From Sulfurospirillum diekertiae (GTDB taxonomy: Bacteria > Campylobacterota > Campylobacteria > Campylobacterales > Sulfurospirillaceae), in NCBI RefSeq assembly GCF_002309535.1, contig NZ_CP023275.1, forward strand, positions 744,001 to 808,000: a stretch of DNA of 64,000 bases. Direction: 5' to 3'. The notes below the pieces were generated by a model. That model had not been told where the DNA came from. It saw only the letters and a program-made list of their open reading frames with translations, and did not search any database. Below are positions 1 to 64,000 of the stretch, piece after piece. The first letter of the stretch is position 1. The number at the start of each line of letters is the position of its first letter. A program made the translations under genes and the position numbers.

Positions 1-1
1 A

Positions 2-1678
2 GTTACCTTGCTTCTTATCATCTCTTTGGTGCTGACAGCAGTAGTCTCGACGGTAGTCGTTGCTTTTTTGATGAAAAACGATGCTTCCGAACGACTGGAT
101 AGCGTTCGTGCCGTGATGACACGTGAAAAGGTTGAAGCACTCTCCGATAAAGTGAAAATTGCGTATCATGTGGTGAATTCGTTTTATGAAGCATTGCAAA
201 ATGACCCCGACAACAGTGATCCAAATGTGGTTAAAGCGTATCAAGAAAAAGCAAAAACCGCAATCAAAAAGTTGCGTTTTGGCGAAGACGGTTACTTTTG
301 GATTAATGATTTTACCCCTAAAATGGTGATGCACCCCATCAAATCTTCCTTAGATGGAGCTAATTTAAGCGGTTCAAAAGACCCTAAAGGAAAGTTTTTA
401 TTTAACGAAATGGTTCAGATTGTTACTCAAAATGGTAAAGGTGTGGTGAACTATCTGTGGGAAAAACCTGGTTTTACGACACCGCAAGCGAAGATCTCCT
501 TTGTCGAAGGGTTTAAACCGTGGGGATGGATTATAGGAACGGGTGTTTATGCCGATGATATTGATGCCTTGGTTGTGAAAGAGAAGCAAAAATTGGATGA
601 GGCGTTGCTTTCTTTAATCCTGCGTAACAGCATTATTCTCTTAGTGGTTGTAACACTTTTTTCGTTTATCTCACGCTATTTGAGCCAAAAACTCATTGGT
701 AGCAGAATGGCGGACTTAAAACGGTATGTAGAAGATTTTGGACTGTATGTTACCAACAAAAAGAACCTTATTGATGAACGTTTGAATGACCATGCCGAGG
801 ATGAAATAGGCTCAACGGTGAGTGTGATCGACAAAACGTTTAAAGACTTTGAAAAACTACATTTAGATGATATTCGAGTCGTTGGTGAAGTGCTCATCAT
901 CTGTTCTAAAATGTCCAATGGCTATATGAACAACAAAACCTCTTTTGTCTCTTCTAACTTTTTAACCAATCGTCTCTCCTATGAAATTGATGCGATGATT
1001 GCTAAGGTGAATGAAGTGATGCAAGCAACACTCTCTTCTCTCAAAGATTTTCAAAAGGGTGACTTTAGCAAGCCTATTGCTATTGCAACCAATGGGGAGC
1101 TTAAAGAGTTGGTTGAGGGCGTGAATGCGCTTGGGAGTGCCTTAGCTAAAATGATTCGTGAAAATGCAGAACAGAGTGCACAACTTCATGAAAATGCCGA
1201 TCAACTAGCGAGCTCTGTGGCAACAATCAAAAATGAACCGCTCAGTGATCTTAATCGTATCGTGAAAAAGACAACGGCATCGATGCACGAAATGGGCTTG
1301 GTTCAACAGCACCTTGCCGAAACCCTCAGTACACTGACACAAAATGCGAAAGAGGCAAATGACATCTTAAATATGATTGGTGATATAGCCGATCAAACCA
1401 ATCTTTTAGCACTGAATGCCGCCATTGAAGCAGCTAGGGCCGGGGAGCATGGTCGTGGGTTTGCCGTTGTTGCCGATAACATTCGCGAGCTTGCCGATAA
1501 AACAAGTCACTCACTCACTCAAATCCAAGCAACCATTGGTGTCATTGTAGGTGGTATCGTCGATAGTTCGGCGAAAATGAGCACGAATGCCAAAGAGATG
1601 AATAGCTTAACCGATGATGTGGAAGAGATTCAAGAAAAAACCAGTGATATTTTAAATATTATGAGTAAACTAGGCTAA
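2..1678 (+). CDS. Methyl-accepting chemotaxis protein, sCache_2 sensor type (5' end outside window)
   Basis: Chemoreceptor that would sense a small ligand in the periplasm and control CheA. The reading frame is open to the window edge, so the true start and the first cytoplasmic residues are missing. Visible in order: the rest of the first membrane helix, a periplasmic Cache domain with the [10 protein letters not shown] and [11 protein letters not shown] signatures of sCache_2, a second membrane helix (about residues 200-222), a linker, and the signalling tip with [19 protein letters not shown] and GRGFAVVAD. The C-terminal arm after the tip is short and no receptor pentapeptide is seen, so adaptation enzymes would have to bind elsewhere. 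Family is certain; the ligand cannot be told. Confidence 0.93.
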
Positions 1679-1683
1679 ATTGC

Positions 1684-1717
1684 GTTACATGTAAAGATAA
1701 CATACTTTACATGTAAC
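1684..1717 (+). terminator. Inverted repeat built from two TTACATGTAA palindromes
   Basis: Arms GTTACATGTAAAG (1684-1696) and CTTTACATGTAAC (1705-1717) are perfect 13-bp reverse complements around an 8-nt loop, six bases after the chemoreceptor stop codon. A T-rich stretch follows (TCTTCCTTTTTGTTTTC). It fits a rho-independent terminator made from two copies of the dispersed palindrome core. Confidence 0.65.
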
Positions 1718-1798
1718 TCTTCCTTTTTGTTTTCTCCTTCATCTTTTTCCAGATTTCCCGATTTAGCTATGGGGACAAATAAAATGAAGGAGATGGAC

Positions 1799-2329
1799 AT
1801 GAGTACCATCAACACATCTTACACCAACCAAGTTCTGGTAGATCAAAATCAAAATACCTCCAGTAACAGTTCTACATCTTCAACTAAAACTGCAGAGGCA
1901 GTGCCAAGTGTGGCAGAAACCTCTCGTAGTACACCTGTTGATAGCGTTGAAATTTCAGATGAAGCAAAAGCGTTGGCTGCAGGTAGCACAACAAGTGCCA
2001 GCTCAAGTAGCAGTGATACCTCTTCATCGTCTTCATCAACGAGTAGTCAAAGTAGTGGTTCAAGTAGTGCACAAAGCGGGGGCGCGAGTGCAGCATCAGG
2101 AGCCAGTAGTTCGTCATCATCTTCAAGCAGTGCAACGATAGATTCACAGATAAAAGCACTTGAAAAGAAAATTGCGGCTCTTGAAAAAGAGATCATTGAG
2201 CAGCAAAAAACAGCTAAGAATGATGAGCAAAGTGCGAAAGATCTTCAAACAAAAGAGGCACTTTTGGCTTCTTATCAAGCACAACTTGCGGAACTTGAAA
2301 CAGAAGCTGCCAAATCAGCATCTGCCTAA
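1799..2329 (+). CDS. Serine-rich low-complexity protein with C-terminal coiled coil
   Basis: Function not recognised. The ATG at 1799 is chosen because AAGGAGATGGAC sits just upstream; the frame is open to 1727 but the earlier part looks untranslated. The 176-residue product has no signal peptide. It has a polar N-terminus, a short motif (SVEISDEAKALAAG) like those in small flagellum-associated FlxA-like proteins, a Ser/Ala/Gly tract of about 60 residues, and a charged helix (about 120-176) with heptad Leu and Lys/Glu typical of a coiled coil. A CGATTT hexamer at 1759-1764 resembles the -10 of Campylobacter sigma-28 promoters, but no matching -35 is clear. The gene is bracketed by two palindrome-built hairpins. 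FlxA-like or flagellar assignment is a guess. Confidence 0.7.
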   Translation: MSTINTSYTNQVLVDQNQNTSSNSSTSSTKTAEAVPSVAETSRSTPVDSVEISDEAKALAAGSTTSASSSSSDTSSSSSSTSSQSSGSSSAQSGGASAASGASSSSSSSSSATIDSQIKALEKKIAALEKEIIEQQKTAKNDEQSAKDLQTKEALLASYQAQLAELETEAAKSASA

Positions 2330-2350
2330 AAAACCTCATTGGCTTGGGCA

Positions 2351-2385
2351 AAAGCTTTACATGTAACGTTTACATGTAAAGCTTT
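2351..2385 (+). terminator. Strong hairpin made of paired TTTACATGTAA palindromes
   Basis: Arms of 16 bp (2351-2366 and 2370-2385) are perfect reverse complements around the 3-nt loop CGT, and a T run ends the second arm. It lies 21 bp after the Ser-rich gene and before the dnaE promoter. Fits a rho-independent terminator. Confidence 0.75.
2369..2380. repeat. Dispersed palindrome TTTACATGTAAA
   Basis: Perfect intergenic copy forming the right arm of the 2351-2385 hairpin. The left arm holds the 11/12 copy TTTACATGTAAC (2356-2367). Confidence 0.9.
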
Positions 2386-2422
2386 TTAGGCAACACTTAC
2401 ACCCTCTTAAGTCCTCATTCGC

Positions 2423-2428
2423 TACAAT
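2423..2428 (+). promoter_or_regulatory. Putative -10 box of dnaE
   Basis: TACAAT lies 39 bp upstream of the dnaE ATG in an AT-rich region after the preceding terminator. No -35 is evident, as is usual for housekeeping promoters in this class. Confidence 0.45.
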
Positions 2429-2467
2429 AGATTCTTAATGAAAAAACTAAATTATTGATGAGAAACT

Positions 2468-5400
2468 ATGAGCGACATACCGTACACCCATTTACATTTA
2501 CATACTGAATATTCACTTCTTGATGGCGCCAATAAAATAGGCAAGCTGGTAAAAAAACTCAAAGCTCAAGGAGTGACATCCGTTGCGATAACCGATCATG
2601 GAAATATGTTTGGCGCGATTGATTTTTACAAAACCATGCGTAAAGAGGGCATTAAGCCGATCATTGGCATGGAAGCGTACATTCACAACCAAGAGGATAT
2701 CAGCGATAAAACCACCAAACAACGTTTTCACCTCTGCTTGTATGCCAAAAACGAAGTAGGGTATAAAAACTTGATGTATCTGGCTTCCATGAGTTACATC
2801 AAAGGCTTTTACTACTATCCGCGCATCAACAAAAAGATGTTGCGTGAGCACTCTGAGGGGCTGGTCTGCTCGGGGGCATGTTTACAAGGCGAAGTGAACT
2901 GGCATCTCAATCTGAACAACAAACGTAATGTCCAATTTGGTGCGCGAGGGTATGAACGCGCCAAAGAAGTGGCACTCGAATATAAAGATATTTTTGGTGA
3001 GGACTTTTACTTAGAGGTAATGCGTCATGGCATTACCGATCAACATTTCATCGACGATGATATTTTGCGTATTTCCAAAGAGACGGGCATCAAGCTCATT
3101 GCGACCAATGACACTCACTACTTAGAACAAGACAATGCCGAAGCACACGAGGCATTTATGTGTATTGCGATGAATAAAGAGTTTGACGATCCTAATCGTC
3201 TTCGTCACTCCGTGCATGAGTTTTACCTCAAATCCCCTGCGCAAATGAGCGATCTTTTTGCGGATATCCCTGAAGCCATTTCCAATACCCAAGAGATTGT
3301 GGAGAAGTGTAATTTAGAGATTAAACTGGGCGATCCAACCCCTCCAAAGTTTAAATTTACCAAAGAGTATGCCGCCAAAGAGGGGCTTAGCTTTGAGAGC
3401 GATGACGAGTTTTTTGCGTACCACAGTCGTAAAGGACTCGAAAAGCGTCTTTTAAATGTTGATGTCAGTAAGCATGAAGAGTATCGCGCCAGACTGGAAC
3501 GGGAAATTGACATTATCTGCAAGATGAAATTCCCTGGTTATATGCTCATCGTTTGGGATTTTATCCGTGAAGCCAAAGAGCGCGGTGTTCCTGTGGGACC
3601 AGGCCGTGGTTCAGCAGCAGGTAGTTTGGTCGCGTTTTCGCTTTTTATCACTGACATTGACCCGATGCCCTATAACCTGCTCTTCGAGAGGTTCTTGAAT
3701 CCTGAACGTATTAGTATGCCCGATATTGATATTGACTTTTGCCAGAGTCGTCGTGGTGAAATCATTGATTACGTTGTTGAAAAATACGGACGCTACAACG
3801 TCGCGCAAGTCATTACCTTTGGTAAACTTTTAGCCAAAGGTGTCATTCGTGATGTTGCGCGCGTTCTCGCCATTCCTTATGCCGAAGCCGATGCAATGGC
3901 AAAACTGATCCCCGATGAACTGGGCATCACACTTAATGGTGTGGGTGTTGAGGGAGAAGAAGGGTACAAACCAGGCGCCTTTCAAAAAGAGCCAAAACTT
4001 CGTGAACTCATTGAAAGCAGCCCTAAGATGCAACGCGTGTGGAAGTTTGCGTTAGCACTTGAAGGACTGAACCGCAACTCTGGTATGCATGCCGCAGGTG
4101 TGGTCATCAGCGATGAAGAGTTATGGCATAAAACACCGCTCTATCAGCCTTCTGGCGAAGATCATCTCGTCACACAGTATTCACTCAATTACCTTGAAGA
4201 TGTTGACTTAATCAAGTTCGACTTTTTGGGTCTGAAGACCCTGACCGTCATTGATAATGCGCTTAAGCTTATTAAACTTCGTTACAAAAAAGAGATTGAT
4301 TTTACGATCATTGATATGAACGATCCTAAGGTGTATGAACTGATTCAAAGTGGCGAAACAGTGGGACTGTTTCAGATTGAGTCCAGTGGTATGCAATCTT
4401 TGAATGAGCGTCTCAAACCAACCAACTTTGAAGATCTTATTGCCGTACTTGCCCTTTATCGCCCAGGCCCAATGGAATCAGGTATGTTGGATGACTTTAT
4501 CGAACGAAAGAATGGGCTAAAAGAGATTAGTTACTTCTTTGATGAATTTACCGAACCCCTTCGTCCTATTTTAGAGCCAACGTATGGCGTTATTGTCTAT
4601 CAAGAACAGGTTATGCAGATCGTTCAAGCCATTGGTGGTTTTAGCCTTGGCGAAGCGGATTTGATTCGTCGTGCGATGGGTAAGAAAAAGATCGACTACA
4701 TGAAACAAAAAGCCGAAGAGTTCGCGCAAGGTGCCGTTAATCAAGGCTTAGATCGCGCCCATGCGATTGAGCTTTTTGGCTTGATTGAGAAGTTTGCGGG
4801 ATACGGTTTTAACAAATCGCACTCTGCGGCCTACGCGATGGTTACCTTTGAAACGGCGTATCTGAAATGCTACTATCCGCAAGAGTTTATGGCGGCACTT
4901 CTCACATCAGAGCAAGACAATACCGATAAAATCGTTAAATACATCGATGAGGTCAAACGTCTTGGATTGAAGCTTTTACCGCCATCTATTCAGCACAGTT
5001 TGATTGCATTTAGTGCGATTACTGACACAGATGGTCAAGAGGCAATTCTCTTTGGTATGGGTGCGATCAAAGGGGTTGGAAATGCGGCGATCAGTAAAAT
5101 CTTAGAAGCCAGAGAGGGCGCACTCTTTGCAGATATGAGCGATTTTATCTCCCGTATTGACAGCTCTAAGGTCAATAAAAAAGTATTAGAGTCTTTTATC
5201 AAATCAGGAAGTTTTGATGACTTTGGCTACTCAAGACGCGCTTTGCTTGAAAATATTGATAGCATTATTGATGCAAGTGCTGAGTGCAGTCGGGCGAAGA
5301 AGATGGCAGAGTATTCCCTCTTTGGCGATGCTGAAGAGATGATGACGGTACAAGTAAACATCGAAAATATTCCCGAATTTGATAATAAGCGCATGTTAGA

Positions 5401-6013
5401 GCTTGAAAAAGAGACGATAGGTTTTTATATTTCAGGTCATCCATTAGATGCATTTAGAGCGGAAATTGATGAAATGAATTACACCCTTTCCAGCGAGCGT
5501 GATCAGGTTGAAGATGGCAGTAAGGCACTTTTTATTGGAAAAGTGGAAGGCATCACCGAGAAAATTAGCAAAAAAGGCAACAAGTTTGGCATTATCTCCT
5601 TGATGGATTTTCACGGTTCTATGGAACTGACTGTCTTTGAAAAACAGCTGGAATTGCTCTCCCGAATGGATTTGGAAAAACCACTCTGCTTTAAAGTCGA
5701 TGTGAGCAATGATGGGCAAAATACCAAAATGCGCGTTATGAAAATTATGGAGCTTAGTGACGCGAAAAAAGAGAAGATTGAAACCAAAGTCATTGAAGTG
5801 CCCCAAGAGCCCAAAGTGCTTCTCCTTGATCTCAGTGATGACACGAGCAAACTGGAATTTTTATACCAAATTGTGCGTCAAAATTCTGGACGTAGACCTC
5901 TTCATCTCGTCATCACGTCAAAACTGCAAGATGTCGTGATCGAAACTGGCTTTAGTGTGGATGATAGTATTGATGAACAGATCGCAGCACTCGAGTATGT
6001 CAAGGTCATTTAG
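2468..6013 (+). CDS. dnaE: DNA polymerase III alpha subunit
   Basis: Catalytic subunit of the replicative polymerase. The 1181 residues match the family length. An N-terminal PHP domain starts at once (HLHLHTEYSLLDG). The polymerase active site has the acidic motif PDIDIDF (P418, with D419, D421 and D423 following) and a third aspartate in IKFDFLGL (D585). The GPGRGSAAGS nucleotide-binding motif, helix-hairpin-helix region (GFNKSHSAAYA) and a C-terminal OB fold (about 1010-1110) are present. It follows a terminator and has its own candidate promoter, so it is probably monocistronic; it converges on flgS over a shared terminator. Nothing is missing. Confidence 0.98.
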   Translation: MSDIPYTHLHLHTEYSLLDGANKIGKLVKKLKAQGVTSVAITDHGNMFGAIDFYKTMRKEGIKPIIGMEAYIHNQEDISDKTTKQRFHLCLYAKNEVGYKNLMYLASMSYIKGFYYYPRINKKMLREHSEGLVCSGACLQGEVNWHLNLNNKRNVQFGARGYERAKEVALEYKDIFGEDFYLEVMRHGITDQHFIDDDILRISKETGIKLIATNDTHYLEQDNAEAHEAFMCIAMNKEFDDPNRLRHSVHEFYLKSPAQMSDLFADIPEAISNTQEIVEKCNLEIKLGDPTPPKFKFTKEYAAKEGLSFESDDEFFAYHSRKGLEKRLLNVDVSKHEEYRARLEREIDIICKMKFPGYMLIVWDFIREAKERGVPVGPGRGSAAGSLVAFSLFITDIDPMPYNLLFERFLNPERISMPDIDIDFCQSRRGEIIDYVVEKYGRYNVAQVITFGKLLAKGVIRDVARVLAIPYAEADAMAKLIPDELGITLNGVGVEGEEGYKPGAFQKEPKLRELIESSPKMQRVWKFALALEGLNRNSGMHAAGVVISDEELWHKTPLYQPSGEDHLVTQYSLNYLEDVDLIKFDFLGLKTLTVIDNALKLIKLRYKKEIDFTIIDMNDPKVYELIQSGETVGLFQIESSGMQSLNERLKPTNFEDLIAVLALYRPGPMESGMLDDFIERKNGLKEISYFFDEFTEPLRPILEPTYGVIVYQEQVMQIVQAIGGFSLGEADLIRRAMGKKKIDYMKQKAEEFAQGAVNQGLDRAHAIELFGLIEKFAGYGFNKSHSAAYAMVTFETAYLKCYYPQEFMAALLTSEQDNTDKIVKYIDEVKRLGLKLLPPSIQHSLIAFSAITDTDGQEAILFGMGAIKGVGNAAISKILEAREGALFADMSDFISRIDSSKVNKKVLESFIKSGSFDDFGYSRRALLENIDSIIDASAECSRAKKMAEYSLFGDAEEMMTVQVNIENIPEFDNKRMLELEKETIGFYISGHPLDAFRAEIDEMNYTLSSERDQVEDGSKALFIGKVEGITEKISKKGNKFGIISLMDFHGSMELTVFEKQLELLSRMDLEKPLCFKVDVSNDGQNTKMRVMKIMELSDAKKEKIETKVIEVPQEPKVLLLDLSDDTSKLEFLYQIVRQNSGRRPLHLVITSKLQDVVIETGFSVDDSIDEQIAALEYVKVI

Positions 6014-6015
6014 TC

Positions 6016-6027
6016 TTTACATGTAAA
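6016..6027. repeat. Dispersed palindrome TTTACATGTAAA
   Basis: Perfect copy (extended to CTTTACATGTAAAG) between the convergent dnaE and flgS genes, next to the bidirectional terminator hairpin. Confidence 0.9.
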
Positions 6028-6046
6028 GAGGTGCAAAGCCTCTTTA
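6024..6046. terminator. Bidirectional terminator between dnaE and flgS
   Basis: TAAAGAGG (6024-6031) and CCTCTTTA (6039-6046) form a perfect 8-bp stem with a 7-nt loop between two convergent genes. One arm overlaps the flgS stop codon. Confidence 0.55.
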
Positions 6047-7060
6047 GCGTGGAATGCGAATCTCAAATCCTTTGGGGTTTTCCAAGAGATTGATTCTTCC
6101 GTTGTGGGCTTGGATGATCTGCAAAGATAGTGCAAGTCCCAGACCATTGCCTTTAGTTTTGGTCGTTTTAAAGGGCTCAAAAAGAATGTTTTTATTCTCG
6201 ATGGGCTTGCCATCATCCTTTACATGTAAAAGTATAAATTCACAATCTTCTACGTAAGTTATCCTGACATTGCCACTTTCTTTCTCGCACTCTTCAATCG
6301 CGTCAATCGCATTAAAAATAAAGTTTTGAAGCACCAAATTGAGCAGTTCAAAGTCCGCTTTAATCTCAACATGGGGTAGATCAAAATGATAGGTCACCTC
6401 TTTAGTGTAAGAGTAATGAGAAATGGCCTGTTCACACTCTTTGATGAGGCGGTCAAGGTAAAAATAACTTGGATTTATTTGAACATTTTTGGTAAAGAGT
6501 AGGGTTGCTTTAATGATACGTTCCACTCTCCAAATGGCTTTTTTGATTTCGGTAACCAGAGGTTTAACACTAGGATCCACTTTTTTGAGTAACGTAGAGG
6601 CAAGCAAGGAGACGGAGCCTATGGGATTACGAATTTCATGGGAAAGATGTGCGGCAACTTGTCCCATGGAAACAAGACGTTCTTGGCGTTTTCCTTCCGT
6701 AATATCTGTAGCGGTAATGATTTTCTTATCGCTTTTGGTGACACTTTTAACCAGGTAAGAGCGCCCTTCAAAATCGACTTCACTCTCTTCTTCAATGCTC
6801 AATCCTTCTAAAATAGCTTCCATTTTTTTAGCTTCGCTATTTTGCAAAAAAATGGCACCATCTTCATCAAAAACCCACAAAGCATTCGGTTGTACTTCGA
6901 TGATCTGACGAATAAAATCTTGAAGAGAGGTGTATGAAACACCTAGCTTTTTATACTCATCTTCGATGACATACGTTTGGTTAATCAGATCTGCTAACCC
7001 TTGTTTAAAGAGCTCTTTTTCTTTAGCACTAAGGCTGTTGAGTAAATTTTCATCAATCAT
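6044..7060 (-). CDS. flgS: Flagellar two-component sensor histidine kinase FlgS
   Basis: Cytoplasmic kinase which in Campylobacter and Helicobacter phosphorylates FlgR to switch on sigma-54 flagellar genes when the export apparatus is in place. The 338 residues contain no membrane helix: an N-terminal helical part with ADLINQTYVIEDEYKKL, a PAS-like region (about 50-125) with LWVFDEDGAIFLQNSEA, the phosphoacceptor box HLSHEIRNP with the histidine at residue 141, and an HATPase domain with the N box (NFIFNAIDAIEE) and a GNGLGLALS glycine box. Position 141 is the same as I recall for C. jejuni FlgS. Two palindrome copies lie in or beside it; one encodes LLHVK. FlgR is not in the window. Confidence 0.88.
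   Translation of the reverse strand: MIDENLLNSLSAKEKELFKQGLADLINQTYVIEDEYKKLGVSYTSLQDFIRQIIEVQPNALWVFDEDGAIFLQNSEAKKMEAILEGLSIEEESEVDFEGRSYLVKSVTKSDKKIITATDITEGKRQERLVSMGQVAAHLSHEIRNPIGSVSLLASTLLKKVDPSVKPLVTEIKKAIWRVERIIKATLLFTKNVQINPSYFYLDRLIKECEQAISHYSYTKEVTYHFDLPHVEIKADFELLNLVLQNFIFNAIDAIEECEKESGNVRITYVEDCEFILLHVKDDGKPIENKNILFEPFKTTKTKGNGLGLALSLQIIQAHNGRINLLENPKGFEIRIPR
6219..6230. repeat. Dispersed palindrome TTTACATGTAAA
   Basis: Perfect copy inside flgS, read as Leu-His-Val-Lys in the ATPase domain. Confidence 0.9.
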
Positions 7061-7098
7061 TTGTGATTCCCATCATCGCATAAGAAGTTTATAAAGGG

Positions 7099-7104
7099 TA
7101 TAAT
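7099..7104 (+). promoter_or_regulatory. -10 box of the class V aminotransferase gene
   Basis: Consensus TATAAT in GGGTATAATACC in the divergent gap between flgS and the aminotransferase. Transcription would begin near 7111, so a TTG start at 7117 would be almost leaderless and GTG 7129 would have an 18-nt leader without a clear ribosome site. Confidence 0.6.
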
Positions 7105-7116
7105 ACCTAAAAATTT

Positions 7117-8409
7117 TTGGACAAAGTCGTGCAAGCAATACGCAAAAATATCATTAAAGATAAAAATATTCTCTATTTCGATTATACGGCATCAGGTCAG
7201 GCGTATAAACCGATTGAAAAACAGATGCAAGCCATCCTTAAAACCTATGCTAATACCCACTCAGAAGTTGCTTCGAGTGCCATTCAAACAAGCAAATATT
7301 ATACCAAGGCGCGTAGCGACCTCAAAATTGCACTTGAAATTGATGAGAGTTTTTATATTTTTCCGTGTGGCTCTGGTGCTACGGGAGCGATCAAAAAATT
7401 TCAAGAACTCATTGGTATTTACATTCCTCCTCGCACACTTAAACGTTTTACATGTAAACCCGAAAACCTTCCCATCGTTTTTGTGGGACCGTATGAACAC
7501 CACTCCAATGAATTGAGCTTTCGTGAAGGGTTATGTGAAGTGATCCGTGTACCCCTCGATCAAGATGAAAAAATTGATATGGATTTTTTGAAACGTAGTC
7601 TTGAAGCTAATAAAGAGCGTGAGATCATCGCCTCCTTTTCAGTCGCTTCGAATGTTACGGGCATTGTGAGTGATTATAAAAGTATCTATAAACTGATCAA
7701 ACAGTATAACGGTATCTTGTGTCTTGATGCAGCAGCGGCGTCTCCTTACATCAATGTTGACTGTCACTACTATGACGCCTTGTTTCTCTCTCCTCACAAA
7801 CTTTTGGGTGGTGTGGGTGCGTGTGGTGTTTTGGTGATGAAAAAAGAACTTTGTACCGAAACAACACCGACGTTTGCAGGGGGTGGCACGGTTGGCTATG
7901 TCTCTCGTACTTCACATACGTATCTAAGTGATATTGAATTGATTGAAGATGCAGGAACTCCTGCTATTTTGCAGTTTATACGTGCCTCTTTAGCCTATAA
8001 CCTTCGTAATGAAATCGGCTTGGAGAAGATTCATGCAAAAGAAGAGGAACTCAAATTTTATTTTGGTTCTAGGCTTCGCGTGATTGAAGGGGTTAAACTC
8101 TATTGTAAATATTCACAAGATAAACTTCCTATCTTCTCACTGAATTTTGAAGGCATCAATCCTTATGATATCTCGCAGTATCTCTCCGATCAGTTTGGCA
8201 TTCAAACCAGAGCAGGGTGCAGTTGTGCAGGTCCCTATGGGCATGACCTTTTACATCTTGTCGATGGACAAAGTTTCGATGAAAAACCGGGTTGGTTACG
8301 TATCTCTATCCATTATACCCATACCAAAAAAGAGATAGATCAATTGCTTTATGCGATTGAAAAGGGTGTCAAAGCACTCCGTAAGAAAGATACTTTACCA
8401 AAGGCTTAG
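7117..8409 (+). CDS. Class V aminotransferase, cysteine-desulfurase-like
   Basis: PLP enzyme of the SufS/NifS fold. The 430-residue product (TTG start; GTG at 7129 is the alternative) contains CLDAAAASPY and SPHKLLGGVGACG, where K228 would hold PLP, and RAGCSCAGPYG near residue 368, in the place of the desulfurase cysteine loop. The sequence around it differs from true IscS/SufS, so the substrate is uncertain; it may act on a sulfur amino acid or be a general PLP lyase. In C. jejuni a similar gene lies near flgS (from memory). A palindrome copy encodes Phe-Thr-Cys-Lys. It converges on lrgB with a 4-bp overlap. Confidence 0.82.
   Translation: MDKVVQAIRKNIIKDKNILYFDYTASGQAYKPIEKQMQAILKTYANTHSEVASSAIQTSKYYTKARSDLKIALEIDESFYIFPCGSGATGAIKKFQELIGIYIPPRTLKRFTCKPENLPIVFVGPYEHHSNELSFREGLCEVIRVPLDQDEKIDMDFLKRSLEANKEREIIASFSVASNVTGIVSDYKSIYKLIKQYNGILCLDAAAASPYINVDCHYYDALFLSPHKLLGGVGACGVLVMKKELCTETTPTFAGGGTVGYVSRTSHTYLSDIELIEDAGTPAILQFIRASLAYNLRNEIGLEKIHAKEEELKFYFGSRLRVIEGVKLYCKYSQDKLPIFSLNFEGINPYDISQYLSDQFGIQTRAGCSCAGPYGHDLLHLVDGQSFDEKPGWLRISIHYTHTKKEIDQLLYAIEKGVKALRKKDTLPKA
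7447..7458. repeat. Dispersed palindrome TTTACATGTAAA
   Basis: Perfect copy inside the aminotransferase gene, read as Phe-Thr-Cys-Lys. Confidence 0.9.
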
Positions 8410-9131
8410 GTTAAGATAATCTCTAGTAAGGGTGCAATAAGAACATTGAAAATGCCTGTTAAGACCATGACCAATGCCGCAATAGTCCCAACTTCGTTGT
8501 CTAACTCATAAGCTTTATTAGAACCCACGACGTGTGCTGCTAATCCAAAAGAGGCACCGCGCGACATTTTTGACTTAAGCGGTAGCCAATAGAGCACTAA
8601 CTGCCCAAAAGAAGCACCAAAAATCCCTGTGAGTATCACAAAAATAGCCGTTAATTCTGGCGTGCCACCAATCTCTCCTGAAATAACCATGGCAAAAGGG
8701 GTGCTGATGGAGCGAGGTAAAAGGCTTAAACGAAGCGTACTCTCAATCCCTACCGCGGAAGCTAAAAACCACGCAGAGGCAATAGAGAGGATGGAGCCAA
8801 AAATAACGCCAATGCTCAGTGTTCGCCAGTATAAAAGCATGATATTTTTACGTCTATAGATAGGAACAGCAAAAGCAACCGTGGCAGGTCCAAGCAAGGC
8901 AATGAGCCAGTGTGTACCGCTTATATAAACATTGTAATTGGTGTGCGATACAATCGTGATGATGATTAAGAGTATCGGTGTAATGATAATAGGGGCTGTC
9001 CACCAGCGTTTATAGCGGCGGTGAAAAACCTTAGAGAGCCAATAGAGCCCTATGGTTACTACTGACCATAAAAGTGTCACTTCTGCCGCCATTAAAAGAG
9101 AGCGGTAGGTAAGAAATGCGTCAAAATTCAT
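8406..9131 (-). CDS. lrgB: LrgB/CidB family membrane protein
   Basis: Partner of LrgA in a two-protein membrane system linked to cell-wall hydrolase control and export of small metabolites in other bacteria. The 241 residues make about six to eight hydrophobic helices and hold the family signatures LLPRSISTPFAM, GEIGGTPELTAIFVILTGI and AAHVVGSNKAYE. Its start overlaps the end of lrgA by 4 nt, so the two are co-translated. The role in this organism is not known. Confidence 0.9.
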   Translation of the reverse strand: MNFDAFLTYRSLLMAAEVTLLWSVVTIGLYWLSKVFHRRYKRWWTAPIIITPILLIIITIVSHTNYNVYISGTHWLIALLGPATVAFAVPIYRRKNIMLLYWRTLSIGVIFGSILSIASAWFLASAVGIESTLRLSLLPRSISTPFAMVISGEIGGTPELTAIFVILTGIFGASFGQLVLYWLPLKSKMSRGASFGLAAHVVGSNKAYELDNEVGTIAALVMVLTGIFNVLIAPLLEIILT

Positions 9132-9556
9132 TGTATATTCTCATCTTTAACATGTTTCTCCAATTTATAAAAACTAAAATCGACGATAAAAGCGGTTCCA
9201 ATAATGACGATGATGGTTCCTATAATAATGATGGCTAAGATTTTCAACCCTGTCCAGCCAAAAAATTCTTGGTGGTTTAGGACCGCTGGTACTGCTGGTA
9301 TAAAGAAAAGAAGCATTTCAGCTAAGAACCATTCAGCCCCAAGCGCTAAAGAGCGAATGCTCAGAATATTAAATTGTAAAAGCATTAGTACGAAGAGCAA
9401 TCCTATAACGCCACCGGGAATGGGGATGTGGAAAAGAAGGGATATCTCTTCGGCACAAAACCAAAGGGCACATATAAGAGCTATTTGAAGGATACGACTT
9501 TTGTGAAATTTATGTTTAAAAAGAATCAAAAGTTTTTTAAAAGTATGTGGTAGCAT
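9128..9556 (-). CDS. lrgA: LrgA/CidA family holin-like protein
   Basis: Small integral membrane protein of the CidA/LrgA family, first gene of the lrgAB pair. The ATG at 9556 (MLPHTF) is preferred: the frame is open to a TTG at 9598, but that would add a tail unusual for the family. The 142 residues include IPIPGGVIGLLFVLMLLQF and a FIPAVPAVL segment typical of the family, with four hydrophobic helices and a short charged C-terminus. Overlaps lrgB by 4 nt. Confidence 0.88.
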   Translation of the reverse strand: MLPHTFKKLLILFKHKFHKSRILQIALICALWFCAEEISLLFHIPIPGGVIGLLFVLMLLQFNILSIRSLALGAEWFLAEMLLFFIPAVPAVLNHQEFFGWTGLKILAIIIIGTIIVIIGTAFIVDFSFYKLEKHVKDENIQ

Positions 9557-9741
9557 GATAAACTTTTCTAATAGGGATATTCTTATGAATTTAGACAATG
9601 AGGAAGTTTTTGAAATTTAGTACCAACTCGCATGAAAGGGTAATACTGAATTCAAAGGAGGCTTCATCAATAACCATAAATTTAATTGAGTGGAATTATA
9701 CACAAAAATAAAAATAAAGTACGTTAAACACGCATAAAAAC

Positions 9742-9753
9742 TTTACATGTAAA
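9742..9753. repeat. Dispersed palindrome TTTACATGTAAA
   Basis: Perfect intergenic copy, 167 bp upstream of the kup start codon; not paired with a second copy. Confidence 0.9.
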
Positions 9754-9863
9754 CCTAAAATGAGATTTTAATCACCCTAAATCTTATAGGGATCTTTTTC
9801 TTTTTTTCTCCTTTTGTAGCTTTTAGTAAAATTTAATATTTTAAGCACTAGAATAAGCTCTTG

Positions 9864-9891
9864 CACTTTTTTTAGGCAAGAAAAAAAAGTG
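9864..9891 (+). promoter_or_regulatory. Hairpin in the kup leader
   Basis: CACTTTTTTT (9864-9873) and AAAAAAAGTG (9882-9891) are a perfect 10-bp inverted repeat around TAGGCAAG-like loop sequence, ending 28 bp before the kup ATG. It may be an attenuator or only A/T-rich chance; no known riboswitch is recognised. Confidence 0.3.
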
Positions 9892-9919
9892 TTTCCCCGT
9901 TTACAAAGGATGACAATAT

Positions 9920-11740
9920 ATGACGTTAAAAGAGCGTATCAAAAATGAGATGATGGTTATAAAGGCACTCGGTGTTGTTTACGGCGATATTGGGACAAGT
10001 CCTATCTATACCTTGGCAGTTATTTTTCTTATTGTTCCGCCAACAGTCGTTAGTATCTATGGTATTTTGTCATTTGTCTTTTGGGCATTAACTATTCTTG
10101 TTACCATTCAATATGCATGGTTAGCCACGAGCTTGAGTGCAAAAGGAGAAGGTGGTACTGTTGTTCTCATTCAAATGTTAACGCCACATCTTAAAAGTGC
10201 AAAGATGGTCTCCATAGTATCTGTTTTGGGATTTTTAGGGCTTTCCTTGATGATTGGCGATGGTGTTATTACTCCTGCTATTAGTATTCTGAGCGCGGTA
10301 GAAGGTATTCTCCTTATTCCACAATACGAGGAGCTTCCTCAAATTGTACTTTTAGTCTTAGCGACACTCATTGCATTTGCCCTTTTTGCCGTTCAAAAAA
10401 GAGGTGTTGAAAAAGTCGCTTCTACCTTTGGACCTATTATGGTCATTTGGTTTTTATGTCTAGGTGGCGTTGGATTTTGGTATGTAAGTCAAGATTTTTC
10501 TATTTTAAATGCAATCAATCCGATGTATGCTATTAATTTTGCACTGGCAAATCCTGTTATTACCTTTATTATTCTTGCAGATATTATTCTTGCAACTACG
10601 GGTGGAGAGGCATTGTATGCCGATATGGGACATTTAGGGCGATTGCCCATTCTTAAAGGATGGGTTTTTGCTTTTATCGCATTGATTTTAAGTTACTATG
10701 GACAAGGCGCATTTTTACTAACGCATCCTGAGTCTGTTGGAAGCCCGTTATTTGAAATGATGCGAGAGTTTGCACCTCTTTTATATGTCCCTTTTCTTAT
10801 CCTAACAATTATAGCAACGATTATCGCTTCACAAGCAATGATCAGTGGTATTTTCTCTGTACTTTACCAAGCGATGACAACACGTATTTTTCCCCATTTT
10901 CGCGTCGAATATACATCACATGAGTTACGCTCTCAAATTTATGTAGGTTCTATTAACTGGTTTTTATTTGTGTGTGTCATTATTATGCTTTTTGTCTTTA
11001 AAGAGTCTGCAAAGCTTGCAGCTGCATATGGTTTAGCTGTTGCGGGAGCCATGAGCATTACCGGTGTTTTAATGACAATGATCTTTGCCTACCGTAGAGA
11101 GTGGATTAAAATGAGTTTTGCCACTTTTTCAGGGATTGTTAGTTTTGTTTTCTTCTTATCGTGTCTTCTAAAAATTCCTCATGGTGGTTTCTGGTCTCTC
11201 TTAATTGCAGCCGTTCCTCTAGGCTTTATTATTCTTTATACACAAGGACAAGAACGCCTTTACTCTTCATTTCACTCGGTAGATAAAGAAAATTTCTTAC
11301 AAGCATACAATGCGCATTATGCACAAGAGTCTCATATTGAAGGCACTGCTCTTTTCTTTGCACGTAAGGCAGAAAATATCCCTGCTTATATTCCTAAAAC
11401 AATGTTCCAAAATGGCATTATTTACGAGAGAAATGTTATTGTGAAGGTTAAGCCGACAAATGAACCTTTAGGCATTACAAATGAGTTTAAGTCGTTGGCA
11501 GAAGGGCTTGATCTTCTTGTGATTCATGTTGGATACATGGAGGTTTTCAATATGGAAGAGAGCCTTAAAAAACAAGATATTCATGAACGAACAATTTTTT
11601 ACGGCGATGAAGAAATTGTCTCAAAACATTTTTCATGGAAACTGTATGCACTGATTAAAGATATGTCTCCAAGTTTCGTAAGCTTTTACAATTTCCCTCA
11701 AGAAAAACTCATCGGTGTTTCACGCCGTATCGAAATCTAA
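9920..11740 (+). CDS. kup: KUP-family potassium transporter
   Basis: Proton-coupled potassium uptake protein of the inner membrane. The start follows AAAGGA at good spacing. The 606 residues open with GVVYGDIGTSPIYTL, the family hallmark, followed by about twelve hydrophobic helices with SLMIGDGVITPAISILSAVEG and GGEALYADMGHLG, and a cytoplasmic C-terminal part (about 430-606). This is about the usual length (E. coli Kup has 622). It stands alone between a leader with a hairpin and a terminator. No defect seen. Confidence 0.97.
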   Translation: MTLKERIKNEMMVIKALGVVYGDIGTSPIYTLAVIFLIVPPTVVSIYGILSFVFWALTILVTIQYAWLATSLSAKGEGGTVVLIQMLTPHLKSAKMVSIVSVLGFLGLSLMIGDGVITPAISILSAVEGILLIPQYEELPQIVLLVLATLIAFALFAVQKRGVEKVASTFGPIMVIWFLCLGGVGFWYVSQDFSILNAINPMYAINFALANPVITFIILADIILATTGGEALYADMGHLGRLPILKGWVFAFIALILSYYGQGAFLLTHPESVGSPLFEMMREFAPLLYVPFLILTIIATIIASQAMISGIFSVLYQAMTTRIFPHFRVEYTSHELRSQIYVGSINWFLFVCVIIMLFVFKESAKLAAAYGLAVAGAMSITGVLMTMIFAYRREWIKMSFATFSGIVSFVFFLSCLLKIPHGGFWSLLIAAVPLGFIILYTQGQERLYSSFHSVDKENFLQAYNAHYAQESHIEGTALFFARKAENIPAYIPKTMFQNGIIYERNVIVKVKPTNEPLGITNEFKSLAEGLDLLVIHVGYMEVFNMEESLKKQDIHERTIFYGDEEIVSKHFSWKLYALIKDMSPSFVSFYNFPQEKLIGVSRRIEI

Positions 11741-11757
11741 CGACACTACGATTAACG

Positions 11758-11790
11758 AACCTTGGAAGAAAAGGATCTTCTTTCAAGGTT
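11758..11790 (+). terminator. Terminator-like hairpin after kup
   Basis: AACCTTGGAAGAA and TTCTTTCAAGGTT form a 13-bp stem with one G-U pair and a 7-nt loop, 18 bp after the kup stop. No long T run follows, so termination strength is uncertain. Confidence 0.5.
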
Positions 11791-11852
11791 ACCTTTAAGG
11801 CAAAGTCTCGCTCACTATTCTATTGTTTTAAGTGACATGCCTAGTTTACAAG

Positions 11853-11858
11853 TATAAT
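11853..11858 (+). promoter_or_regulatory. Orphan -10 box TATAAT
   Basis: Consensus TATAAT in AAGTATAATTCTTTGG, pointing rightwards into a stretch with no plus-strand gene. It would start a transcript near 11865. Confidence 0.5.
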
Positions 11859-11864
11859 TCTTTG

Positions 11865-12000
11865 GTGTCTTAGGGCTCTTTAAGAAAGTTCAGCTTTTTT
11901 AACGATAAGGAGTGAGCGTACAAGCGGTAAATTTGGGGAGTATCAGAGAAGGCAAGATAGTGTTGGTGAACACCGAGAAGGTGCGCCAAAAGAGTTACTT
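11865..12000 (+). ncRNA. Candidate structured small RNA, possibly 6S-like
   Basis: After an orphan TATAAT the sequence has no coding frame but is unlike the surrounding AT-rich spacers: purine-rich single strands, GAAAGT near the left end pairing with ACTTTC at the right end, and near the right end GTTGGTGAACACCGAGAAGG. Parts of this resemble the GGTGA...CCGAGAAG region of E. coli 6S RNA, from memory. No clean terminator follows and the right end runs into the 3' end of the next gene (opposite strand). Not 4.5S, tmRNA or RNase P RNA by their core motifs. Boundaries and identity are uncertain. Confidence 0.3.
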
Positions 12001-12474
12001 TCGGCTACCTGTTTCGCTGTATTGTTTCATGCTTTCAAAGAACGTATCACGTAAGGTATTTGTATAAGCGGTCGCTCTTTTGGCATCAGTGATGGTAATC
12101 AGTGCTTCATTGCCAAATTTATCACTTACTTTTGAAAGATCATATGTCAATTTTGATTTATCATTGAGTTTAGTTAGTGCTTTAAAAAATGCCTCATCCA
12201 ACTCTTTATTTTTAAGTTTGTCATTTTGGTAGAGATAAAGTGCAACACGGTAAACTTCGTCTTTATCGGTGCTATAAACTTCAACGTATTCAATAGCATT
12301 GTCCAGAAGTTTGACATTGAAGTAGTTTTGATCCTTTGTTACACAGGAAAACTCTGTACATTTAAAACCATTGGCTTCTAAGTAAGTTTTATCTTTACCA
12401 ATAAGATCATCTAAAAAACCTGCAAAGAGAGAGATATGTGATGCGATTGCGAGAAAAAGAAGTGCTTTTTTCAT
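11995..12474 (-). CDS. Predicted secreted protein of unknown function
   Basis: Not recognised. The 159-residue product has a clear signal peptide (MKKALLFLAIASHISLFAG) with cleavage near residue 19. The mature part is small, charged and soluble, mixed helix and strand, with two cysteines five residues apart (FKCTEFSCV) that could form a disulfide in the periplasm. The gene lies alone between a candidate small RNA on the other strand and a tRNA. No domain can be named. Confidence 0.75.
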   Translation of the reverse strand: MKKALLFLAIASHISLFAGFLDDLIGKDKTYLEANGFKCTEFSCVTKDQNYFNVKLLDNAIEYVEVYSTDKDEVYRVALYLYQNDKLKNKELDEAFFKALTKLNDKSKLTYDLSKVSDKFGNEALITITDAKRATAYTNTLRDTFFESMKQYSETGSRK

Positions 12475-12525
12475 AACATTTACCTTTTTGTATCAAATTA
12501 AAAGTAATCAAAACCAAGAAGCAAG

Positions 12526-12602
12526 TGGTGGGTCCTGAGTGGCTCGAACACTCGACCACCCCGTTATGAGCGGGGTGCTCTAACCAACTGAGCTAAGGAC
12601 CC
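12526..12602 (-). tRNA. tRNA with CAT anticodon (Ile-lysidine type or elongator Met)
   Basis: Complete cloverleaf on the minus strand: acceptor GGGTCCT/AGGACCC, D arm GCTC...GAGC, anticodon stem CCCCG/CGGGG around CTCATAA, a 5-nt variable loop, T stem GAGTG/CACTC with TTCGAGC, discriminator A and an encoded CCA. Anticodon CAT means elongator Met or Ile2 (lysidine-modified). The CCTTAGCTCAG start and TGGTCG variable region look closer to Ile2 of E. coli, but this is not decisive; it is not an initiator type, since the acceptor end is fully paired. Confidence 0.95.
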
Positions 12603-12669
12603 ATTTTAAAGAGTGAAATTGTATCTTTTTTATTGTTAAAAGAATATAAAAATAACGCTACGTACGGGC

Positions 12670-13776
12670 TTAGAGCGAATATTTGATCGAACGGTAGGTC
12701 GGGTCAAATCGGAAAGCTAATAGGTTTTCTAAGATACCAAAAAGAGCAAAAAAAGTGATGAAACTACTGCCTCCATAGCTGTAAAAAGGTAAGGGAACGC
12801 CTACTACTGGAGCTAGCCCAATTGTCATAGCGATATTAATGCTCATATAAAAGAAAATCAGCAAAGAGATACCGCTCGTGATAACTCGAGCAAAATAGTC
12901 CTCTTTAAGAAGAAAATTGAGGCTTAAAAGGTGCATGACTAAAGAGGCATAGCAAACAATGAGTCCCAATGCTCCCCAAAATCCAAGGCGTTCAACGGTA
13001 TAGGCAAAGATAAAATCACTCGTAGCAATGGGTAGAAATTTGTAATGTGTTTGTGTCGCTTCACTGCGTTCTTTTCCTGTTAATCCACCCGATCCTATGG
13101 CAATAATCGACTGTTTGACATGGTAACTTGGTTTTTCTGAGATAAAGTCGGTAATACGTTGCTTCTGATAGTCATGTAAACTATTGTACATAAGAGGACT
13201 GCAAATGCCAATGATAATGGCTAATGTGATCCATATTTTTTTATGCACACCAATCACAAAGAGCGTTCCATAGCCTAGCAATACTAAAACCATCGCCGTT
13301 CCAAGGTCTGGCTCTTTTGCCACAAGTATAAATGGCAATAGAATATAAAAGCTGAGTTTAAAAAAAGATTTCCATCCGTATCCATTCTCTTCAGGAGGAT
13401 TGTTTTTGATAAGGTAGGCAAGCATTAAAATAAAAGCAGGCTTGAAAATTTCAGAGGGCTGAATAGTAAAATGCACAAAGGGAATTTCCAGCCATCTTCG
13501 AGCCCCCAGTTTTGCAATACCAAAAAAATCAACACTCAGAAGTAAAATAATCGTGACCCAATAGAAAAAAGGGATTACCCACTCAATTTTTTTAATCGGG
13601 ATAATAAAAAAGAGGAGAAATACAGCAAATCCAACGGTGTAATACACAATCTGTTTATTAGCCAGCATTGTGTTGGCTTCAGCGATGAGATAATAGGAAA
13701 TAACGATGATAGGAAGTACCAGTATAGGAATTAAAAAATCAAAATGTGTTAAGATGCGCCTATCAATTTGAAACAC
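12670..13776 (-). CDS. rodA: Rod-shape determining peptidoglycan polymerase RodA
   Basis: SEDS-family glycosyltransferase that polymerises glycan strands with a class B PBP for lateral wall growth. The 368 residues are very hydrophobic with about ten helices and contain the signatures ARRWLEIPFVHFTIQPSEIFKP, KEPDLGTAMVL and LPFYSYGGSS. RodA rather than FtsW is suggested by its length and by lacking the extended FtsW N-terminus, and PBP2 (mrdA), its usual partner, is also in this window though far away. Single gene, divergent from the rluD-like gene. Confidence 0.9.
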   Translation of the reverse strand: MFQIDRRILTHFDFLIPILVLPIIVISYYLIAEANTMLANKQIVYYTVGFAVFLLFFIIPIKKIEWVIPFFYWVTIILLLSVDFFGIAKLGARRWLEIPFVHFTIQPSEIFKPAFILMLAYLIKNNPPEENGYGWKSFFKLSFYILLPFILVAKEPDLGTAMVLVLLGYGTLFVIGVHKKIWITLAIIIGICSPLMYNSLHDYQKQRITDFISEKPSYHVKQSIIAIGSGGLTGKERSEATQTHYKFLPIATSDFIFAYTVERLGFWGALGLIVCYASLVMHLLSLNFLLKEDYFARVITSGISLLIFFYMSINIAMTIGLAPVVGVPLPFYSYGGSSFITFFALFGILENLLAFRFDPTYRSIKYSL

Positions 13777-13833
13777 TCTATCCCTTTGGAAAGTTTTCGC
13801 AAGTATATCAAAAATTAGAAGAAAGTAGGCTGT

Positions 13834-14817
13834 ATGGAGTTTACATGTAAAGAGTCAAAAAGGCTTGATGCCGCGATGAGTGAGGCATTGGAGTTACCGC
13901 GCAATCAGGTCGAAAAACTGATTAAAAATGTGGGTGTTATGGTCGATGGAAAATTGTGTACAAAGTGCAGTACGAAGCTTCTGGAAGGCAATGTCATTTA
14001 TTATGAATTTGCAGAAGCTGAGCAGAGTTCAAGCGAGTATGAAGTTAATTTTGATGTGCCTATTTTGTATGAAGATGACGATCTTTTGGTGATTAATAAG
14101 CCACCTTTTTTAACGGTACATGGCGCTCCCAGTGTTAAAGAAGCAACGCTCGTGGACTGGCTGAAGTTTAAGGGTATTAATCTTTCTACTATCAGTGGTG
14201 AAGAGCGTCATGGCATTGTGCATCGCATTGACAAAGAAACCAGTGGCGCGTTAGTCATTGCTAAAAACAATGAAGCACATTTAAGTCTCTCTTCTCAGCT
14301 TGAAGATAAAAGTATGGGCAGATACTACCTTGCCATGATTGATTTACCTCTCAAAGATAATATCGTTGTTGAGCTGCCTATTGGGCGTAGTGTCAATAAT
14401 CGTCTGAAAATGGACGTCCAAAAAAAAGATGGACGCATGGCAAAAAGTGCTTTTTCTAAACTTTTGGTATCGCGTGATGGCAAAAAAGAGTTGATTGCTG
14501 CCAAGCTTTTTACAGGACGAACGCATCAGATCAGAGTGCATCTCCAAGCACTCTCCCGCCACATCTTGGGTGATAGTTTATACGGCTTTAAGAGCCAAAA
14601 TGGTACAATACCAAGAGTTATGTTACACGCTTATATTTTGTATCTTATGCATCCAAGGACAGGGCAATTATTACAAATAAATGCTCCCTTGTGGGATGAT
14701 TTTGATGCCTATTTAAGACACCATTTCAGTAAGGAAGAGGTAGATGAAAAAATTACTTTGGATAGTATCGTTAATGGCTTTAAGCTTCATGATCAGTGGT
14801 TGCGAAAAGACGCTTGA
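13834..14817 (+). CDS. RluA/RluD-family pseudouridine synthase
   Basis: Isomerises uridine to pseudouridine in rRNA. The 327 residues contain an N-terminal S4 RNA-binding domain (about 10-60) and the catalytic domain with HGIVHRIDKETSGALVIAK, where D133 is the catalytic aspartate, and GRTHQIRVHL. The start codon lies six bases before a palindrome copy, so the protein begins MEFTCKES. It is the first gene of the flpA-amiA operon and overlaps flpA by 74 bp, an unusually long overlap for an intact pair. Target site in rRNA cannot be told; RluD or RluC are both possible. Confidence 0.92.
   Translation: MEFTCKESKRLDAAMSEALELPRNQVEKLIKNVGVMVDGKLCTKCSTKLLEGNVIYYEFAEAEQSSSEYEVNFDVPILYEDDDLLVINKPPFLTVHGAPSVKEATLVDWLKFKGINLSTISGEERHGIVHRIDKETSGALVIAKNNEAHLSLSSQLEDKSMGRYYLAMIDLPLKDNIVVELPIGRSVNNRLKMDVQKKDGRMAKSAFSKLLVSRDGKKELIAAKLFTGRTHQIRVHLQALSRHILGDSLYGFKSQNGTIPRVMLHAYILYLMHPRTGQLLQINAPLWDDFDAYLRHHFSKEEVDEKITLDSIVNGFKLHDQWLRKDA
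13840..13851. repeat. Dispersed palindrome TTTACATGTAAA
   Basis: Perfect copy at codons 3-6 of the pseudouridine synthase gene, read as Phe-Thr-Cys-Lys and covering part of the translation start region. Confidence 0.9.
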
Positions 14818-16006
14818 AACACCTAAAGAGCCCGTTGTTGATGCTTCTATGCCTAGAATAGAAGGTATTCGTACCTTGGCAGGTTCTACAGAAGTTGGTT
14901 TTGAATGGACGCCGATCTACAGTTCACAAATCGAAGGGTACTACTTATACCGAATGGAAGGCAATAGTATGAAAAAGATTGCCACCATCAAAGACAAATA
15001 TGTATCGCACTATGTGGATACGAAACTAAGACCCAACTCAAGCTATAGCTATCAGATGAGTACTTATTCTGCGGATAAACATGAATCTGCGTTAAGTGCA
15101 ATGACAAGCGTAACAACAACAGGACTTGTTGCTAACACTCCAACCGTAGGTGGCATTGATTCTGTTTCATTTATCAATGCGGTTTCAGGATTGCCTGCGT
15201 GTATTAAAATTATTTGGAGACCCCATTCCCAACAGAATGTAGAATATTACATCATTGAACGTAACGAATATAAGTCTACTTCATGGGACGAGATTGGCAA
15301 AGTTAAAGGTAGATTAAACGCCGAATATATTGACAAAGATATTAAAGATAATTCTGTTTACCGTTATCGCGTTAAAGTAAAAACCTCTGATGATGTTGTC
15401 TCAAAACCAAGTGATACCGTTGAAGCACATTCAAAACCTCTACCTCGTGGTATTACGGGAGTTAAAGCAACGTCAGATTTGCCTAAAAAAATTATTTTGA
15501 CATGGAGTCCATCAACGACAAGTGATTTTGCTTATTATAAAATTTATCGTTCTCCAACATCAGGTCTGTTCTATACTTTTTTTGGTAAAACAGTCAATAC
15601 TGAGTTTGAAGATTTAATCAATGATAATGGTAAAACCTATTACTACAGAGTCGTAGCCGTCGATGTTGATGGTCTTGAATCAAAGCAAGATACAACGGTT
15701 GCTGGTATGACACTCTCAGCACTGAATGCTCCTTCTGTCAGTTCGGTAAAACATGATGGTAGTTCTATTTCCATTTCATGGGCTGGGGATGATAATGCAA
15801 TCAAATACAGTGTTACCAAAGAATTTGAGATCTCTGGCAAAACAAAAAAACAGAATTTTACAGGTATCTTTGAGAGCAATTTTGTTGACCAAGACACCGT
15901 TCCTGGTGTAGAGTACAAATATAATATTATTGCGATAGATAAATATGGCATTGCCTCTAAACCTTCGGATAGTGTGCTTATTACGATTCCAAAGGGATCA
16001 AATTAA
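14744..16006 (+). CDS. flpA: Fibronectin type III lipoprotein, FlpA-like
   Basis: Lipoprotein with a lipobox ending SFMISGC (cysteine 20), then three or four beta-sandwich fibronectin type III repeats (roughly 38-125, 135-230, 233-325 and 328-418) with the recurring WxP.....YYxIYR and TYYYRVVAVD patterns. The ATG follows GGAAGAGGTAG. C. jejuni FlpA, in the same genomic position next to trmB, binds host fibronectin; a free-living relative may use it for surface or envelope structure instead. The host-binding role is therefore inference. Overlaps the upstream gene by 74 bp and is 3 bp from trmB. Confidence 0.85.
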   Translation: MKKLLWIVSLMALSFMISGCEKTLETPKEPVVDASMPRIEGIRTLAGSTEVGFEWTPIYSSQIEGYYLYRMEGNSMKKIATIKDKYVSHYVDTKLRPNSSYSYQMSTYSADKHESALSAMTSVTTTGLVANTPTVGGIDSVSFINAVSGLPACIKIIWRPHSQQNVEYYIIERNEYKSTSWDEIGKVKGRLNAEYIDKDIKDNSVYRYRVKVKTSDDVVSKPSDTVEAHSKPLPRGITGVKATSDLPKKIILTWSPSTTSDFAYYKIYRSPTSGLFYTFFGKTVNTEFEDLINDNGKTYYYRVVAVDVDGLESKQDTTVAGMTLSALNAPSVSSVKHDGSSISISWAGDDNAIKYSVTKEFEISGKTKKQNFTGIFESNFVDQDTVPGVEYKYNIIAIDKYGIASKPSDSVLITIPKGSN

Positions 16007-16009
16007 TTT

Positions 16010-17188
16010 ATGCCGAATTTTCATACGCAAACATTGAAACCTTTAAGCTATCCTTGTGCGTACAAAGAGACCACATTTAGTTATGAAGCGCACTCTAAGA
16101 GGGGCAATAAACTGGTGATGGCCTCAATGCAAGGAGAGCATTTACTGATTCGTATTCATCAAAAAGAGGATGGGAATTTACTGGTGAAGGGTGACAAAGT
16201 TACTCGCCCAACCCAAGCCTCTTTTTTGCAAAAAGTGTTGATTGATTTTAGAGATGCATGCGAAGCCAAAGAAATTTATTCCAATATTGAACCTAAGAAT
16301 TTTTTAGAAGTCAAGCATTCGCCTTACCTCAAAGAGATTGATTTCTTTGCACATCACTTTGACGTGAAAGGTGAAATTTGGATCGAAATCGGCTTTGGAA
16401 GTGGACGACACTTACTTCATCAGGCAAAGAAAAATCCACATATTCAGTTTATTGGTCTAGAAATTCATAAGCCATCCATTGAGCAAGTTTTAAAACAATG
16501 TGAGCTTCAATCAATTGAAAATATTTTAGTTGTCGATTATGATGCACGCTTGTTTATGGAGTTCTTGCCCTCCAATGTGGTGGGGCGTATTTTTGTACAC
16601 TTTCCTGTTCCTTGGGATAAAAAACCGCACCGCCGTGTTTTATCTGCGGCTTTCATTGAAGAGGCATTACGTGTTTTACATGTAAAGGGTACTTTGGAGC
16701 TTCGAACCGACAGTCCACTCTATTTTGAGTTCACTTTTGTACAGATGATGCAACTTTCCTGTGCCGATGTGCATGTGAAAAAAAATGCGGAACTTGAGAT
16801 TACAAGTAAATACGAAGACCGATGGCGTAAGATGGAAAAAGATATTTACGATGTCATTTTAACCAATGAAATGCTTTCTGCATCTATTTCAAAGCCTGAT
16901 ACATTGCATTTTGACGAGCATGTTGATTTTAGAAAAATTCGTGATGTTTTTAAAGATGAATTGTTACGAGGAGAGGGCTTTTTTGTCCATTTTGAAGAGC
17001 TCTTTGAAATTGATGAACACAGTGGGCTCATTCGCCTCTCTTTTGGTGCAAACGAACGTAATGAAAAGTGTTATATAGAAATTCAAAAGGGTAAAATTTC
17101 CTATCTGCCAGATGCAATTTTAGCAACGAAAAGCAACAGAGCAGCTCATACATTAATTAAAGAGTGGTTTCATGGAATATGTGATTAA
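16010..17188 (+). CDS. trmB: tRNA (guanine-N7-)-methyltransferase
   Basis: Methylates G46 of tRNA with S-adenosylmethionine. The 392 residues are much longer than the E. coli enzyme (about 240), having an N-terminal part of about 110 residues and a C-terminal extension, as in other Campylobacterota. The SAM site is WIEIGFGSGRHLL (about 123-135), and the substrate motif is FPVPWDKKPHRRRV-like (IFVHFPVPWDKKPHRR), followed by LELRTDSPLYFE. Overlaps ftsE by 17 bp. A palindrome copy encodes LHVK. Confidence 0.92.
   Translation: MPNFHTQTLKPLSYPCAYKETTFSYEAHSKRGNKLVMASMQGEHLLIRIHQKEDGNLLVKGDKVTRPTQASFLQKVLIDFRDACEAKEIYSNIEPKNFLEVKHSPYLKEIDFFAHHFDVKGEIWIEIGFGSGRHLLHQAKKNPHIQFIGLEIHKPSIEQVLKQCELQSIENILVVDYDARLFMEFLPSNVVGRIFVHFPVPWDKKPHRRVLSAAFIEEALRVLHVKGTLELRTDSPLYFEFTFVQMMQLSCADVHVKKNAELEITSKYEDRWRKMEKDIYDVILTNEMLSASISKPDTLHFDEHVDFRKIRDVFKDELLRGEGFFVHFEELFEIDEHSGLIRLSFGANERNEKCYIEIQKGKISYLPDAILATKSNRAAHTLIKEWFHGICD
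16675..16686. repeat. Dispersed palindrome TTTACATGTAAA
   Basis: Perfect copy inside trmB, read as Leu-His-Val-Lys. Confidence 0.9.
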
Positions 17189-17843
17189 AGCCAATGGCTT
17201 AAATATTAGCTATGGGCGAGATGAGCCGATCATCACCGATGCAAGTATGCAAATCAAAGCACAAGAATTTGTCTTTATTACGGGCAAAAGTGGTAGCGGA
17301 AAATCAACCATTATCAAGTCGCTTTACGGTGAGCTCTTCCCTAATCGTGGTGATCTTAACGTATGTGGCATTGATTTTAAAAATATTAGTAGTTCAAAGC
17401 TTAATCTTTTGAGACGTTATTTAGGTGTTGTTTTTCAAGACTATAAACTGATTGATGAGTGGACAGTGGAACAAAATGTCATGTTGCCTCTTATTATTGG
17501 TGGATTTTCAAAAAGTGTTTGTATCAAACAAGCGCATAAGCTTTTAAAACATGTCAAGTTGTTGCATAAAATCAATAAATACCCTTATGAACTGAGTGGT
17601 GGGGAACAACAACGTGTTGCTATGGCAAGAGCCTTGGCACACAACCCTGTCCTTATTTTAGCGGATGAGCCTACAGGAAATTTGGATAGCTATTCGAGTG
17701 AAGTGATTTGGAATTTGCTAAAAGGTGCTAAAGAGCATTTAGGTACGACTGTTTTAGTGGTAACGCATAATATCCCAGCATCTCTTGGCATTGATTATAA
17801 ACACTATTTCTTAGAAGGTGGCGTTTTACATGAGGTCAATTAA
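17172..17843 (+). CDS. ftsE: FtsE-like ABC transporter ATPase
   Basis: ATPase of the FtsEX complex, which does not transport but drives septal peptidoglycan hydrolysis through EnvC. The 223 residues hold Walker [10 protein letters not shown] (38-46), Q loop VFQDYKL, signature [15 protein letters not shown], Walker [13 protein letters not shown] and the switch histidine in VVTHN. The gene lies between trmB and ftsX, overlapping both, and an EnvC-like gene and an amidase gene follow, which supports FtsE over a general exporter ATPase. Confidence 0.92.
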
Positions 17844-18639
17844 TAGCCATTTTTCGATTATGATTTCTGTCTTTGTATTGCTCTTTTCATTTCAATTTAC
17901 AAATGTTATTAAGAGTATTGTCAATGACTATGCAACGAAAATAGTGAATGACTATGCTATTGTTGTGGTCTCTTCGTCAGAGCTCAAAGAAGAAGATCTC
18001 AAAAAGCAGATTCCTGAAATTGAGTCTTTATCGGAAATTAGTAGTAAAAAGATATTGGATCGCCTTAAAAATGATATGTCATCCAAAAACTTAGCCCTTT
18101 TACAAGTCGCTCTTCCAAAATTTTACTCCTTAAAACTTGAGTCTATTCCTAATAAAAAAAGAGTTGAAGCGATTAAGCAGAAGCTCTTAAGCATTAGTTC
18201 GATAACCCGCATTGAAACGTTTGCTAAGACGCATGAAAAGATGTTTAAAATGTTTCTATTACTTCAGGCAATGGTCTATATTTTTGCATTTTTTGTGGCG
18301 TTTGTAGCCATACTCCTCATTTTTAAGCAGATTCGCATTTGGACGTATGAACATAATCGTAGAATGTCCATTATGACACTTTTTGGTGCCTCCTTTTTTA
18401 TGAAAAGTGCAATGTTGTACCGTATGACATTGGTTGATTCGCTCATAAGTTCTATCGCGGTATGTGCAATATATACGATAGCCCCCAAAATAACGATTGT
18501 TAAAGATTTTGCAGCAGAACTTGACATTATGCTTCCTGAGTTTGATCTTCTTTTTGAGGGAGGCATCCTGATAGGTGCTTCTATTTTATTCTCTTTGATT
18601 GCCGTAACCATTGTTTCTCGTAAGATAGGGCGTGTATGA
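17830..18639 (+). CDS. ftsX: FtsX-like permease of the FtsEX complex
   Basis: Membrane partner of FtsE. ATG 17830 (MRSINSHF) is chosen; a GTG at 17818 in frame is less likely. About 269 residues: short cytoplasmic start, helix 1 (about 8-26), a periplasmic domain (about 30-135) where EnvC binds in other species, then three helices near 145-175, 195-218 and 235-262. The sequence has the usual low conservation of FtsX; identity rests on topology and position. Overlaps ftsE by 14 bp and the next gene by 4 bp (ATGA). Confidence 0.85.
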   Translation: MRSINSHFSIMISVFVLLFSFQFTNVIKSIVNDYATKIVNDYAIVVVSSSELKEEDLKKQIPEIESLSEISSKKILDRLKNDMSSKNLALLQVALPKFYSLKLESIPNKKRVEAIKQKLLSISSITRIETFAKTHEKMFKMFLLLQAMVYIFAFFVAFVAILLIFKQIRIWTYEHNRRMSIMTLFGASFFMKSAMLYRMTLVDSLISSIAVCAIYTIAPKITIVKDFAAELDIMLPEFDLLFEGGILIGASILFSLIAVTIVSRKIGRV

Positions 18640-19870
18640 AATTAGGATTGTTGAGTGGTGTGGCGCTTTTTCTGCCATTAATACTGCTGGCAGCTTCATC
18701 GGGTAATACAGCGCAAAAAATTGATGAAAAAGCAAAAACGTTGCAAGAAAAAATGCAAACTGAAAAACAAATCCACGGCAAACTCCAAGATATCGCCAAC
18801 GATATTGTAAACGAAGAAAAAGATATTGAAAAAATTAAAGATAAGATTGAAGAGCTTAGTCGTACAATCAACGACTCGCAAGAAGTTGTTCAACAAAAAA
18901 GTGAATATTTGGACAAATTGACGAAAGACACTCAAGCACTTTCCTCTCAAAAAAAAGGGTTAGAACAAAAAATTATCAAAATTATTGCAGAGGATTTTTC
19001 ATTTTATTTAGTTTCAGATAGTGATTATTTAGATAATGAAGATGGGATTTTAGTGGATGAAGTGCTTCAGAAAATGGACACCATTATGCGTAAGGAGTTT
19101 GGAAAATTAGCGGCAGATTATAAACAAGTCAATGACCAAATTTACTCTCAAAGCCAGGAAATCAAAACGATTCATGGTGAAATCCAAAGTTCAAAAAGTA
19201 AAAAAGATGAGCTTGTCGCACTGGAAAAAAAACGTGAAAGTTCCATCCTCGCTCTTAATACAAAAAAGAAGGTTACAAAAAACAGTTAGATGATATTCAA
19301 AAAGAACGTGATGAAATTAGAACAACACTTGAGCAACTTAAAATTATTAAGGTTCAAGAAGAAAATAAACTTTTAGCTGAAAAAAATGCTGCAAAAAGAG
19401 ACAAAGGGCCTAAAACCGTTGGTGGGGAAGACAATAGTATTAGGCAAATTGGCTCTTCCTATCAAAACAGTAACGTAAAAAAATATGTTGGAGAGCGAAC
19501 CATCGCTCCGTTGGATAGTTACAATGTAAAACGTAAATTTGGCGATTATGTTGATCCTATCTATAAGATTAAAATTTTTAATGAATCTGTTGTTCTGGCA
19601 TCTTCAACCCCCGATGCTACCGTTAAAAGCGTCTTAAATGGGAAAGTTATCTTTGCTAAAGATACTGCCTCTATGGAAAAAGTGGTTATTATCGAAAATG
19701 GTGATGAAATTCATACGATTTATGCGCATCTCTCAAAAATTGCACCTACGATTCAGGTAGGACAGAAAATCAAAAAAGGGTATGTCATTGGTCGTGTTGA
19801 CAATGATCTTACCTTCGAAGTGACTCAGAAAAATTTTCACATTGACCCACTAGAACTGATTGCAAAGTAA
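18636..19870 (+). CDS. EnvC-like M23 family protein, interrupted by a -1 frameshift site
   Basis: Signal peptide, a long coiled coil (about 22-290) and a C-terminal LytM/M23 domain: the plan of EnvC, the amidase activator controlled by FtsEX. The reading frame 18636-19289 ends after 217 residues. The remainder (to 19870) continues in the -1 frame. The frames meet exactly at ACA AAA AAG (19260-19268), a perfect A-AAA-AAG slippery heptamer; joining there gives about 411 residues with an unbroken coiled coil. The LytM domain lacks the first metal ligand motif (HxxxD) and ends FEV without the HxH, so it should be catalytically dead, as in E. coli EnvC. A one-base loss in the A run or a sequencing error would look the same as programmed slippage. 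Confidence 0.85.
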
Positions 19871-19899
19871 CTTTTTAGGTCTGTTAGGATAAAATATAG

Positions 19900-20655
<756 letters not shown>

Positions 20656-20665
20656 GGAAAAAAAG

Positions 20666-20881
20666 ATGGAAAGAACAGAAGAAATTACAGCAAGAGCTTT
20701 ATTGCTTGTCGGTCAAGATCGTTATAAATTAGTCATGATGGTTTCTAAAAGAGCAGAGCAACTTTCAAATGGTGCAGAGCCTTTGATTAAAGCGGATAAA
20801 AACAAACAAAAGTTTACAGACATTGCTCTTCTTGAAATTGCAGAAGGCAAAGTTAGATTAGAATCTATTACTGACTGTTAA
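20666..20881 (+). CDS. rpoZ: RNA polymerase omega subunit
   Basis: Small subunit that helps assemble RNA polymerase and forms part of the ppGpp binding site in other bacteria. The 71 residues carry the conserved RYKLVMMVSKRAEQL helix and the IALLEIAEGKV segment. A good ribosome site (AAGGAAAAAAAG) precedes it. It sits directly before spoT, the ppGpp synthetase/hydrolase, a functional coupling often seen. Confidence 0.95.
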   Translation: MERTEEITARALLLVGQDRYKLVMMVSKRAEQLSNGAEPLIKADKNKQKFTDIALLEIAEGKVRLESITDC

Positions 20882-20893
20882 GTAGTTTGAACA

Positions 20894-23050
20894 TTGGAAG
20901 AGTTACTTGAAATTGTCAAAGAGTGTAAAAGCTCTGAAAAAGCGGTAGAACTCTTATATAAGTATATAAAGCCAACGCCCAACATTGAGAAAGCAGTTAC
21001 GTTTACGATGACTAAACATAAAGGGCAATATCGTAAAAGTGGCGAAGAGTATGTTGTTCATCCTATCTTAGTGTGCGTTTTTGTCGCATACTTGGGTGGC
21101 GATGAGCCGATGATTGTAGCAGGTTTGCTGCACGATGTCGTTGAAGATACTTCATGCTCTTCTGAAGATATTAAGGTAATGTTTGGTGAGGAAGTTGGAC
21201 ATTTAGTAGATGGTTTAACTAAAATTGTTGAAATACGTGATGTTGAATTGATACCTTCGTACTCCAATGACAAACTGGTTGCTTCTGCTCTAACGTTTCG
21301 AAAGATGCTTATTGCCTCTATTCGTGATGTGCGTGTATTAGTCGTGAAATTATGTGATAGACTTCATAATATGCTTACGCTTGCTGCACTTGATCCTGTT
21401 AAGCAACGTCGTATTGCAGAAGAGACATTAGTGGTTTATGCACCTATTGCACACCGTCTGGGTATCTCTTCCATTAAAAATCTTTTGGAAGATTTTAGTT
21501 TCTTCTATGTTATGCCCAATGAGTACACTAAAATTGATGGCTATATTACAGAGCATGGGCAACAACTTCAACTTCGCCTCAATCATTTTATCTCCAAAAT
21601 TAAAAATCATATGCTCAAAGAAGGATTTATTGAGAGCGATTTTACGATTCAAAAGCGTGTTAAACACTATTATTCCATTTATCTTAAAATGCAGCGTAAA
21701 GGTGTCAGCATTGAAGAAGTTTTGGATCTTTTAGCCATTCGTATTATTGTGCGAACTCCCATTGATTGCTACCGTGCCCTTGGTATTGTTCATCAACATT
21801 TTAAGCCGTTAATATCACGTTTTAAAGATTATATCGCGATACCGAAAGAAAATGGTTATCAGACAATTCATACAACGGTATTTGATGATAAGTCCATTGT
21901 TGAAGCGCAAATCCGAACCTATGATATGAATAAAACAGCAGAATATGGTGTGGCAGCACATTGGAAATATAAATCAGGAGGTCTTAATCCTAAACTGGAT
22001 TGGCTCAATGAACTCAATAACCAAAATGAAGAGATTGAAAATATTGAAGATTTTTATGCCATTGCCAAAGATAATCTTTATACTGAAGATATAGCGGTTT
22101 TTTCTCCCAAAGGAGATATCTTTACGCTTCCTCGTGGGGCGACAGTGCTAGATTTTGCTTATGAAGTTCATACTGAAGTTGGTACATATGCGGATGAGGC
22201 GTATGTTAATAAACAAAAAGTACCACTTTTAAGTGAACTCAAAAATGGTGACATTGTTCGTATTGTAACCTCAAAAGAGCCAAAATATCGTTGTAGCTGG
22301 ATCAATAGTGTTAAAACAGGTAAAGCAAAAAGTACGATTCAATCGAATTGCCGTCAAAAAATCAAAGAGATTAACCACAAAGTAGCGATCAAAATCCTTG
22401 CCTATACTTTTGGAGTTGCTGAAAGTAAAGTTGAAGCATGGGTGGAACAAGAACATGCTATGAAAAAGATTTTTAAAATTTCTACAGATTCTATTTATTT
22501 ACAAGATGTGGCTAATACATTAAAACTCTATGCTATGCAAGATACGATGCTGTTTCCTTTACTCAAAAAAGATCGTTATCACATCAAAAAGCAGAAGTTT
22601 GAAAATATCGTCATCTACTCAAATCATCATATTTCTAACGTCTATTTTGACTACTGTTGTCATCCTAAACGAGGGGATGATATTGTAGGTTTTAAAAAAG
22701 GCAATGATGTTTTTGTGCATCATAAGTTGTGTGAACGTGCAGCGACTTTGATGGAAGAAAATGAGCCTATGGTATTTGTGAAATGGACGAGAGAAGCGCC
22801 CGATCGTTACAAATTGATTGTAAGTCTTGAAAACAAGAAAGGTTCTTTAGCCTCATTTTTAGCTTATTTGGCTAAAATGCAGATCAATCTGGTGACGATA
22901 GAACTCGGCAAGGGTGAAGATGAAGGTCATGCAGACTATTTTGAGATGATTTTGGAATTGCCTGATAAAAATGTGAATGCAGTACGGGATAATCTCAAAG
23001 GAAAATACCGAGTGATTGAATTTATTTCAGTCAATGATGCCTATAAATAA
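20894..23050 (+). CDS. spoT: Bifunctional (p)ppGpp synthetase/hydrolase
   Basis: Makes and breaks the stringent-response alarmone. The start is a TTG 12 bp after rpoZ. The 718 residues show, in order: hydrolase HD domain with LLHDVVEDT (H80, D81); synthetase domain with [20 protein letters not shown] (about 310-330); TGS domain (about 395-460, [29 protein letters not shown]); and a C-terminal ACT domain (about 640-715). Both catalytic domains keep their motifs, so it is probably the only long RSH enzyme, as usual in this class. Shares an operon with rpoZ and tyrS. Confidence 0.96.
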
Positions 23051-23070
23051 TCGAAGAAGGAACTGATAGA

Positions 23071-24282
23071 ATGGATATGCGGATTCAAAATGCGCTCAAA
23101 GAGATCAAAAGAGGGATTAGTGAGATTATTGATGAAGAGCGTGTTGTTACATTACTCAAAAATTATTTTGAAAAAGGTGAAACTTTTTTAGTGAAAGCGG
23201 GATTTGATCCCACAGCACCAGACCTTCACTTAGGGCATACAGTGCTTCTTCAAAAAATGGCACTCCTTCAAAAATTTGGAGCTATTGTTCAGTTTTTGAT
23301 TGGTGATTTTACAGGTATGATTGGTGATCCAACGGGCAAAAATGAGACACGTAAAAAATTGACACGTGAAGTTGTTTTAGCCAATGCGCAAAGCTATAAA
23401 GAGCAAGTCTTTAAAATCTTAGACCCTGAAAAAACAGTGGTTCTTTTTAACTCCGAGTGGATTGAGGCTTTAGGTGCATCAGGTTTGGTGGAACTTACAA
23501 CAACATTTAATGTGGCACGTATGCTTGAGCGTGAAGATTTTGAAAAACGCTATAAATCTCAAACACCTATTTCGATTAGTGAATTTATATACCCATTGCT
23601 TCAAGGCTACGATAGTGTTGCAATGAAAAGTGATATTGAAATGGGTGGTACCGATCAGAAGTTTAATCTTTTAATGGGGCGTCATTTACAACGTGCCTAT
23701 AATATCGGCAAAGAGCAAGCCGTCATTATGATGCCTTTACTTGAAGGGCTGGATGGCGTTAATAAAATGAGTAAATCTTTAGGCAATTACATTGGTGTTA
23801 CAGATGCACCATCGGATATGTTTGGTAAGATGCTTAGTATTTCTGATGATTTGATGTGGCGTTATTATGAGCTTTTAAGCACGAAAAGTCTTGAAGAAAT
23901 TGAAGCTCTTAAGAAGGATGTTGCCGCAGGGACTATCCATCCCAAACATGCAAAAGAGATGATTGCTGCAGAAATGGTTGAGCGTTATCATGACAAAGCT
24001 GAAGCACTTGAAGCTCAAGCTGAGTTTGATCGTGTCCATTCTCAAAATGAGATTCCAACAGACATTGAAACCTTTACATGTAAAGAATCTCCTATTTGGA
24101 TCGCCAAAGCTTTGGTTGATTGTGGACTTGAAATTTCAACTTCACAAGCTAGACGCGATATTAAGCAAGGAGCAATAAAGCTTGATCAAGACAAAGTGGA
24201 TGATGAACAGCTACAATTGGAATGTGGAGAGTATATTCTCCAAGTCGGTAAGCGAAAATTTGCTCGATTAAAGGTGCAGTAA
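23071..24282 (+). CDS. tyrS: Tyrosyl-tRNA synthetase
   Basis: Class I aminoacyl-tRNA synthetase charging tRNA-Tyr. The 403 residues contain PDLHLGHTV (HIGH motif, 53-56), [14 protein letters not shown] (about 232-236) and a C-terminal S4 domain (about 335-400). The long insert-free form is the bacterial TyrRZ-like type common in epsilonproteobacteria. Its stop overlaps the next start by one base. A palindrome copy encodes Phe-Thr-Cys-Lys just ahead of the S4 domain. Confidence 0.97.
24073..24084. repeat. Dispersed palindrome TTTACATGTAAA
   Basis: Perfect copy inside tyrS, read as Phe-Thr-Cys-Lys in the linker ahead of the S4 domain. Confidence 0.9.
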
Positions 24283-25382
24283 TGGCATTTGAACCTCTTA
24301 AAATTGGCAAGTACACACTTGAATATCCTATTATTCAAGGGGGTATGGGGCTAGGCATCAGTTGGGATAAACTTGCGGGAACCGTAAGTTTAGAAGGCGG
24401 ATTGGGTGTCATTAGCTCTGTTGGAACAGGTTATTATCAGAACACGCACTTTAGTAAAAAAAATATCAATACACGCCCCTTCGAGACGGAGAATTTTTAC
24501 TCCAAAGAGGCTTTATTTGCAATTGTTGAAAATGCACGAAAAATTTGTGGTTCAAAGCCACTTGCAATGAATATTCTTTATGCCATTAATGATTATGAAC
24601 GTGTTATTAAGGACTCATGCGAAGCAGGAGTTAATATCATTATTACCGGAGCAGGGCTTCCAACCAATATGCCTGAATTTACGGCTGCTTATCCTGATGT
24701 AGCACTCGTTCCTATTGTCTCTTCGGCAAAGGCATTAAGAATTATTTGTAAACGTTGGACACAACGTTATAATCGCTTGCCAGATGCTATTGTTGTTGAA
24801 GGTCCTTTAAGTGGTGGGCATCAAGGTTTTACCTATGAACAGTGCGCTATGGAAGAGTACCAGCTTGAAAATTTAATTGGACCCATTCGTGAAGAAATTA
24901 AGGCTTGGGGTGGTGAGTTTCCTCTTTTTGCTGCAGGTGGAGTATGGGATCACAATGATATTTTAAAGATGATGAGCTTGGGGGCAGATGGCGTTCAAAT
25001 GGGAACTCGATTCATTGGAACACATGAGTGTGATGCCGATCAAAATTTTAAAGAAGTTTTGCTGAACGCACACCAAGAAGATATTAAACTCTTTAAATCA
25101 CCCGTAGGTTACCCAGCGCGTGGTGTGAGAACCAATCTTATCAAGATGGTTGAAAAAAGAGAAGGACCACCTATTCGTTGTATTAGTAACTGTGTCAGTC
25201 CGTGTCATCGGGGGCAAGAAGCTAAAGCAGTAGGGTATTGTATTGCAGATAGTTTGAGCGATGCCTATATGGGGAAAGTCGAAACAGGGCTTTTCTTTAC
25301 AGGTGCAAATGGTTATAAACTCAATGAAATTATCAGTGTAAAAGAGCTGATCGCAAAGTTGGTATATGGGGAAACTAATTAG
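24282..25382 (+). CDS. Nitronate monooxygenase-family flavoprotein
   Basis: FMN-dependent TIM-barrel enzyme of the 2-nitropropane dioxygenase family, which oxidises nitronates or, in related FabK, reduces enoyl-ACP. The 366 residues contain IIQGGMGLGISW near the start, VEGPLSGGHQGF and FAAGGVWDHNDILKMMSLGADGVQMGTRF. A Cys-rich loop (CISNCVSPCHRG, about 305-316) is retained. Lies between tyrS and the amidase gene as in C. jejuni. Substrate is not established; FabK activity is possible but less likely given the length and the motifs. Confidence 0.88.
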   Translation: MAFEPLKIGKYTLEYPIIQGGMGLGISWDKLAGTVSLEGGLGVISSVGTGYYQNTHFSKKNINTRPFETENFYSKEALFAIVENARKICGSKPLAMNILYAINDYERVIKDSCEAGVNIIITGAGLPTNMPEFTAAYPDVALVPIVSSAKALRIICKRWTQRYNRLPDAIVVEGPLSGGHQGFTYEQCAMEEYQLENLIGPIREEIKAWGGEFPLFAAGGVWDHNDILKMMSLGADGVQMGTRFIGTHECDADQNFKEVLLNAHQEDIKLFKSPVGYPARGVRTNLIKMVEKREGPPIRCISNCVSPCHRGQEAKAVGYCIADSLSDAYMGKVETGLFFTGANGYKLNEIISVKELIAKLVYGETN

Positions 25383-27075
25383 ATCATTTTTTGTTTTACT
25401 GTTGATGTGTGTAGCCCTTTTGGGTGCTCCTAATTACATGCAACAATTACAGCAGTATGATACACAAATGAATGGTGCAAGTAATGATGAGATGTTGCGT
25501 ATCTTTCATGGACTGAAAGCTATTTATATTCAATCTATTATTGGTAATGATGAAAATCTCAAAAAAGAGACATTGGAGCGATTGATTAAGACTGCTAAAG
25601 TTCTTAAATTAGATGCATCAAAGTATGAGTCAGAGCTTGCAACATTAGGCAAAGGTAGCAAAAAAGCAGCTCCTTCTAAGCCTCTTGTTCCTCCTCCTGC
25701 ATCTGAAGAGAGTTTTGCTGCTTCCTCCAGTAATACGCCGTCTTCTTCGGCATCATCACCATCGGCTTTTGCTCCTGCCCCCATGCCGCCTGCATCTGTC
25801 GTTAATGAAACTAGACCAGCGATGCAAACGGCCAATAGTAGTGGTTCATCAAACCAGTCAAATTCTGCGCTTCCAAAATCATATAATGGTAAAAATGTAC
25901 TTCAACATGTTGTGACCAATGAAGATGAAATTGTGCTTGATTTTGGAGCTAAGGTTGTAGAAAGTAGTGTGAAAATTTTTGTTCTTAAAAGTGCAGACAG
26001 TTATAAAAAAATTATTGATATCCCTGCAATTATTATGAATGCTCCTTTGACGATTACGACACCTAAAAAGCTGCAAAGTTTACGAATTAGTCAATACAAT
26101 AATAATGCTATTCGTATTATTCTAGATGCCCCTAGTGCTTTTGAGACATATGTTAGTGTGTTTGAAAACCAAGTCATTCTTTCACTCAATAAACAGCCTG
26201 TTTTAACCCAAAGACCTATACCACAGCCTCAACAACCCGTTGTAGAAGCTACTCATAAAAATATACCTCCACCAGCAACAGTTGCTCCTGTTGCCGCGGC
26301 TAGTGCCTCTCCTGTCACTGCAACAGCAAAGACGACTCCTCCACCCTCTGCGTCTAGTGCTACTTCTTTGAGCAGTTCAAAAAAAGGACCTAAACGTGAT
26401 AAAACCATTGTCATAGATGCTGGACATGGCGGAAAGGATTCGGGTGCCACAGGATATAAACAACGTCTTGAAAAAAACCTTGTTTTAGAGATGGCTTTGC
26501 AATTAGGAAAAGAGTTAAAATCACGTGGTTACAAAGTCTTTTATACACGTCAAAGTGATGAATTTATTGAACTAAGAGATCGTACCAAAGTGGCTAATGA
26601 TAAAAATGCGGACTTGTTTGTTTCTTTGCACGCAAATGCTGCACCCAATGAAGCTAAAAAACTCTCGATGAAAGGGTTAGAGACCTTTTTCCTCTCTCCG
26701 GATCGATCGGAGCGTTCTAAAAACGTCGCCGCATTGGAAAATCAATCAACCATGGAAGAGATGGATTTTTACTCAAAAGAGACCTTTCTCAATGTTTTCA
26801 ATCGTGAGAAAATTGTACTTTCCAATAAGATGGCGATTGATATACAATCAAGCATGCTAAAAGCCGTCAAAAAGAAATACAATGTTGAAGATGGTGGGGT
26901 TAGAGAAGCTCCTTTTTGGGTCTTAGTCGGTGCTACAATGCCTTCTGTATTGATTGAACTCGGATATATTACCAATCCTGAAGAGTCAGACAATATGGTC
27001 AATCCTCAATATCAAAAACAGCTTGTAGATGGTATTAGTGATGGAATTGATCGTTATTACGTTAACAACCCCTAA
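25366..27075 (+). CDS. amiA: N-acetylmuramoyl-L-alanine amidase with AMIN domain
   Basis: Periplasmic zinc amidase that cleaves stem peptides from glycan and separates daughter cells. The 569 residues: signal peptide (1-20, ending LLGAP), a Pro/Ser/Ala-rich linker (about 105-165), an AMIN targeting domain (about 178-275), a second Pro/Ala linker, and an Amidase_3 domain (about 345-565) with VIDAGHGGKDSGA, SLHANA and the LIELGYITNPEE segment carrying the catalytic glutamate. It starts 17 bp inside the preceding gene and ends the operon, converging on the CinA-like gene with a 14-bp overlap. FtsEX and the EnvC-like protein upstream are plausible activators. Confidence 0.93.
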   Translation: MGKLIRSFFVLLLMCVALLGAPNYMQQLQQYDTQMNGASNDEMLRIFHGLKAIYIQSIIGNDENLKKETLERLIKTAKVLKLDASKYESELATLGKGSKKAAPSKPLVPPPASEESFAASSSNTPSSSASSPSAFAPAPMPPASVVNETRPAMQTANSSGSSNQSNSALPKSYNGKNVLQHVVTNEDEIVLDFGAKVVESSVKIFVLKSADSYKKIIDIPAIIMNAPLTITTPKKLQSLRISQYNNNAIRIILDAPSAFETYVSVFENQVILSLNKQPVLTQRPIPQPQQPVVEATHKNIPPPATVAPVAAASASPVTATAKTTPPPSASSATSLSSSKKGPKRDKTIVIDAGHGGKDSGATGYKQRLEKNLVLEMALQLGKELKSRGYKVFYTRQSDEFIELRDRTKVANDKNADLFVSLHANAAPNEAKKLSMKGLETFFLSPDRSERSKNVAALENQSTMEEMDFYSKETFLNVFNREKIVLSNKMAIDIQSSMLKAVKKKYNVEDGGVREAPFWVLVGATMPSVLIELGYITNPEESDNMVNPQYQKQLVDGISDGIDRYYVNNP

Positions 27076-27796
27076 TGGTTTTCCCTTTTTTGAGAACACT
27101 CTCTTTAAAGAAATCTGACCAATGCTCTACAAGTGCTTGGTCCGTGTGTGCAAGGTAAATTTCCACAATACGTTTGTGTTCTTCGAAACGAGGGAGTGAG
27201 GAGAAATTAAGCTCTTTGGGTAAAGCTTCCATGATCTCAATTAAGTCATTTTCCGTTGCTTCAACGATAAATGATGTGCTAAAAAGCATAGGTTGAATGG
27301 GGAAGTATTTATCGAGAGCTTCTTTGATCATTGGCCAAGCCATAGCGGGAAAGCCTGGTGTAAAAAAGAAACGATTAAAAAGTGAAAAGCCAGGGACTTG
27401 ATTGATAACATTATGCAAAAGATCAGCCTCTGGTGGAAGCATCGCCATCGTGATTCTATGAGGGTACGCTTCATCTCCAAACTGATTCACAATAAGCTCT
27501 TTTGCCTTTACATGTAAAGCTAAAGGCTGCCCTGTAAAAACCTCACTAGCAATAGCACGTGTAAGATCATCAGGCGTTGCACCAATACCTCCAAAGCAAA
27601 ACATTACGCTCTTTGAATCTTGTAAAATCATATTGAAACAGTTTTGAATAAGCGAAGGGTCATCTTGAATGACAAAACTGCCTACATGTAAAAGTCCGCG
27701 ATTTTGAAGCGCTTGGTTAATAAAGGCGAAGTGTTTATCTACCCTGCGACCATTGAGCAGTTCAGTCCCAATGATAACAGAGTAGAAGTGGTGCAT
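27062..27796 (-). CDS. CinA/MoaB-type molybdopterin-binding domain protein
   Basis: Protein of the MoCF_biosynth fold found in molybdopterin enzymes and in the N-terminal half of CinA. The 244 residues begin with VIIGTELLNGRRVDKHFAFIN and carry FCFGGIGATPDDLTR, the family nucleotide-binding motif, but lack the C-terminal pyridine-nucleotide deamidase domain of full CinA. Its function is not established; many Campylobacterota have this short form. Its ATG overlaps the adk stop codon (TAATG). A perfect palindrome copy gives ALHVK and a shorter copy gives LLHVG. Confidence 0.82.
   Translation of the reverse strand: MHHFYSVIIGTELLNGRRVDKHFAFINQALQNRGLLHVGSFVIQDDPSLIQNCFNMILQDSKSVMFCFGGIGATPDDLTRAIASEVFTGQPLALHVKAKELIVNQFGDEAYPHRITMAMLPPEADLLHNVINQVPGFSLFNRFFFTPGFPAMAWPMIKEALDKYFPIQPMLFSTSFIVEATENDLIEIMEALPKELNFSSLPRFEEHKRIVEIYLAHTDQALVEHWSDFFKESVLKKGKTIRGC
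27507..27518. repeat. Dispersed palindrome TTTACATGTAAA
   Basis: Perfect copy inside the CinA-like gene, read as Leu-His-Val-Lys on the minus strand. Confidence 0.9.
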
Positions 27797-28368
27797 TAGA
27801 TGTTGCTTTTAACGAAGTTTTCCATCTCGCTGACGATCTCTTCGATGGTACGTTCGCCATTGATTTTATGAAGAAGATTTTTCGCACCGTAGAAGGCTTG
27901 AATACCCGCTAATGGTTCCGTGTACACCTTCATACGGTTTTTGAAGACTTGAACGTTATCATCTGCTCCACGCGCACGTCCTAGAACACGATCACATGCA
28001 ACTTGCTCGCTGACTTCTACTTCCACGACAGAGACAAGTTTCACAGTTGTTTCTGTTGCAAGAATAGCATCCAGTGCTTTCATCTGCTCATCAGAGCGTG
28101 GAAAACCATCGATCAAAATGACATCTTTAGGGCTATTTTTGATGGCGCTAACAATGGTATTGATAACAATATCAAGAGGAACAAGATTGCCCGCACTGAC
28201 AAATGAATCAATCGTTTTACCCAGTTCACTACCACTAGCCACCTCATCACGAAGTAACTCACCTGTTGAGTAGTGCGCAATTACGTCGCTATTTTTTTCT
28301 GCAATTAAACTCGCATCTGTTGTTTTTCCGCTGCCTGGGGCGCCAATAATCAAAAATAGTTTCTTCAT
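27796..28368 (-). CDS. adk: Adenylate kinase
   Basis: Interconverts ATP + AMP and 2 ADP. The start at 28368 is preferred over the ATG two codons earlier (28374), because AAAAGG then has a six-base spacing. The 190 residues hold the P-loop GAPGSGKT (9-16), [13 protein letters not shown] and [11 protein letters not shown]. There is no zinc lid; this is the short-lid form usual in the class. Downstream of aspS on the same strand. Confidence 0.95.
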
Positions 28369-28465
28369 CAACATCCTTTTTAATTTTTATACGCAACAAA
28401 AGTAAAACTCTTGTTGCTACGTTAGCCACTAGGGCACTAAAGCTTGCTGTGCATCTCAGCAGAAC

Positions 28466-30214
28466 TTATTTGGTTTTTTCTCTTAGACGAATACCTAGAT
28501 CACGCAACTGATCGCTCTCAACGGCACTTGGTGCACGTGTGAGTAAACATTGTGCTTTTTGGGTTTTAGGGAAGGCAATCACATCACGAATGCTTTCACT
28601 TTTGGTAATTAGCATCATCATCCTATCCAAACCAATTGCCAATCCACCATGTGGAGGCGCACCAAATTTGAGGGCATCGAGTAAGAATTCAAACTTCTCA
28701 TGAGCCTCTTCATCACTAATACCAAGAAGATTGAACACTTTTTGTTGAATCTCTTTTTTATGAATTCTGATGCTGCCACCACCCAATTCGACGCCGTTTA
28801 AAACAACGTCATAGGCGATAGATTCCATCTCATCAATCGGTGTGTTATCAATGTCTTTTGGCATCGTAAAAGGATGGTGAAGTGCTTTAACGTTGCCGTT
28901 TTCTACTTCAAACATCTCAAAATCAACGACCCATACAAATTCAAATCGATCTTTGGGGATAATGTTCATTTGCTCAGCTAGAAAAATACGGAAACGTCCC
29001 ATATAATCGAGTACCAGTTTTTTCTCACCCGCACCAAAGAAGATCGCATCGCCTACATGCAGATCGGCTGCAGTAACGATGGCTTGTAAATCGTCTTCAT
29101 CAAAGAATTTTGCCAAAGGACCTTTAAGACCTTCTTCTTTCATTTGGAAATAACCGAGACCTGATGCGCCAAATTTGCGAACATACTCTTCAAAACCTTG
29201 CATTTGACGTTTCGAGAAGATGTTATCGCCGTTTGGAACTTTGAGCGCTTTAATGCGGTTTCGTTTTGTATCTTTGGCGATGTTACTAAAGATCTCATTT
29301 TTACACTTTGCAAAGATGTCGATTACATCAATCATGCTAAGGTCATAGCGAAGATCGGGTTTATCGGAGCCATATTTTTCCATCGCCTCTTTAAAACGAA
29401 TACGGTTAAAAGGAATGCTGATTTCATGACCACAGGCTTTGAAAACATCTTTTAAAAGATTTTCAGTGACTTTCATAACATCTTCTTGCGTACAAAAGCT
29501 CATTTCGATGTCAATTTGTGTAAATTCTGGCTGGCGGTCTGCTCGTAAATCTTCATCACGGAAACATTTTGCCACTTGGAAATAACGATCAAATCCTGCA
29601 CACATTAAAAGTTGTTTGAAAAGTTGAGGGGACTGTGGAAGGGCGTAAAATTCACCATTGTGAACACGACTTGGAACGAGATAATCACGTGCTCCCTCGG
29701 GTGTTGATTTGGTTAAAATAGGGGTTTCCACTTCTAAAAAGCCTTGAGCATCCAGTGAATTACGAACGGCAACGGTAGCTTTACTTCTCAGTTTAAAAAT
29801 TTCGTAGGCTTTAGGATTACGAAGGTCAAGGTAGCGGTATTTAAGACGAACATCTTCACCTACGTTATTATCACCAATGACAAAAGGAACGGTTTCACTT
29901 GCATTTTCGATGATCAGTTCATCTACAACAATTTCGATTTTACCTGTTTTAAGGCGTGGATTTTCTAAACCTTCACCTCTTGCTCTGACACGGCCTTTCG
30001 CTTTGAGAACAAACTCATCTCTGACAAGAGCAGCAATTTCATGTGCTGTAATACTATCGGTTGGATCACAAACAAGTTGCACAAGTCCTGATTTATCACG
30101 AAGGTCTATAAAGATGACACCACCATGATCTCTGTTGCTATTTGCCCAGCCACACACTTCTACGGTCTCGCCGATATTGGCGACATCTAAATCTGTACAA
30201 TAATGACTTCTCAA
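28466..30214 (-). CDS. aspS: Aspartyl-tRNA synthetase
   Basis: Class II synthetase. The 582 residues have an N-terminal OB anticodon-binding domain (1-105), motif 2 ([26 protein letters not shown]), the GAD insertion (about 280-405) typical of bacterial enzymes, and motif 3 ([13 protein letters not shown]). Campylobacterota often have a non-discriminating form that also charges tRNA-Asn for GatCAB; whether that applies here cannot be read directly. Transcribed before adk with a 91-bp gap containing a weak 7-bp inverted repeat (28393-28417). Confidence 0.97.
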
Positions 30215-30384
30215 TGTTTATCCTAAAATAAGGGTGTTTTGATGAACCCTTGAGTATCGTTTTTTAAAAACAATCAGTATATCTAAATGTAGCTTTTCTT
30301 TAGTTTATTTTAGAGAACATTGTTATGTTTTGTGGTACAATCATCTGCATATAGTTAAAAAAATTTGTATTATTTTGGGGTTGC

Positions 30385-31224
30385 ATGTATTCAATTGTCG
30401 TGATAGTTGAATTAATTTTACTAATCATTGGTGCTCTCTTTCTTATTCGCGCTCTTACACCTATTAGCCACTTGATTCTTGAGCTTCCAGAAGGAAGCAT
30501 CAAAGAGAGATGGAAGGTTTTGAGTATTTTTATTCTCTTTTTTATTGCTGGCTATTTTATTTTTGGTTATAACTTATGGCTCCTTGGCGATGAATTTAGT
30601 CATCTGTCCATTATTACATCTATCACTATGTTTTTTGGAGGAGTATTCGCTTATTTAGTAGGACAGCTTGCTCTACATACAATGAATGATGTTAAGAATA
30701 TGGCAATATTGCAGCATGAAAGTATCACCGATGGCCTTACCAATCTTCATAATAGACGCTATTTTGATGAGCGCATTACGGAAGAAGTTGCACTTTCAAA
30801 ACGTTATAAACTTCCTTTAACATTTATGCTTCTTGATGTCGATCATTTTAAAAAAATCAATGATACCTATGGTCATAAAGTGGGTGACGAAGTTTTGAGA
30901 AATCTTTCAAAAGTAGTTTTAGAAGTTGTTCGTGATAGTGATGTTGTAGCACGGTATGGTGGTGAAGAAATTGCTATTATAACACCGAGTACCAACAAAC
31001 AAGATGCGGAGCTTTTAGCTGAGCGATTACGTGGCATTGTTGAAAAGACAACGGTAGCTACTATTTCTACAACACAAGAAGTCATACAAGTGACCGTCAG
31101 CATAGGTATTTGTTCTTTGAGTGCAGTGATTACCGATAAAGATGCTCTGATAGAAGAGACAGATCAAGCCCTTTATTTGGCAAAAAAATACGGAAGAAAT
31201 AGGGTTGTGGTCAGTAACTGGTAA
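30385..31224 (+). CDS. Membrane-anchored GGDEF protein (putative diguanylate cyclase)
   Basis: Likely makes cyclic di-GMP. The 279 residues have three hydrophobic helices near 4-24, 45-65 and 73-97 and a C-terminal GGDEF domain (about 110-279). The domain has DGLTNLHNRRYFDER, LLDVDHFKKINDTYGHKVGDEVL and the A-site GGEEI (192-196), a variant still common in active enzymes though the last position is Ile instead of Phe. No inhibitory-site RxxD is seen before it. Stands alone between aspS and the YajG-like gene. Confidence 0.9.
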   Translation: MYSIVVIVELILLIIGALFLIRALTPISHLILELPEGSIKERWKVLSIFILFFIAGYFIFGYNLWLLGDEFSHLSIITSITMFFGGVFAYLVGQLALHTMNDVKNMAILQHESITDGLTNLHNRRYFDERITEEVALSKRYKLPLTFMLLDVDHFKKINDTYGHKVGDEVLRNLSKVVLEVVRDSDVVARYGGEEIAIITPSTNKQDAELLAERLRGIVEKTTVATISTTQEVIQVTVSIGICSLSAVITDKDALIEETDQALYLAKKYGRNRVVVSNW

Positions 31225-31284
31225 GAGAAGTCTAAAGGAACATGGGTTTCCATTAAAGAAAACCCATGTGAAAAAAAGAATTTT

Positions 31285-31851
31285 TTAAAAGCGTGTTAAA
31301 CGAGTAACGATTTGATCAATACTATCTGAAAAAAGTGTGTATAAGAAAGGCTCTAAGTCTTTAGAATTGTTTGATGGCGCTATCCATTTACTTCCTTTTT
31401 GGCGGAAGTTTTGGGTGATCACATCATCCCCTTTGCGTACGATAACTTCAAGCTCAATCTCACCATTGAGGTTGGTATCAAAATTTTTATCATTATAAAT
31501 AATCTCAATATCTTTGATGTACACTTCAACCACCAAACTAGCTTCTTGTGTGCTAGCATCAATGCTAAAACCTGCAAGATTCAATGCGTAGCCTAAACCT
31601 TCTGCGTATTTCTCTGCAAAATTCTCATTGCTGTAGAATTTAATCTGAGTGGCACTTTTTTGATCAACGTACCCAATAATGCTTTTATTCGCTCGTAGAT
31701 CTTTAACCGTTCTCAGATAAATCGTCTTTTTATCCTTTGAAACAGGCCCTTTGTACTCTGCTTTGTATGAATCGAGTGCAATGGCTTCATTTTTATAAGC
31801 ACAGCCACTAAAAAATAGTAGTGTCATTGCCATCAAAAATAGATATTTCAT
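31285..31851 (-). CDS. YajG-like lipoprotein
   Basis: Outer-membrane type lipoprotein with lipobox LLFFSGC (cysteine 17). The 188 residues match the YajG family in the pattern LRANKSIIGYV near 53-63, a central helix (ENFAEKYAEGLGYALNLAGF) and a SLVVEVYIKDIEI strand followed by VRKGDDVI. Function of the family is unknown; in E. coli yajG lies by ampG. Divergent from nadK over a 99-bp gap. Confidence 0.8.
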   Translation of the reverse strand: MKYLFLMAMTLLFFSGCAYKNEAIALDSYKAEYKGPVSKDKKTIYLRTVKDLRANKSIIGYVDQKSATQIKFYSNENFAEKYAEGLGYALNLAGFSIDASTQEASLVVEVYIKDIEIIYNDKNFDTNLNGEIELEVIVRKGDDVITQNFRQKGSKWIAPSNNSKDLEPFLYTLFSDSIDQIVTRLTRF

Positions 31852-31950
31852 GTTTTCTCCCTGTAAATTTTGATCTCTTCAAGAGGTCTGTATATCGCGA
31901 AATTATAGCATAAACGCTGATTAATAAAAGACACGATAGAATGAGTTATC

Positions 31951-32829
31951 ATGAAAATAACCAATCATACAAAAAAATTAACGACGATTACGACCGTAGG
32001 GCTTGTCAGTAAACCCAATGATGGCACGCTGTGTGGCTATGTGCGCGAGATTGAAGCAGCACTCAGTAAACATGACGTGACCTTACTCATTGAAGAAAAA
32101 AGTGCCAAACTTTTAGGTTGCGGTGCAGGTGTTAGCTTTGAGTCGATGTGTACACGAAGTGATTTCCTTATCTCTCTTGGCGGAGACGGTACACTCATTT
32201 CACTGTGTCGCAAAAGTTTACACTATCACAAGCCAGTTCTAGGAATTCATGCTGGGCAATTGGGCTTTCTAACGGACATTCAGACCGATGAAATTAGCCA
32301 TTTTATTGAAGAGCTTTTTGTGGGAAATTACCGCATTGATACGCGAATGATGCTTGAAGTTTCTTTACATGTAAACGGAAAAATTGAAAAAGTAGTTGCG
32401 TTTAACGACATTGTTTTATCGCGTTCGAAGATCTCCCATATGAGTAATATCAAGGCCTATGTTGATGGGCAACTCTTTAACTCTTACTATGGCGATGGTT
32501 TAATTGTTTCCACACCAACAGGCTCAACGGCATACAACCTCTCAGCGGGAGGTCCTGTTGTGTATCCTCTGACGGAGGCACTGATTTTGACGCCAATTTG
32601 CCCACACTCTTTGAGTCAACGACCATTGGTCTTACCGGTTGATTTTGAAGTGTCGTTTGAGAGCGATGGCGATACGGTGATTGTTGTGGATGGGCAAGAT
32701 ACCTATACGATGAACGAGGTGGATCGTGTTTGTGTTCGAAGCGCAAAGCAGGGTGCGGAGCTTATTCATAGTTTGGATCGAGACTATTTTGATATCTTGA
32801 AAAAGAAATTGCATTGGGGGCACGTGTGA
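31951..32829 (+). CDS. nadK: NAD kinase
   Basis: Makes NADP from NAD. The 292 residues contain SLGGDGTLI (GGDGT at 77-81), the FNDIVLSR segment, the [25 protein letters not shown]-like substrate region, and [13 protein letters not shown] near the end. First gene of the long 32-44 kb operon; its stop overlaps the GTG start of recN. A palindrome copy encodes SLHVN. Confidence 0.95.
   Translation: [292 protein letters not shown]
32364..32375. repeat. Dispersed palindrome TTTACATGTAAA
   Basis: Perfect copy inside nadK, read as Leu-His-Val-Asn. Confidence 0.9.
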
Positions 32830-34358
32830 TAGAGCGATTATTCATTAAAAATCATCTCTCCTTTGCTGAGTGTGATATAGAGTTTTCAAAAGGACTGGTT
32901 GTTTTTAGCGGACCGAGTGGTGCTGGTAAATCGGTATTGATGCAAGGGTTACTCTCATTGTTTGGATATGGGGATGTGCATGCCGATGTCATCGAAGCAA
33001 CGCTTACGTCCAATTTGGGACTGGATACTTTTGGTTTTGAAGAGGAAGAACCCAATATCTTTAAATTTCTCAAAGCCAAAAATGCACGCTATTTTATCAA
33101 TGCGCAAGCTGTTTCTAAAAAAGGGATGGTGGAACTCTCTCGTACGTTTGTGAATTACCTCTCCATCAAAGATAATAGTGAGTTTGAAAACAGTCGATTG
33201 TTGGGGCTTATTGATGGTGTCTGTGCGAGTAAAGAGCCAAACCATCTCGAAGTTGTCACCGCTTTTGAAGCACTTTTTGTGGAGTATAAAAAGCTCAAAG
33301 ATGAGCTTGAGAGTATTAAAGCTGAAGAGAAAAAAGTGGAAGATCTCAAAGAATTTGCACGTTTTGAAATTGCTAAAATCGATGAGGTAGCTCCTAAAAT
33401 TGGCGAAGACGAAGAGCTAATTGCTTTTAAAAAATCACTCTCTAAAAAAGAAAAAATTGAAGCGGCAATGCAAAAAGCAGGTACGATTTTTGAACTTGAA
33501 AGCAGCGTCATAGAGGTTCTAAATCTTATTGAAGCGGATAGTAGTTTTTTTGATGCCTCTATGAATGAGCTTCGTTTGGTATTTGAAAAACAGAATGAAA
33601 CGCTTGAAGCCCTTGAAGAGATTGATGTGGAGTCTCTTTTAGATCGTATTGAAAAGATTGCGCAACTCAAAAAACGTTACGGTTCTATCGAAGAAGCGCT
33701 AGAACATAAGCAAAAGCGCCAAGAAGAGCTGACACGTTATGAAAATATCGCGTTTGAAAAGAGCCAGTTGCAAAAAGCCGTTGCAAAATCAGAGCATGAA
33801 GTCAACATTCAAAGCCTCCAAATCAGTGAAACACGCAAAAAATATTTACCTCTCTTAGAAACACGTATCAATGATTATCTTTCACAGTTGTATATGCCTT
33901 CTTTGCAATTAAGTTTGGAAGAGAGTGCTTTAAATGAATTAGGGTTTGATGCTTTACATGTAAACCTTGGCAAAGTCGATCTTAAAAAGATTAGCTCGGG
34001 TGAATATAATCGTGTACGTCTTGCTTTCTTAGCCACCCACAATGAATTTTTACTCTCTCGTGGAGGTGTTTTGATCTTAGATGAAATTGATGCCAATCTC
34101 AGTGGTAAAGAGTCCATGAGTGTTGCCAATGTCCTCAAAACACTCTCCACGAAATATCAAATCTTCGCGATTTCACATCAACCACAACTCTCTTCTGTTG
34201 CCAATCAACATTTTTTAGTGACCAAAGACGCTTTACATGTAAGCCATGTTGTGCCTCTGAAAGATGAAGAGCGTATTGTGGAATTGGCACGTATGGTGAG
34301 TGGTGAAAATGTCAGCGACGAAGCGATTGTGTTTGCCAAATCCCTTTTGGAAAGTTGA
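32826..34358 (+). CDS. recN: RecN-like SMC-family DNA repair protein
   Basis: SMC-type ATPase for double-strand break repair. GTG 32826 overlaps the nadK stop (GTGA), indicating coupling; an in-frame TTG lies four codons earlier. About 510 residues: Walker A GPSGAGKS (29-36), a coiled-coil middle (about 150-350), signature KKISSGEYNRVRLAFL, Walker B VLILDEIDANLSG and the H-loop AISHQPQL. Shorter than E. coli RecN (553), as usual in this class. One perfect and one 11/12 palindrome copy encode ALHVN and ALHVS. Confidence 0.92.
   Translation: MIERLFIKNHLSFAECDIEFSKGLVVFSGPSGAGKSVLMQGLLSLFGYGDVHADVIEATLTSNLGLDTFGFEEEEPNIFKFLKAKNARYFINAQAVSKKGMVELSRTFVNYLSIKDNSEFENSRLLGLIDGVCASKEPNHLEVVTAFEALFVEYKKLKDELESIKAEEKKVEDLKEFARFEIAKIDEVAPKIGEDEELIAFKKSLSKKEKIEAAMQKAGTIFELESSVIEVLNLIEADSSFFDASMNELRLVFEKQNETLEALEEIDVESLLDRIEKIAQLKKRYGSIEEALEHKQKRQEELTRYENIAFEKSQLQKAVAKSEHEVNIQSLQISETRKKYLPLLETRINDYLSQLYMPSLQLSLEESALNELGFDALHVNLGKVDLKKISSGEYNRVRLAFLATHNEFLLSRGGVLILDEIDANLSGKESMSVANVLKTLSTKYQIFAISHQPQLSSVANQHFLVTKDALHVSHVVPLKDEERIVELARMVSGENVSDEAIVFAKSLLES
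33953..33964. repeat. Dispersed palindrome TTTACATGTAAA
   Basis: Perfect copy inside recN, read as Leu-His-Val-Asn. An 11/12 copy (TTTACATGTAAG, 34232-34243) follows in the same gene and reads Leu-His-Val-Ser. Confidence 0.9.
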
Positions 34359-34450
34359 AATTTGCAATAGTCTCATTGTGTATTGAGTGATTTTCTCACG
34401 GGACGTTTTTATAAAAGTACTAAATTTTTTATGTTACAATGAAAAGTAAC

Positions 34451-34460
34451 TTACATGTAA
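34451..34460. repeat. Palindrome core TTACATGTAA before cbrR
   Basis: Ten-base core only (flanks C and T), 15 bp upstream of the cbrR start codon, so inside its probable leader. Confidence 0.75.
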
Positions 34461-34475
34461 TTGCTAGGATTATTT

Positions 34476-35729
34476 ATGGCACGAGAGAAAATTTTAATCG
34501 TTGAAGACAATAAAGCACTGTCTAAACTGATTGTCAAAAAAATGGAATCAAACCTTGATTTTGATGTTGATATGGCATATACGTTTGAAGAGGCACAAAA
34601 TCTTGTTGAAAAAAATAGTGACTATTTTGTAGCATTGCTCGATCTTAATCTCCCTGATGCCCCAGATGGCGAAGTGGTTGATATGATTTTGGCACATAAA
34701 ATCCCTTCTATTATTCTTACTGGCTCAATGGAAAAAGAAATTCGTGAAAATATTTTGAAAAAAGATGTGATTGATTATGTCTATAAAGGCAATATTGACG
34801 ATGTTAATTATATTTTTACATTGATTGAACGACTCCATAAAAATCGCGATATCAAAGTATTAGTTGTCGATGATTCCATGGCAACTCGCGCACAGATCAA
34901 ATCTTTATTACAGCACCAAATGTTTAAAGTCCTTGTTGCAGCACATGGTGAAGAAGCGCTTGCTTTTTTAGAGGACAATCCTGACATTAAGCTTGTTTTG
35001 ACGGACTATCTGATGCCCGTGATTGATGGTGTTGAGCTGACCAAAGAAATTCGTAAACGCTACAGTAAAAATGAAATTTCTATTATTGCGATGACGGGGA
35101 CCAATGCGGATCTGATCTCTGCCAAGTTTCTCAAAATTGGTGCCAATGATTTTATTAATAAACCCTTTACGAGAGAAGAGATTGCATGTCGTATTAATAA
35201 TTCGCTGGATGCCTTAGAATATATTGCCAAAATTGAAGATATGGCACAAAACGATTTTCTCAGTGGACTCGCCAACAGACGTTATTTTTTTGATGCGATG
35301 CAAGAGTATTTTAAAGAGGCAAAAAAGAAAAATGAGTCCTTTGCTATGGGCTTAATTGATGTGGATAAATTTAAACAGATCAATGATACGCTAGGGCACC
35401 GCGTTGGTGATACGGTCATTGTTGAATTGGCCAAGACACTTGAAAAACATCTTACCCATGATCATTTTATTGCACGTTTGGGGGGCGATGAGTTTTGTGT
35501 GGTGCTTAAAAATATTGACCAAAAAAAGGCATTGGAGTTTTTCATTAAGCTCAATCATGCGGTTGCGGGATTACATATCCATACCAAAGAGAAAAAAGAT
35601 CTTAGCATCAGTGTTTCTATCGGTGTGACGTTTGGAGATTTGGAGAGCGTGGAAGAGATGATTAATCAAGCGGATAAAGCACTGTACATTGCGAAAAAAA
35701 ATGGCAGAAATAGGGTTGAGGTTTCTTAA
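34476..35729 (+). CDS. cbrR: Double-receiver GGDEF response regulator, CbrR-like
   Basis: Response regulator expected to make cyclic di-GMP on phosphorylation. ATG 34476 (MAREKILIVED) follows AGGATT. The 417 residues: REC domain 1 with D56 in LLDLNLPD, REC domain 2 with D177 in LTDYLMP, and a GGDEF domain with canonical RLGGDEF (336-340) and IDVDKFKQINDTLGHRVGD. This matches PleD-type architecture and the C. jejuni bile-resistance regulator CbrR, which occupies the same position between recN and tatD; a bile role here is not implied. tatD starts at the very next base. Confidence 0.93.
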   Translation: MAREKILIVEDNKALSKLIVKKMESNLDFDVDMAYTFEEAQNLVEKNSDYFVALLDLNLPDAPDGEVVDMILAHKIPSIILTGSMEKEIRENILKKDVIDYVYKGNIDDVNYIFTLIERLHKNRDIKVLVVDDSMATRAQIKSLLQHQMFKVLVAAHGEEALAFLEDNPDIKLVLTDYLMPVIDGVELTKEIRKRYSKNEISIIAMTGTNADLISAKFLKIGANDFINKPFTREEIACRINNSLDALEYIAKIEDMAQNDFLSGLANRRYFFDAMQEYFKEAKKKNESFAMGLIDVDKFKQINDTLGHRVGDTVIVELAKTLEKHLTHDHFIARLGGDEFCVVLKNIDQKKALEFFIKLNHAVAGLHIHTKEKKDLSISVSIGVTFGDLESVEEMINQADKALYIAKKNGRNRVEVS

Positions 35730-36530
35730 ATGATTATAGATACCCATTGCCACTTGGATGATGCACGTTTTAGGGATGACGTTGATGCTGTGATCACAAA
35801 AGCTTATGAGCAAGGAGTTAAGGGCATTATCATTCCTGGAGCAGATATTGACGATCTAAGTTATGCCCAAAAACTTTCTCATCGTTATGAACATATCTTC
35901 TTTGCGGCAGGTATCCATCCGTACAATCATGAACAATATGATGAAAAAATACTACGATCTTTTTTGCAGGATGAAAAATGTATTGCGGTGGGGGAATGCG
36001 GTTTAGATTATTTTAGATTACCTGAGGATGTCGAGGAAAAACAGATTGAAAAACAGAGACAACACGACGTCTTTGCTCAGCAAATTGCACTTGCAAGAGA
36101 GTTTCAAAAGCCTCTCATCGTTCATATTCGAGATGCCAATGAAGATAGCAAGCAGATTTTGCTAAAGGAAAAAGCATACGAAGTAGGCGGTGTTTTACAC
36201 TGTTATAATGCATCTAAACATCTTTTAGATTTGGCAGATAAAGGTTTTTACTTCGGTATAGGCGGCGTTTTAACATTTAAAAATGCTAAGAATTTAGTTG
36301 AGGTATTGCCCCTCATTCCACGTGATAAACTCCTCATTGAAACAGATGCTCCTTACCTTTCTCCGATGCCTCATCGAGGAGAACGCAATGAGCCAAGTTA
36401 TACACTTTTGGTTGCAACGAAGATGGCGGAGCTTTTAAATATAAGTGTCACCGAACTTCACAATTTGACCTCAAAAAATGCTTTTTCACTCTTTAAAGCT
36501 TTAGAAAAGATAAAGTTAGTTACAATCTAA
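35730..36530 (+). CDS. tatD: TatD-family metal-dependent DNase
   Basis: Metal-dependent hydrolase of the TatD/YcfH family. The 266 residues carry the N-terminal metal motif DTHCHLDD, the GECGLDYFR segment, VHIRDANED, GVLHCYNAS and LLIETDAPYLSP. Starts directly after the cbrR stop. Acts in DNA repair/degradation in E. coli; here the name rests on family only. Confidence 0.95.
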   Translation: MIIDTHCHLDDARFRDDVDAVITKAYEQGVKGIIIPGADIDDLSYAQKLSHRYEHIFFAAGIHPYNHEQYDEKILRSFLQDEKCIAVGECGLDYFRLPEDVEEKQIEKQRQHDVFAQQIALAREFQKPLIVHIRDANEDSKQILLKEKAYEVGGVLHCYNASKHLLDLADKGFYFGIGGVLTFKNAKNLVEVLPLIPRDKLLIETDAPYLSPMPHRGERNEPSYTLLVATKMAELLNISVTELHNLTSKNAFSLFKALEKIKLVTI

Positions 36531-36567
36531 TAAATACTAAGCAATAAATACACCAAAAAGGAGAGGC

Positions 36568-37815
36568 ATGTATAAGGTTATTTTAACCCTTTTTCTTGTG
36601 TTTCAGAGTCTCCACGCGTTTTTAAATACCGACAATAATTACGAAAAACAACTTACCGCCCTTAAAAATTTTGATCTTCCAACTACTTTTTTGAAAGATT
36701 CTATTTTTATTTCTATGAACGAAGATGTCGAAATGTACAAAACAAAACATTTCCTACGTGAATTAGAAAGTGGTGATAAATTTGTTCCAATTTTGCAAAA
36801 AAAGATGAAAGAAGCTGGCGTTCCTCCAGAATTTTTATATTTAGCTATGACCGAATCTAGTTTTGATCCTTTTTCTTCGTCTTCTGCAAAAGCTTCAGGT
36901 ATTTGGCAATTTATTCCTGAAACGGCTCGTCGTTATGGTTTGGTTGAAAATGCTTTTGTAGACGAGAGGCGAGATCCTGTTAAATCAACGGAAGCGGCGA
37001 TTGTTTATTTACAACGGTTACACGATCTTTTTGGTAAGTGGTATCTTGCGGCACTTGCTTACAATTGTGGTGAAGGCACGGTTACAAAAGCGATAGCCAA
37101 AGCTGGAACCGATGATATTAATGTTCTCTTAGATGAGAGCCAAAAGTACCTTCCCAAGGAAAGTAGACTCTATATCCGTAAAATTTTAATGATGAGTTTT
37201 ATCTCTGGTAGCACAGACATTATGCTTGACAATGGTTCTGAATACCTTCTCAATCGTGCGAATAATGCAACGTTTGTTAAAGTTTCCGTCCAAAGTGGTA
37301 CAAGTCTTAAAGATGTGGCAGAGAGTATTGGAATTTCACTACGTGAATTAAAATCGTACAATCCGCATCTGAAACATGCCTTTACCTCGCCTCTTGGTGA
37401 AAAAAGTTATTTGTATATTCCTCAAGATCGTCAAATAACATTTACTCAAAATTTTGATCAAACCAAACAACCCCAAAAATATGCTGTGTATAATACCCAA
37501 AAAGGGGATTCCTTACAAAGTGTTGCAAAAAAATACGGCATGAGTTATCAATCTTTAATGGAACTCAACAATTTAAAAAGTGCTGCACTGAAACCAAAAA
37601 CAGAGATTATTGTGCCTCTTGGTACAGCGACACATTCTTCAGTAACGGTGGCATCGGCAAATAATGTCGAAAAATTGTATGTCATAAAAACAGGGGATAC
37701 CATTGAAACGGTATCAAAAAAATACGATATTCCTGTCGCACAATTGATAAAAACCAATAAGAAAAAGAATGCACTTGTAAAAGTGGGAGAGAGTATTGTT
37801 ATACCAAAAAACTAG
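36568..37815 (+). CDS. LysM-containing lytic transglycosylase, MltD-like
   Basis: Periplasmic enzyme cutting glycan strands. The 415 residues: signal peptide (1-17, ending LHAF), a transglycosylase domain with catalytic E96 in LAMTESSFDPFSSSSAKASG and IWQFIPETA, the ALAYNCGEG motif, then three LysM peptidoglycan-binding repeats (about 235-290, 305-350 and 368-413). The plan is that of MltD. It overlaps rlpA by 20 bp; the two act on septal peptidoglycan, RlpA cutting naked glycan in other species. Confidence 0.9.
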   Translation: MYKVILTLFLVFQSLHAFLNTDNNYEKQLTALKNFDLPTTFLKDSIFISMNEDVEMYKTKHFLRELESGDKFVPILQKKMKEAGVPPEFLYLAMTESSFDPFSSSSAKASGIWQFIPETARRYGLVENAFVDERRDPVKSTEAAIVYLQRLHDLFGKWYLAALAYNCGEGTVTKAIAKAGTDDINVLLDESQKYLPKESRLYIRKILMMSFISGSTDIMLDNGSEYLLNRANNATFVKVSVQSGTSLKDVAESIGISLRELKSYNPHLKHAFTSPLGEKSYLYIPQDRQITFTQNFDQTKQPQKYAVYNTQKGDSLQSVAKKYGMSYQSLMELNNLKSAALKPKTEIIVPLGTATHSSVTVASANNVEKLYVIKTGDTIETVSKKYDIPVAQLIKTNKKKNALVKVGESIVIPKN

Positions 37816-38593
37816 TGGATTGAGCCTTTGTGTTGTAATGCTTTTGGTATTTTACGGATGCGCTTCTAAACACGACTCTTATTCTTATCGCTCCAGGGGA
37901 GGTGCTACAATGGCAGCTCCTGATGGCAGTGGTCCTATTAATGATTCGCCTGCAATGCATAAAGCGACGATGCGTCCTTATACGATTGATGGTGTAACGT
38001 ATACACCGACGATGGTGAGTGTAGGAGATACATTTAGCGGTATTTCCAGCTGGTATGGTAAAGATTTTCATGGTAAGAAAACTTCCAATGGTGAAGTTTA
38101 TAATATGTATGATATGACGGCTGCACATAAAACACTCCCTATGAATACAATGCTGAAAGTAACCAACCTTAAAAACAATAAAAGTATTATTGTCCGTGTT
38201 AACGATCGAGGACCTTTTGTGGGGACACGTATTATTGATCTCTCTTATACTGCTGCGACACGTATTGATCTTGTTGCTAATGGAACGGGTCCTGTGGGTA
38301 TTGAAGTTCTAGGGTTTGCAGGAGTAGTCGCACCTGCTGGCGCACCAAAAGAGAGTGTTGTTGAAACCGATTATTTCATCCAAATTGGCGCCTTTAGAAA
38401 TAAAGATGGAGCGACACGGTTTGCTCAAAGCAATATGAATGTCAATAATCGCTACAATGCGGTCGTAAAAGAGGGTACATTTGAAAATAAACCGATGTAC
38501 CGCGTATGGCTTAAAGGATTTGGCAGTGAAGCTGAAGCCTCAGATTTTATTGCAAAAGGGCCTTTCAAAGGCTCATTTATTGTAAGGGAATAG
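37796..38593 (+). CDS. rlpA: RlpA-like septal lipoprotein (DPBB + SPOR)
   Basis: Lipoprotein with lipobox LVFYGC. The start is a TTG at 37796 or, perhaps better, a TTG at 37820 giving a compact signal peptide. A double-psi beta barrel (about 75-170) carries GISSWYGKDFHGKKTSNGE and RVNDRGPF, with the catalytic His/Asp positions, and a SPOR domain (about 190-262, DYFIQIGAFRNKDGA) which targets denuded glycan at division sites. Couples to the upstream transglycosylase by overlap and to hisB by a 1-bp gap. Confidence 0.92.
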   Translation: MLYQKTSGLSLCVVMLLVFYGCASKHDSYSYRSRGGATMAAPDGSGPINDSPAMHKATMRPYTIDGVTYTPTMVSVGDTFSGISSWYGKDFHGKKTSNGEVYNMYDMTAAHKTLPMNTMLKVTNLKNNKSIIVRVNDRGPFVGTRIIDLSYTAATRIDLVANGTGPVGIEVLGFAGVVAPAGAPKESVVETDYFIQIGAFRNKDGATRFAQSNMNVNNRYNAVVKEGTFENKPMYRVWLKGFGSEAEASDFIAKGPFKGSFIVRE

Positions 38594-38594
38594 A

Positions 38595-39167
38595 ATGCAA
38601 ACACTACAACGCGTAACCAAAGAGACACACATTAGTGTAGAATTAGAGATTAATGGTATGGGTAAGGCAAACATCGCTACGGGTATTGGTTTTTTTGATC
38701 ATATGCTAGAAGCCTTTACCAAGCATTCTTTGATCGATTTAACCCTTACATGTAAAGGTGATACACACATTGATTTTCATCATAGTGTTGAAGATGTAGG
38801 CATTGTTCTTGGGCAAGCTTTACGTGCTTCGATATACCCTATTGAAAGTGTAGAACGTTATGGTAATGCCGTCGTTGTTATGGACGAAGCAGCGGTTGAA
38901 TGCGCCCTTGATCTTAGCAATCGTGCTTATTTAGTCTATGAAGTAGCGATGGAAGGAAAAGTTGGCGAATTTGATGTGGAACTGGCGGAAGAGTTTTTTA
39001 GAGCGGTCATCAGCAATGCTGGTATCAGTGCACATATTATTGCCCGCCGTGGTAAAAATAGACATCATCTTTTGGAAGCCGCATTTAAAGCTTTTGCTGT
39101 AGCCCTTCGTCGGAGTTTAGTCAAAAATGAGCGTGCAGGAATTCCAAGCACTAAGGGTGTTTTATAA
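38595..39167 (+). CDS. hisB: Imidazoleglycerol-phosphate dehydratase
   Basis: Sixth step of histidine synthesis. The 190 residues contain the metal motifs FHHSVEDVG and RHHLLEAAFKAF and the GFFDHML start motif, the length of the monofunctional enzyme. No other his gene lies nearby: it stands inside an envelope operon between rlpA and kdsC (TAATG overlap). A near-copy of the palindrome (core 38746-38755) encodes LTCKG. Confidence 0.97.
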   Translation: MQTLQRVTKETHISVELEINGMGKANIATGIGFFDHMLEAFTKHSLIDLTLTCKGDTHIDFHHSVEDVGIVLGQALRASIYPIESVERYGNAVVVMDEAAVECALDLSNRAYLVYEVAMEGKVGEFDVELAEEFFRAVISNAGISAHIIARRGKNRHHLLEAAFKAFAVALRRSLVKNERAGIPSTKGVL

Positions 39168-39664
39168 TGATTGAATTATTGGTTTTTGATGTTGATGGTT
39201 GCCTTACGGATGGCGGAATTACCTATGGCAACAGTGATGCCGAAGAGTTTAAAACATTTAATGTCAAAGATGGTTTCGGCATTGTCTCATGGATGAAATT
39301 GGGACGTAAAACAGCAATCATTACGGGACGAAGTTCTCAGGTAGTTCATAAGCGAGCCAAAGAACTTGGCATTAATTATTTGTATCAAGATGTCAAAAAT
39401 AAAAAAGCTGTTTTACAAGAAATCTTGGATAAAGAAGGACTCTCATTTAATCAAGTCGCTGCTATTGGTGATGATTTGAATGATGTGTCATTGTTACGTT
39501 CTGTTGGCCTTTCATTCGCTCCAGCCGATGCCTTACCTATGGTTTTGCAATCTGTTGATGTTGTATTACATAAAGAGGGTGGAAAAGCGGCAGTTAGAGA
39601 GATGATCGACATTGTGGTCGAGAAAGAAAATTTGAGTGAGGCATTTGTAAACCTTTGGCTGTAA
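39167..39664 (+). CDS. kdsC: KDO-8-phosphate phosphatase
   Basis: HAD-family phosphatase in the synthesis of KDO for lipopolysaccharide. The 165 residues have the HAD motif FDVDGCLTDG with the nucleophile D8/D10 pair, AIITGRSS, and AAIGDDLNDVSLL; no cap domain, as in KdsC tetramers. Directly followed by lptC and lptA, so synthesis and transport of LPS are encoded together. Confidence 0.93.
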   Translation: MIELLVFDVDGCLTDGGITYGNSDAEEFKTFNVKDGFGIVSWMKLGRKTAIITGRSSQVVHKRAKELGINYLYQDVKNKKAVLQEILDKEGLSFNQVAAIGDDLNDVSLLRSVGLSFAPADALPMVLQSVDVVLHKEGGKAAVREMIDIVVEKENLSEAFVNLWL

Positions 39665-40188
39665 GATTACTGGTATATTCAACACTTCTTTTCTTTGCAA
39701 TGATGCTCTTTTTAATTATTAAAGAGCCTTATACGATTAATATCGTAGATCAAAATGGGAATTTAGTTCCTGATATAGAACTTTTTAATGCTCAAAATTA
39801 TCAGATTAAAGAGGGAACGATTGAAAGCATCGTGCATGCAGATCGCGTAGCACGTTATAAAGATTTTGATAAACTGTATGTTATTAATGCAGGGCACAAG
39901 ACTAAAGAGGGATTACATGGTACGCTCATATCAGATGAAGGCACTCTTCAAGATAATGTCATGCACTTCCAAACCAATTCACATTATGCTAGAGAAGATG
40001 GTGTTGCCCTAGATGGTGAAGATATTTTTTATGACCTTAAAAAAGAGATTTTAAGCAGTGAAAAACCCTTTGATTTCACCCAGAAGCAGAGCCGTAGTCA
40101 TGGGCTTTCATTTGTTTATCAGATGAAAGAGGGCACAATAAGTGCCACTAATATACACTCATTTATACAACAACTAGGGAAGAAGTAG
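39655..40188 (+). CDS. lptC: LptC-like LPS transport protein
   Basis: Single-pass inner membrane protein passing LPS from LptBFG to LptA. TTG start overlapping kdsC by 10 bp. The 177 residues have one helix (about 4-20) and a periplasmic part with beta-jellyroll strands. Sequence similarity within LptC is low, so the name rests mainly on size, topology and position between kdsC and lptA. Confidence 0.78.
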   Translation: MAVRLLVYSTLLFFAMMLFLIIKEPYTINIVDQNGNLVPDIELFNAQNYQIKEGTIESIVHADRVARYKDFDKLYVINAGHKTKEGLHGTLISDEGTLQDNVMHFQTNSHYAREDGVALDGEDIFYDLKKEILSSEKPFDFTQKQSRSHGLSFVYQMKEGTISATNIHSFIQQLGKK

Positions 40189-40653
40189 ATGAAAAAACTG
40201 ATAGCACTCTGTTTATGCGCTTCAAGTATGCTTTTGGCTGCGGAAGTCGAAGTCACTGCTGACAAATTTTTTGCTGATGATAAAAAGAAAATCAGTACCT
40301 TTGAAGGTCATGTTATCGTGATCAAAGAGAGTGATAAACTGACAGCGAATAAAGTCGTCATAGAGTTTGATGATAAAAAACAACCTTTACGCTATATTGC
40401 AACAGGTAATGCCAAGGGCAATTTAACGATGAATCAAAAAAAGTATTATGGCGAAGCTGAAAAAATGACCTATGAACCATCAAAAAGCCTTTACACTTTA
40501 GAGAAAAAAGCCTTTTTGCATGAGATTGAAACAGATAAAAAAGTGTATGGTGATTTTATCCGAGCGGATCAAAACAGTGGGCAGTATCAAGTGGATGGGA
40601 AAGGGGCTGCACCTGTGAAATTTATCTTCAAAGTTGAGGATAAAAAACAGTGA
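40189..40653 (+). CDS. lptA: LptA-like periplasmic LPS carrier
   Basis: Periplasmic bridge protein of LPS export. The 154 residues have a signal peptide (1-18, ending MLLAAE) and the OstA/LptA repeats: VTADKFFADDKKKISTFEGHV, KLTANKVVIEFDD and a YYGEAEKMTYEP strand. Starts right after the lptC stop and overlaps engB (GTGA). Confidence 0.9.
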   Translation: MKKLIALCLCASSMLLAAEVEVTADKFFADDKKKISTFEGHVIVIKESDKLTANKVVIEFDDKKQPLRYIATGNAKGNLTMNQKKYYGEAEKMTYEPSKSLYTLEKKAFLHEIETDKKVYGDFIRADQNSGQYQVDGKGAAPVKFIFKVEDKKQ

Positions 40654-41252
40654 TTAAAGTCAAAAATGCCTTCTTTGTGAAGTCTGCTTCCAAAATGGAA
40701 GAGACTACACCTGAAGGGATGAGCGAAGTTGCTTTTATTGGACGTAGTAATGTGGGCAAAAGTTCCATTATTAATGCGCTTACCAATAAAAAAGGACTTG
40801 CTAAAAGCTCTTCAACACCGGGCAAGACACGTCTCATTAACTTTTTTCAAATCATCTTAGACAAAGACGGCGAAAGTTACCATGCGCAACTGGTAGATCT
40901 TCCTGGCTTTGGATATGCCAAAGTATCGCATAGCCTCAAAGCAGAGTGGCAAAAAAACCTGACAGATTATATTAAAAAGCGCGTTTCAATCCGTGTTTTT
41001 GTCCATCTTGTTGATTCTCGTCACCCTTTTTTGGAGATAGACCAAGCAGTACACACCTATTTAAGTGAAATTGTAAGACCCGATCAGACCATTTTGCGTA
41101 TTTTTACCAAACTTGATAAATTAAAACAGAGTGAGATTAGCCTGATTAAAAAGAATTATCCGGATGCTATTTTGGTCTCAAGTAGTAGCAAAAAAGGGGT
41201 AGATAAGGCACTTAACGCTATTTTCTTAACGCTTTTTGGAGAAGAGTCATGA
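40650..41252 (+). CDS. engB: Ribosome biogenesis GTPase EngB/YsxC
   Basis: Essential GTPase in 50S assembly. GTG start in a GTGA overlap with lptA. The 200 residues hold G1 GRSNVGKSS (31-39), a G2 region with STPGKTRLINFF, G3 DLPGFGYAKVS, and G4 TKLDKL. It overlaps the following acetyltransferase by 4 bp (ATGA). Confidence 0.95.
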   Translation: MIKVKNAFFVKSASKMEETTPEGMSEVAFIGRSNVGKSSIINALTNKKGLAKSSSTPGKTRLINFFQIILDKDGESYHAQLVDLPGFGYAKVSHSLKAEWQKNLTDYIKKRVSIRVFVHLVDSRHPFLEIDQAVHTYLSEIVRPDQTILRIFTKLDKLKQSEISLIKKNYPDAILVSSSSKKGVDKALNAIFLTLFGEES

Positions 41253-41707
41253 TACGTTATACGAAAGCAAAACTGAGTGATATTGTCCATATGCAAGAGG
41301 TTGTAAAACCTGAAGTCGAAAAAGGAATTATTCTCTTCCGCAGTTCCGATGAAATGGCAACCAATATTCGTTCGTACATCCTTGCTAAGGAAGATGACCA
41401 GATTATTGGATTTGGAGCTTTACATTTCCATGCAGATAATTTAGCAGAGATTAGAAGCCTTGTTGTCAAAGAGGGGTTTAGGGGTCATGGCGTTGGAAAA
41501 GGAATTATTCAAAACCTTTTGATCGATGGAGAAAACTTAGGTGTTAAGAAAGTCTTCACCTTGACCTATCAAAAAGCTTTTTTCGAATCTGTTGGTTTTT
41601 CTGAAATCCCCAAAGAGGCACTGCCTACTCATAAAATATGGGCAGATTGTATTAAATGCAAACATTTTCCAATATGCGACGAAATAGCGCTCATCAAAAC
41701 TATTTAG
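41249..41707 (+). CDS. GNAT acetyltransferase, short ArgA-like, with C-terminal cysteine cluster
   Basis: Acetyl-CoA dependent acetyltransferase. The 152 residues have the GNAT motif A (LVVKEGFRGHGVGKGI) and end with CIKCKHFPICDE, a CxxC-x4-C cluster that could bind a metal. Short stand-alone GNATs of this kind act as N-acetylglutamate synthases in some bacteria; that assignment is plausible but not proven, and no arg gene is next to it. Coupled to engB by ATGA. Confidence 0.82.
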   Translation: MIRYTKAKLSDIVHMQEVVKPEVEKGIILFRSSDEMATNIRSYILAKEDDQIIGFGALHFHADNLAEIRSLVVKEGFRGHGVGKGIIQNLLIDGENLGVKKVFTLTYQKAFFESVGFSEIPKEALPTHKIWADCIKCKHFPICDEIALIKTI

Positions 41708-42147
41708 TGACCTTGTGGATCAGTGGATGGCTCTTTTTGAGTCTTGTCATGTCCTCGTTGTATCCACTGATTCCTTCTTTTGTTGGCGTAGTTTTTTGTT
41801 ATCTTATTCTTAATTTTAACCGACATGAAGATAATGCTCTCCCTCTCTTTCTGAGTTTGGGTTATGTGTGTTTATACGATCTTACTAAAGGGTTTTATCT
41901 CTTTTCGTATGTTATTTTATTTGTAGTGGTTTACCGCTTTGCGATCTATAAAATTCAAAATGTTATTACATGTAATAACTGTATTTTAGCAGCATACGTG
42001 GCGATTGCGTATTTGGGGCACTATTTTTTAAATGCTTTTTTTGCCTATTTGGACAATGCACCTTTCCCTTATTTTTCAAACTACTATTTTTACTATATCA
42101 TCATTGATTCATTACTCTCTTTTATGCTTTTTAGGATTTCACGGTGA
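41656..42147 (+). CDS. MreD-like membrane protein
   Basis: Small hydrophobic protein immediately upstream of PBP2. The 163 residues (ATG 41656; the ATG at 41674 is an alternative) span about five helices with few charged residues. Position before mrdA and topology suggest an MreD-type partner of the elongation machinery; similarity by sequence is weak. It overlaps the acetyltransferase gene by 52 bp and mrdA by 4 bp. An 18-bp palindrome lies inside it. Confidence 0.65.
   Translation: MQTFSNMRRNSAHQNYLVTLWISGWLFLSLVMSSLYPLIPSFVGVVFCYLILNFNRHEDNALPLFLSLGYVCLYDLTKGFYLFSYVILFVVVYRFAIYKIQNVITCNNCILAAYVAIAYLGHYFLNAFFAYLDNAPFPYFSNYYFYYIIIDSLLSFMLFRISR
41962..41979. repeat. 18-bp perfect palindrome GTTATTACATGTAATAAC
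   Basis: Variant of the dispersed palindrome: the core ACATGT with TT/AA is kept, while the outer bases change but change symmetrically. Inside the MreD-like gene. Confidence 0.85.
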
Positions 42148-43949
42148 GAATTAAGATTGTTCTTGGTATCTTCATTTCGGTGTGGATCGCCCTGCTGGTT
42201 AGGGTTTATTATATTAGCATTAAATCTAATGCCTATTATGAAGAGATTGCGAAGCAAAATGCGGTCAAAGTCGATGAATTAGCCCCTTTACGTGGTGTTA
42301 TTTTAGATCGCAATCTTAACCCACTCTCTGTCAATCGTTTAGGTTTTTCTATTCGGATTAAACCGAGGTTGAGTTACAAAGTCAATCGGGCTATTTTAGA
42401 TGAAGAAATCGCTTTTTTAGCAGACCTTTTACCTGACTACACTATAAAAGAGATGACCAAAGAGTATCTCAAAGCAGATTCTCCTTACAATCATGACTTT
42501 GTGGATGTCATTCCCTTTGTTCCTTACGATAAGCTCATCCCTTATTTTGCAAAAATTTCGCAGCATGAAAATCTTAGAATAGAGATTACTTCCAAACGTC
42601 ATTATCCTTATGGTGCGTTAGCATCGCATGTCATTGGGTATGTGGGAAAATCGAATACGCAAGATATTTCTGAGGATGAAACAGGTACGGCAAAATTAGT
42701 TGGCTTCTCTGGTAAAACGGGTATTGAAAAATATTACAATGATGTTTTGCGTGGCGTTAAAGGGGAAAAAAAAACTAAAGTGACTGCATTTAACCAAGAG
42801 ATTGAGCAGGTCAGTAAAACACTTCCTAAAAGCAATGATTTGGTTTTAAGCCTTGATTTGGAGTTGCAACGCTACATTGCAGAACTTTTTGGTACGGATA
42901 GTGGTGCAGTGGTTGTTCTGAATGCACAAACAGGTGAAATTTTAGCCGCGGCGAGTTTTCCAGAATATGATCTTAATAAATTCGTCAGTGGCATTACGCA
43001 AGAAGAGTGGGTTGTTCTTGCCAATGATCTCAACCATCCTTTTACCAATAAATTGGTCAATGGACTTTATCCTCCAGGGTCTGTCGTAAAAATGGGCGTC
43101 GGTCTTGCAATGATGAATTCAGGCATTATTAACCCAACAACGAGTTTTGAGTCAACCGGTACGATGGAGCTTGGCGGTAGGGTATTTCGTGACTGGAAAA
43201 AAGAGGGACATGGTATGATCTCCTATGTTCGTGCTATTAAAGAGAGTTGTGATGACTATTTTTACAAAGCGAGTCTCAAAGTCGGTATTGATAACATTGC
43301 TCCTTTTTTAACAAAAATTGGTTTTGCAACAAAAACAGGGATTGATTTACCTCGTGAATTTACGGGAACGGTTCCAAGTCGTGAGTGGAAAAAAGCACGT
43401 TTCGGCAAAGGGTGGTCTCAAGGTGAAACCCTGATTACGTCAATCGGTCAAGGGTATTTTCTCGTGACGCCTGTGCAAATTGCTAAATACACCGCTTTTT
43501 TAGCAACGGGGAATGGTGTGACACCTCATTTTATCAGCAAAATAAACGACGAAACGATCAATTTCCCCGCTGATCCCAGCATCGTGAGTGAGAGTGAAAA
43601 ACGCTTTTTGAAAGTTACGCGTGAGGGTATGTTTGAAGTCGCCAATGTTCCTGGTGGAACAGCTGTCAATCACATCAAAGTAACAGCCCCTTTTAAAATA
43701 GCCGCTAAAACAGGAACAGCACAAGTTGTGGGTATTTCGCAAACCGATAAAAAACGTATGCGAGAAGAAGATATGGATTATTTCCAACGCTCTCACGCTT
43801 GGCTTACCACGTTTGGACCTTATGATAACCCTCAATATGTTGTAACGGTTCTTGTTGAACATGGAAGTCATGGTGGGTCAGAAGGCGGTCCAATCGCCTC
43901 AAAAATCTATGATAAACTCTACGAAATGGGTTATATTAAACTTCGATAA
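42144..43949 (+). CDS. mrdA: Penicillin-binding protein 2
   Basis: Class B transpeptidase of the elongation complex, partner of RodA. GTG start in a GTGA overlap. The 601 residues: membrane anchor (2-20), PBP dimer domain (about 45-215) and transpeptidase domain with GSVVK (S313 nucleophile, K316), the SxN-type motif around KESCDDYF, and KTGTAQ (522-527). End of the nadK-mrdA operon. Confidence 0.95.
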   Translation: MRIKIVLGIFISVWIALLVRVYYISIKSNAYYEEIAKQNAVKVDELAPLRGVILDRNLNPLSVNRLGFSIRIKPRLSYKVNRAILDEEIAFLADLLPDYTIKEMTKEYLKADSPYNHDFVDVIPFVPYDKLIPYFAKISQHENLRIEITSKRHYPYGALASHVIGYVGKSNTQDISEDETGTAKLVGFSGKTGIEKYYNDVLRGVKGEKKTKVTAFNQEIEQVSKTLPKSNDLVLSLDLELQRYIAELFGTDSGAVVVLNAQTGEILAAASFPEYDLNKFVSGITQEEWVVLANDLNHPFTNKLVNGLYPPGSVVKMGVGLAMMNSGIINPTTSFESTGTMELGGRVFRDWKKEGHGMISYVRAIKESCDDYFYKASLKVGIDNIAPFLTKIGFATKTGIDLPREFTGTVPSREWKKARFGKGWSQGETLITSIGQGYFLVTPVQIAKYTAFLATGNGVTPHFISKINDETINFPADPSIVSESEKRFLKVTREGMFEVANVPGGTAVNHIKVTAPFKIAAKTGTAQVVGISQTDKKRMREEDMDYFQRSHAWLTTFGPYDNPQYVVTVLVEHGSHGGSEGGPIASKIYDKLYEMGYIKLR

Positions 43950-44070
43950 TGCCTCTTTAATGACTTCAAATCTCAAAGCTATTTTAGGGCAATAAGCTCT
44001 ATACTATATGAGAAAATTTTTGAAAGTCATAGCTTCAAATAATTTTATTCAATGTAAAGAAAGGTAGAAA

Positions 44071-44241
44071 ATGAAAAAAATAATCTTTGGTTGCATGATG
44101 ATGGCAATCATGTTGAGTGGATGTTGGTGGCGACCCTATTATGGTGACCATGATAGTGGCAGACATGGTGGACATGGCATGGAAATGCATGAAGGTGGCG
44201 AAGGTAGGGACATGCATGGCGGTGAAGACGGTCGTCGATAA
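44071..44241 (+). CDS. 56-residue His/Gly/Met-rich lipoprotein
   Basis: Small gene with AAAGG six bases before the ATG and a terminator eight bases after the stop. The product has a lipoprotein signal ending MLSGC (cysteine 18), then WWRPYYGD, then a tail rich in His, Gly, Glu and Met (RHGGHGMEMHEGGEGRDMHGG), with five histidines and three methionines in the mature part. That composition suggests binding of a metal such as copper or nickel, but no family is recognised. Alone between mrdA and the convergent DJ-1 gene. Confidence 0.8.
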   Translation: MKKIIFGCMMMAIMLSGCWWRPYYGDHDSGRHGGHGMEMHEGGEGRDMHGGEDGRR

Positions 44242-44248
44242 TCATGTT

Positions 44249-44275
44249 AGATACCTCGCATAATGAGAGGTATCT
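44249..44275 (+). terminator. Terminator after the small lipoprotein gene
   Basis: AGATACCTC (44249-44257) and GAGGTATCT (44267-44275), perfect 9-bp stem with a 9-nt loop, followed by TT and an A run. Could serve both convergent genes. Confidence 0.65.
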
Positions 44276-44310
44276 TTAAAAAACAAAACAATCCTATAGG
44301 GAAAAAGATC

Positions 44311-44322
44311 TTTACATGTAAA
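44311..44322. repeat. Dispersed palindrome TTTACATGTAAA
   Basis: Perfect intergenic copy (extended CTTTACATGTAAAG), three bases from the stop of the DJ-1 family gene. Confidence 0.9.
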
Positions 44323-44325
44323 GAG

Positions 44326-44904
44326 TTAGAGACGCATAATATCGATGGTGTATTCTATTTTTTCTGCAACCTCTTGTGCTATAGGTGCGCCAAAGAGTTC
44401 TCGTAAAAGATAAAAGCCTAGCTCCAAACCAGAGCTTACACCAGCAGCAGTAATCATCTTTCCATCTCGGACTACTTTGGAAGAGAGAACATTGACACCA
44501 TAAGCGGCTAATTCATCAAAAGCAGTGTGATAGGTAGTTGCTTCTTTCCCTTTAAGCATTCCCGCTTCTGCAAGAAAAAATGCTCCTGTACAGACTGATG
44601 TTAAGTAGGTCACCTCTTTGGAGTGTTTTTGGATAAAGTTTTGCATGGAAGTCTCTTTCATCCATATCATGCGCCCTTTTCCGCCTGGGAAAAGTAGAAC
44701 ATCTAAAGTAGGGCAGGTTTCAAATGTCATATCAGGCAAAATTCTCAAACCATTGAAGGCATGTACAGGCTCTAAACTGGGAGCAATTAAAAGCACTTGT
44801 GTGCTGTTAGGCTGTACTTTGTTAACGTAACTTAGTACCTCAAAAGGTGCTACAAAATCAAGCTCTTCGACGTTTGGGAAGATAACAATACCAATGGTGA
44901 CCAT
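44326..44904 (-). CDS. DJ-1/PfpI family protein
   Basis: Class I glutamine-amidotransferase-like fold. The 192 residues begin TIGIVIFPNVEELDFVAPFEVL and have the nucleophile elbow TSVCTGAFFLAEAG (C105) with YHTAFDEL after it, the pattern of isonitrile hydratase and of the N-terminal domain of AraC-type GlxA regulators; no DNA-binding domain is attached. Activity is unknown. Downstream of ybeY on the same strand with a 3-bp gap. Confidence 0.87.
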   Translation of the reverse strand: MVTIGIVIFPNVEELDFVAPFEVLSYVNKVQPNSTQVLLIAPSLEPVHAFNGLRILPDMTFETCPTLDVLLFPGGKGRMIWMKETSMQNFIQKHSKEVTYLTSVCTGAFFLAEAGMLKGKEATTYHTAFDELAAYGVNVLSSKVVRDGKMITAAGVSSGLELGFYLLRELFGAPIAQEVAEKIEYTIDIMRL

Positions 44905-44907
44905 AGG

Positions 44908-45327
44908 TTACTCCTCTGTTCTCACGATTAAGCTGGCAGGTAGATTGTACTGCTTAATCCACTCCTCTTCTTTAACACGCATTTCTCCGTGATCAATTTC
45001 ATGGTCAAAACCTAAAAGATGAAGCATTCCGTGAATAAACAAAAGGGTAATCTCTTCTTCCACACTATGTCCAAGCTCTTTAGCTTTTTGTGCCGCCAAT
45101 TCATGATTGATAACGATTGAACCTAGCGGGGCATGAGGAAAGTCATCAATGGGAAAGCTGAGGACATCCGTGGTTTTGTCTATGCCACGATGCGCCAAAT
45201 TAAGCTCTTGCATACTCTGCCCATCAATAATAAGAAGCTCAACTTCTTTTGGGGTATGTTCTTCACAAATCTGCTCCAGCATCTTTACATGTAAAGCAAT
45301 GTTGAACTCATTTTCAATCAGTAGCAT
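44908..45327 (-). CDS. ybeY: rRNA maturation endonuclease YbeY
   Basis: Metal-dependent RNase for 16S rRNA 3' end processing and 70S quality control. The 139 residues end with the zinc motif [11 protein letters not shown] (H99, H103, H109) after TTDVLSFP and [10 protein letters not shown]. Upstream of the DJ-1 gene and downstream of the Mur-like gene. A palindrome copy near the N-terminus encodes ALHVK. Confidence 0.94.
45284..45295. repeat. Dispersed palindrome TTTACATGTAAA
   Basis: Perfect copy inside ybeY, read as Leu-His-Val-Lys at residues 12-15. Confidence 0.9.
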
Positions 45328-45339
45328 GCAAATCTCCTT

Positions 45340-46344
45340 TTAAAATAGGCTTGGTTGGATCGTAAATGATTTAACAAATAGGGACTCATAGCTCTCTTTG
45401 TCTCCTAAAATCAGAGCATATGCAAATGATTTTTGCGCTAAGATTGAGAGCTCTTCAATCGTTTCAAACAGAAACGTTTCTCCTTCGAAAGCAATGCTTT
45501 GTTGGAGTTGTTTCGGTAAAGCGAGAATCATATAAGAGCTTTCGATCATGGTTTGCATATAACTCAGTAATGAAGGCAATAAAGAAAATGTAGGCTCGAA
45601 AATCAGCACTTTGTCGCTAGCGCCAAACTCTTTTTTACAGAGTGCATGGGTGACAAACTGCGGATAAAAATGTTCACAAAACCCTAAATGCTCTAAATTA
45701 TAAGTAATTTCATGGGTATCACAAAACTGAAGTAAACAGAGGAACTCTTCCACAAAAATCGAAGGAATTTTTTGCTCGTAGAGGTAGCGCTCTTGATGCC
45801 AAAAGGAAGAGAGGAAAAGTCCTTTGGAAACAATGAGAGGTTTTACATGTAAAGCATTTTCTACACGGTGGGCAACGGGAGCAATTTTTTGCACAAGGAT
45901 GCTATCACTGAGAGAAAAATGCTCTTCCTCTTTTGCATTGAGTAATATTTTAGCAATACTAAAAAGATCACCGCGCAAACGCTTGATCGTTTTAGGGACA
46001 TGAATCATCTCCAAAAGCGCTTCTTGTACGGGTGAAAGTAGCACAATATTGAGTGATTTTTGCGTAATAGTATAACGTAGAAGCTTGATAAACATCTGCT
46101 CTATAGAAGCGACTTCGATCCATGCACATTCGTCATCTTCATTCAAAAAAGGAAGCGTCGTGACAATGGCATAAGCCCCTTTATTCAGCGCTTGATGGAT
46201 AGATTCGCGTGAAGCAGTGGTGTCTATGAAAAGATCGCCATGAGAGACACGCGAACTCTCAAGCGAAATAGAGGCAAACGCATCAATGGGAGGCAGAGTC
46301 GCAAGCTTCCCATCAATGATGCGTACAAAGTTATCTATTTTCAT
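45340..46344 (-). CDS. Mur-ligase-like protein without the ATP-binding motif
   Basis: Not clearly recognised. The ATG at 46344 overlaps the metG stop codon (ATGA), so it is translationally coupled. In the 334 residues the first 90 resemble the substrate-binding domain of MurE/MurF (SLESSRVSHGDLFIDTTASRESIHQALNKGAYAIVTT split over residues 27-64), but the expected GTNGKT-type P-loop and central ligase motifs are absent. The rest has no motif I can name. A C. jejuni hypothetical gene seems to occupy the same place next to metG (from memory). A palindrome copy encodes ALHVK. Confidence 0.7.
   Translation of the reverse strand: MKIDNFVRIIDGKLATLPPIDAFASISLESSRVSHGDLFIDTTASRESIHQALNKGAYAIVTTLPFLNEDDECAWIEVASIEQMFIKLLRYTITQKSLNIVLLSPVQEALLEMIHVPKTIKRLRGDLFSIAKILLNAKEEEHFSLSDSILVQKIAPVAHRVENALHVKPLIVSKGLFLSSFWHQERYLYEQKIPSIFVEEFLCLLQFCDTHEITYNLEHLGFCEHFYPQFVTHALCKKEFGASDKVLIFEPTFSLLPSLLSYMQTMIESSYMILALPKQLQQSIAFEGETFLFETIEELSILAQKSFAYALILGDKESYESLFVKSFTIQPSLF
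45842..45853. repeat. Dispersed palindrome TTTACATGTAAA
   Basis: Perfect copy inside the Mur-like gene, read as Leu-His-Val-Lys. Confidence 0.9.
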
Positions 46345-48281
46345 CCAATCGAAGCGCCGCTTTGGCGAGGACGTTCTGGACGAACAAGGCAAAGACCTTC
46401 TTTATCTTTTGCCGCTAAAAGCATGCCTTGGCTGAGTAGCCCTTTAATGGTGGCAGGTTTGAGATTGGCAACCACACAGACTTGCGTACCCACAAGCTCT
46501 TCAGGGGAATAATATTCACGAATACCCGCAACAATTTGTCTAGGCACAGCTTCACCCAAATCAACTTTGAGTTTTAAAAGGCGATCGCTTCCCTCTAAAA
46601 TACTCGCTTCCAAAATGGTTCCCACTTTTAAAGACGTTTCGAAAAATTGATCAATCGTAATGATGGATTCTGCTTTATGCTCTTTTTTAGTGCTTTTTGA
46701 AGGTTGCGCTTCTACTACTGGTGCTACGGGAGCGGTAGGTTGTGCCATCAATTCTTCTTCAATACGAGGGAAGAGGGGTGGCACTTTCTCAATCGTAAAT
46801 TCATCCAAAAAGTCTTTACGAACAACCAGTTTATCAAAGTTTGCTGTGTTGATCTCAAAGCCCATTGCTTTGGCGATTGTTGTGGTCGTTTTAGGCATCA
46901 CAGGGTGTAAAAGAACAGTCACGCGTGCCAAAATATTGGAGACAAGTGCCACAAGTGCTAAAGCTTGTTCGGTTTTTCCCTCTTTCATTTTCACCCATGG
47001 CTCATGCACGGTAATGGCTTGGTTAGCGATACTAAGGGCTTTCCAAAGCTCTTCAAGGTAACGGTTCGTTTGAAGTTCTAAAAGGTTGCTTTCCACGTTT
47101 TTCAAAATTTCATCGACGGCGTTTAGTTCACTCTCATGAAAGGTACTGATATCTTTGGAGTTAACCACACCATTGCTGTATTTGCCACTCATTCCGATGA
47201 TGCGGTTGAGCAGGTTTCCCAGTTCATTTCCAAGATCAGAGTTGATACGATCCATCAAGGCTTTTTGGCTGAAGTCGCCATCTTGTCCAAACGGTACTTC
47301 ACGCAGCATAAAGTATCTAAAATTCTCTAACCCATAAGCATCAGCGACCTCTTTGGGATTAACGACATTGCCTTTACTTTTACTCATCTTCTCGCCATTG
47401 CGTGTCCACCAACCGTGTGCCGCAACGTGTTTTGGCAAAGCCAACCCAAGGCTCATCAAAAACGCTGGCCAGTAAATAGCATGGAAACGAAGAATATCTT
47501 TTCCAACTAAATGAATGGTCGCAGGCCAAAATGCCATATTTTTTTCATCAGTACCATATCCAAGAGCAGTTGCGTAGTTTAAAAGCGCGTCCAACCAAAC
47601 GTACATGACGTGTTTGTCATCGTTCATAGAAGCAGGGAGTTTCACACCCCAATCAAAGCTAGTGCGTGTAATGGAAAGATCACGAAGTCCTTGTTTGACA
47701 AAGCTGATCACTTCGTTTTTCTTACCTTTGGGAAGGACACATTTTTCATCGCTGTTGTACCATTTAATGAGGTCTTCTTGGTATTTGGAAAGTTTAAAGA
47801 AGTAACTCTCCTCTTTCACTAAGCGTGTAAGTTTGCCACAATCTGGGCATTTATCTTCATCGACCAGTTGCGTGTCGGTAAAAAAGGTTTCACAACTGAC
47901 ACAATAATGTCCTTCGTATTCACCTTTGTAAATGTCGCCTTTGTCAAACATGACTTGAAATGCTTTTTGCACACCCGCTTTATGATCGGCATCGGTGGTA
48001 CGGATAAATTTATCATAACTGATCTCAAACTCATCCCAAAGAGCACGAAATTTGCCACTGATCTCATCAGCATATGCTTGAGGTGTTTTATTACGTAATT
48101 TAGCAGCTTCTTCGATTTTTTGACCATGTTCATCGGTTCCGGTTAAGAAAAATGTCTCATACCCTTTAAGGCGGTAATAGCGTGCCATCGTATCGGCAAT
48201 AATCGTTGTATACGCATGTCCGATATGCGGAACATCGTTAACATAGTAGATGGGAGTGGTAATGTAAGCTTTTTGGGACAT
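46341..48281 (-). CDS. metG: Methionyl-tRNA synthetase
   Basis: Class I synthetase. The 646 residues: HIGH motif in YYVNDVPHIGHAYTT, a zinc insert with CVSCETFF and CPDCGK (about 124-150), KMSKSKGN (about 297), the alpha-helical anticodon domain, a Pro/Ala linker (about 520-545) and a C-terminal EMAP/Trbp111 tRNA-binding domain (about 548-646) for dimerisation. Complete. Confidence 0.97.
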   Translation of the reverse strand: MSQKAYITTPIYYVNDVPHIGHAYTTIIADTMARYYRLKGYETFFLTGTDEHGQKIEEAAKLRNKTPQAYADEISGKFRALWDEFEISYDKFIRTTDADHKAGVQKAFQVMFDKGDIYKGEYEGHYCVSCETFFTDTQLVDEDKCPDCGKLTRLVKEESYFFKLSKYQEDLIKWYNSDEKCVLPKGKKNEVISFVKQGLRDLSITRTSFDWGVKLPASMNDDKHVMYVWLDALLNYATALGYGTDEKNMAFWPATIHLVGKDILRFHAIYWPAFLMSLGLALPKHVAAHGWWTRNGEKMSKSKGNVVNPKEVADAYGLENFRYFMLREVPFGQDGDFSQKALMDRINSDLGNELGNLLNRIIGMSGKYSNGVVNSKDISTFHESELNAVDEILKNVESNLLELQTNRYLEELWKALSIANQAITVHEPWVKMKEGKTEQALALVALVSNILARVTVLLHPVMPKTTTTIAKAMGFEINTANFDKLVVRKDFLDEFTIEKVPPLFPRIEEELMAQPTAPVAPVVEAQPSKSTKKEHKAESIITIDQFFETSLKVGTILEASILEGSDRLLKLKVDLGEAVPRQIVAGIREYYSPEELVGTQVCVVANLKPATIKGLLSQGMLLAAKDKEGLCLVRPERPRQSGASIG

Positions 48282-48315
48282 CGTTTTTCCTAATTAAAAT
48301 TGATTCATTGTATTG

Positions 48316-48513
48316 TTAAAACTCAAAGCCGCCACCTTGTCCTTTAGCCATACTCTCGTAAACGGCTTTCACATAGGTTTTGCGGGTTTCACATTCAAAC
48401 ATTTTTTCACAGTCACTACAGGTCACAAGATTTTTGTCTTGTTGACACACTTGCAAGAGTGCTTTTTTTTCTTGCAAATCTTGTTCGTAAATGTCACTCG
48501 TTTCACTACTCAT
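48316..48513 (-). CDS. Small conserved Cys-containing protein between fbp and metG
   Basis: A 65-residue protein starting [11 protein letters not shown] at 48513, overlapping the fbp stop by 8 bp. It has a helical N-terminus, then [25 protein letters not shown] and a GQGGGFEF tail. The CxxC-x5-C spacing might bind a metal. Homologues seem to sit in the same place in Campylobacter (from memory). Function unknown. Confidence 0.8.
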
Positions 48514-49342
48514 AGCACTTCCGAACACGTTCTATCTCTGCATGCGAGCCAAAGAAGCATGGTGTGGTGTCATGAGGATGTGATGGTGCCAGCTCTAAAA
48601 TTCTACGTTTTCCGTTGATCGCCGCACCACCCGCTTTTTCATAGACAAATGCAAAAGGGAAGACTTCAAAAATCATACGGAGTTTACCTTTGGGTACGTC
48701 ACTCGTTGCAGGGTAAGAGAAGAGTCCGCCACCTTTGAGAAGAATCTGATGCAAATCGGGTACCATACCGCCAGAGTAACGTAAACGGTAGCCATCTGCA
48801 AAAATGGCATCAATCATTGCTTTGTGTTTTGGCTCCCAGCCCATTTGGGTTGCACCAGGTGCGTTGAGTTTACCTTTTTCTTTGAGCTTAATTTCTTTAA
48901 TGAAAACGAATTCCCCCGCTTTATTTAAACGGTACATCTTGACATCTTCTTGCGCGATCACGAGCTCAACACGTGGTCCATAGACAACATACACCGCTGC
49001 TTTAAGGTGTTTTCCCTCATAGCCACCTTCGTAGATGCCAAAGATGGAACCAACACTCAGATTAACATCGACAAGGCTAGAACCATCCAATGGGTCGTAT
49101 CCCACACCGTAAATCCCGTTTACATGTAAAGGGGTTTTACCTTCTTTCTCTTCACTGACAATCTCTTTAATCGAGGCAACTTTTGCAAACTCTTCTTCGA
49201 TGATAAGATCGCTTTTAATGTCTAATTTAAGCTGTGTGTCGCCTGTGGAGTTAATATTCTCAGAATATCCTGTGTCATCAAACTCAATGGCCTCTCTGAT
49301 GCGCTTTGCTGAGCGCTTGATTGCTTCATAAATTTCTTGCAT
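48506..49342 (-). CDS. fbp: Fructose-1,6-bisphosphatase, class I
   Basis: Gluconeogenic phosphatase. ATG 49342 ([15 protein letters not shown]) is chosen with AAAAAGG nine bases before it; the open frame extends into mobB. The 278 residues contain the metal-binding [18 protein letters not shown] and the [14 protein letters not shown] and [13 protein letters not shown] segments. Shorter than the E. coli enzyme (332), as in other epsilons. Follows mobB on the same strand. A palindrome copy encodes PLHVN. Confidence 0.95.
49119..49130. repeat. Dispersed palindrome TTTACATGTAAA
   Basis: Perfect copy inside fbp, read as Leu-His-Val-Asn, six residues before the GYDPLDGSS motif. Confidence 0.9.
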
Positions 49343-49343
49343 A

Positions 49344-49841
49344 TTATTTGACCTTTTTGGCATTTTTTTGTATCCAAGCAACGACTTGCTCGGGGTTATT
49401 TAAATCTAAAATCGCAATATGTGAGGGGATCGCGTAGTCACTTAATGTCACACTCTCATCAACGGCAATGGCATCGGAACAGTCAAAATAGTCTACATTC
49501 AGTTTGTTACGAAAAATAGCAATGCGAGGGAGTGGGAGGGTCTTGAGGCCTTCAACCAATAAAAAATCAAAATCGCCAAGCAAGGAGATAATCTCATCTA
49601 AACTTTTGGGGTGTTTTGAAAAGAGTGTGGTACGCGTGGGAGAGGTGACGACGACTTCAGCTCCTGTTTGGGCAAATTTCCAACTATCTTTACCCTCAAC
49701 ATCAAAAATAGCTTTATCACTTGGGTCATTTTTAATGATAGCTAGAGTATATTCAGATTTCAGAATATTGGCGACTTTGAGGATCAGCGTTGTTTTTCCG
49801 CTATCCGATGGTCCTGTAAAAGCAACGGCTAAGGATTTCAT
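49344..49841 (-). CDS. mobB: Molybdopterin-guanine dinucleotide adapter MobB
   Basis: GTP-binding adapter in molybdenum-cofactor maturation. The 165 residues begin with the P-loop [12 protein letters not shown], followed by [29 protein letters not shown]-type switch sequence and [15 protein letters not shown]. MobA is not in the window. First gene of the mobB-fbp-small gene-metG string. Confidence 0.92.
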
Positions 49842-49941
49842 TTTTTCCTGCTTTTTATGTTATTATCATAGTAATAATAGCAAAAAAAGATTTAGCTTTT
49901 GATGAGATGCGAAGAATAAGAGCTGAAGATGGAGAGCAATA

Positions 49942-50418
49942 ATGCGATATGGTTTGATGGTTTTGGTTGTTTTAATACTGCAAGGATGTGCTACAAAGTT
50001 AGCCGATGATCAACATGAAAAATTGATGGATTATGGGATGTTCAACTCTAAAAAAATTGAGATCAAAAATTCTGAAACATCGAAGACGTATGTGACGATT
50101 ACCTATTTAAACCCGATCAGCCATGAATTAATTACACAAGAGAGTGAAAAATTTATTGTCGGTACGTATATGGCGACGGGGGATGGCTCTTTTGAAAAAG
50201 TGACACTTGGTGGTTTTAAAGTCAATGGATCAGATGAAAATCTCACCGTGACACCTCTACCCCAAGAAGCGCCGCTCCTCAAGCTTGTTTCAAGTACCAA
50301 TGCTTGGACCAACTATGTGCTAGTCCAAGCGCCTAAAACAGAACAGATTAAAATGGAATTTAGTTTCGAAAACGATCAGTCAAAGAGGGTGACAACAAAT
50401 TTTCAAAAAGATTACTAA
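49942..50418 (+). CDS. Predicted lipoprotein, beta-rich
   Basis: Lipoprotein with signal ending LILQGC (cysteine 15). The 158 residues look like one beta-sandwich domain, with KTYVTITYLNPISHE and TNYVLVQAP strands. No family name; a putative lipoprotein gene occupies the same place beside slt in C. jejuni (from memory). It converges on slt and the two coding regions overlap by 59 bp. Confidence 0.82.
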   Translation: MRYGLMVLVVLILQGCATKLADDQHEKLMDYGMFNSKKIEIKNSETSKTYVTITYLNPISHELITQESEKFIVGTYMATGDGSFEKVTLGGFKVNGSDENLTVTPLPQEAPLLKLVSSTNAWTNYVLVQAPKTEQIKMEFSFENDQSKRVTTNFQKDY

Positions 50419-52009
50419 TAGAGACATCGTCACCTAAAAGGTGGCGATAGACCACATAATTTGCAAGCACCTTTTTACCGTACTCGCGACTCTCTTCGTT
50501 ATTCATCGTCTCCATGCTCCAAAATGGTTCATATTCCCCTTGAGAAAACGCTCCACCTTGCAGATGTTTTTTGGTAAATCCCATGCCACCATTGTAGGCA
50601 TAAGCCACAAAAAGAGGATGGTACAAGCTTTTTTCTAAGAAATTGAGGTGAATATTTCCAAAAAGATACGCAATACGAGGGTCGAACATATTGGAGATGG
50701 AAAACTCTTCAAGTTTCTCTTTTTTAGCAATATCCCGTGCCACAAATGGCATAAACTGCATCATTCCTAGAGCATATGACGTGGAGACAACAGAGGGAAT
50801 AAAACGACTCTCTTGACGCGCGATAGCAAGCATCAACGCTTGGCGGTGTATTGAGTAAGTGCTCAGCTCTTCAGGATAAGGAATAGGGTAATAGCTTTTT
50901 GTATAGTGCGTGACACGTTCCATCAAATAGCTGTAATGCGGTAAGGTATTGGCATATTTAAAGCTTTGCGCTAAGGCTTCAACTTCTTCAGCACTCATTT
51001 TATAGACTCTGTTCATAACTTTTGGCCATGCAAAAGGATCACTGATATTAAATGTTGGGTGCGTTCCTTCGAGTACAGGCGATACAATGTTCTGCACAGG
51101 ACGATCCAATTTTTCATAGGCGTAGAGAGCGTACATATTAATGTCACTATCGTGTATGATACGCTCTAAAAAGTGGCTATCTTTGGTCACTAAATATTGC
51201 CAAAAGAGGGCTTTGTCTTTTTCTTCACCTCTCGTAGCCCGCTCATTTGAGAGTTCAAAAAAGTGGAGAGCTTGCTCTTTTTCTTGGTATTTGAGGGCAT
51301 TAAGTCCCAGATAAAAAAGTGATTTAGCGTTTACATGTAAAGATGGATTTACATGTAAAAGTGATTTTTGGACAGTGTCAAGTTTATCGTTTTGGACGGT
51401 GCTATACACGAATTGGTTAAATTTTGGCGAGTTCGAAAGCCTATCTATCTGAGCTTGGGGAATGAGCTGTTGGTTAAAAATAGCCATCTTGTACGATGAA
51501 ATACTTCCATTGAAAAGGCTTAAAAATGTGTTTTCACCACTGTTCAGTGCTACTTCATAAACATCATCACTTTCCATCAATGTAATGAGATTAACAAGCT
51601 CTTTATTGTGTTTTAGACGAGGTTTAATGAGTTTCAGTTGGCTTTTAGGAAGCGAAGTGATTTTGGCAGTGTTGATGCCGATATTAAGGCATTCATCATC
51701 TTCTTTCATTAATGAATTGATGTCAAGATCAATACACTTTGAGATCTTTTTGTATTCTAGATTATCCATTTTTTTAGCGAAAAGATGGAAAAAACGGATG
51801 TTCATCGTGTGGACCATCCCAAAGAGCGCTTTGGCTTCTTTGGGAGTTGTCTCATCACGTTGAAGGTATTCGTAAATATAAAAATCTTTGGCAAGGCTTC
51901 GTGGTTTATCAGCAAAAAAACTAAAATTCACAGCTTCTTCAGCAAAAAGATCGACACAGACGCAAAGGCAGAGGAAAAGTCCAATCAGTAATTTATAAAA
52001 CATTGGCAA
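50360..52009 (-). CDS. slt: Soluble lytic murein transglycosylase
   Basis: Periplasmic enzyme that cuts glycan with formation of 1,6-anhydro ends. The 549 residues: signal peptide (1-23), a long helical superhelix (about 40-365), and a C-terminal SLT domain with the catalytic glutamate in AIARQESRF near residue 400, then SYALGMMQFMP and FVAYAYNGG. Ends by overlapping a convergent lipoprotein gene. Two palindrome copies 18 bp apart encode LLHVNPSLHVN. Confidence 0.93.
   Translation of the reverse strand: MPMFYKLLIGLFLCLCVCVDLFAEEAVNFSFFADKPRSLAKDFYIYEYLQRDETTPKEAKALFGMVHTMNIRFFHLFAKKMDNLEYKKISKCIDLDINSLMKEDDECLNIGINTAKITSLPKSQLKLIKPRLKHNKELVNLITLMESDDVYEVALNSGENTFLSLFNGSISSYKMAIFNQQLIPQAQIDRLSNSPKFNQFVYSTVQNDKLDTVQKSLLHVNPSLHVNAKSLFYLGLNALKYQEKEQALHFFELSNERATRGEEKDKALFWQYLVTKDSHFLERIIHDSDINMYALYAYEKLDRPVQNIVSPVLEGTHPTFNISDPFAWPKVMNRVYKMSAEEVEALAQSFKYANTLPHYSYLMERVTHYTKSYYPIPYPEELSTYSIHRQALMLAIARQESRFIPSVVSTSYALGMMQFMPFVARDIAKKEKLEEFSISNMFDPRIAYLFGNIHLNFLEKSLYHPLFVAYAYNGGMGFTKKHLQGGAFSQGEYEPFWSMETMNNEESREYGKKVLANYVVYRHLLGDDVSISNLFENLLSPSLTDRFRN
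51331..51342. repeat. Dispersed palindrome TTTACATGTAAA
   Basis: Perfect copy inside slt, first of a close pair, read as Leu-His-Val-Asn. Confidence 0.9.
51349..51360. repeat. Dispersed palindrome TTTACATGTAAA
   Basis: Perfect copy inside slt, 18 bp (exactly six codons) from the previous one, read in the same frame as Leu-His-Val-Asn. Confidence 0.9.
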
Positions 52010-52289
52010 GTGCGAACAAAAGTTTAACTGCGAACAGGTCTATAAATTGAAGTGCTAAAATCACAATGAGAGGCGCAAGGTCGATACCACCAATTAACGT
52101 TGGAACCAGTTTACGAATAAACGCATACACTGGGTTTGTGAGCCGAAAAAGGATCTGCACAATCGGATTGTACGGGTCAGGGCGTACAAAGGTAATGAGT
52201 GCTGCAATAATCACCACCCAAATGTAGATATTAATCAAGGTATGCAAAATAGTGGCAAAAGCTTCAATAAGTGTTGCTAAAACGATCAT
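51993..52289 (-). CDS. YggT family membrane protein
   Basis: Small integral membrane protein of 98 residues with two hydrophobic helices around a PDPYNPIVQILFRLTNPVYAFIRKLVP segment typical of YggT. The family is linked to osmotic shock tolerance and cell-shape or division factors in other bacteria. Overlaps slt by 17 bp and gltX by 4 bp. Confidence 0.9.
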   Translation of the reverse strand: MIVLATLIEAFATILHTLINIYIWVVIIAALITFVRPDPYNPIVQILFRLTNPVYAFIRKLVPTLIGGIDLAPLIVILALQFIDLFAVKLLFALANVL

Positions 52290-53584
52290 CTAACAATCTC
52301 CTTCAGATAGGTTTTAATCAGTGGATACAATAAAACAAGCTCAGGGCTATTATCTGCGCCACTCAGCCAAAAACGAAGCGGTTTAAAGAAAGGTTCTCCT
52401 TTGATGCCGCTTTTTTCGATGAGATATGTTTGAAATTCATCAAATTTCTCAAAATAAGGTGCTTGTAAAATCAACTCTTGTAAAAGTTTACTCTCTTTTT
52501 CAAACGCTGCATGAAACGATTTTTTGGCAAAAATAGCATCAACTTTTTGCTTGATTGCACGCGTGGTACTTACCTCTTCGGTGAAAAGTTTTGCCAGCTT
52601 TCCAATGTTGTCACAAGCATAACCGATACGTTTAGAAAGCTCCATATCGGGGATACGTTTGATGTGCTCACGGTTAATCAAGCGAAGTTTTTCAATGTCA
52701 AAACGCGCAGGAGCTTTGGAAATTGCCTTGAGGTCAAACCATGTTATCGCTTCTTGGAGAGTAAAAATTTCACACGGAGTAGGGTGACTCAAAAGAATCA
52801 GATAGTTTAAAATCGCTTCCGGCATAAAACCTTGATCTAAAAGCCATTTCACGCTTGACGTATCATCAAATGCACTCATTTTTTGCCCCTCATCGTTAAG
52901 GATGCTTGGCACGTGAGCGTATTGAATTTCTTGGTCGTAACCCAAACTTTTACGTATGAACTCTTGTCGTGGTGTATCAAAGAGATGATCTTCGCTTCGG
53001 ATGATGTACGAGATACCTTGAAGCATATCATCGCACGCACAGGCAAAGTTATAGGTCGGATATTTATCCGCTTGCATCATCACAAAAGCGTCAACCACAT
53101 CAGGTTCAAGGCTAATCTTTCCTTGAATTGTATCGGTAAACGAAATAGCTACTTCTGGTTTTTTCATACGGATAACAAACGGCTTGGGATTGTTTAAAAT
53201 CTCTTCGCTGCTTAAGTGCTCACACGTTCCATCGTAACAGTACGTTTTACCCTCTGATTTGGCTTTTTCTCGTTTTATCTCAAGTTCTTTTTCACTGCAA
53301 AAACAGATAAACGCTTTTTTTGTGTCTAAAAGCGTGGAGGCAAATTGAAGATGGTATTTAAAATTTTGACTTTGGTAATACAGTTGCGTGTAAGAAATAC
53401 CAAAAAGATTAAGCATATCAAGGATGTCTTGGTCTTTGCCTTCGATGTTCTGCTTTTTGTCCCTATCTTCAATGCGTACCACCATAGAGTCCTTGGTTTG
53501 AATAGCATACATGTAATTAAACAGTGCGATTCGTAAGGATTCTATACTTAAATCTGCGCTAGGAGTGGGTGCAAATCTAACCAT
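52286..53584 (-). CDS. GluRS2-type glutamyl-tRNA synthetase paralogue with lost catalytic motifs
   Basis: By overall sequence an orthologue of the second GluRS (GltX2) of Campylobacter and Helicobacter, of normal length (432 residues), with the family segments VRIED, NIEGKDQDIL, SPTYNFACACDDML-like PTYNFACACDDML and SSVKWLLDQGFMPEAI. The catalytic signatures are replaced: HIGN/HIGG of the first motif is SIES (13-16, in PTPSADLSIESLRIALFN), RIEDTD is RIEDRD, GEDH is SEDH, and KMSKR is KMSAF (235-239). The frame is intact. It is preceded by glnS with an 8-bp overlap. It probably cannot activate glutamate and may be a pseudoenzyme or a recent relic; confidence refers to the gene, not to activity. 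Confidence 0.88.
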   Translation of the reverse strand: MVRFAPTPSADLSIESLRIALFNYMYAIQTKDSMVVRIEDRDKKQNIEGKDQDILDMLNLFGISYTQLYYQSQNFKYHLQFASTLLDTKKAFICFCSEKELEIKREKAKSEGKTYCYDGTCEHLSSEEILNNPKPFVIRMKKPEVAISFTDTIQGKISLEPDVVDAFVMMQADKYPTYNFACACDDMLQGISYIIRSEDHLFDTPRQEFIRKSLGYDQEIQYAHVPSILNDEGQKMSAFDDTSSVKWLLDQGFMPEAILNYLILLSHPTPCEIFTLQEAITWFDLKAISKAPARFDIEKLRLINREHIKRIPDMELSKRIGYACDNIGKLAKLFTEEVSTTRAIKQKVDAIFAKKSFHAAFEKESKLLQELILQAPYFEKFDEFQTYLIEKSGIKGEPFFKPLRFWLSGADNSPELVLLYPLIKTYLKEIVR

Positions 53585-55829
53585 TTTTTAATTTCTCTGC
53601 TACCAGTTCATTCACGACGGTTGGGTTTGCTTTGCCACCGCTTTTTTTGAGAACTTGTCCCACAAAAAAGCCAAAAAGATTGGTATTGCCTGCTTTATAT
53701 TTTGCGACACTCTCAGAGTTTTTGGCGATGACTTCTTCAATCATTGGCTTTAATTTCGCAGGATCGCTGATTTGTGTCAATCCTTTTGTTTCAACGATGG
53801 CTTTTGGATGTTCTCCCGATTTTGCCATCTCTTCAAAGACTTGTTTGGCAATTTTAGTGGAAATTGTTCCTTCATCGATCATGGTGACAAGTTCGGCGAT
53901 CTCTTTGGCGCTAAAGTTTAATACACTAGCACTTTTGAGTTCTCTTGCCACTTCATTGGCGACACTATTCGCAAGGCTTATAGGACTATGGATGTAAGAG
54001 AGCGTCTCTTCATAAAAAGAAGAGAGTTGTGTATCGCGCGCTAAAATATTGGCTACTTCATGATTAAGCCCAAACGTTTTTGTGTACTTCGTAAAAAGTG
54101 CTTGCTCCGCTTCGCTCATAGGCGCTACTTCACCTTCTACGATAGGGAGCTTTTTAGCCTCAGGTTTAGGGGTAGATTCGGTTGCTTCAACCTTTTTAGC
54201 CCATGAGTCTTTAAGCCCTACAATTTTGTTAAAGACAGGCTTTGCATCGGTGTAATCAACGGGGTCTGCGTAAAAATACCCTTGTCTTTCAAACTGAAAT
54301 CTAACATCAGGTTTTTCGGTAATCACGGCAGGTTCAACAAAGGCATTTGTGATGACATGTAAAGAATCAGGATTGAGATCTTCTAAGCCATCAGGGGCAT
54401 CACTCGAATACAACCGCTCATAAAGCCTGACTTCGACTTTTTTGGCATGCTTTGCACTGACCCAGTGAATAGCACTTTTTGTTTTAATCCCACTGGTGTC
54501 TTCACCACTTTTGGAGTTGGGATGATACTCCGCTTTGAGTTCTACAATGTTGCCACTAGCGTCTTTGATAACCTCTTTACATGTAAGAATATACGCATGT
54601 TTCAAACGCACGGATTGCTCAGGTGTCAGACGGTAATAGCCTGCTGGAGGATTCTCCATAAAATCATCTCTCTCAATGTAAATTTCCCGTGAGAAAGGCA
54701 GTTTACGTGAGCCCTCTTTAGGGACATCATGCGGGTAATAAGAAGCATCAATCTCTTCAACGCCGTCATAATTTTCGATGGTGACTTTAAGCGGATCAAG
54801 CACACACATCACACGAGGTACTTTTTGATTGAGATCGTCTCTGATGCAAAATTCAAGTTGCGCTACATCGACCATGGAGTTTGCTTTGGCAATACCAATT
54901 TGATCGCAGAAATTCAAGATGGATTCAGGGGTGTAGCCTCTTCGTTTGTAGCCTGCAATGGTCGGAAGGCGAGGGTCATCCCAGCCATTGACATAACTAC
55001 CATTAACGAGTTCTAAGAGTTTTCGTTTGCTCATCACCGTATAGTTGATGCCCAGACGTGCAAACTCATATTGGTAAGGGCGAGGGAGTTTTAATTCGAG
55101 TTCATCTAAAACCCAGTCATAAATCTCACGGTTGTTTTCAAACTCTAACGTACAGATAGAGTGCGTCACACCTTCGATGTAGTCGGACAAGCAGTGCGCA
55201 AAGTCGTACATCGGGTAGATGCACCACTCATCACCCGTTCTAAAATGATGTGCATGGCGAATGCGGTATAAAAGAGGGTCGCGCATTTTCATATTGGCAG
55301 CACTCATGTCAATTTTGGCACGTAAAACGTGTTCGCCATCTTTAAACTCACCTTTTCTCATGCGTTCTAACAGGTCAAGATTTTCTTCAATGCTACGCTG
55401 CGCAAATTTACTTCTACGACCTGCTTCTTTGATCGTACCGCGGTATTCACGGATTTCTTCTTCATTGAGGCTGTCCACATAGGCTTTACCCATTTTGACC
55501 AGTTGTACGGCATAGTCGTAAATTTTAGGAAAATAATCAGAGGCAAAGCGCACGTGATTCGCCCATTCAAACCCAAGCCATGTCACAGCATCTTTTAGCG
55601 CTTCAACATATTTCATATCTTCGGTTGTGGGGTTTGTGTCATCCATTCTGAGATTACAATGCCCTTTATAATCACGCGCAATGCCAAAATTGATACAGAT
55701 AGACTTAGCATGACCAATGTGCGGGAATCCATTAGGTTCTGGAGGAAACCTGGTGATAATTTCATGATACTTTCCAGACTGTAAGTCCTCTTCCACAATG
55801 GTACGTAAAAAATCTTTGCTCTCACTCAT
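53577..55829 (-). CDS. glnS: Glutaminyl-tRNA synthetase with C-terminal GatB/YqeY domain
   Basis: Charges tRNA-Gln directly with glutamine. The 750 residues: catalytic domain with an intact HIGH (37-40, in FPPEPNGFPHIGHAKS), the HFRTGDEWCIYPMYDFAHCLSD segment, VMSKRK near 264-269, the beta-barrel anticodon domains (about 335-545), a Pro/Lys/Ala linker (about 555-580), and a YqeY/GatB tail domain (about 590-745) with SLANSVANEVARELK and LFGFFVGQVLKKSGGKANP. The tail is a general tRNA-binding helper, best known as a fusion in Deinococcus GlnRS. Many epsilons have no GlnRS and use GluRS2 plus GatCAB, so this may be acquired. First gene of glnS-gltX2-yggT-slt. Confidence 0.94.
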   Translation of the reverse strand: MSESKDFLRTIVEEDLQSGKYHEIITRFPPEPNGFPHIGHAKSICINFGIARDYKGHCNLRMDDTNPTTEDMKYVEALKDAVTWLGFEWANHVRFASDYFPKIYDYAVQLVKMGKAYVDSLNEEEIREYRGTIKEAGRRSKFAQRSIEENLDLLERMRKGEFKDGEHVLRAKIDMSAANMKMRDPLLYRIRHAHHFRTGDEWCIYPMYDFAHCLSDYIEGVTHSICTLEFENNREIYDWVLDELELKLPRPYQYEFARLGINYTVMSKRKLLELVNGSYVNGWDDPRLPTIAGYKRRGYTPESILNFCDQIGIAKANSMVDVAQLEFCIRDDLNQKVPRVMCVLDPLKVTIENYDGVEEIDASYYPHDVPKEGSRKLPFSREIYIERDDFMENPPAGYYRLTPEQSVRLKHAYILTCKEVIKDASGNIVELKAEYHPNSKSGEDTSGIKTKSAIHWVSAKHAKKVEVRLYERLYSSDAPDGLEDLNPDSLHVITNAFVEPAVITEKPDVRFQFERQGYFYADPVDYTDAKPVFNKIVGLKDSWAKKVEATESTPKPEAKKLPIVEGEVAPMSEAEQALFTKYTKTFGLNHEVANILARDTQLSSFYEETLSYIHSPISLANSVANEVARELKSASVLNFSAKEIAELVTMIDEGTISTKIAKQVFEEMAKSGEHPKAIVETKGLTQISDPAKLKPMIEEVIAKNSESVAKYKAGNTNLFGFFVGQVLKKSGGKANPTVVNELVAEKLKNG
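54577..54588. repeat. Near-copy of the dispersed palindrome (11 of 12)
   Basis: TTTACATGTAAG inside glnS, read on the minus strand as Leu-Thr-Cys-Lys. Confidence 0.7.
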
Positions 55830-56243
55830 GTTCTTAAAACCTTTTGTTTTATTCCTCTTATAAACATGTATTTTATCATGCTCTTTATTAATTAATAGGA
55901 TTTATGGGTATTGACAATTTTATCTTATGTGCGATAAGGAGTGTATTAAAGAATCCAATTTTAAGTTGAGATCGCAAGATTAAACCTGTTGGTGAGATGC
56001 TTTAATACCCCTCAATGATAGCAATCACTACGAAAATTTAAATTTTATGAGCATGTTGCACTTATTCCATTAATGACACAAAAAAGCTTGAGATCAATGT
56101 ACCGTATAATCTTTAGTGTTTGAATTTTTGGAAGTAAATTTCACTATTTATACAATCCTTACATGTAAAATATTTTGAAATTATTAAAGAGGAATGTCTT
56201 TGAATTTGGTGATTAAAAAAGAGAATAGTGAGACTACATTCAT
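55830..56243. other. Intergenic region upstream of glnS
   Basis: AT-rich 414 bp with no convincing gene. The part next to glnS should hold its promoter. A palindrome core TTACATGTAA lies at 56159-56168, and a small TTATC...GATAA inverted repeat at about 55921-55937. The right part runs toward the small membrane-protein gene. Marks the start of the accessory region. Confidence 0.55.
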
Positions 56244-56336
56244 TTACTTTGCCTGTGAATGATATTTATAATTCATAATAGCCCAAGTGATTAAGATGAT
56301 ATTAGCGAGCACAATAATGCCAATGAAAATATTCAT
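56244..56336 (-). CDS. Predicted 30-residue single-pass membrane protein
   Basis: Small frame with AGGAG ten bases before its ATG. The product begins MNIFIGIIVLANIILITWAI, one hydrophobic helix, and ends with a positive tail (NYKYHSQAK), consistent with the N-terminus outside and tail in the cytoplasm. Size and layout are like CydX-type accessory subunits, but no family is recognised. It lies downstream of the truncated hydrolase on the same strand. Confidence 0.5.
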   Translation of the reverse strand: MNIFIGIIVLANIILITWAIMNYKYHSQAK

Positions 56337-56367
56337 GTTCGTCAATTCTCCTTTTAAAATTCTAGGA

Positions 56368-56390
56368 AAGGAAGGATGAAATCCTTCCTT
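56368..56390 (-). terminator. Perfect hairpin after the hydrolase fragment
   Basis: AAGGAAGGAT (56368-56377) and ATCCTTCCTT (56381-56390) form a 10-bp perfect stem with a 3-nt loop, just after the minus-strand stop codon. The T run lies on the 5' side of the stem for that strand, so it may be a weak terminator or an mRNA-stabilising stem. Confidence 0.45.
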
Positions 56391-56399
56391 AAAAAACGG

Positions 56400-57023
56400 C
56401 TAACGTGCTGGAACGCGCGTTGAAAGTGCTAAGGGTTTAAACTCAGGCACAATACGACATTCATGGCTTGGATCCCATTTTGGGTCGAGTGCTTTACACT
56501 GCTTTTCAACATCATTTGGTGTTGGTTTTTTACCAGTATCAACCCATGAAAGAAGTGCATTCATAGCAGCCACATATTGAGCATCACTCAGGTAACTGTG
56601 TTCTTTGTCATTGGTGTAGAGTTGAACCATATTCCCTGCATGTCCCGCTTTTGCAACCGTCTCTTCCCAAGTATTTGCAAGTTCCACAAAAGCGATAGGG
56701 TCATTCATACCGCGCATCGTTAAGATTGGAAGGGCAATGTTTTCTGTTGGATTTGTGTCTTTTCCAAAATCAACCACTGCGGTTGGGTCTGCTTTGTAAC
56801 GAAGGACTTTTGTGTTCAATGCTTCATCATTGCTTGAACCAATATATTTTACCGTGTCGTTGCTAAAGGGATTTCTGCCTTGTAAACGCGTAAAGACAAT
56901 ATCTTGGAAATGGTGTGTTGCCCAACTCATATGTCCTTGAATACTTTTTTCAGGAATTCTAATAACATTAACAATCGTTTTAAGATTCTCTTTCTGCTTT
57001 GCTGAGCGATTAACTTCTGGCAT
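56400..57023 (-). pseudogene. C-terminal fragment of a secreted alpha/beta hydrolase
   Basis: The 207-residue frame looks like the last part of an esterase of roughly 500 residues (tannase/feruloyl-esterase or oligopeptidase type). It keeps the acid and histidine of the triad (LTMRGMNDPIAFVELAN and DKEHSYLSDAQYVAAMNALLSWVDTGKKPTP) but the nucleophile GxSxG region and any signal peptide are absent. The frame upstream of the ATG runs into sequence that is antisense to a chemoreceptor fragment, so the gene was cut near 57030. It might still be expressed but is unlikely to be active. Confidence 0.7.
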
Positions 57024-57035
57024 ATTAAGTCCTAA

Positions 57036-57611
57036 ACATTTAAAGAACTGAGAAGAGATTGGTATGATCCAAGATCAAGACCATGGTACAGTAGTGGAAT
57101 CAGCGCTGATCAACCTCTTATTGCTGATCCATTTGTGGGATTCGCAAGCAACCAATTTACGATTGCCATTGCCTCTCCTGTAATAATGGTCGATGGCAAA
57201 AAACAAGGCGTCGTAGCGGCCTCTTTTTATGTCAATAAACTGTACCGTAAAATCAAAGCGATTCACGCTGAAGAGGGGTATGCTTATGTCATCGATGCTG
57301 CGGGTAAAATACTCTTACATCCAGACAAAACAATGCTCAATCTCTCTTTACCCGAACAGACAGCTGAACTGAAAACAATGTATGATTATATGGTGAAACA
57401 TAAAGAGGGTGTTTATGAAGACTCTCATGAACTAATGACCTTTAGTGAACTCTATAATGGTTGGTATATTGTTGTTTCTGTCTCAAAAGGAGATGCTTAT
57501 GCTTTTAGTAACACCATGCTGAAGCTCTTTATCGTTATGGAGACATTGATGATAGCCTTGACTGTCATGATTTTAATGAAAATGACTCAAAAGAGTCTGG
57601 AGGAGTTATGA
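57036..57611 (+). pseudogene. Chemoreceptor fragment: C-terminal half of a dCache domain plus one membrane helix
   Basis: The open frame begins after a TAA at 57033 and has no start codon before DWYDPRSRPWYSSG, a canonical dCache motif. It continues with IASPVIMVDGKKQGVVAASFYV and a second membrane helix (NTMLKLFIVMETLMIALTVMIL), then stops at KSLEEL without HAMP or signalling domain. Both ends of a receptor of about 650 residues are therefore lost. The right end overlaps the ATG of the next gene (ATGA), so the cut joined it exactly to that gene. The first in-frame ATG downstream of the opening is at 57135 or later codons, none with a good ribosome site. Confidence 0.75.
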
Positions 57612-58267
57612 AACGGTTTATCATATTCTTTGTATTTTGCTTGAGTGTCGTGCAATGCTTTGCTTCACCAACATCTCTTTCACAAAATATATATGAAGAA
57701 GCAATGAAAATTTTTGAGACAATGCATGAAACGCATTATGATCACCATAGCCGCATTGATGAAAAGCAAGGGTATTACAGTTTGGATTGTTCTAGTTTTG
57801 TTTGTTATATTCTTCAAAAAAATGCACCTATGTCTTTGAGCGTACTTCCCGTCGATAAACACCATACTCATGCACGTGCTCAAAATTTTTATGATTATTT
57901 TAAAAGTTTACAAAACGTCTCTTCTCAAAAAGAGTGGATGCCAATCTTGCGTATTAAAGATCTTGAAGAAGGAGATATTATCGCATGGAAATATGATCCT
58001 TCTTTACAAAAAAAAGATACGGGACATGTGGTGATTGTGCAGCAAAAACCTCTCTTAGAAGAGGGGAATCTTTACCGAATACGCGTTATAGACTCCTCCA
58101 AAGGAAAACATGCCAATGACACTAGAGCCAAAGAAAACGATGGCATTGGCAGCGGTGATATGTGGTTTCGAGTCGATGAACGCGACTATCCTATAGGACT
58201 ATATTGGTCAAGCAAAGAGAAAAAAGAGAGTCAACACCCCATTGCTATGGGACGAGCCTTAAAATAG
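57608..58267 (+). CDS. Secreted NlpC/P60-like (papain fold) hydrolase
   Basis: Predicted periplasmic cysteine hydrolase. The 219 residues: signal peptide (1-19, ending VVQCFAS), YSLDCSSFVCYIL with likely nucleophile C61, and DTGHVVIVQQ with likely H140, the layout of NlpC/P60 and related amidases or endopeptidases acting on wall peptides. No binding domain. GGAGG lies five bases before the ATG, which overlaps the stop of the receptor fragment. Substrate unknown. Confidence 0.75.
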   Translation: MKRFIIFFVFCLSVVQCFASPTSLSQNIYEEAMKIFETMHETHYDHHSRIDEKQGYYSLDCSSFVCYILQKNAPMSLSVLPVDKHHTHARAQNFYDYFKSLQNVSSQKEWMPILRIKDLEEGDIIAWKYDPSLQKKDTGHVVIVQQKPLLEEGNLYRIRVIDSSKGKHANDTRAKENDGIGSGDMWFRVDERDYPIGLYWSSKEKKESQHPIAMGRALK

Positions 58268-58394
58268 ATACAATACAATTTTATTGTGTAAAAAGTTTTG
58301 CTATATTTACTGAATGCGCATTTATCAGTTTTTTTCTCAACATCCACACCAATGCATACTTTTTAATCTTAATTTGTAACTAAAACATAATTTC

Positions 58395-58417
58395 TTTTGG
58401 GTACGATTATCCCAAAA
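58395..58417 (+). promoter_or_regulatory. Short inverted repeat upstream of tpsA
   Basis: TTTTGGG (58395-58401) and CCCAAAA (58411-58417), 7-bp arms and a 9-nt spacer, ending 17 bp before the tpsA start. Could be an operator or an mRNA hairpin. Confidence 0.3.
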
Positions 58418-58434
58418 AAATATGTGGAAAAAAT

Positions 58435-61400
58435 ATGTACACTTTTTATTGGCAACAATGTGACTATGGTTCGCGCTTCCATATCTTAAAAGGTGGCAAG
58501 ATAAGTTTAATCGTATCCGCCTTTATCGCAACGACAACCTTGCTTCAAGCCTCTCCAATCGGTGGTGTTGTAACGGCAGGAAGTGCAACTATAGCTGAGA
58601 GTGGCGCAGTGACGACCATTACCCAATCCACTCAAAAAGCTGCTATTAACTGGAATAACTTCTCTATTGCACCATCAGAAACTGTCAACTTTAATCAACC
58701 CAATGTCTCTTCCATTACATTAAATAGAGTAGTCGGTAATGAAAAAAGTATTATTGATGGAGCATTAACTGCCAATGGAGAAGTTTTTATCTTAAACTCC
58801 AATGGGGTTTTATTCTCTAAAAATGCGAGTATCAATACCGCAGGACTTGTAGCCACAACGATGAATCTTAGTGATATGGATTTTATGAATGGTAATTATC
58901 AGTTTAAAGGCAACAGTAGTGATTCGGTTATTAATCAAGGAACTATACATGTCTTTGATAAAGGTTATGTTGCCTTATTGGGTAAAGAAGTCAGAAACGA
59001 AGGGATTATCAGAGCTACACTTGGGAAAGTTGAGCTCGTCGGTGCAAAAGAAGTTACGTTAAACCTTAACGGAAACTCTCTGGTAAGTCTTACGGTCAAT
59101 AAAGGTCTTTTAGATGCGCTTGTTGAAAATAAAGGTGCTATTTATGCTGATGGTGGCGAAGTTTATTTAACGACTGCTGCTGTTAATGAATTACTTAAAG
59201 GGGTGGTGAATAACACAGGGCTTATCGAAGCAAACTCCATTGATGATATCACAGGTAAAGTTGAACTGTTTGCTCATGGTGGTGAAGCAAAAGTGAGTGG
59301 AAAAATAAAAGCTGAAGGTGGATTTGTTGAAACCAGTGGTGATAAGGTGAGTATCGCTGATAGCTTCAGAGTAACTGCCGATACATGGCTTATAGACCCA
59401 ACAGACTTTACGGTAGCCGCAAGTGGTGGGGATACTACAGGAGCTGCAATCGCTGTAAACTTAGCCACGGCTAATGTAGAGATATTCAGTAGTACGGGAT
59501 CGACTGCTGGTAGTGGAAATATTTATGTCAATGATGCAATTAGTTGGAATTCAACTAAAAAACTAACGTTAACTGCTCAAAATGACATCTTCATCAATCA
59601 AGCTATCACCGCAACACAAGGACAATTAGCACTTTATTATGGACAAGGAGCCATTGCTTCTGGAAATAGCTCAAATTACCACATCAATACCCAAATCAAT
59701 TTAAGCTCAGGAGATAATTTTCTTACAAAATTGGGAAATGATGGGGGTGAAATAACTTGGAGTGTCATAAATGACATTACTGCACTCCAAGGCATCTCTC
59801 TTTCAGGTCATTATGCTTTAGGAAGTAATATAGATGCTTCTTCTACAGCATCTTGGAATAGTGGGGCTGGGTTTGTGCCGATTGGAAATTCATATCCATC
59901 CTTTTCAGGAAGTTTCGATGGGCTTGGGCATACGATTGATGCTTTAACTATCAATTTGCCAGGGACTGATTTTGTTGGATTATTTGGCTACATAGATGGC
60001 GCATCGGTGATTAAAAATATTGGTCTTACCAATGTCAATATCACTGGAAAATCTTATAGTGGTGGATTAGTTGGATTTAGCTATGGAACAATCACTAACG
60101 CTTATGCTACTGGAAATGTGAATGGAACGGATCATCTCGGTGGACTTATAGGAATGAATAGAATGGGGGCTATTACCAACGTTTACGCTACTGGAAATGT
60201 AAATGGAACGGATCATCTCGGTGGGCTTATAGGAACGAATGATAGTGGAAGTATCACAAATGCGTATGCTACCGGGAATGTGAGTGGAACGGATTATCTT
60301 GGTGGACTTGTGGGAACGAATGATGGTGGAACTATTACCAACGCGTATGCTACTGGGAATGTGAGTGGTGCTAATTATCTCGGTGGCCTTGTAGGTGCCA
60401 ATAATAATTTTGTCATGATGATGTTTACACGTTCTGGAACGATTACCAATACTTATGCCACCGGAAATATGATTGGAATAGGTACTAATATAGGTGGGAT
60501 TGTTGGACAAAACAATGGAATTATCACTGCTAGCTTTTGGAACACTGACAAAAGTGGCAGTACAGGCATAGGAAGTGGGGATACGAGTGGTGCCATTGGA
60601 AAAACAACCGCAGAACTTCAACAATTTAGCACCTTTGATAATGCAGGTTGGGATATTGGTGTAGGCACAAGCATAAACCCATCTTTAAGCATGGATAGCG
60701 CCGCACATACTTGGACGATGGTATCTGCTCTTCACTACACACTTTCAGATATAAGCAATATCTACAAAGGAACCGCTTACAGCTTAAGTGATTTATGGAG
60801 TGCAAGTTCACTCTTTGGTGCAAGCTATAGTTCATGGATAGTTGGGATGGATTATACGTTTTTAGATAATAGCGGCAATGTTGTTACTAGCTATACCAAT
60901 GCAGGAACCTATAGCAATCTTCACATTGATATCCTACGAAACGGCTACACGGAGGCCACGAGTGGAAATACCATAGGAAGCCTAACCATCATTAAAGCCC
61001 CACTTACCATAACTGCCAATAATGCCTCAAAAACTAAAGATGGCATAGCCTACAGTGGTGGAAATGGTGTGAGTTACAGCGGTTTTGTAAACCATGAAAC
61101 CGCTGCTGTTTTAGGAGGTGCTCTTAGTTATGGTGGCACCGCTCAAGGGGCTACCACGGAAGGAACTTATGTTATTAAACCTATGAGGCTTAGCAGTGGT
61201 AACTATACGTTAAATTATGTAGATGGTGTTCTAATGATCACGTTAGCACCCACGGTTTCAACTTCTCGTGAACCCAACATCGCTCATATCGAAAATGGGG
61301 TAGCCGTTCGCTCTCCTTTCTTTGCCGAAACAATACAAACTTTGGAAACACCATCCAATACGACACCACCATTAGAATGGGTTGGATTAGAAGTATTGCA

Positions 61401-61533
61401 AGGGGTGCTTCATACAGCAAGCTCAGGTGATACCCGTGTACCATTATGGTCAAACTCACTCATACAATTGGTGAACGGTGGCGTGCATTTGCCAGAAGGC
61501 TTAGATCAACAATTTTTTATGGTACAAAGATAA
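58435..61533 (+). CDS. Two-partner secretion exoprotein (TpsA) with GLUG repeats
   Basis: Large secreted surface protein. The 1032 residues: a long signal peptide (about 1-40, ending LLQASP, with a positive KGGK stretch), a haemagglutinin-type TPS secretion domain (about 42-300) with NWNNFSIAPSETVNFNQP, LNRVVGNEKS and ILNSNGVLFSKNASI, a beta-helical body, GLUG repeats (about 543-700), an MBG-type beta domain (about 852-936) and a short tail. No toxin or cysteine-protease domain is visible, so adhesion or biofilm roles are more likely than killing. tpsB follows 12 bp later. Confidence 0.9.
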   Translation: MYTFYWQQCDYGSRFHILKGGKISLIVSAFIATTTLLQASPIGGVVTAGSATIAESGAVTTITQSTQKAAINWNNFSIAPSETVNFNQPNVSSITLNRVVGNEKSIIDGALTANGEVFILNSNGVLFSKNASINTAGLVATTMNLSDMDFMNGNYQFKGNSSDSVINQGTIHVFDKGYVALLGKEVRNEGIIRATLGKVELVGAKEVTLNLNGNSLVSLTVNKGLLDALVENKGAIYADGGEVYLTTAAVNELLKGVVNNTGLIEANSIDDITGKVELFAHGGEAKVSGKIKAEGGFVETSGDKVSIADSFRVTADTWLIDPTDFTVAASGGDTTGAAIAVNLATANVEIFSSTGSTAGSGNIYVNDAISWNSTKKLTLTAQNDIFINQAITATQGQLALYYGQGAIASGNSSNYHINTQINLSSGDNFLTKLGNDGGEITWSVINDITALQGISLSGHYALGSNIDASSTASWNSGAGFVPIGNSYPSFSGSFDGLGHTIDALTINLPGTDFVGLFGYIDGASVIKNIGLTNVNITGKSYSGGLVGFSYGTITNAYATGNVNGTDHLGGLIGMNRMGAITNVYATGNVNGTDHLGGLIGTNDSGSITNAYATGNVSGTDYLGGLVGTNDGGTITNAYATGNVSGANYLGGLVGANNNFVMMMFTRSGTITNTYATGNMIGIGTNIGGIVGQNNGIITASFWNTDKSGSTGIGSGDTSGAIGKTTAELQQFSTFDNAGWDIGVGTSINPSLSMDSAAHTWTMVSALHYTLSDISNIYKGTAYSLSDLWSASSLFGASYSSWIVGMDYTFLDNSGNVVTSYTNAGTYSNLHIDILRNGYTEATSGNTIGSLTIIKAPLTITANNASKTKDGIAYSGGNGVSYSGFVNHETAAVLGGALSYGGTAQGATTEGTYVIKPMRLSSGNYTLNYVDGVLMITLAPTVSTSREPNIAHIENGVAVRSPFFAETIQTLETPSNTTPPLEWVGLEVLQGVLHTASSGDTRVPLWSNSLIQLVNGGVHLPEGLDQQFFMVQR
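60061..60510 (+). repeat. GLUG tandem repeats within tpsA
   Basis: About six units of roughly 75-100 bp, each encoding GG(L/I)(V/I)G....G.ITN.YATGN(V/M).G. Neighbouring units share long nucleotide stretches, especially the part coding YATGNV-GTD, so copy number may vary by recombination. Confidence 0.85.
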
Positions 61534-61545
61534 GAGGAATAGCCT

Positions 61546-63228
61546 ATGAAAATATTCAAACTAAAACGTATTATCACCCTATCGCTCACAGCAAGTTCAC
61601 TGCTCTTTGGTACACCACCTACAATCGGTGATGTTGAACGCCAAGCTCAACCGCCCAAAGAAGTTCAAGAGAGTCCAAACACTCTTATTCCAACACTTCC
61701 CAGCGACCCCTTGAAAGAGCCAATGGTCGAAGAGAATGGAAAACTCATTGAAGTAAAAACTTTTACGATCACGGGAGCTTTACATGTAAAGCAAGAATTT
61801 CTCCAAGAACGATTAAAACCCTATGAAAATCAAAGCCATAGCTTTGCAGAACTTCAAAAGATTACTTCTTTGATTACGAAAATATACCGTGAAGAAGGTT
61901 ACTTCGTGGCACGAGCCTATATTCCTAAACAAAATATGAAAGAGGGTATTTTAGAGATTGCTGTGGTTGAAGGTACATATGGCGTTTTCCATCTTAACAA
62001 TAGCTCTTTAGTGTCTGATAAACATGTACAAGCCATGTTAAATGCTGTTAAAGATGAAAATGTTATCTCCGTTAATACCTTAGAGCGAGCCATGCTCATC
62101 ATCAATGATACCCCCGGTGTAAAAGTCACAGGAGCTGATGTTAAGCCAGGTGCTGCAGTTGGGACATCCGACTTTGATATGACCACCGAAGCCACGAATC
62201 CCTATAGTGCTTATATTGTAGGGGATAACTATGGCAGTAAATACACAGGGCGTTATAGAACCAATGTAGGCGTAAGTGCGAACTCTCCTTTGGGATACGG
62301 CGATAAACTAGGTATGAACGGTGTAATGTCCACGACTTCCGATCTGAAAAATGGAAAGATCTACTATAACTTCCCCTTGATGGCAAATGGTCTTAGGGGT
62401 GAACTCACTGCTTCTCGTACAACCTATTCCTTAGCCGAAGAGTATGCCGCCTTAGATGCCTTGGGTCATTCCACCACACTGGAAGCCTCTTTGATCTACC
62501 CACTCATCAAAACACGTCTTGAAACTTTAGATGTCACCTTAGGGTATGCGCATAAAAATATGAAAGATGAAGTGCGAAGTACCGGTACTGTGACCCCAAA
62601 AGAGTCTGATGCGGCTAATCTTACCTTTGCCTATATGCGTAATTGCCTTCTCTTTGGCTTGAACAGTACTGCCAATGCCAGTATTACACTCACGAAAGGT
62701 AACCTTAGCTTTCATGATGCCGATGCACTGATCCAAGACCTTACAGGGGCTCAAACCAATGGAGATTACACTAAAGTGAGTGGTTCACTGGAAAAGTCCA
62801 TTCAATTAAACCCAGAGTATGCCCTTACCACAAGCCTTCGATTCCAAAAAGCGCTAAATAGTAAAAACCTTGATGGCAGTGAAGACTTCTCACTAGGAGG
62901 AGCTTATGGGGTCAGAGCTTTCCCTGATGGTGAACACAGTGCTGAAAATGGCTATCTCCTAGGAGCAGAACTCTTCTATACCCTTCCTCGCGTTGAAGGT
63001 ATCAATCATAAAGTCAGTCTCTTTGCCGATACCGGCTATGCCAAAATGGAAAATGCTATCAGTGGGAGTGAAGGAAGACAGCTCAGTGACATAGGTTTAG
63101 GTTATCAAGCTTCCTTCAAACAGTTTTTTACCAAAGCCCAAATTGCCAGAGTCATAGGTGGAGAAAAGGTAGAGAGCGAGTCTGAACACTCTACAAAACT
63201 ACTACTTCAAATCGGGTATGTGTATTAA
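61546..63228 (+). CDS. Two-partner secretion outer-membrane transporter (TpsB, ShlB/FhaC family)
   Basis: Pore that exports the TpsA next to it. The 560 residues: signal peptide (1-24, ending LLFGTP), a Pro-rich linker, POTRA domains (about 60-140 and 142-200) with LTSL-like interfaces and YREEGYFVARAYIP, and a 16-strand beta barrel ending in the terminal aromatic LQIGYVY. The barrel has the conserved GAYGVRAFPDGEHSAENG motif in loop 6. AGAGGAATAGCC gives a good ribosome site. A palindrome copy encodes ALHVK at the POTRA start. Confidence 0.92.
   Translation: MKIFKLKRIITLSLTASSLLFGTPPTIGDVERQAQPPKEVQESPNTLIPTLPSDPLKEPMVEENGKLIEVKTFTITGALHVKQEFLQERLKPYENQSHSFAELQKITSLITKIYREEGYFVARAYIPKQNMKEGILEIAVVEGTYGVFHLNNSSLVSDKHVQAMLNAVKDENVISVNTLERAMLIINDTPGVKVTGADVKPGAAVGTSDFDMTTEATNPYSAYIVGDNYGSKYTGRYRTNVGVSANSPLGYGDKLGMNGVMSTTSDLKNGKIYYNFPLMANGLRGELTASRTTYSLAEEYAALDALGHSTTLEASLIYPLIKTRLETLDVTLGYAHKNMKDEVRSTGTVTPKESDAANLTFAYMRNCLLFGLNSTANASITLTKGNLSFHDADALIQDLTGAQTNGDYTKVSGSLEKSIQLNPEYALTTSLRFQKALNSKNLDGSEDFSLGGAYGVRAFPDGEHSAENGYLLGAELFYTLPRVEGINHKVSLFADTGYAKMENAISGSEGRQLSDIGLGYQASFKQFFTKAQIARVIGGEKVESESEHSTKLLLQIGYVY
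61779..61790. repeat. Dispersed palindrome TTTACATGTAAA
   Basis: Perfect copy inside tpsB (extended GCTTTACATGTAAAGC), read as Leu-His-Val-Lys. Confidence 0.9.
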
Positions 63229-63238
63229 TTAATATTCT

Positions 63239-63250
63239 TTTACATGTAAA
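63239..63250. repeat. Dispersed palindrome TTTACATGTAAA
   Basis: Perfect intergenic copy 10 bp after the tpsB stop codon, not paired into a hairpin. Confidence 0.9.
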
Positions 63251-63418
63251 GATGTTTGTTTCAATACAAGGATTAATGCATGAATTGAACTTAGAATGTT
63301 TTATATCCTGACCCGCTTCAGGGAACACTTAAAATTTACAAGATTAACCATGAATAAAGGTCAGTAGATTTGTCTTTAACAGTTTTATTCCCGTAGGGAG
63401 ATGCTGACTGATAGTAAT

Positions 63419-64000
63419 TTACAAACTTTTGGCTATTAATAAAAATTCCTGTGCAATTTTTGATAAGCGTTTGTCTTTTTTATACGCTAACACAACGGTA
63501 CGTGAAAGCAAGGGTTCTTCTATACTAAAGAGCATAATTTTGTTTTCTTTATCTTCTTTAATAAATTGCGGCAATGTAAAACAAGCTCCAATGCCAGAAG
63601 CTACGATGGAATTGGCAATATCAAATGTTTCTGTTTCACAAAAAATATTTGGTTCAAAACCCGCTTTTTTAAAAATATTATCAAAAATAGGCCTGCTTCG
63701 TTGCGTGTCTTTTGGCAAGATAAATTTTTCATTTTTGAGTTCACTTAATGCAAGCGTGGGGTATCCCTTGACTCTTTTTTTGACTTTTTGAGCGAGAGGG
63801 TGCGTTATAGGCAAAGCAAGTAATGCTTGTTCTTCTTTGATCACTTTATAACTGAGCTCATCCGAATGTAGCGGTAAAATAAGTGTTGCGATATCTACAT
63901 CCCCATCCAAAAGCATTTTTTCTAAATTTAGAGTAGAAAAGACTTGGGAGACCCGAATATCTGCCTTGGGAAATTTTTTATAAAATTTAGACAAGGCATC
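63419..64000 (-). CDS. LysR-family transcriptional regulator, C-terminal part (start outside window)
   Basis: Only the effector-binding domain is in the window. It is open to the edge, so the helix-turn-helix and true start lie beyond 64000. The visible 194 codons match LysR substrate domains: KFPKADIRVSQ, LLDGDVDIATLI, LALPITHPLA, the SIVASGIGACFTLP ligand loop and RTVVLAYKKDKRLS. Ligand and target genes are unknown; the tpsAB pair ends 190 bp away on the other strand, converging, so it is not clearly its target. Confidence 0.88.
   Translation of the reverse strand, partial: DALSKFYKKFPKADIRVSQVFSTLNLEKMLLDGDVDIATLILPLHSDELSYKVIKEEQALLALPITHPLAQKVKKRVKGYPTLALSELKNEKFILPKDTQRSRPIFDNIFKKAGFEPNIFCETETFDIANSIVASGIGACFTLPQFIKEDKENKIMLFSIEEPLLSRTVVLAYKKDKRLSKIAQEFLLIAKSL

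Follow-up and report, generated by a model that had tools for sequence, protein, structure and literature searches.

A family-specific, position-conserved palindrome of the Sulfurospirillaceae, partly arranged in pairs that are probably terminators

To our knowledge, comparable genome-wide sequence marks are known in few bacterial groups only: Neisseriaceae and Pasteurellaceae are the only families with documented self-DNA uptake sequences, and the cyanobacterial palindrome HIP1 is, as far as we know, still unexplained after decades. In bacteria it is common for gene ends to carry a hairpin. Neisserial DNA uptake sequences (DUS) occur with gene-end pairs and at conserved positions; 71% of them are exactly conserved across all six genomes studied, and the ratio of DUS to one-off forms is 2.4 (PMC2397512). 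An excess of near-matches is typical of known uptake sequences (PMC1939737). Campylobacter jejuni takes up only DNA with CtsM-methylated sites (PMC8468864). Here we describe a 10-letter palindrome, TTACATGTAA, which is a family-specific, sharply defined and position-conserved mark of the Sulfurospirillaceae; a number of its copies form pairs that probably act as terminators. A literature search, conducted largely without subscription journals, found no account of this palindrome, and it appears to be an undescribed genome-wide mark.

The window (the whole stretch of Sulfurospirillum diekertiae DNA that was analysed, 64 kb) contains 28 copies of TTACATGTAA, which are listed below together with the genes surrounding the first two pairs.

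1..1678, + strand: chemoreceptor gene encoding dCache and MCPsignal domains; its 5' end lies beyond the window
1684..1717, + strand: hairpin 1, two TTACATGTAA copies at 1685-1694 and 1707-1716, starting 6 bp after the chemoreceptor stop
1799..2329, + strand: Ser-rich gene encoding 176 aa with a weak FlxA-like coiled coil, its place between chemoreceptor and dnaE conserved
2350..2386, + strand: hairpin 2, two TTACATGTAA copies at 2357-2366 and 2370-2379, 21 bp past the Ser-rich stop and 81 bp ahead of dnaE
2468..6013, + strand: dnaE (DNA polymerase III alpha), syntenic anchor and source of the tree
6017..6229, unstranded: copies at 6017-6026 (directly past the dnaE stop) and 6220-6229 (coding)
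7448..16685, unstranded: single 10-bp copies starting at 7448, 9743, 13841 and 16676
24074..34460, unstranded: single 10-bp copies starting at 24074, 27508, 32365, 33954, 34233 and 34451
38746..49129, unstranded: single 10-bp copies starting at 38746, 41966, 44312, 45285, 45843 and 49120
51331..51358, unstranded: third close pair, copies at 51331-51340 and 51349-51358, intragenic, without extended arms
54577..63249, unstranded: single 10-bp copies starting at 54577, 56159, 61780 and 63240

The initial annotation had described the palindrome copies on both sides of the Ser-rich gene as perfect inverted repeats at the ends of the chemoreceptor and Ser-rich genes. This was confirmed, with arms of 13 bp and 17 bp (16 bp had been given for the second) lying 6 and 21 bp past the respective stops. 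In hairpin 1, positions 1684-1696 (GTTACATGTAAAG) pair without mismatch with 1705-1717 (CTTTACATGTAAC), leaving a loop of 8 nt between the 13-bp arms; in hairpin 2, positions 2350-2366 (AAAAGCTTTACATGTAA) pair equally perfectly with 2370-2386 over 17 bp around a 3-nt loop. T-rich sequence had been claimed after both hairpins. It is clear 3' of hairpin 1 (TCTTCCTTTTTG), but the TTTT run of hairpin 2 belongs to the arm and the U-tract after that stem is weak. A consensus terminator scan listed hairpin 1 and gave no entry for hairpin 2. The RNA folding energies of -16.3 kcal/mol (hairpin 1) and -23.7 kcal/mol (hairpin 2) were equalled by 0 of 200 dinucleotide shuffles.

Since TTACATGTAA is itself palindromic, any two copies form an inverted repeat, and inversion alone is therefore no evidence for a hairpin. 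The evidence consists of arms extending beyond the 10-mer, position, and conservation or covariation, and these favour a hairpin. Hairpin 2 is conserved across seven relatives, in which three base pairs show compensation, a result reached in 0 of 500 shuffles. The hairpin 1 pair is kept in genomes G015, G019, G008, G013 and G012, and with an altered loop also in G009; its covariation is borderline.

The 2.81-Mb genome contains 1,211 copies of TTACATGTAA, approximately one per 2.3 kb, versus 7 copies of the reversed control, and in the window 33 matches with at most one mismatch were found versus 3.25 expected; these two comparisons exclude chance or base composition as the origin of the motif. 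Finer counts were obtained from an 864-kb sample consisting of the window and forty 20-kb stretches, most of which were picked for holding close pairs. This sample contained 403 perfect copies and 64 single-mismatch forms (31 expected by chance), the excess of the latter being concentrated at the outermost motif positions. The ratio of perfect to one-off forms was thus 6.3 raw and more than 12 after background correction. The consensus is (C)TTTACATGTAAA(G): the flanks favour T and then C outwards, and the core TTACATGTAA is all-or-none.

Coding sequence held 196 of the 403 copies (0.26 per kb) and intergenic sequence 207 (1.70 per kb), a 6-fold intergenic enrichment, the densities being approximate as genes were called with a simple ORF caller. 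Convergent gaps carried 6.95 copies per kb and divergent gaps 0.81. Spacing was slightly more even than random (21 gaps longer than 5 kb versus 29.9 expected), and motif density was fairly uniform along the chromosome. Plasmid DNA of S. diekertiae was depleted, with 5 copies on 50 kb versus 21.7 expected. Eight sampled genes terminate within the motif, apparently using its TAA as stop codon, and the reading frame that places this TAA inside genes is otherwise avoided.

Individual copies are retained to an unusual degree. In the alignment with G015 (90% identity) 79 of 86 copies were intact, versus 32% of control 10-mers in coding and 42% in intergenic sequence. In the alignment with G008 (80.5% identity), which we take to be S. 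multivorans, all 21 of 21 copies were intact, versus 14-29% of random 10-mers. At a distance similar to that of G008, however, only 8 of 50 copies were intact in G020 and 6 of 75 in G009, near the control level. This contrast between genomes indicates that copies are held individually in most species and have been released in some. Insertion of a mobile element was ruled out as the source of the copies, because motif-free orthologous sites mostly showed aligned sequence with substitutions instead of clean gaps.

Two explanations can be judged on these data. Gene-end hairpins are frequent enough in bacteria that ordinary terminators, together with chance or base composition and with no genome-wide mark behind them, might be proposed; this was already refuted by the copy counts (1,211 versus 7), and with 196 of 403 copies intragenic and the extreme positional conservation we give it practically no credence. 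The other explanation holds that TTACATGTAA is bound by a homodimeric protein, either an organiser of the chromosome or a global regulator, and is maintained because each site contributes a little. A palindromic, sharp and position-conserved motif with slightly even spacing would suit such a protein, but intergenic density is lowest in the divergent (promoter) gaps, half of the copies are intragenic, chromosomal density is fairly uniform and no candidate protein was found, which makes a homodimer site improbable.

Close pairs of copies (gap of 30 nt or less) numbered 47 in the genome and 0 for the control; other congeners had 4 to 66, roughly in proportion to copy number. The initial annotation had asked for a genome-wide test of whether such pairs lie preferentially after stop codons, and this proved to be so: 37 of 49 sampled close pairs were intergenic, most of them 0-30 bp downstream of a stop codon. 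A start-to-start spacing of 22 bp was frequent (12 sampled close pairs). Beyond the palindrome, intergenic pairs were more complementary than shuffled partners, both in the outer 5 nt (p=0.002) and in the inner 3 nt (p<0.0002), whereas the same shuffled-partner test found no extra complementarity in intragenic pairs. The excess of close pairs at gene ends over the number predicted from local density was modest (30 versus 20.7, p=0.03). T content after pairs was little raised (0.36 versus 0.30), with the same value after coding pairs, and there was no general T excess. In the low-copy genome G009, 7 of the 8 intergenic copies that survive in the sample belong to gene-end hairpins, and its remaining copies include an excess of pairs.

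That close pairs act as terminator hairpins, as the first reading of the sequence had proposed, is a well-supported prediction because the pairs mostly follow stops, pair beyond the palindrome and, in the case of the hairpin before dnaE, show compensatory changes. They resemble Rho-independent terminators in forming stable hairpins right after stops, with a T-rich tail at hairpin 1. Unlike these, they have AU-rich stems derived from a genome-wide repeat, and the U-tract at hairpin 2 is weak. A pair of the form TTACATGTAA-GGA(N3-5)TCC-TTACATGTAA recurs at many gene ends in several species (L003, L027, L036, L037, L040, L074, G013), as if it were a favoured terminator form. Two identical paired hairpins with the loop TTATTTGG lie 4 kb apart (G000:C1:1881510-1881541 and 1885565-1885596), suggesting local duplication.

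Over-representation of TTACATGTAA was confined to one family, the Sulfurospirillaceae. The 22 sampled Sulfurospirillum congeners contained 49 to 1,496 copies, in most cases from some hundreds up to about 1,500; the range was 6 to 733 in other genera of the family and 0-6 in other families of the order. Samples of 80 kb per family from four other Campylobacterales families contained no comparable palindrome, no replacement palindrome was seen in 400 kb of G009, and no dialect of the palindrome was found. In the DnaE tree, some forks of which have support below 95, G009 (49 copies) and G020 (238) are sisters of G012 (1,056) and G013 (1,127), and G011 (168) groups with G010 (411). As the low-copy genomes are nested among high-copy ones, the mark was lost or reduced several times, and the three low-copy branches (49, 168 and 238 copies) appear to have lost an active factor that maintained it. 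Six of the 15 motif copies from 400 kb of G009 lie in one 20-kb stretch, L103 (G009:C1:2000001-2020000), all of them coding; this stretch may be an import from a motif-rich relative.

Taken as a whole, the data are probably best explained by regarding both hairpins as paired copies of a maintained genome-wide palindrome whose gene-end pairs were co-opted as 3'-end hairpins or terminators. Every copy would be kept intact by a trans-acting factor that recognises the core, and copies would have decayed where this factor was lost. The positions of most copies would be those at which a copy does least harm, mainly directly past genes, and two neighbouring copies past a gene would form an RNA stem-loop. 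The pairing statistics and the covariation point to gene-end pairs having been co-opted and refined with extra pairing, presumably for termination.

It had also been suggested that bracketing by the two hairpins could help the gain or exchange of the Ser-rich gene. This was not supported. Motif-rich species, the low-copy genomes G009 and G020, and also G010 and G011 all have the gene at the identical place, and in G011 no motif copy lies nearby. It was inherited together with its neighbours, and the bracketing does not explain gain or exchange.

As to the role of the mark, the idea of an uptake signal, raised in the initial annotation, is plausible because architecture, positional conservation and plasmid depletion resemble those of Neisseria uptake sequences. 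Self-DNA recognition in natural transformation, as by the neisserial sequence, would be the likeliest single role, a choice that we make tentatively. Copy number, family specificity, conservation at orthologous positions and inverted gene-end pairs all agree with it. In common with DUS and USS the palindrome is an approximately 10-nt, family-restricted motif with one copy per 1-2.5 kb and intergenic enrichment; it likewise forms inverted pairs after genes, here as probable terminators, is stringently conserved in position and has few copies on mobile DNA. DUS and USS, however, are non-palindromic and accompanied by a graded excess of near-matches, neither of which was found here: the motif is palindromic, and its near-matches are near background (ratio of perfect to one-off forms 6.3 raw and more than 12 corrected, versus 2.4 in DUS).

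Four competence-gene families (ComEC, DprA, T2SSF and a small ComEA-like HHH_3 protein) did not track copy number. The low-copy genomes G009 and G020 have ComEC, DprA and T2SSF, so that loss of any of the three as the cause of motif decay is not supported; a specific receptor could have been lost in the low-copy genomes. Most motif-rich Sulfurospirillum, the window's own genome included, gave no match to the ComEA-like protein, which was found in G016 and in other genera. In two Sulfurospirillum genomes dprA is split, its parts lying approximately 24 kb (G013:C4:153796-177886) and 35 kb (G017:C8:271719-306839) apart, as if a large mobile element had inserted into this competence gene.

The main rival to uptake is an intracellular, methylation-linked role, as proposed for cyanobacterial HIP1. 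An adenine methyltransferase acting on the palindrome centre (e.g. CATG), together with repair or another intracellular reader, would create or hold the palindrome, and the gene-end hairpins would be a by-product. A D12-class adenine methyltransferase (approximately 330 aa) was found in 12 of 12 Sulfurospirillum genomes with at least 1,000 copies, the enzyme of the window's own genome being known as a search match only, and was missing in G009 (49), G020 (238), G011 (168) and G010 (411 copies). Its presence correlated with copy number (Mann-Whitney p=0.004, Fisher p=0.011, both ignoring phylogeny), and it had no obvious nuclease partner at loci L300, L303, L304 and L305. The enzyme presumably resembles CATG-methylating NlaIII-type enzymes; it had no match among solved structures, and NCBIfam gave no specificity. 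HIP1 genomes show a similar methyltransferase link (PMC4390886).

Further likenesses to HIP1 are a short palindrome highly over-represented genome-wide at about one copy per 1-2 kb, its loss in some lineages and the partial association with an adenine methyltransferase. The differences are considerable. One-off sequences are common for HIP1 and almost absent here (64 versus 31 expected, beside 403 perfect copies); the palindrome is AT-rich and 10-12 bp long, whereas HIP1 is GC-rich and 8 bp; it forms gene-end hairpin pairs, and low-copy G009 has no alternate palindrome. Moreover, the 10-bp core is longer than usual methyltransferase sites, G017 (934 copies) and G026 (567) have the motif without the D12 enzyme, and most members of genus g4 carry the enzyme yet have only 6-97 copies, the correlation holding only within Sulfurospirillum. 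We therefore consider a HIP1-like mark rather unlikely.

The ideas of uptake and methylation can be combined, because C. jejuni, a member of the same order, recognises self DNA through methylated sites (PMC8468864). The cell's own methyltransferase would modify both strands, and competent cells would recognise the methylated palindrome, in the manner of CtsM. This would account for the palindromic form and for the partial correlation with the methyltransferase. Yet the counterexamples G017, G026 and genus g4 apply here too, and the EcoRI-type methylase PF13651, taken as a stand-in for CtsM, occurred in only 5 of 44 genomes and, as a candidate maintenance factor, did not match copy number. If the uptake reading is right, the two systems share short-motif self-DNA recognition, but the CtsM site is a short methylated sequence and not an over-represented 10-mer. 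Strictly methylation-gated uptake is in our view a poor bet. Somewhat better placed, though a little less so than self-DNA recognition as such, is the wider proposal that the Sulfurospirillaceae possess a third, independently evolved self-DNA signal, namely an uptake sequence that is palindromic, may be read only in methylated form and is also built into terminators; it would have been lost at least three times in one genus with the core competence genes kept.

The mark of the Sulfurospirillaceae is sharper than those described, and palindromic, and closely related species with and without it amount to natural knock-outs. Culturable members such as S. multivorans make the upkeep of such marks directly testable, whether by uptake, by repair and methylation or by a DNA-binding protein. 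The question is also relevant for organohalide-respiring bacteria, in which gene exchange is of practical interest.

Two further observations concern modification and restriction. The S. diekertiae plasmids pSDCE1 and pSDIE1 (L306 and L307) carry a D12 methyltransferase related to the chromosomal one, the pSDIE1 gene being fragmented. GGCC (observed/expected 0.27) and CCGG (0.44) are strongly avoided in the window and the sampled stretches, CCGG reaching 0.06 in G020, hinting at past or present restriction systems.

Follow-up and report, generated by a model that had tools for sequence, protein, structure and literature searches.

A ten-base palindrome conserved at about 1,200 places in the genome of Sulfurospirillum diekertiae, a candidate tag of self DNA

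The DNA uptake sequences of Neisseria (DUS) and of the Pasteurellaceae (USS) are known as sets of hundreds to thousands of 9-12-mers that are in excess outside genes, form inverted pairs used as terminators and occur in lineage-specific dialects. None of these known uptake sequences is a palindrome. In Campylobacter the 6-bp palindrome RAATTY, which is linked to the orphan adenine methyltransferase CtsM of C. jejuni, is thought to mark self DNA and has about 28,000 sites in C. coli. A third related system is the highly iterated palindrome HIP1 (GCGATCGC) of cyanobacteria and its alternates. Here we describe TTACATGTAA, a perfect palindrome dispersed over the genome of S. diekertiae (labelled G000; other G-numbers denote compared genomes), for which no published description was found.

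A dispersed 12-bp palindrome had been reported in the initial annotation of the window, the 64,000-nt stretch of DNA that was analysed. Indeed, 19 perfect and seven one-mismatch copies of this 12-mer are present there, while dinucleotide shuffling (100 replicates) yielded 0.57 on average and never more than 3. Across the 2.81-Mb genome we counted 774 copies versus about one expected, and the reversed control sequence does not occur at all. The large excess was thus confirmed, as were the location of 14 of the 19 copies inside genes and the usual C and G flanks. With a genome-wide count far above the Markov expectation and copies at the same positions in sister genomes, neither of the two outcomes named beforehand as refuting the motif was observed. 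Of the start positions, 17 of 19 were exact and two had to be shifted by one base (from 51331 and 51349 to 51330 and 51348), and the copy at 41966 (TATTACATGTAATA) had been missed. The 12-mer is nevertheless an over-long description, as the actual repeated unit is the 10-mer TTACATGTAA. It has 1,211 copies in the genome, where about two are expected and the reversed control has seven. This corresponds to about one site per 2.3 kb; 28 copies fall within the window, and 227 were counted in 464 kb sampled round the chromosome (0.4-1.0 expected).

Several copies in the window lie closely behind stop codons, partly as pairs. The copies at 1685-1694 and 1707-1716 form a hairpin pair, the first of them located 6 nt past the stop of a gene ending at 1678. 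The copy at 2357-2366, 27 nt past a stop at 2329, forms a hairpin of -19.5 kcal/mol with that at 2370-2379, which belongs to the 12-mer at 2369. Copies directly past a stop were also found at 6017-6026 (dnaE, 2468-6013), at 63240-63249 (intergenic, stop at 63228) and at 44312-44321, the last one being intergenic and behind the minus-strand gene 44326-44904. Further intergenic copies are located at 9743-9752, 34451-34460 and 56159-56168. Within genes, copies were found in those for a flgS-like histidine kinase (6220-6229) and a SufS/cysteine-desulfurase-like protein (7448-7457), in trmB (16676-16685) and tyrS (24074-24083), and at the start of an RluA-family gene (13841-13850). Other genic copies lie at 27508-27517, 32365-32374, 33954-33963, 34233-34242, 38746-38755, 45285-45294, 45843-45852, 49120-49129, 54577-54586 and 61780-61789, and one genic pair is formed by 51331-51340 and 51349-51358. 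The copy that occurs as TATTACATGTAATA spans 41966-41975.

The genome as a whole shows the same kind of placement. Intergenic DNA makes up 11.5% of the bases and holds 43% of the sites. The density reaches 5.2/kb between convergent genes versus 0.95/kb between divergent genes, promoter regions are avoided, and 47% of the intergenic sites lie no more than 30 nt after a stop codon, where 12.5% of the positions are found (7e-17). Close pairs are more frequent than expected (16 vs. 4.9) and form stable, terminator-like hairpins behind stop codons. The copies sit where they are least harmful or act as terminator hairpins, and a secondary role in termination is likely. If a transcription-terminator or RNA-hairpin module were the main role, these pairs would be readily accounted for; however, 57% of the copies are genic, nearly all of them are single sites, and they are conserved as well as the intergenic ones. 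As the genic copies refute termination as the main role, we give this explanation hardly any weight.

Newly acquired DNA is poor in TTACATGTAA: a 26-kb integrated element contains a single site (12.7 expected) and a plasmid four (17 expected). In viral contigs, the majority of motif matches were unrelated paired sites. Along the chromosome the density is flat over 21 samples, with no gradient from origin to terminus.

A comparison with G013, a genome of 82% nucleotide identity, revealed that TTACATGTAA is identical at 23 of 24 aligned sites, compared with 16-20% of random 10-mers (Fisher test, 1e-11 for genic and 2e-6 for intergenic sites). Beyond the ten bases, conservation of the flanks drops to background. 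Selection or drive therefore acts on exactly ten bases, six of which (ACATGT) are invariant across lineages. By contrast, only 3 of 23 former TTACATGTAA positions are retained in the motif-less genome G009, whose one-off remnants carry changes also in the core, as in neutral decay. A replacement palindrome was searched for in G009, and none was found. Across the Campylobacterota the motif is patchy, also within genera, and both G009 and G020 have lost it despite being nested in motif-rich clades.

Strong conservation, perfect dyad symmetry and the avoidance of promoter regions would all suit a binding site for an abundant dimeric chromosome-organising protein of the nucleoid-associated, segregation or nucleoid-occlusion type. 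The bases next to TTACATGTAA (+1 A, +2 G, AT/T-rich from +4 to +9, at genic copies as well) could in that case reflect a dimer on bent DNA. Such a protein is nevertheless a quite unlikely explanation: the even density weakens a nucleoid-occlusion or ori/ter role, the motif is patchy and lost in healthy relatives, and neither the terminator pairs nor the correlation with a methyltransferase described below would be explained. The patchiness within genera would likewise be unexpected for a core recombination enzyme. It thus argues against a Chi-like sequence that, read by AddAB or another exonuclease, shields the chromosome from degradation. A self/non-self mark for a defence system would serve the same end, and the site spacing and the depletion in mobile DNA would fit both. 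Known Chi sites, however, are short sequences without symmetry that are recognised on one of the two strands, and we regard this pair of explanations as very improbable.

While the ACATGT core is invariant, its flanks are lineage-specific and constitute dialects. The density of ACATGT is equal in G000, G017 and G021, whereas the stringency of the flanks differs. A candidate partner for this core is a solitary D12-class N6-adenine methyltransferase (PF02086, 325 aa) encoded outside the window at 2537754-2538728 of G000. The enzyme is an orphan, and its gene has a fixed locus with no nuclease gene adjoining. Relatives of the enzyme, with 30-40% identity, belong to the M.HpyI/NlaIII family, and some of them bear the name of M.HpyI, which methylates CATG. 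ACATGT is in excess in 29 of 31 genomes with a homologue, and the median ratio is 3.6 with and 1.5 without a homologue (p=8e-6, not corrected for phylogeny). G009 and G020, nested among carriers, lack both motif and enzyme, and across genera the type of methyltransferase tracks the dialect (M1 enzymes, f=0.79-1.00; M2 enzymes, f=0.06-0.42). Nevertheless, about ten genomes, including G017, G010, G192 and G157, show the ACATGT excess with no detectable homologue, and G093 and G190 possess the enzyme while the motif is absent. Ten base pairs also exceed the usual recognition length of type II enzymes. Judged from the sequence data, a CATG-centred orphan methyltransferase is the probable partner of TTACATGTAA. 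Type III/beta-class methyltransferases (PF01555) were rejected as recogniser because G000 and ten further motif-rich genomes lack them.

The link to a methyltransferase could also mean that the motif builds up through the enzyme itself, by methyl-directed repair, because methylated sites are protected, or through a part that methylation plays in replication or segregation, with no uptake involved. Such a HIP1-like origin would be in line with the high iteration of the palindrome and its methyltransferase-type core, with the clustering of deviations at the outer positions and with an enzyme type that follows the dialect. Biased repair should, however, exhaust one-off variants, which are not depleted (39 vs. 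15.6), and several motif-rich genomes do without the methyltransferase. Nor is HIP1, to our knowledge, characterised by clustering behind stop codons, by pairs that form terminators or by a low number of copies in mobile DNA. Together with the extreme conservation, the undepleted variants weaken a purely mutational origin of this kind, which had been among the roles first considered, and the HIP1-like explanation as a whole appears unlikely to us.

Copy number, letter-perfect conservation between species and lineage-specific versions suggest a marker for the recognition of self DNA. The initial annotation had listed an uptake or self-recognition signal, a methylation or nucleoid site and a HIP1-like motif as candidate roles. 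Among these we favour self-recognition with a methyltransferase partner on the basis of the paired sites at terminators, the dialects, the low number of copies in mobile DNA and the joint loss with the orphan enzyme. Our preferred explanation, tentative and short of being probable, is that TTACATGTAA is a chromosomal self-identity tag acting in the manner of a DNA-uptake signal and is methylated by the orphan methyltransferase. We infer that the D12-class enzyme would methylate the CATG centre of TTACATGTAA and that the competence machine would favour DNA carrying the methylated tag. Biased uptake and recombination resulting from this preference would then renew the sites. A Cts-type secretin/ATPase operon and ComEC are both present in G000. 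The presence of ComEC (23 of 24 genomes of the genus) and of the secretin (35 of 36 genomes) does not tell motif-bearing from motif-less genomes, since both also occur in the latter, and their loss as the cause of motif loss was rejected accordingly. An apparent loss of the ctsP-like Cts ATPase gene in G009 was a gene-calling artefact, as tblastn revealed an intact gene. The two pilins encoded beside priA were rejected as dialect receptor, since they are only 38-41% identical within the species, in which the motif is unchanged; no receptor for the motif was found among these two pilins.

A wider claim, which we consider rather doubtful, is that palindromic, methylation-coded uptake signals exist in Campylobacterota and shift dialect upon horizontal exchange of the orphan methyltransferase. 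If so, one transferable enzyme would redefine which DNA is treated as self. The preferred explanation, if right, would join the sequence tags of Neisseria and Haemophilus with the methyl marks of C. jejuni in one system of natural transformation. It would also provide a reason for highly iterated palindromes, testable in non-pathogenic laboratory organisms, and a practical handle on the transformation of Sulfurospirillum. Even apart from any mechanism, a ten-base word conserved at about 1,200 places is a clear and testable puzzle.

The motif resembles the DUS and USS in its copy number, in being enriched outside genes and in forming inverted pairs at terminators. Like them, it also has an AT-rich flank, occurs in dialects that keep the inner core unchanged and has decayed in some relatives. 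It differs from them in being a perfect palindrome, and hence not an oriented motif, in occurring in a different phylum with a patchy distribution across genera, and in having a candidate methyltransferase; its role in uptake is proposed here by inference. HIP1 and the alternate HIPs resemble it as highly iterated palindromes with a methyltransferase-linked core, outer-position deviations and lineage-specific alternates. They are, however, cyanobacterial, with GCGATCGC or GC-rich alternates, whereas TTACATGTAA is an AT-rich, strict 10-mer of Campylobacterota with stop-codon and terminator placement. The M.HpyI and NlaIII (CATG) enzymes are of the D12 class as well; the Sulfurospirillum enzyme has no adjoining restriction partner, and at the identity given above CATG specificity is a lead. 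The CtsM/RAATTY system is found in the same phylum and likewise combines an orphan adenine methyltransferase that has no restriction partner, a frequent palindrome as the presumed mark of self DNA and a Cts-type secretin/ATPase operon, but RAATTY is shorter (6 vs. 10 bp) and far more frequent (about 28,000 sites in C. coli vs. about 1,200) than the CATG-centred TTACATGTAA. By analogy, TTACATGTAA would be the Sulfurospirillum counterpart of CtsM/RAATTY with the genomic architecture of the Neisseria and Haemophilus uptake sequences.

The 19 perfect copies of the 12-bp palindrome TTTACATGTAAA that the initial annotation had reported for the window were all recovered, together with seven copies carrying one mismatch, compared to a mean of 0.57 copies in the shuffled window. 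The proposed excess also holds on a genome-wide scale, as the complete chromosome of S. diekertiae (G000; 2,814,086 bp), of which the window spans 744001–808000, carries 774 copies versus 0 for the reversed control. The top over-represented word in 464 kb sampled round this chromosome is the 10-mer TTACATGTAA, present in 227 copies where 0.4–1.0 are expected, depending on Markov order, and in 1,211 copies in the whole genome (7 for the control). Copies of TACATGTA that lack the outer T/A are rare.

To assess conservation the window was aligned with syntenic DNA from four relatives. The motif recurs at the same positions in sister genomes: 23 of 24 alignable TTACATGTAA sites are letter-perfect in G013 (82% nucleotide identity) and 21 of 24 are intact in G012, compared to a survival of 16–22% for random 10-mers. 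Identity returns to background from the first base beyond the ten, and conservation is similar for genic (15/16) and intergenic (8/8) sites. In G009, a relative with 49 TTACATGTAA copies genome-wide, only 3 of 23 aligned positions are intact, like random DNA.

Placement was determined with gene calls from our own simple script (coding fraction 0.88). The 227 sampled sites comprise 129 genic and 98 intergenic ones, with densities per kb of 0.31 in genes, 0.95 in divergent gaps, 1.8 in tandem gaps and 5.2 in convergent gaps; round the chromosome the density is even. Genic copies are read as LHV (n = 87) or FTC (n = 41), while the third frame, which includes a stop, is nearly empty (n = 1). Among intergenic copies 47% begin no more than 30 nt past a stop codon, versus 12.5% of intergenic positions. 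Neighbouring copies 10–30 nt apart occur 16 times (4.9 expected; maximum of 11 in 300 placements), and such close pairs fold as terminator-like hairpins.

TTACATGTAA was counted in 397 Campylobacterota genomes. Most surveyed Sulfurospirillum members carry about 1,000–1,500 copies. Counts run up to 657 in the family's other genera, lie at 340–380 in scattered members of a second family and amount to 1,059 in one genome of a third; nearly all remaining genomes hold 0–10. When the collection was scanned for close pairs, most matches were Sulfurospirillum, Campylobacterales, Sulfurimonadaceae and Helicobacteraceae MAGs, and the few matches outside the phylum were without motif density.

The unit that is invariant across lineages is ACATGT, for which a single reversed word served as control. 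Its density is alike in G000, G017 and G021 (660–710 per Mb), but TT...AA flanks surround 74% of the sites in G000 and only 22% in G021, many of whose half-sites are flanked by TG or GT. G212 holds 2,143 ACATGT versus 398 control words, yet only 96 TTACATGTAA; in the small sample loci available for several genomes, CT/AG flanks are frequent at the few readable sites of G212 and G344. G009 has ACATGT at control level (562 vs. 563), and its remaining one-off variants are hit at core positions too, as neutral decay would predict.

A strong correlate of the motif is a solitary D12-class (PF02086) methyltransferase of 325 aa, encoded at 2537754–2538728 of G000 and flanked by a cheY-like and a conserved gene. 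Fifteen genus members, all of them motif-rich, carry orthologues of this M1 type (62–97% identity). G009 and G020 lack M1. A tree built from five proteins puts them between clades that carry it, their own grouping being unsupported; this nesting implies at least one joint loss of motif and enzyme. The M2 type (about 55% identity to M1) is found in at least four genera with ACATGT excess, there alongside relaxed flanks. The ratio f of 10-mers to ACATGT in excess of the control word is 0.79–1.00 with M1 versus 0.06–0.42 with M2, kinship ignored. ACATGT excess is seen in 29 of 31 carriers of a homologue, with a median ratio of 3.6 versus 1.5 in genomes without one (p = 8e-6, kinship ignored). Excess without a full-length homologue (G017, G010, G192, G157, G323, G383, G347) and enzyme without motif (G093, G190) both occur, and the enzyme is thus a correlate rather than a proven recogniser. 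The H. pylori hpyIM product methylates CATG, and likeness to it offers a lead to a possible CATG-centred specificity of the orphan enzyme.

None of the motif-rich genus members tested has a beta-class methyltransferase, a type also considered as partner. The orphan gene (L056:17751-18728) and its orthologues evolve much faster than their neighbours (62–74% versus 84–93% identity between species). S. diekertiae plasmids encode another D12 methyltransferase (L321:1692-2732; L322:6933-7829), which shares 54% identity with the chromosomal enzyme; pSDCE1 has an intact gene, pSDIE1 a broken one. Strong under-representation of ATGCAT, CAATTG, AGATCT and CTTAAG in the 464 kb of G000 suggests restriction systems, past or present.

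Mobile DNA is poor in the motif. An integrated 26-kb element of G000 (C1, ~36.2–62.1 kb; L080:2699 to L081:8610), encoding an integrase, Z1 and AIPR defence-type proteins, a C5 cytosine methylase, a Fic protein and a TrwC relaxase, has one TTACATGTAA site versus 12.7 expected, and two related S. diekertiae plasmids have four each versus about 17. Viral contig L177 (IMGVR_UViG_3300026382_000037) has five copies over 14.5 kb, a density near that of the chromosome, and possibly represents a phage or prophage from a motif-bearing host. Viral contigs L173, L179-L182, L186, L187 and L190 share TTACATGTAA pairs at 20-nt spacing with related, TTACACG-like spacers, which are probably operators without relation to the bacterial motif.

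Next to priA lie two type IV pilin genes (L192:15118-16150; loci L220-L237) that are hypervariable, with 38–41% identity even between two same-species genomes, and genes nearby are mostly highly conserved. In G015 (L196, G015:C1:1469001-1489000), tblastn finds several Cts-type competence operon genes split over reading frames, reflecting either true competence decay or sequencing error.

Biased uptake as the driving force of TTACATGTAA would yield per-site conservation without a fitness role at each of 1,200 sites. It would likewise explain why copies shun promoters and genes, pair up as terminators, differ in dialect and are scarce in recently arrived DNA, and why the motif decays once the recogniser is gone. 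We infer that the motif is methylated and then read, the presumed reader being the competence machine.

None of the open-access papers found describes this motif, whether for Sulfurospirillum or for a relative. In C. jejuni the orphan methyltransferase CtsM places RAATTY marks required for uptake, which is a precedent for the Sulfurospirillum case, where methylation and a role in uptake are presumed. DUS/USS provide a precedent for inverted pairs, dialects and flanks, but the motif departs from DUS in being a palindrome. It differs from HIP in sequence and phylum, and the HIP repair model predicts depleted one-off variants, a prediction that fails for the Sulfurospirillum motif. We therefore describe the motif as working like an uptake tag rather than filing it as a member of any of these classes.
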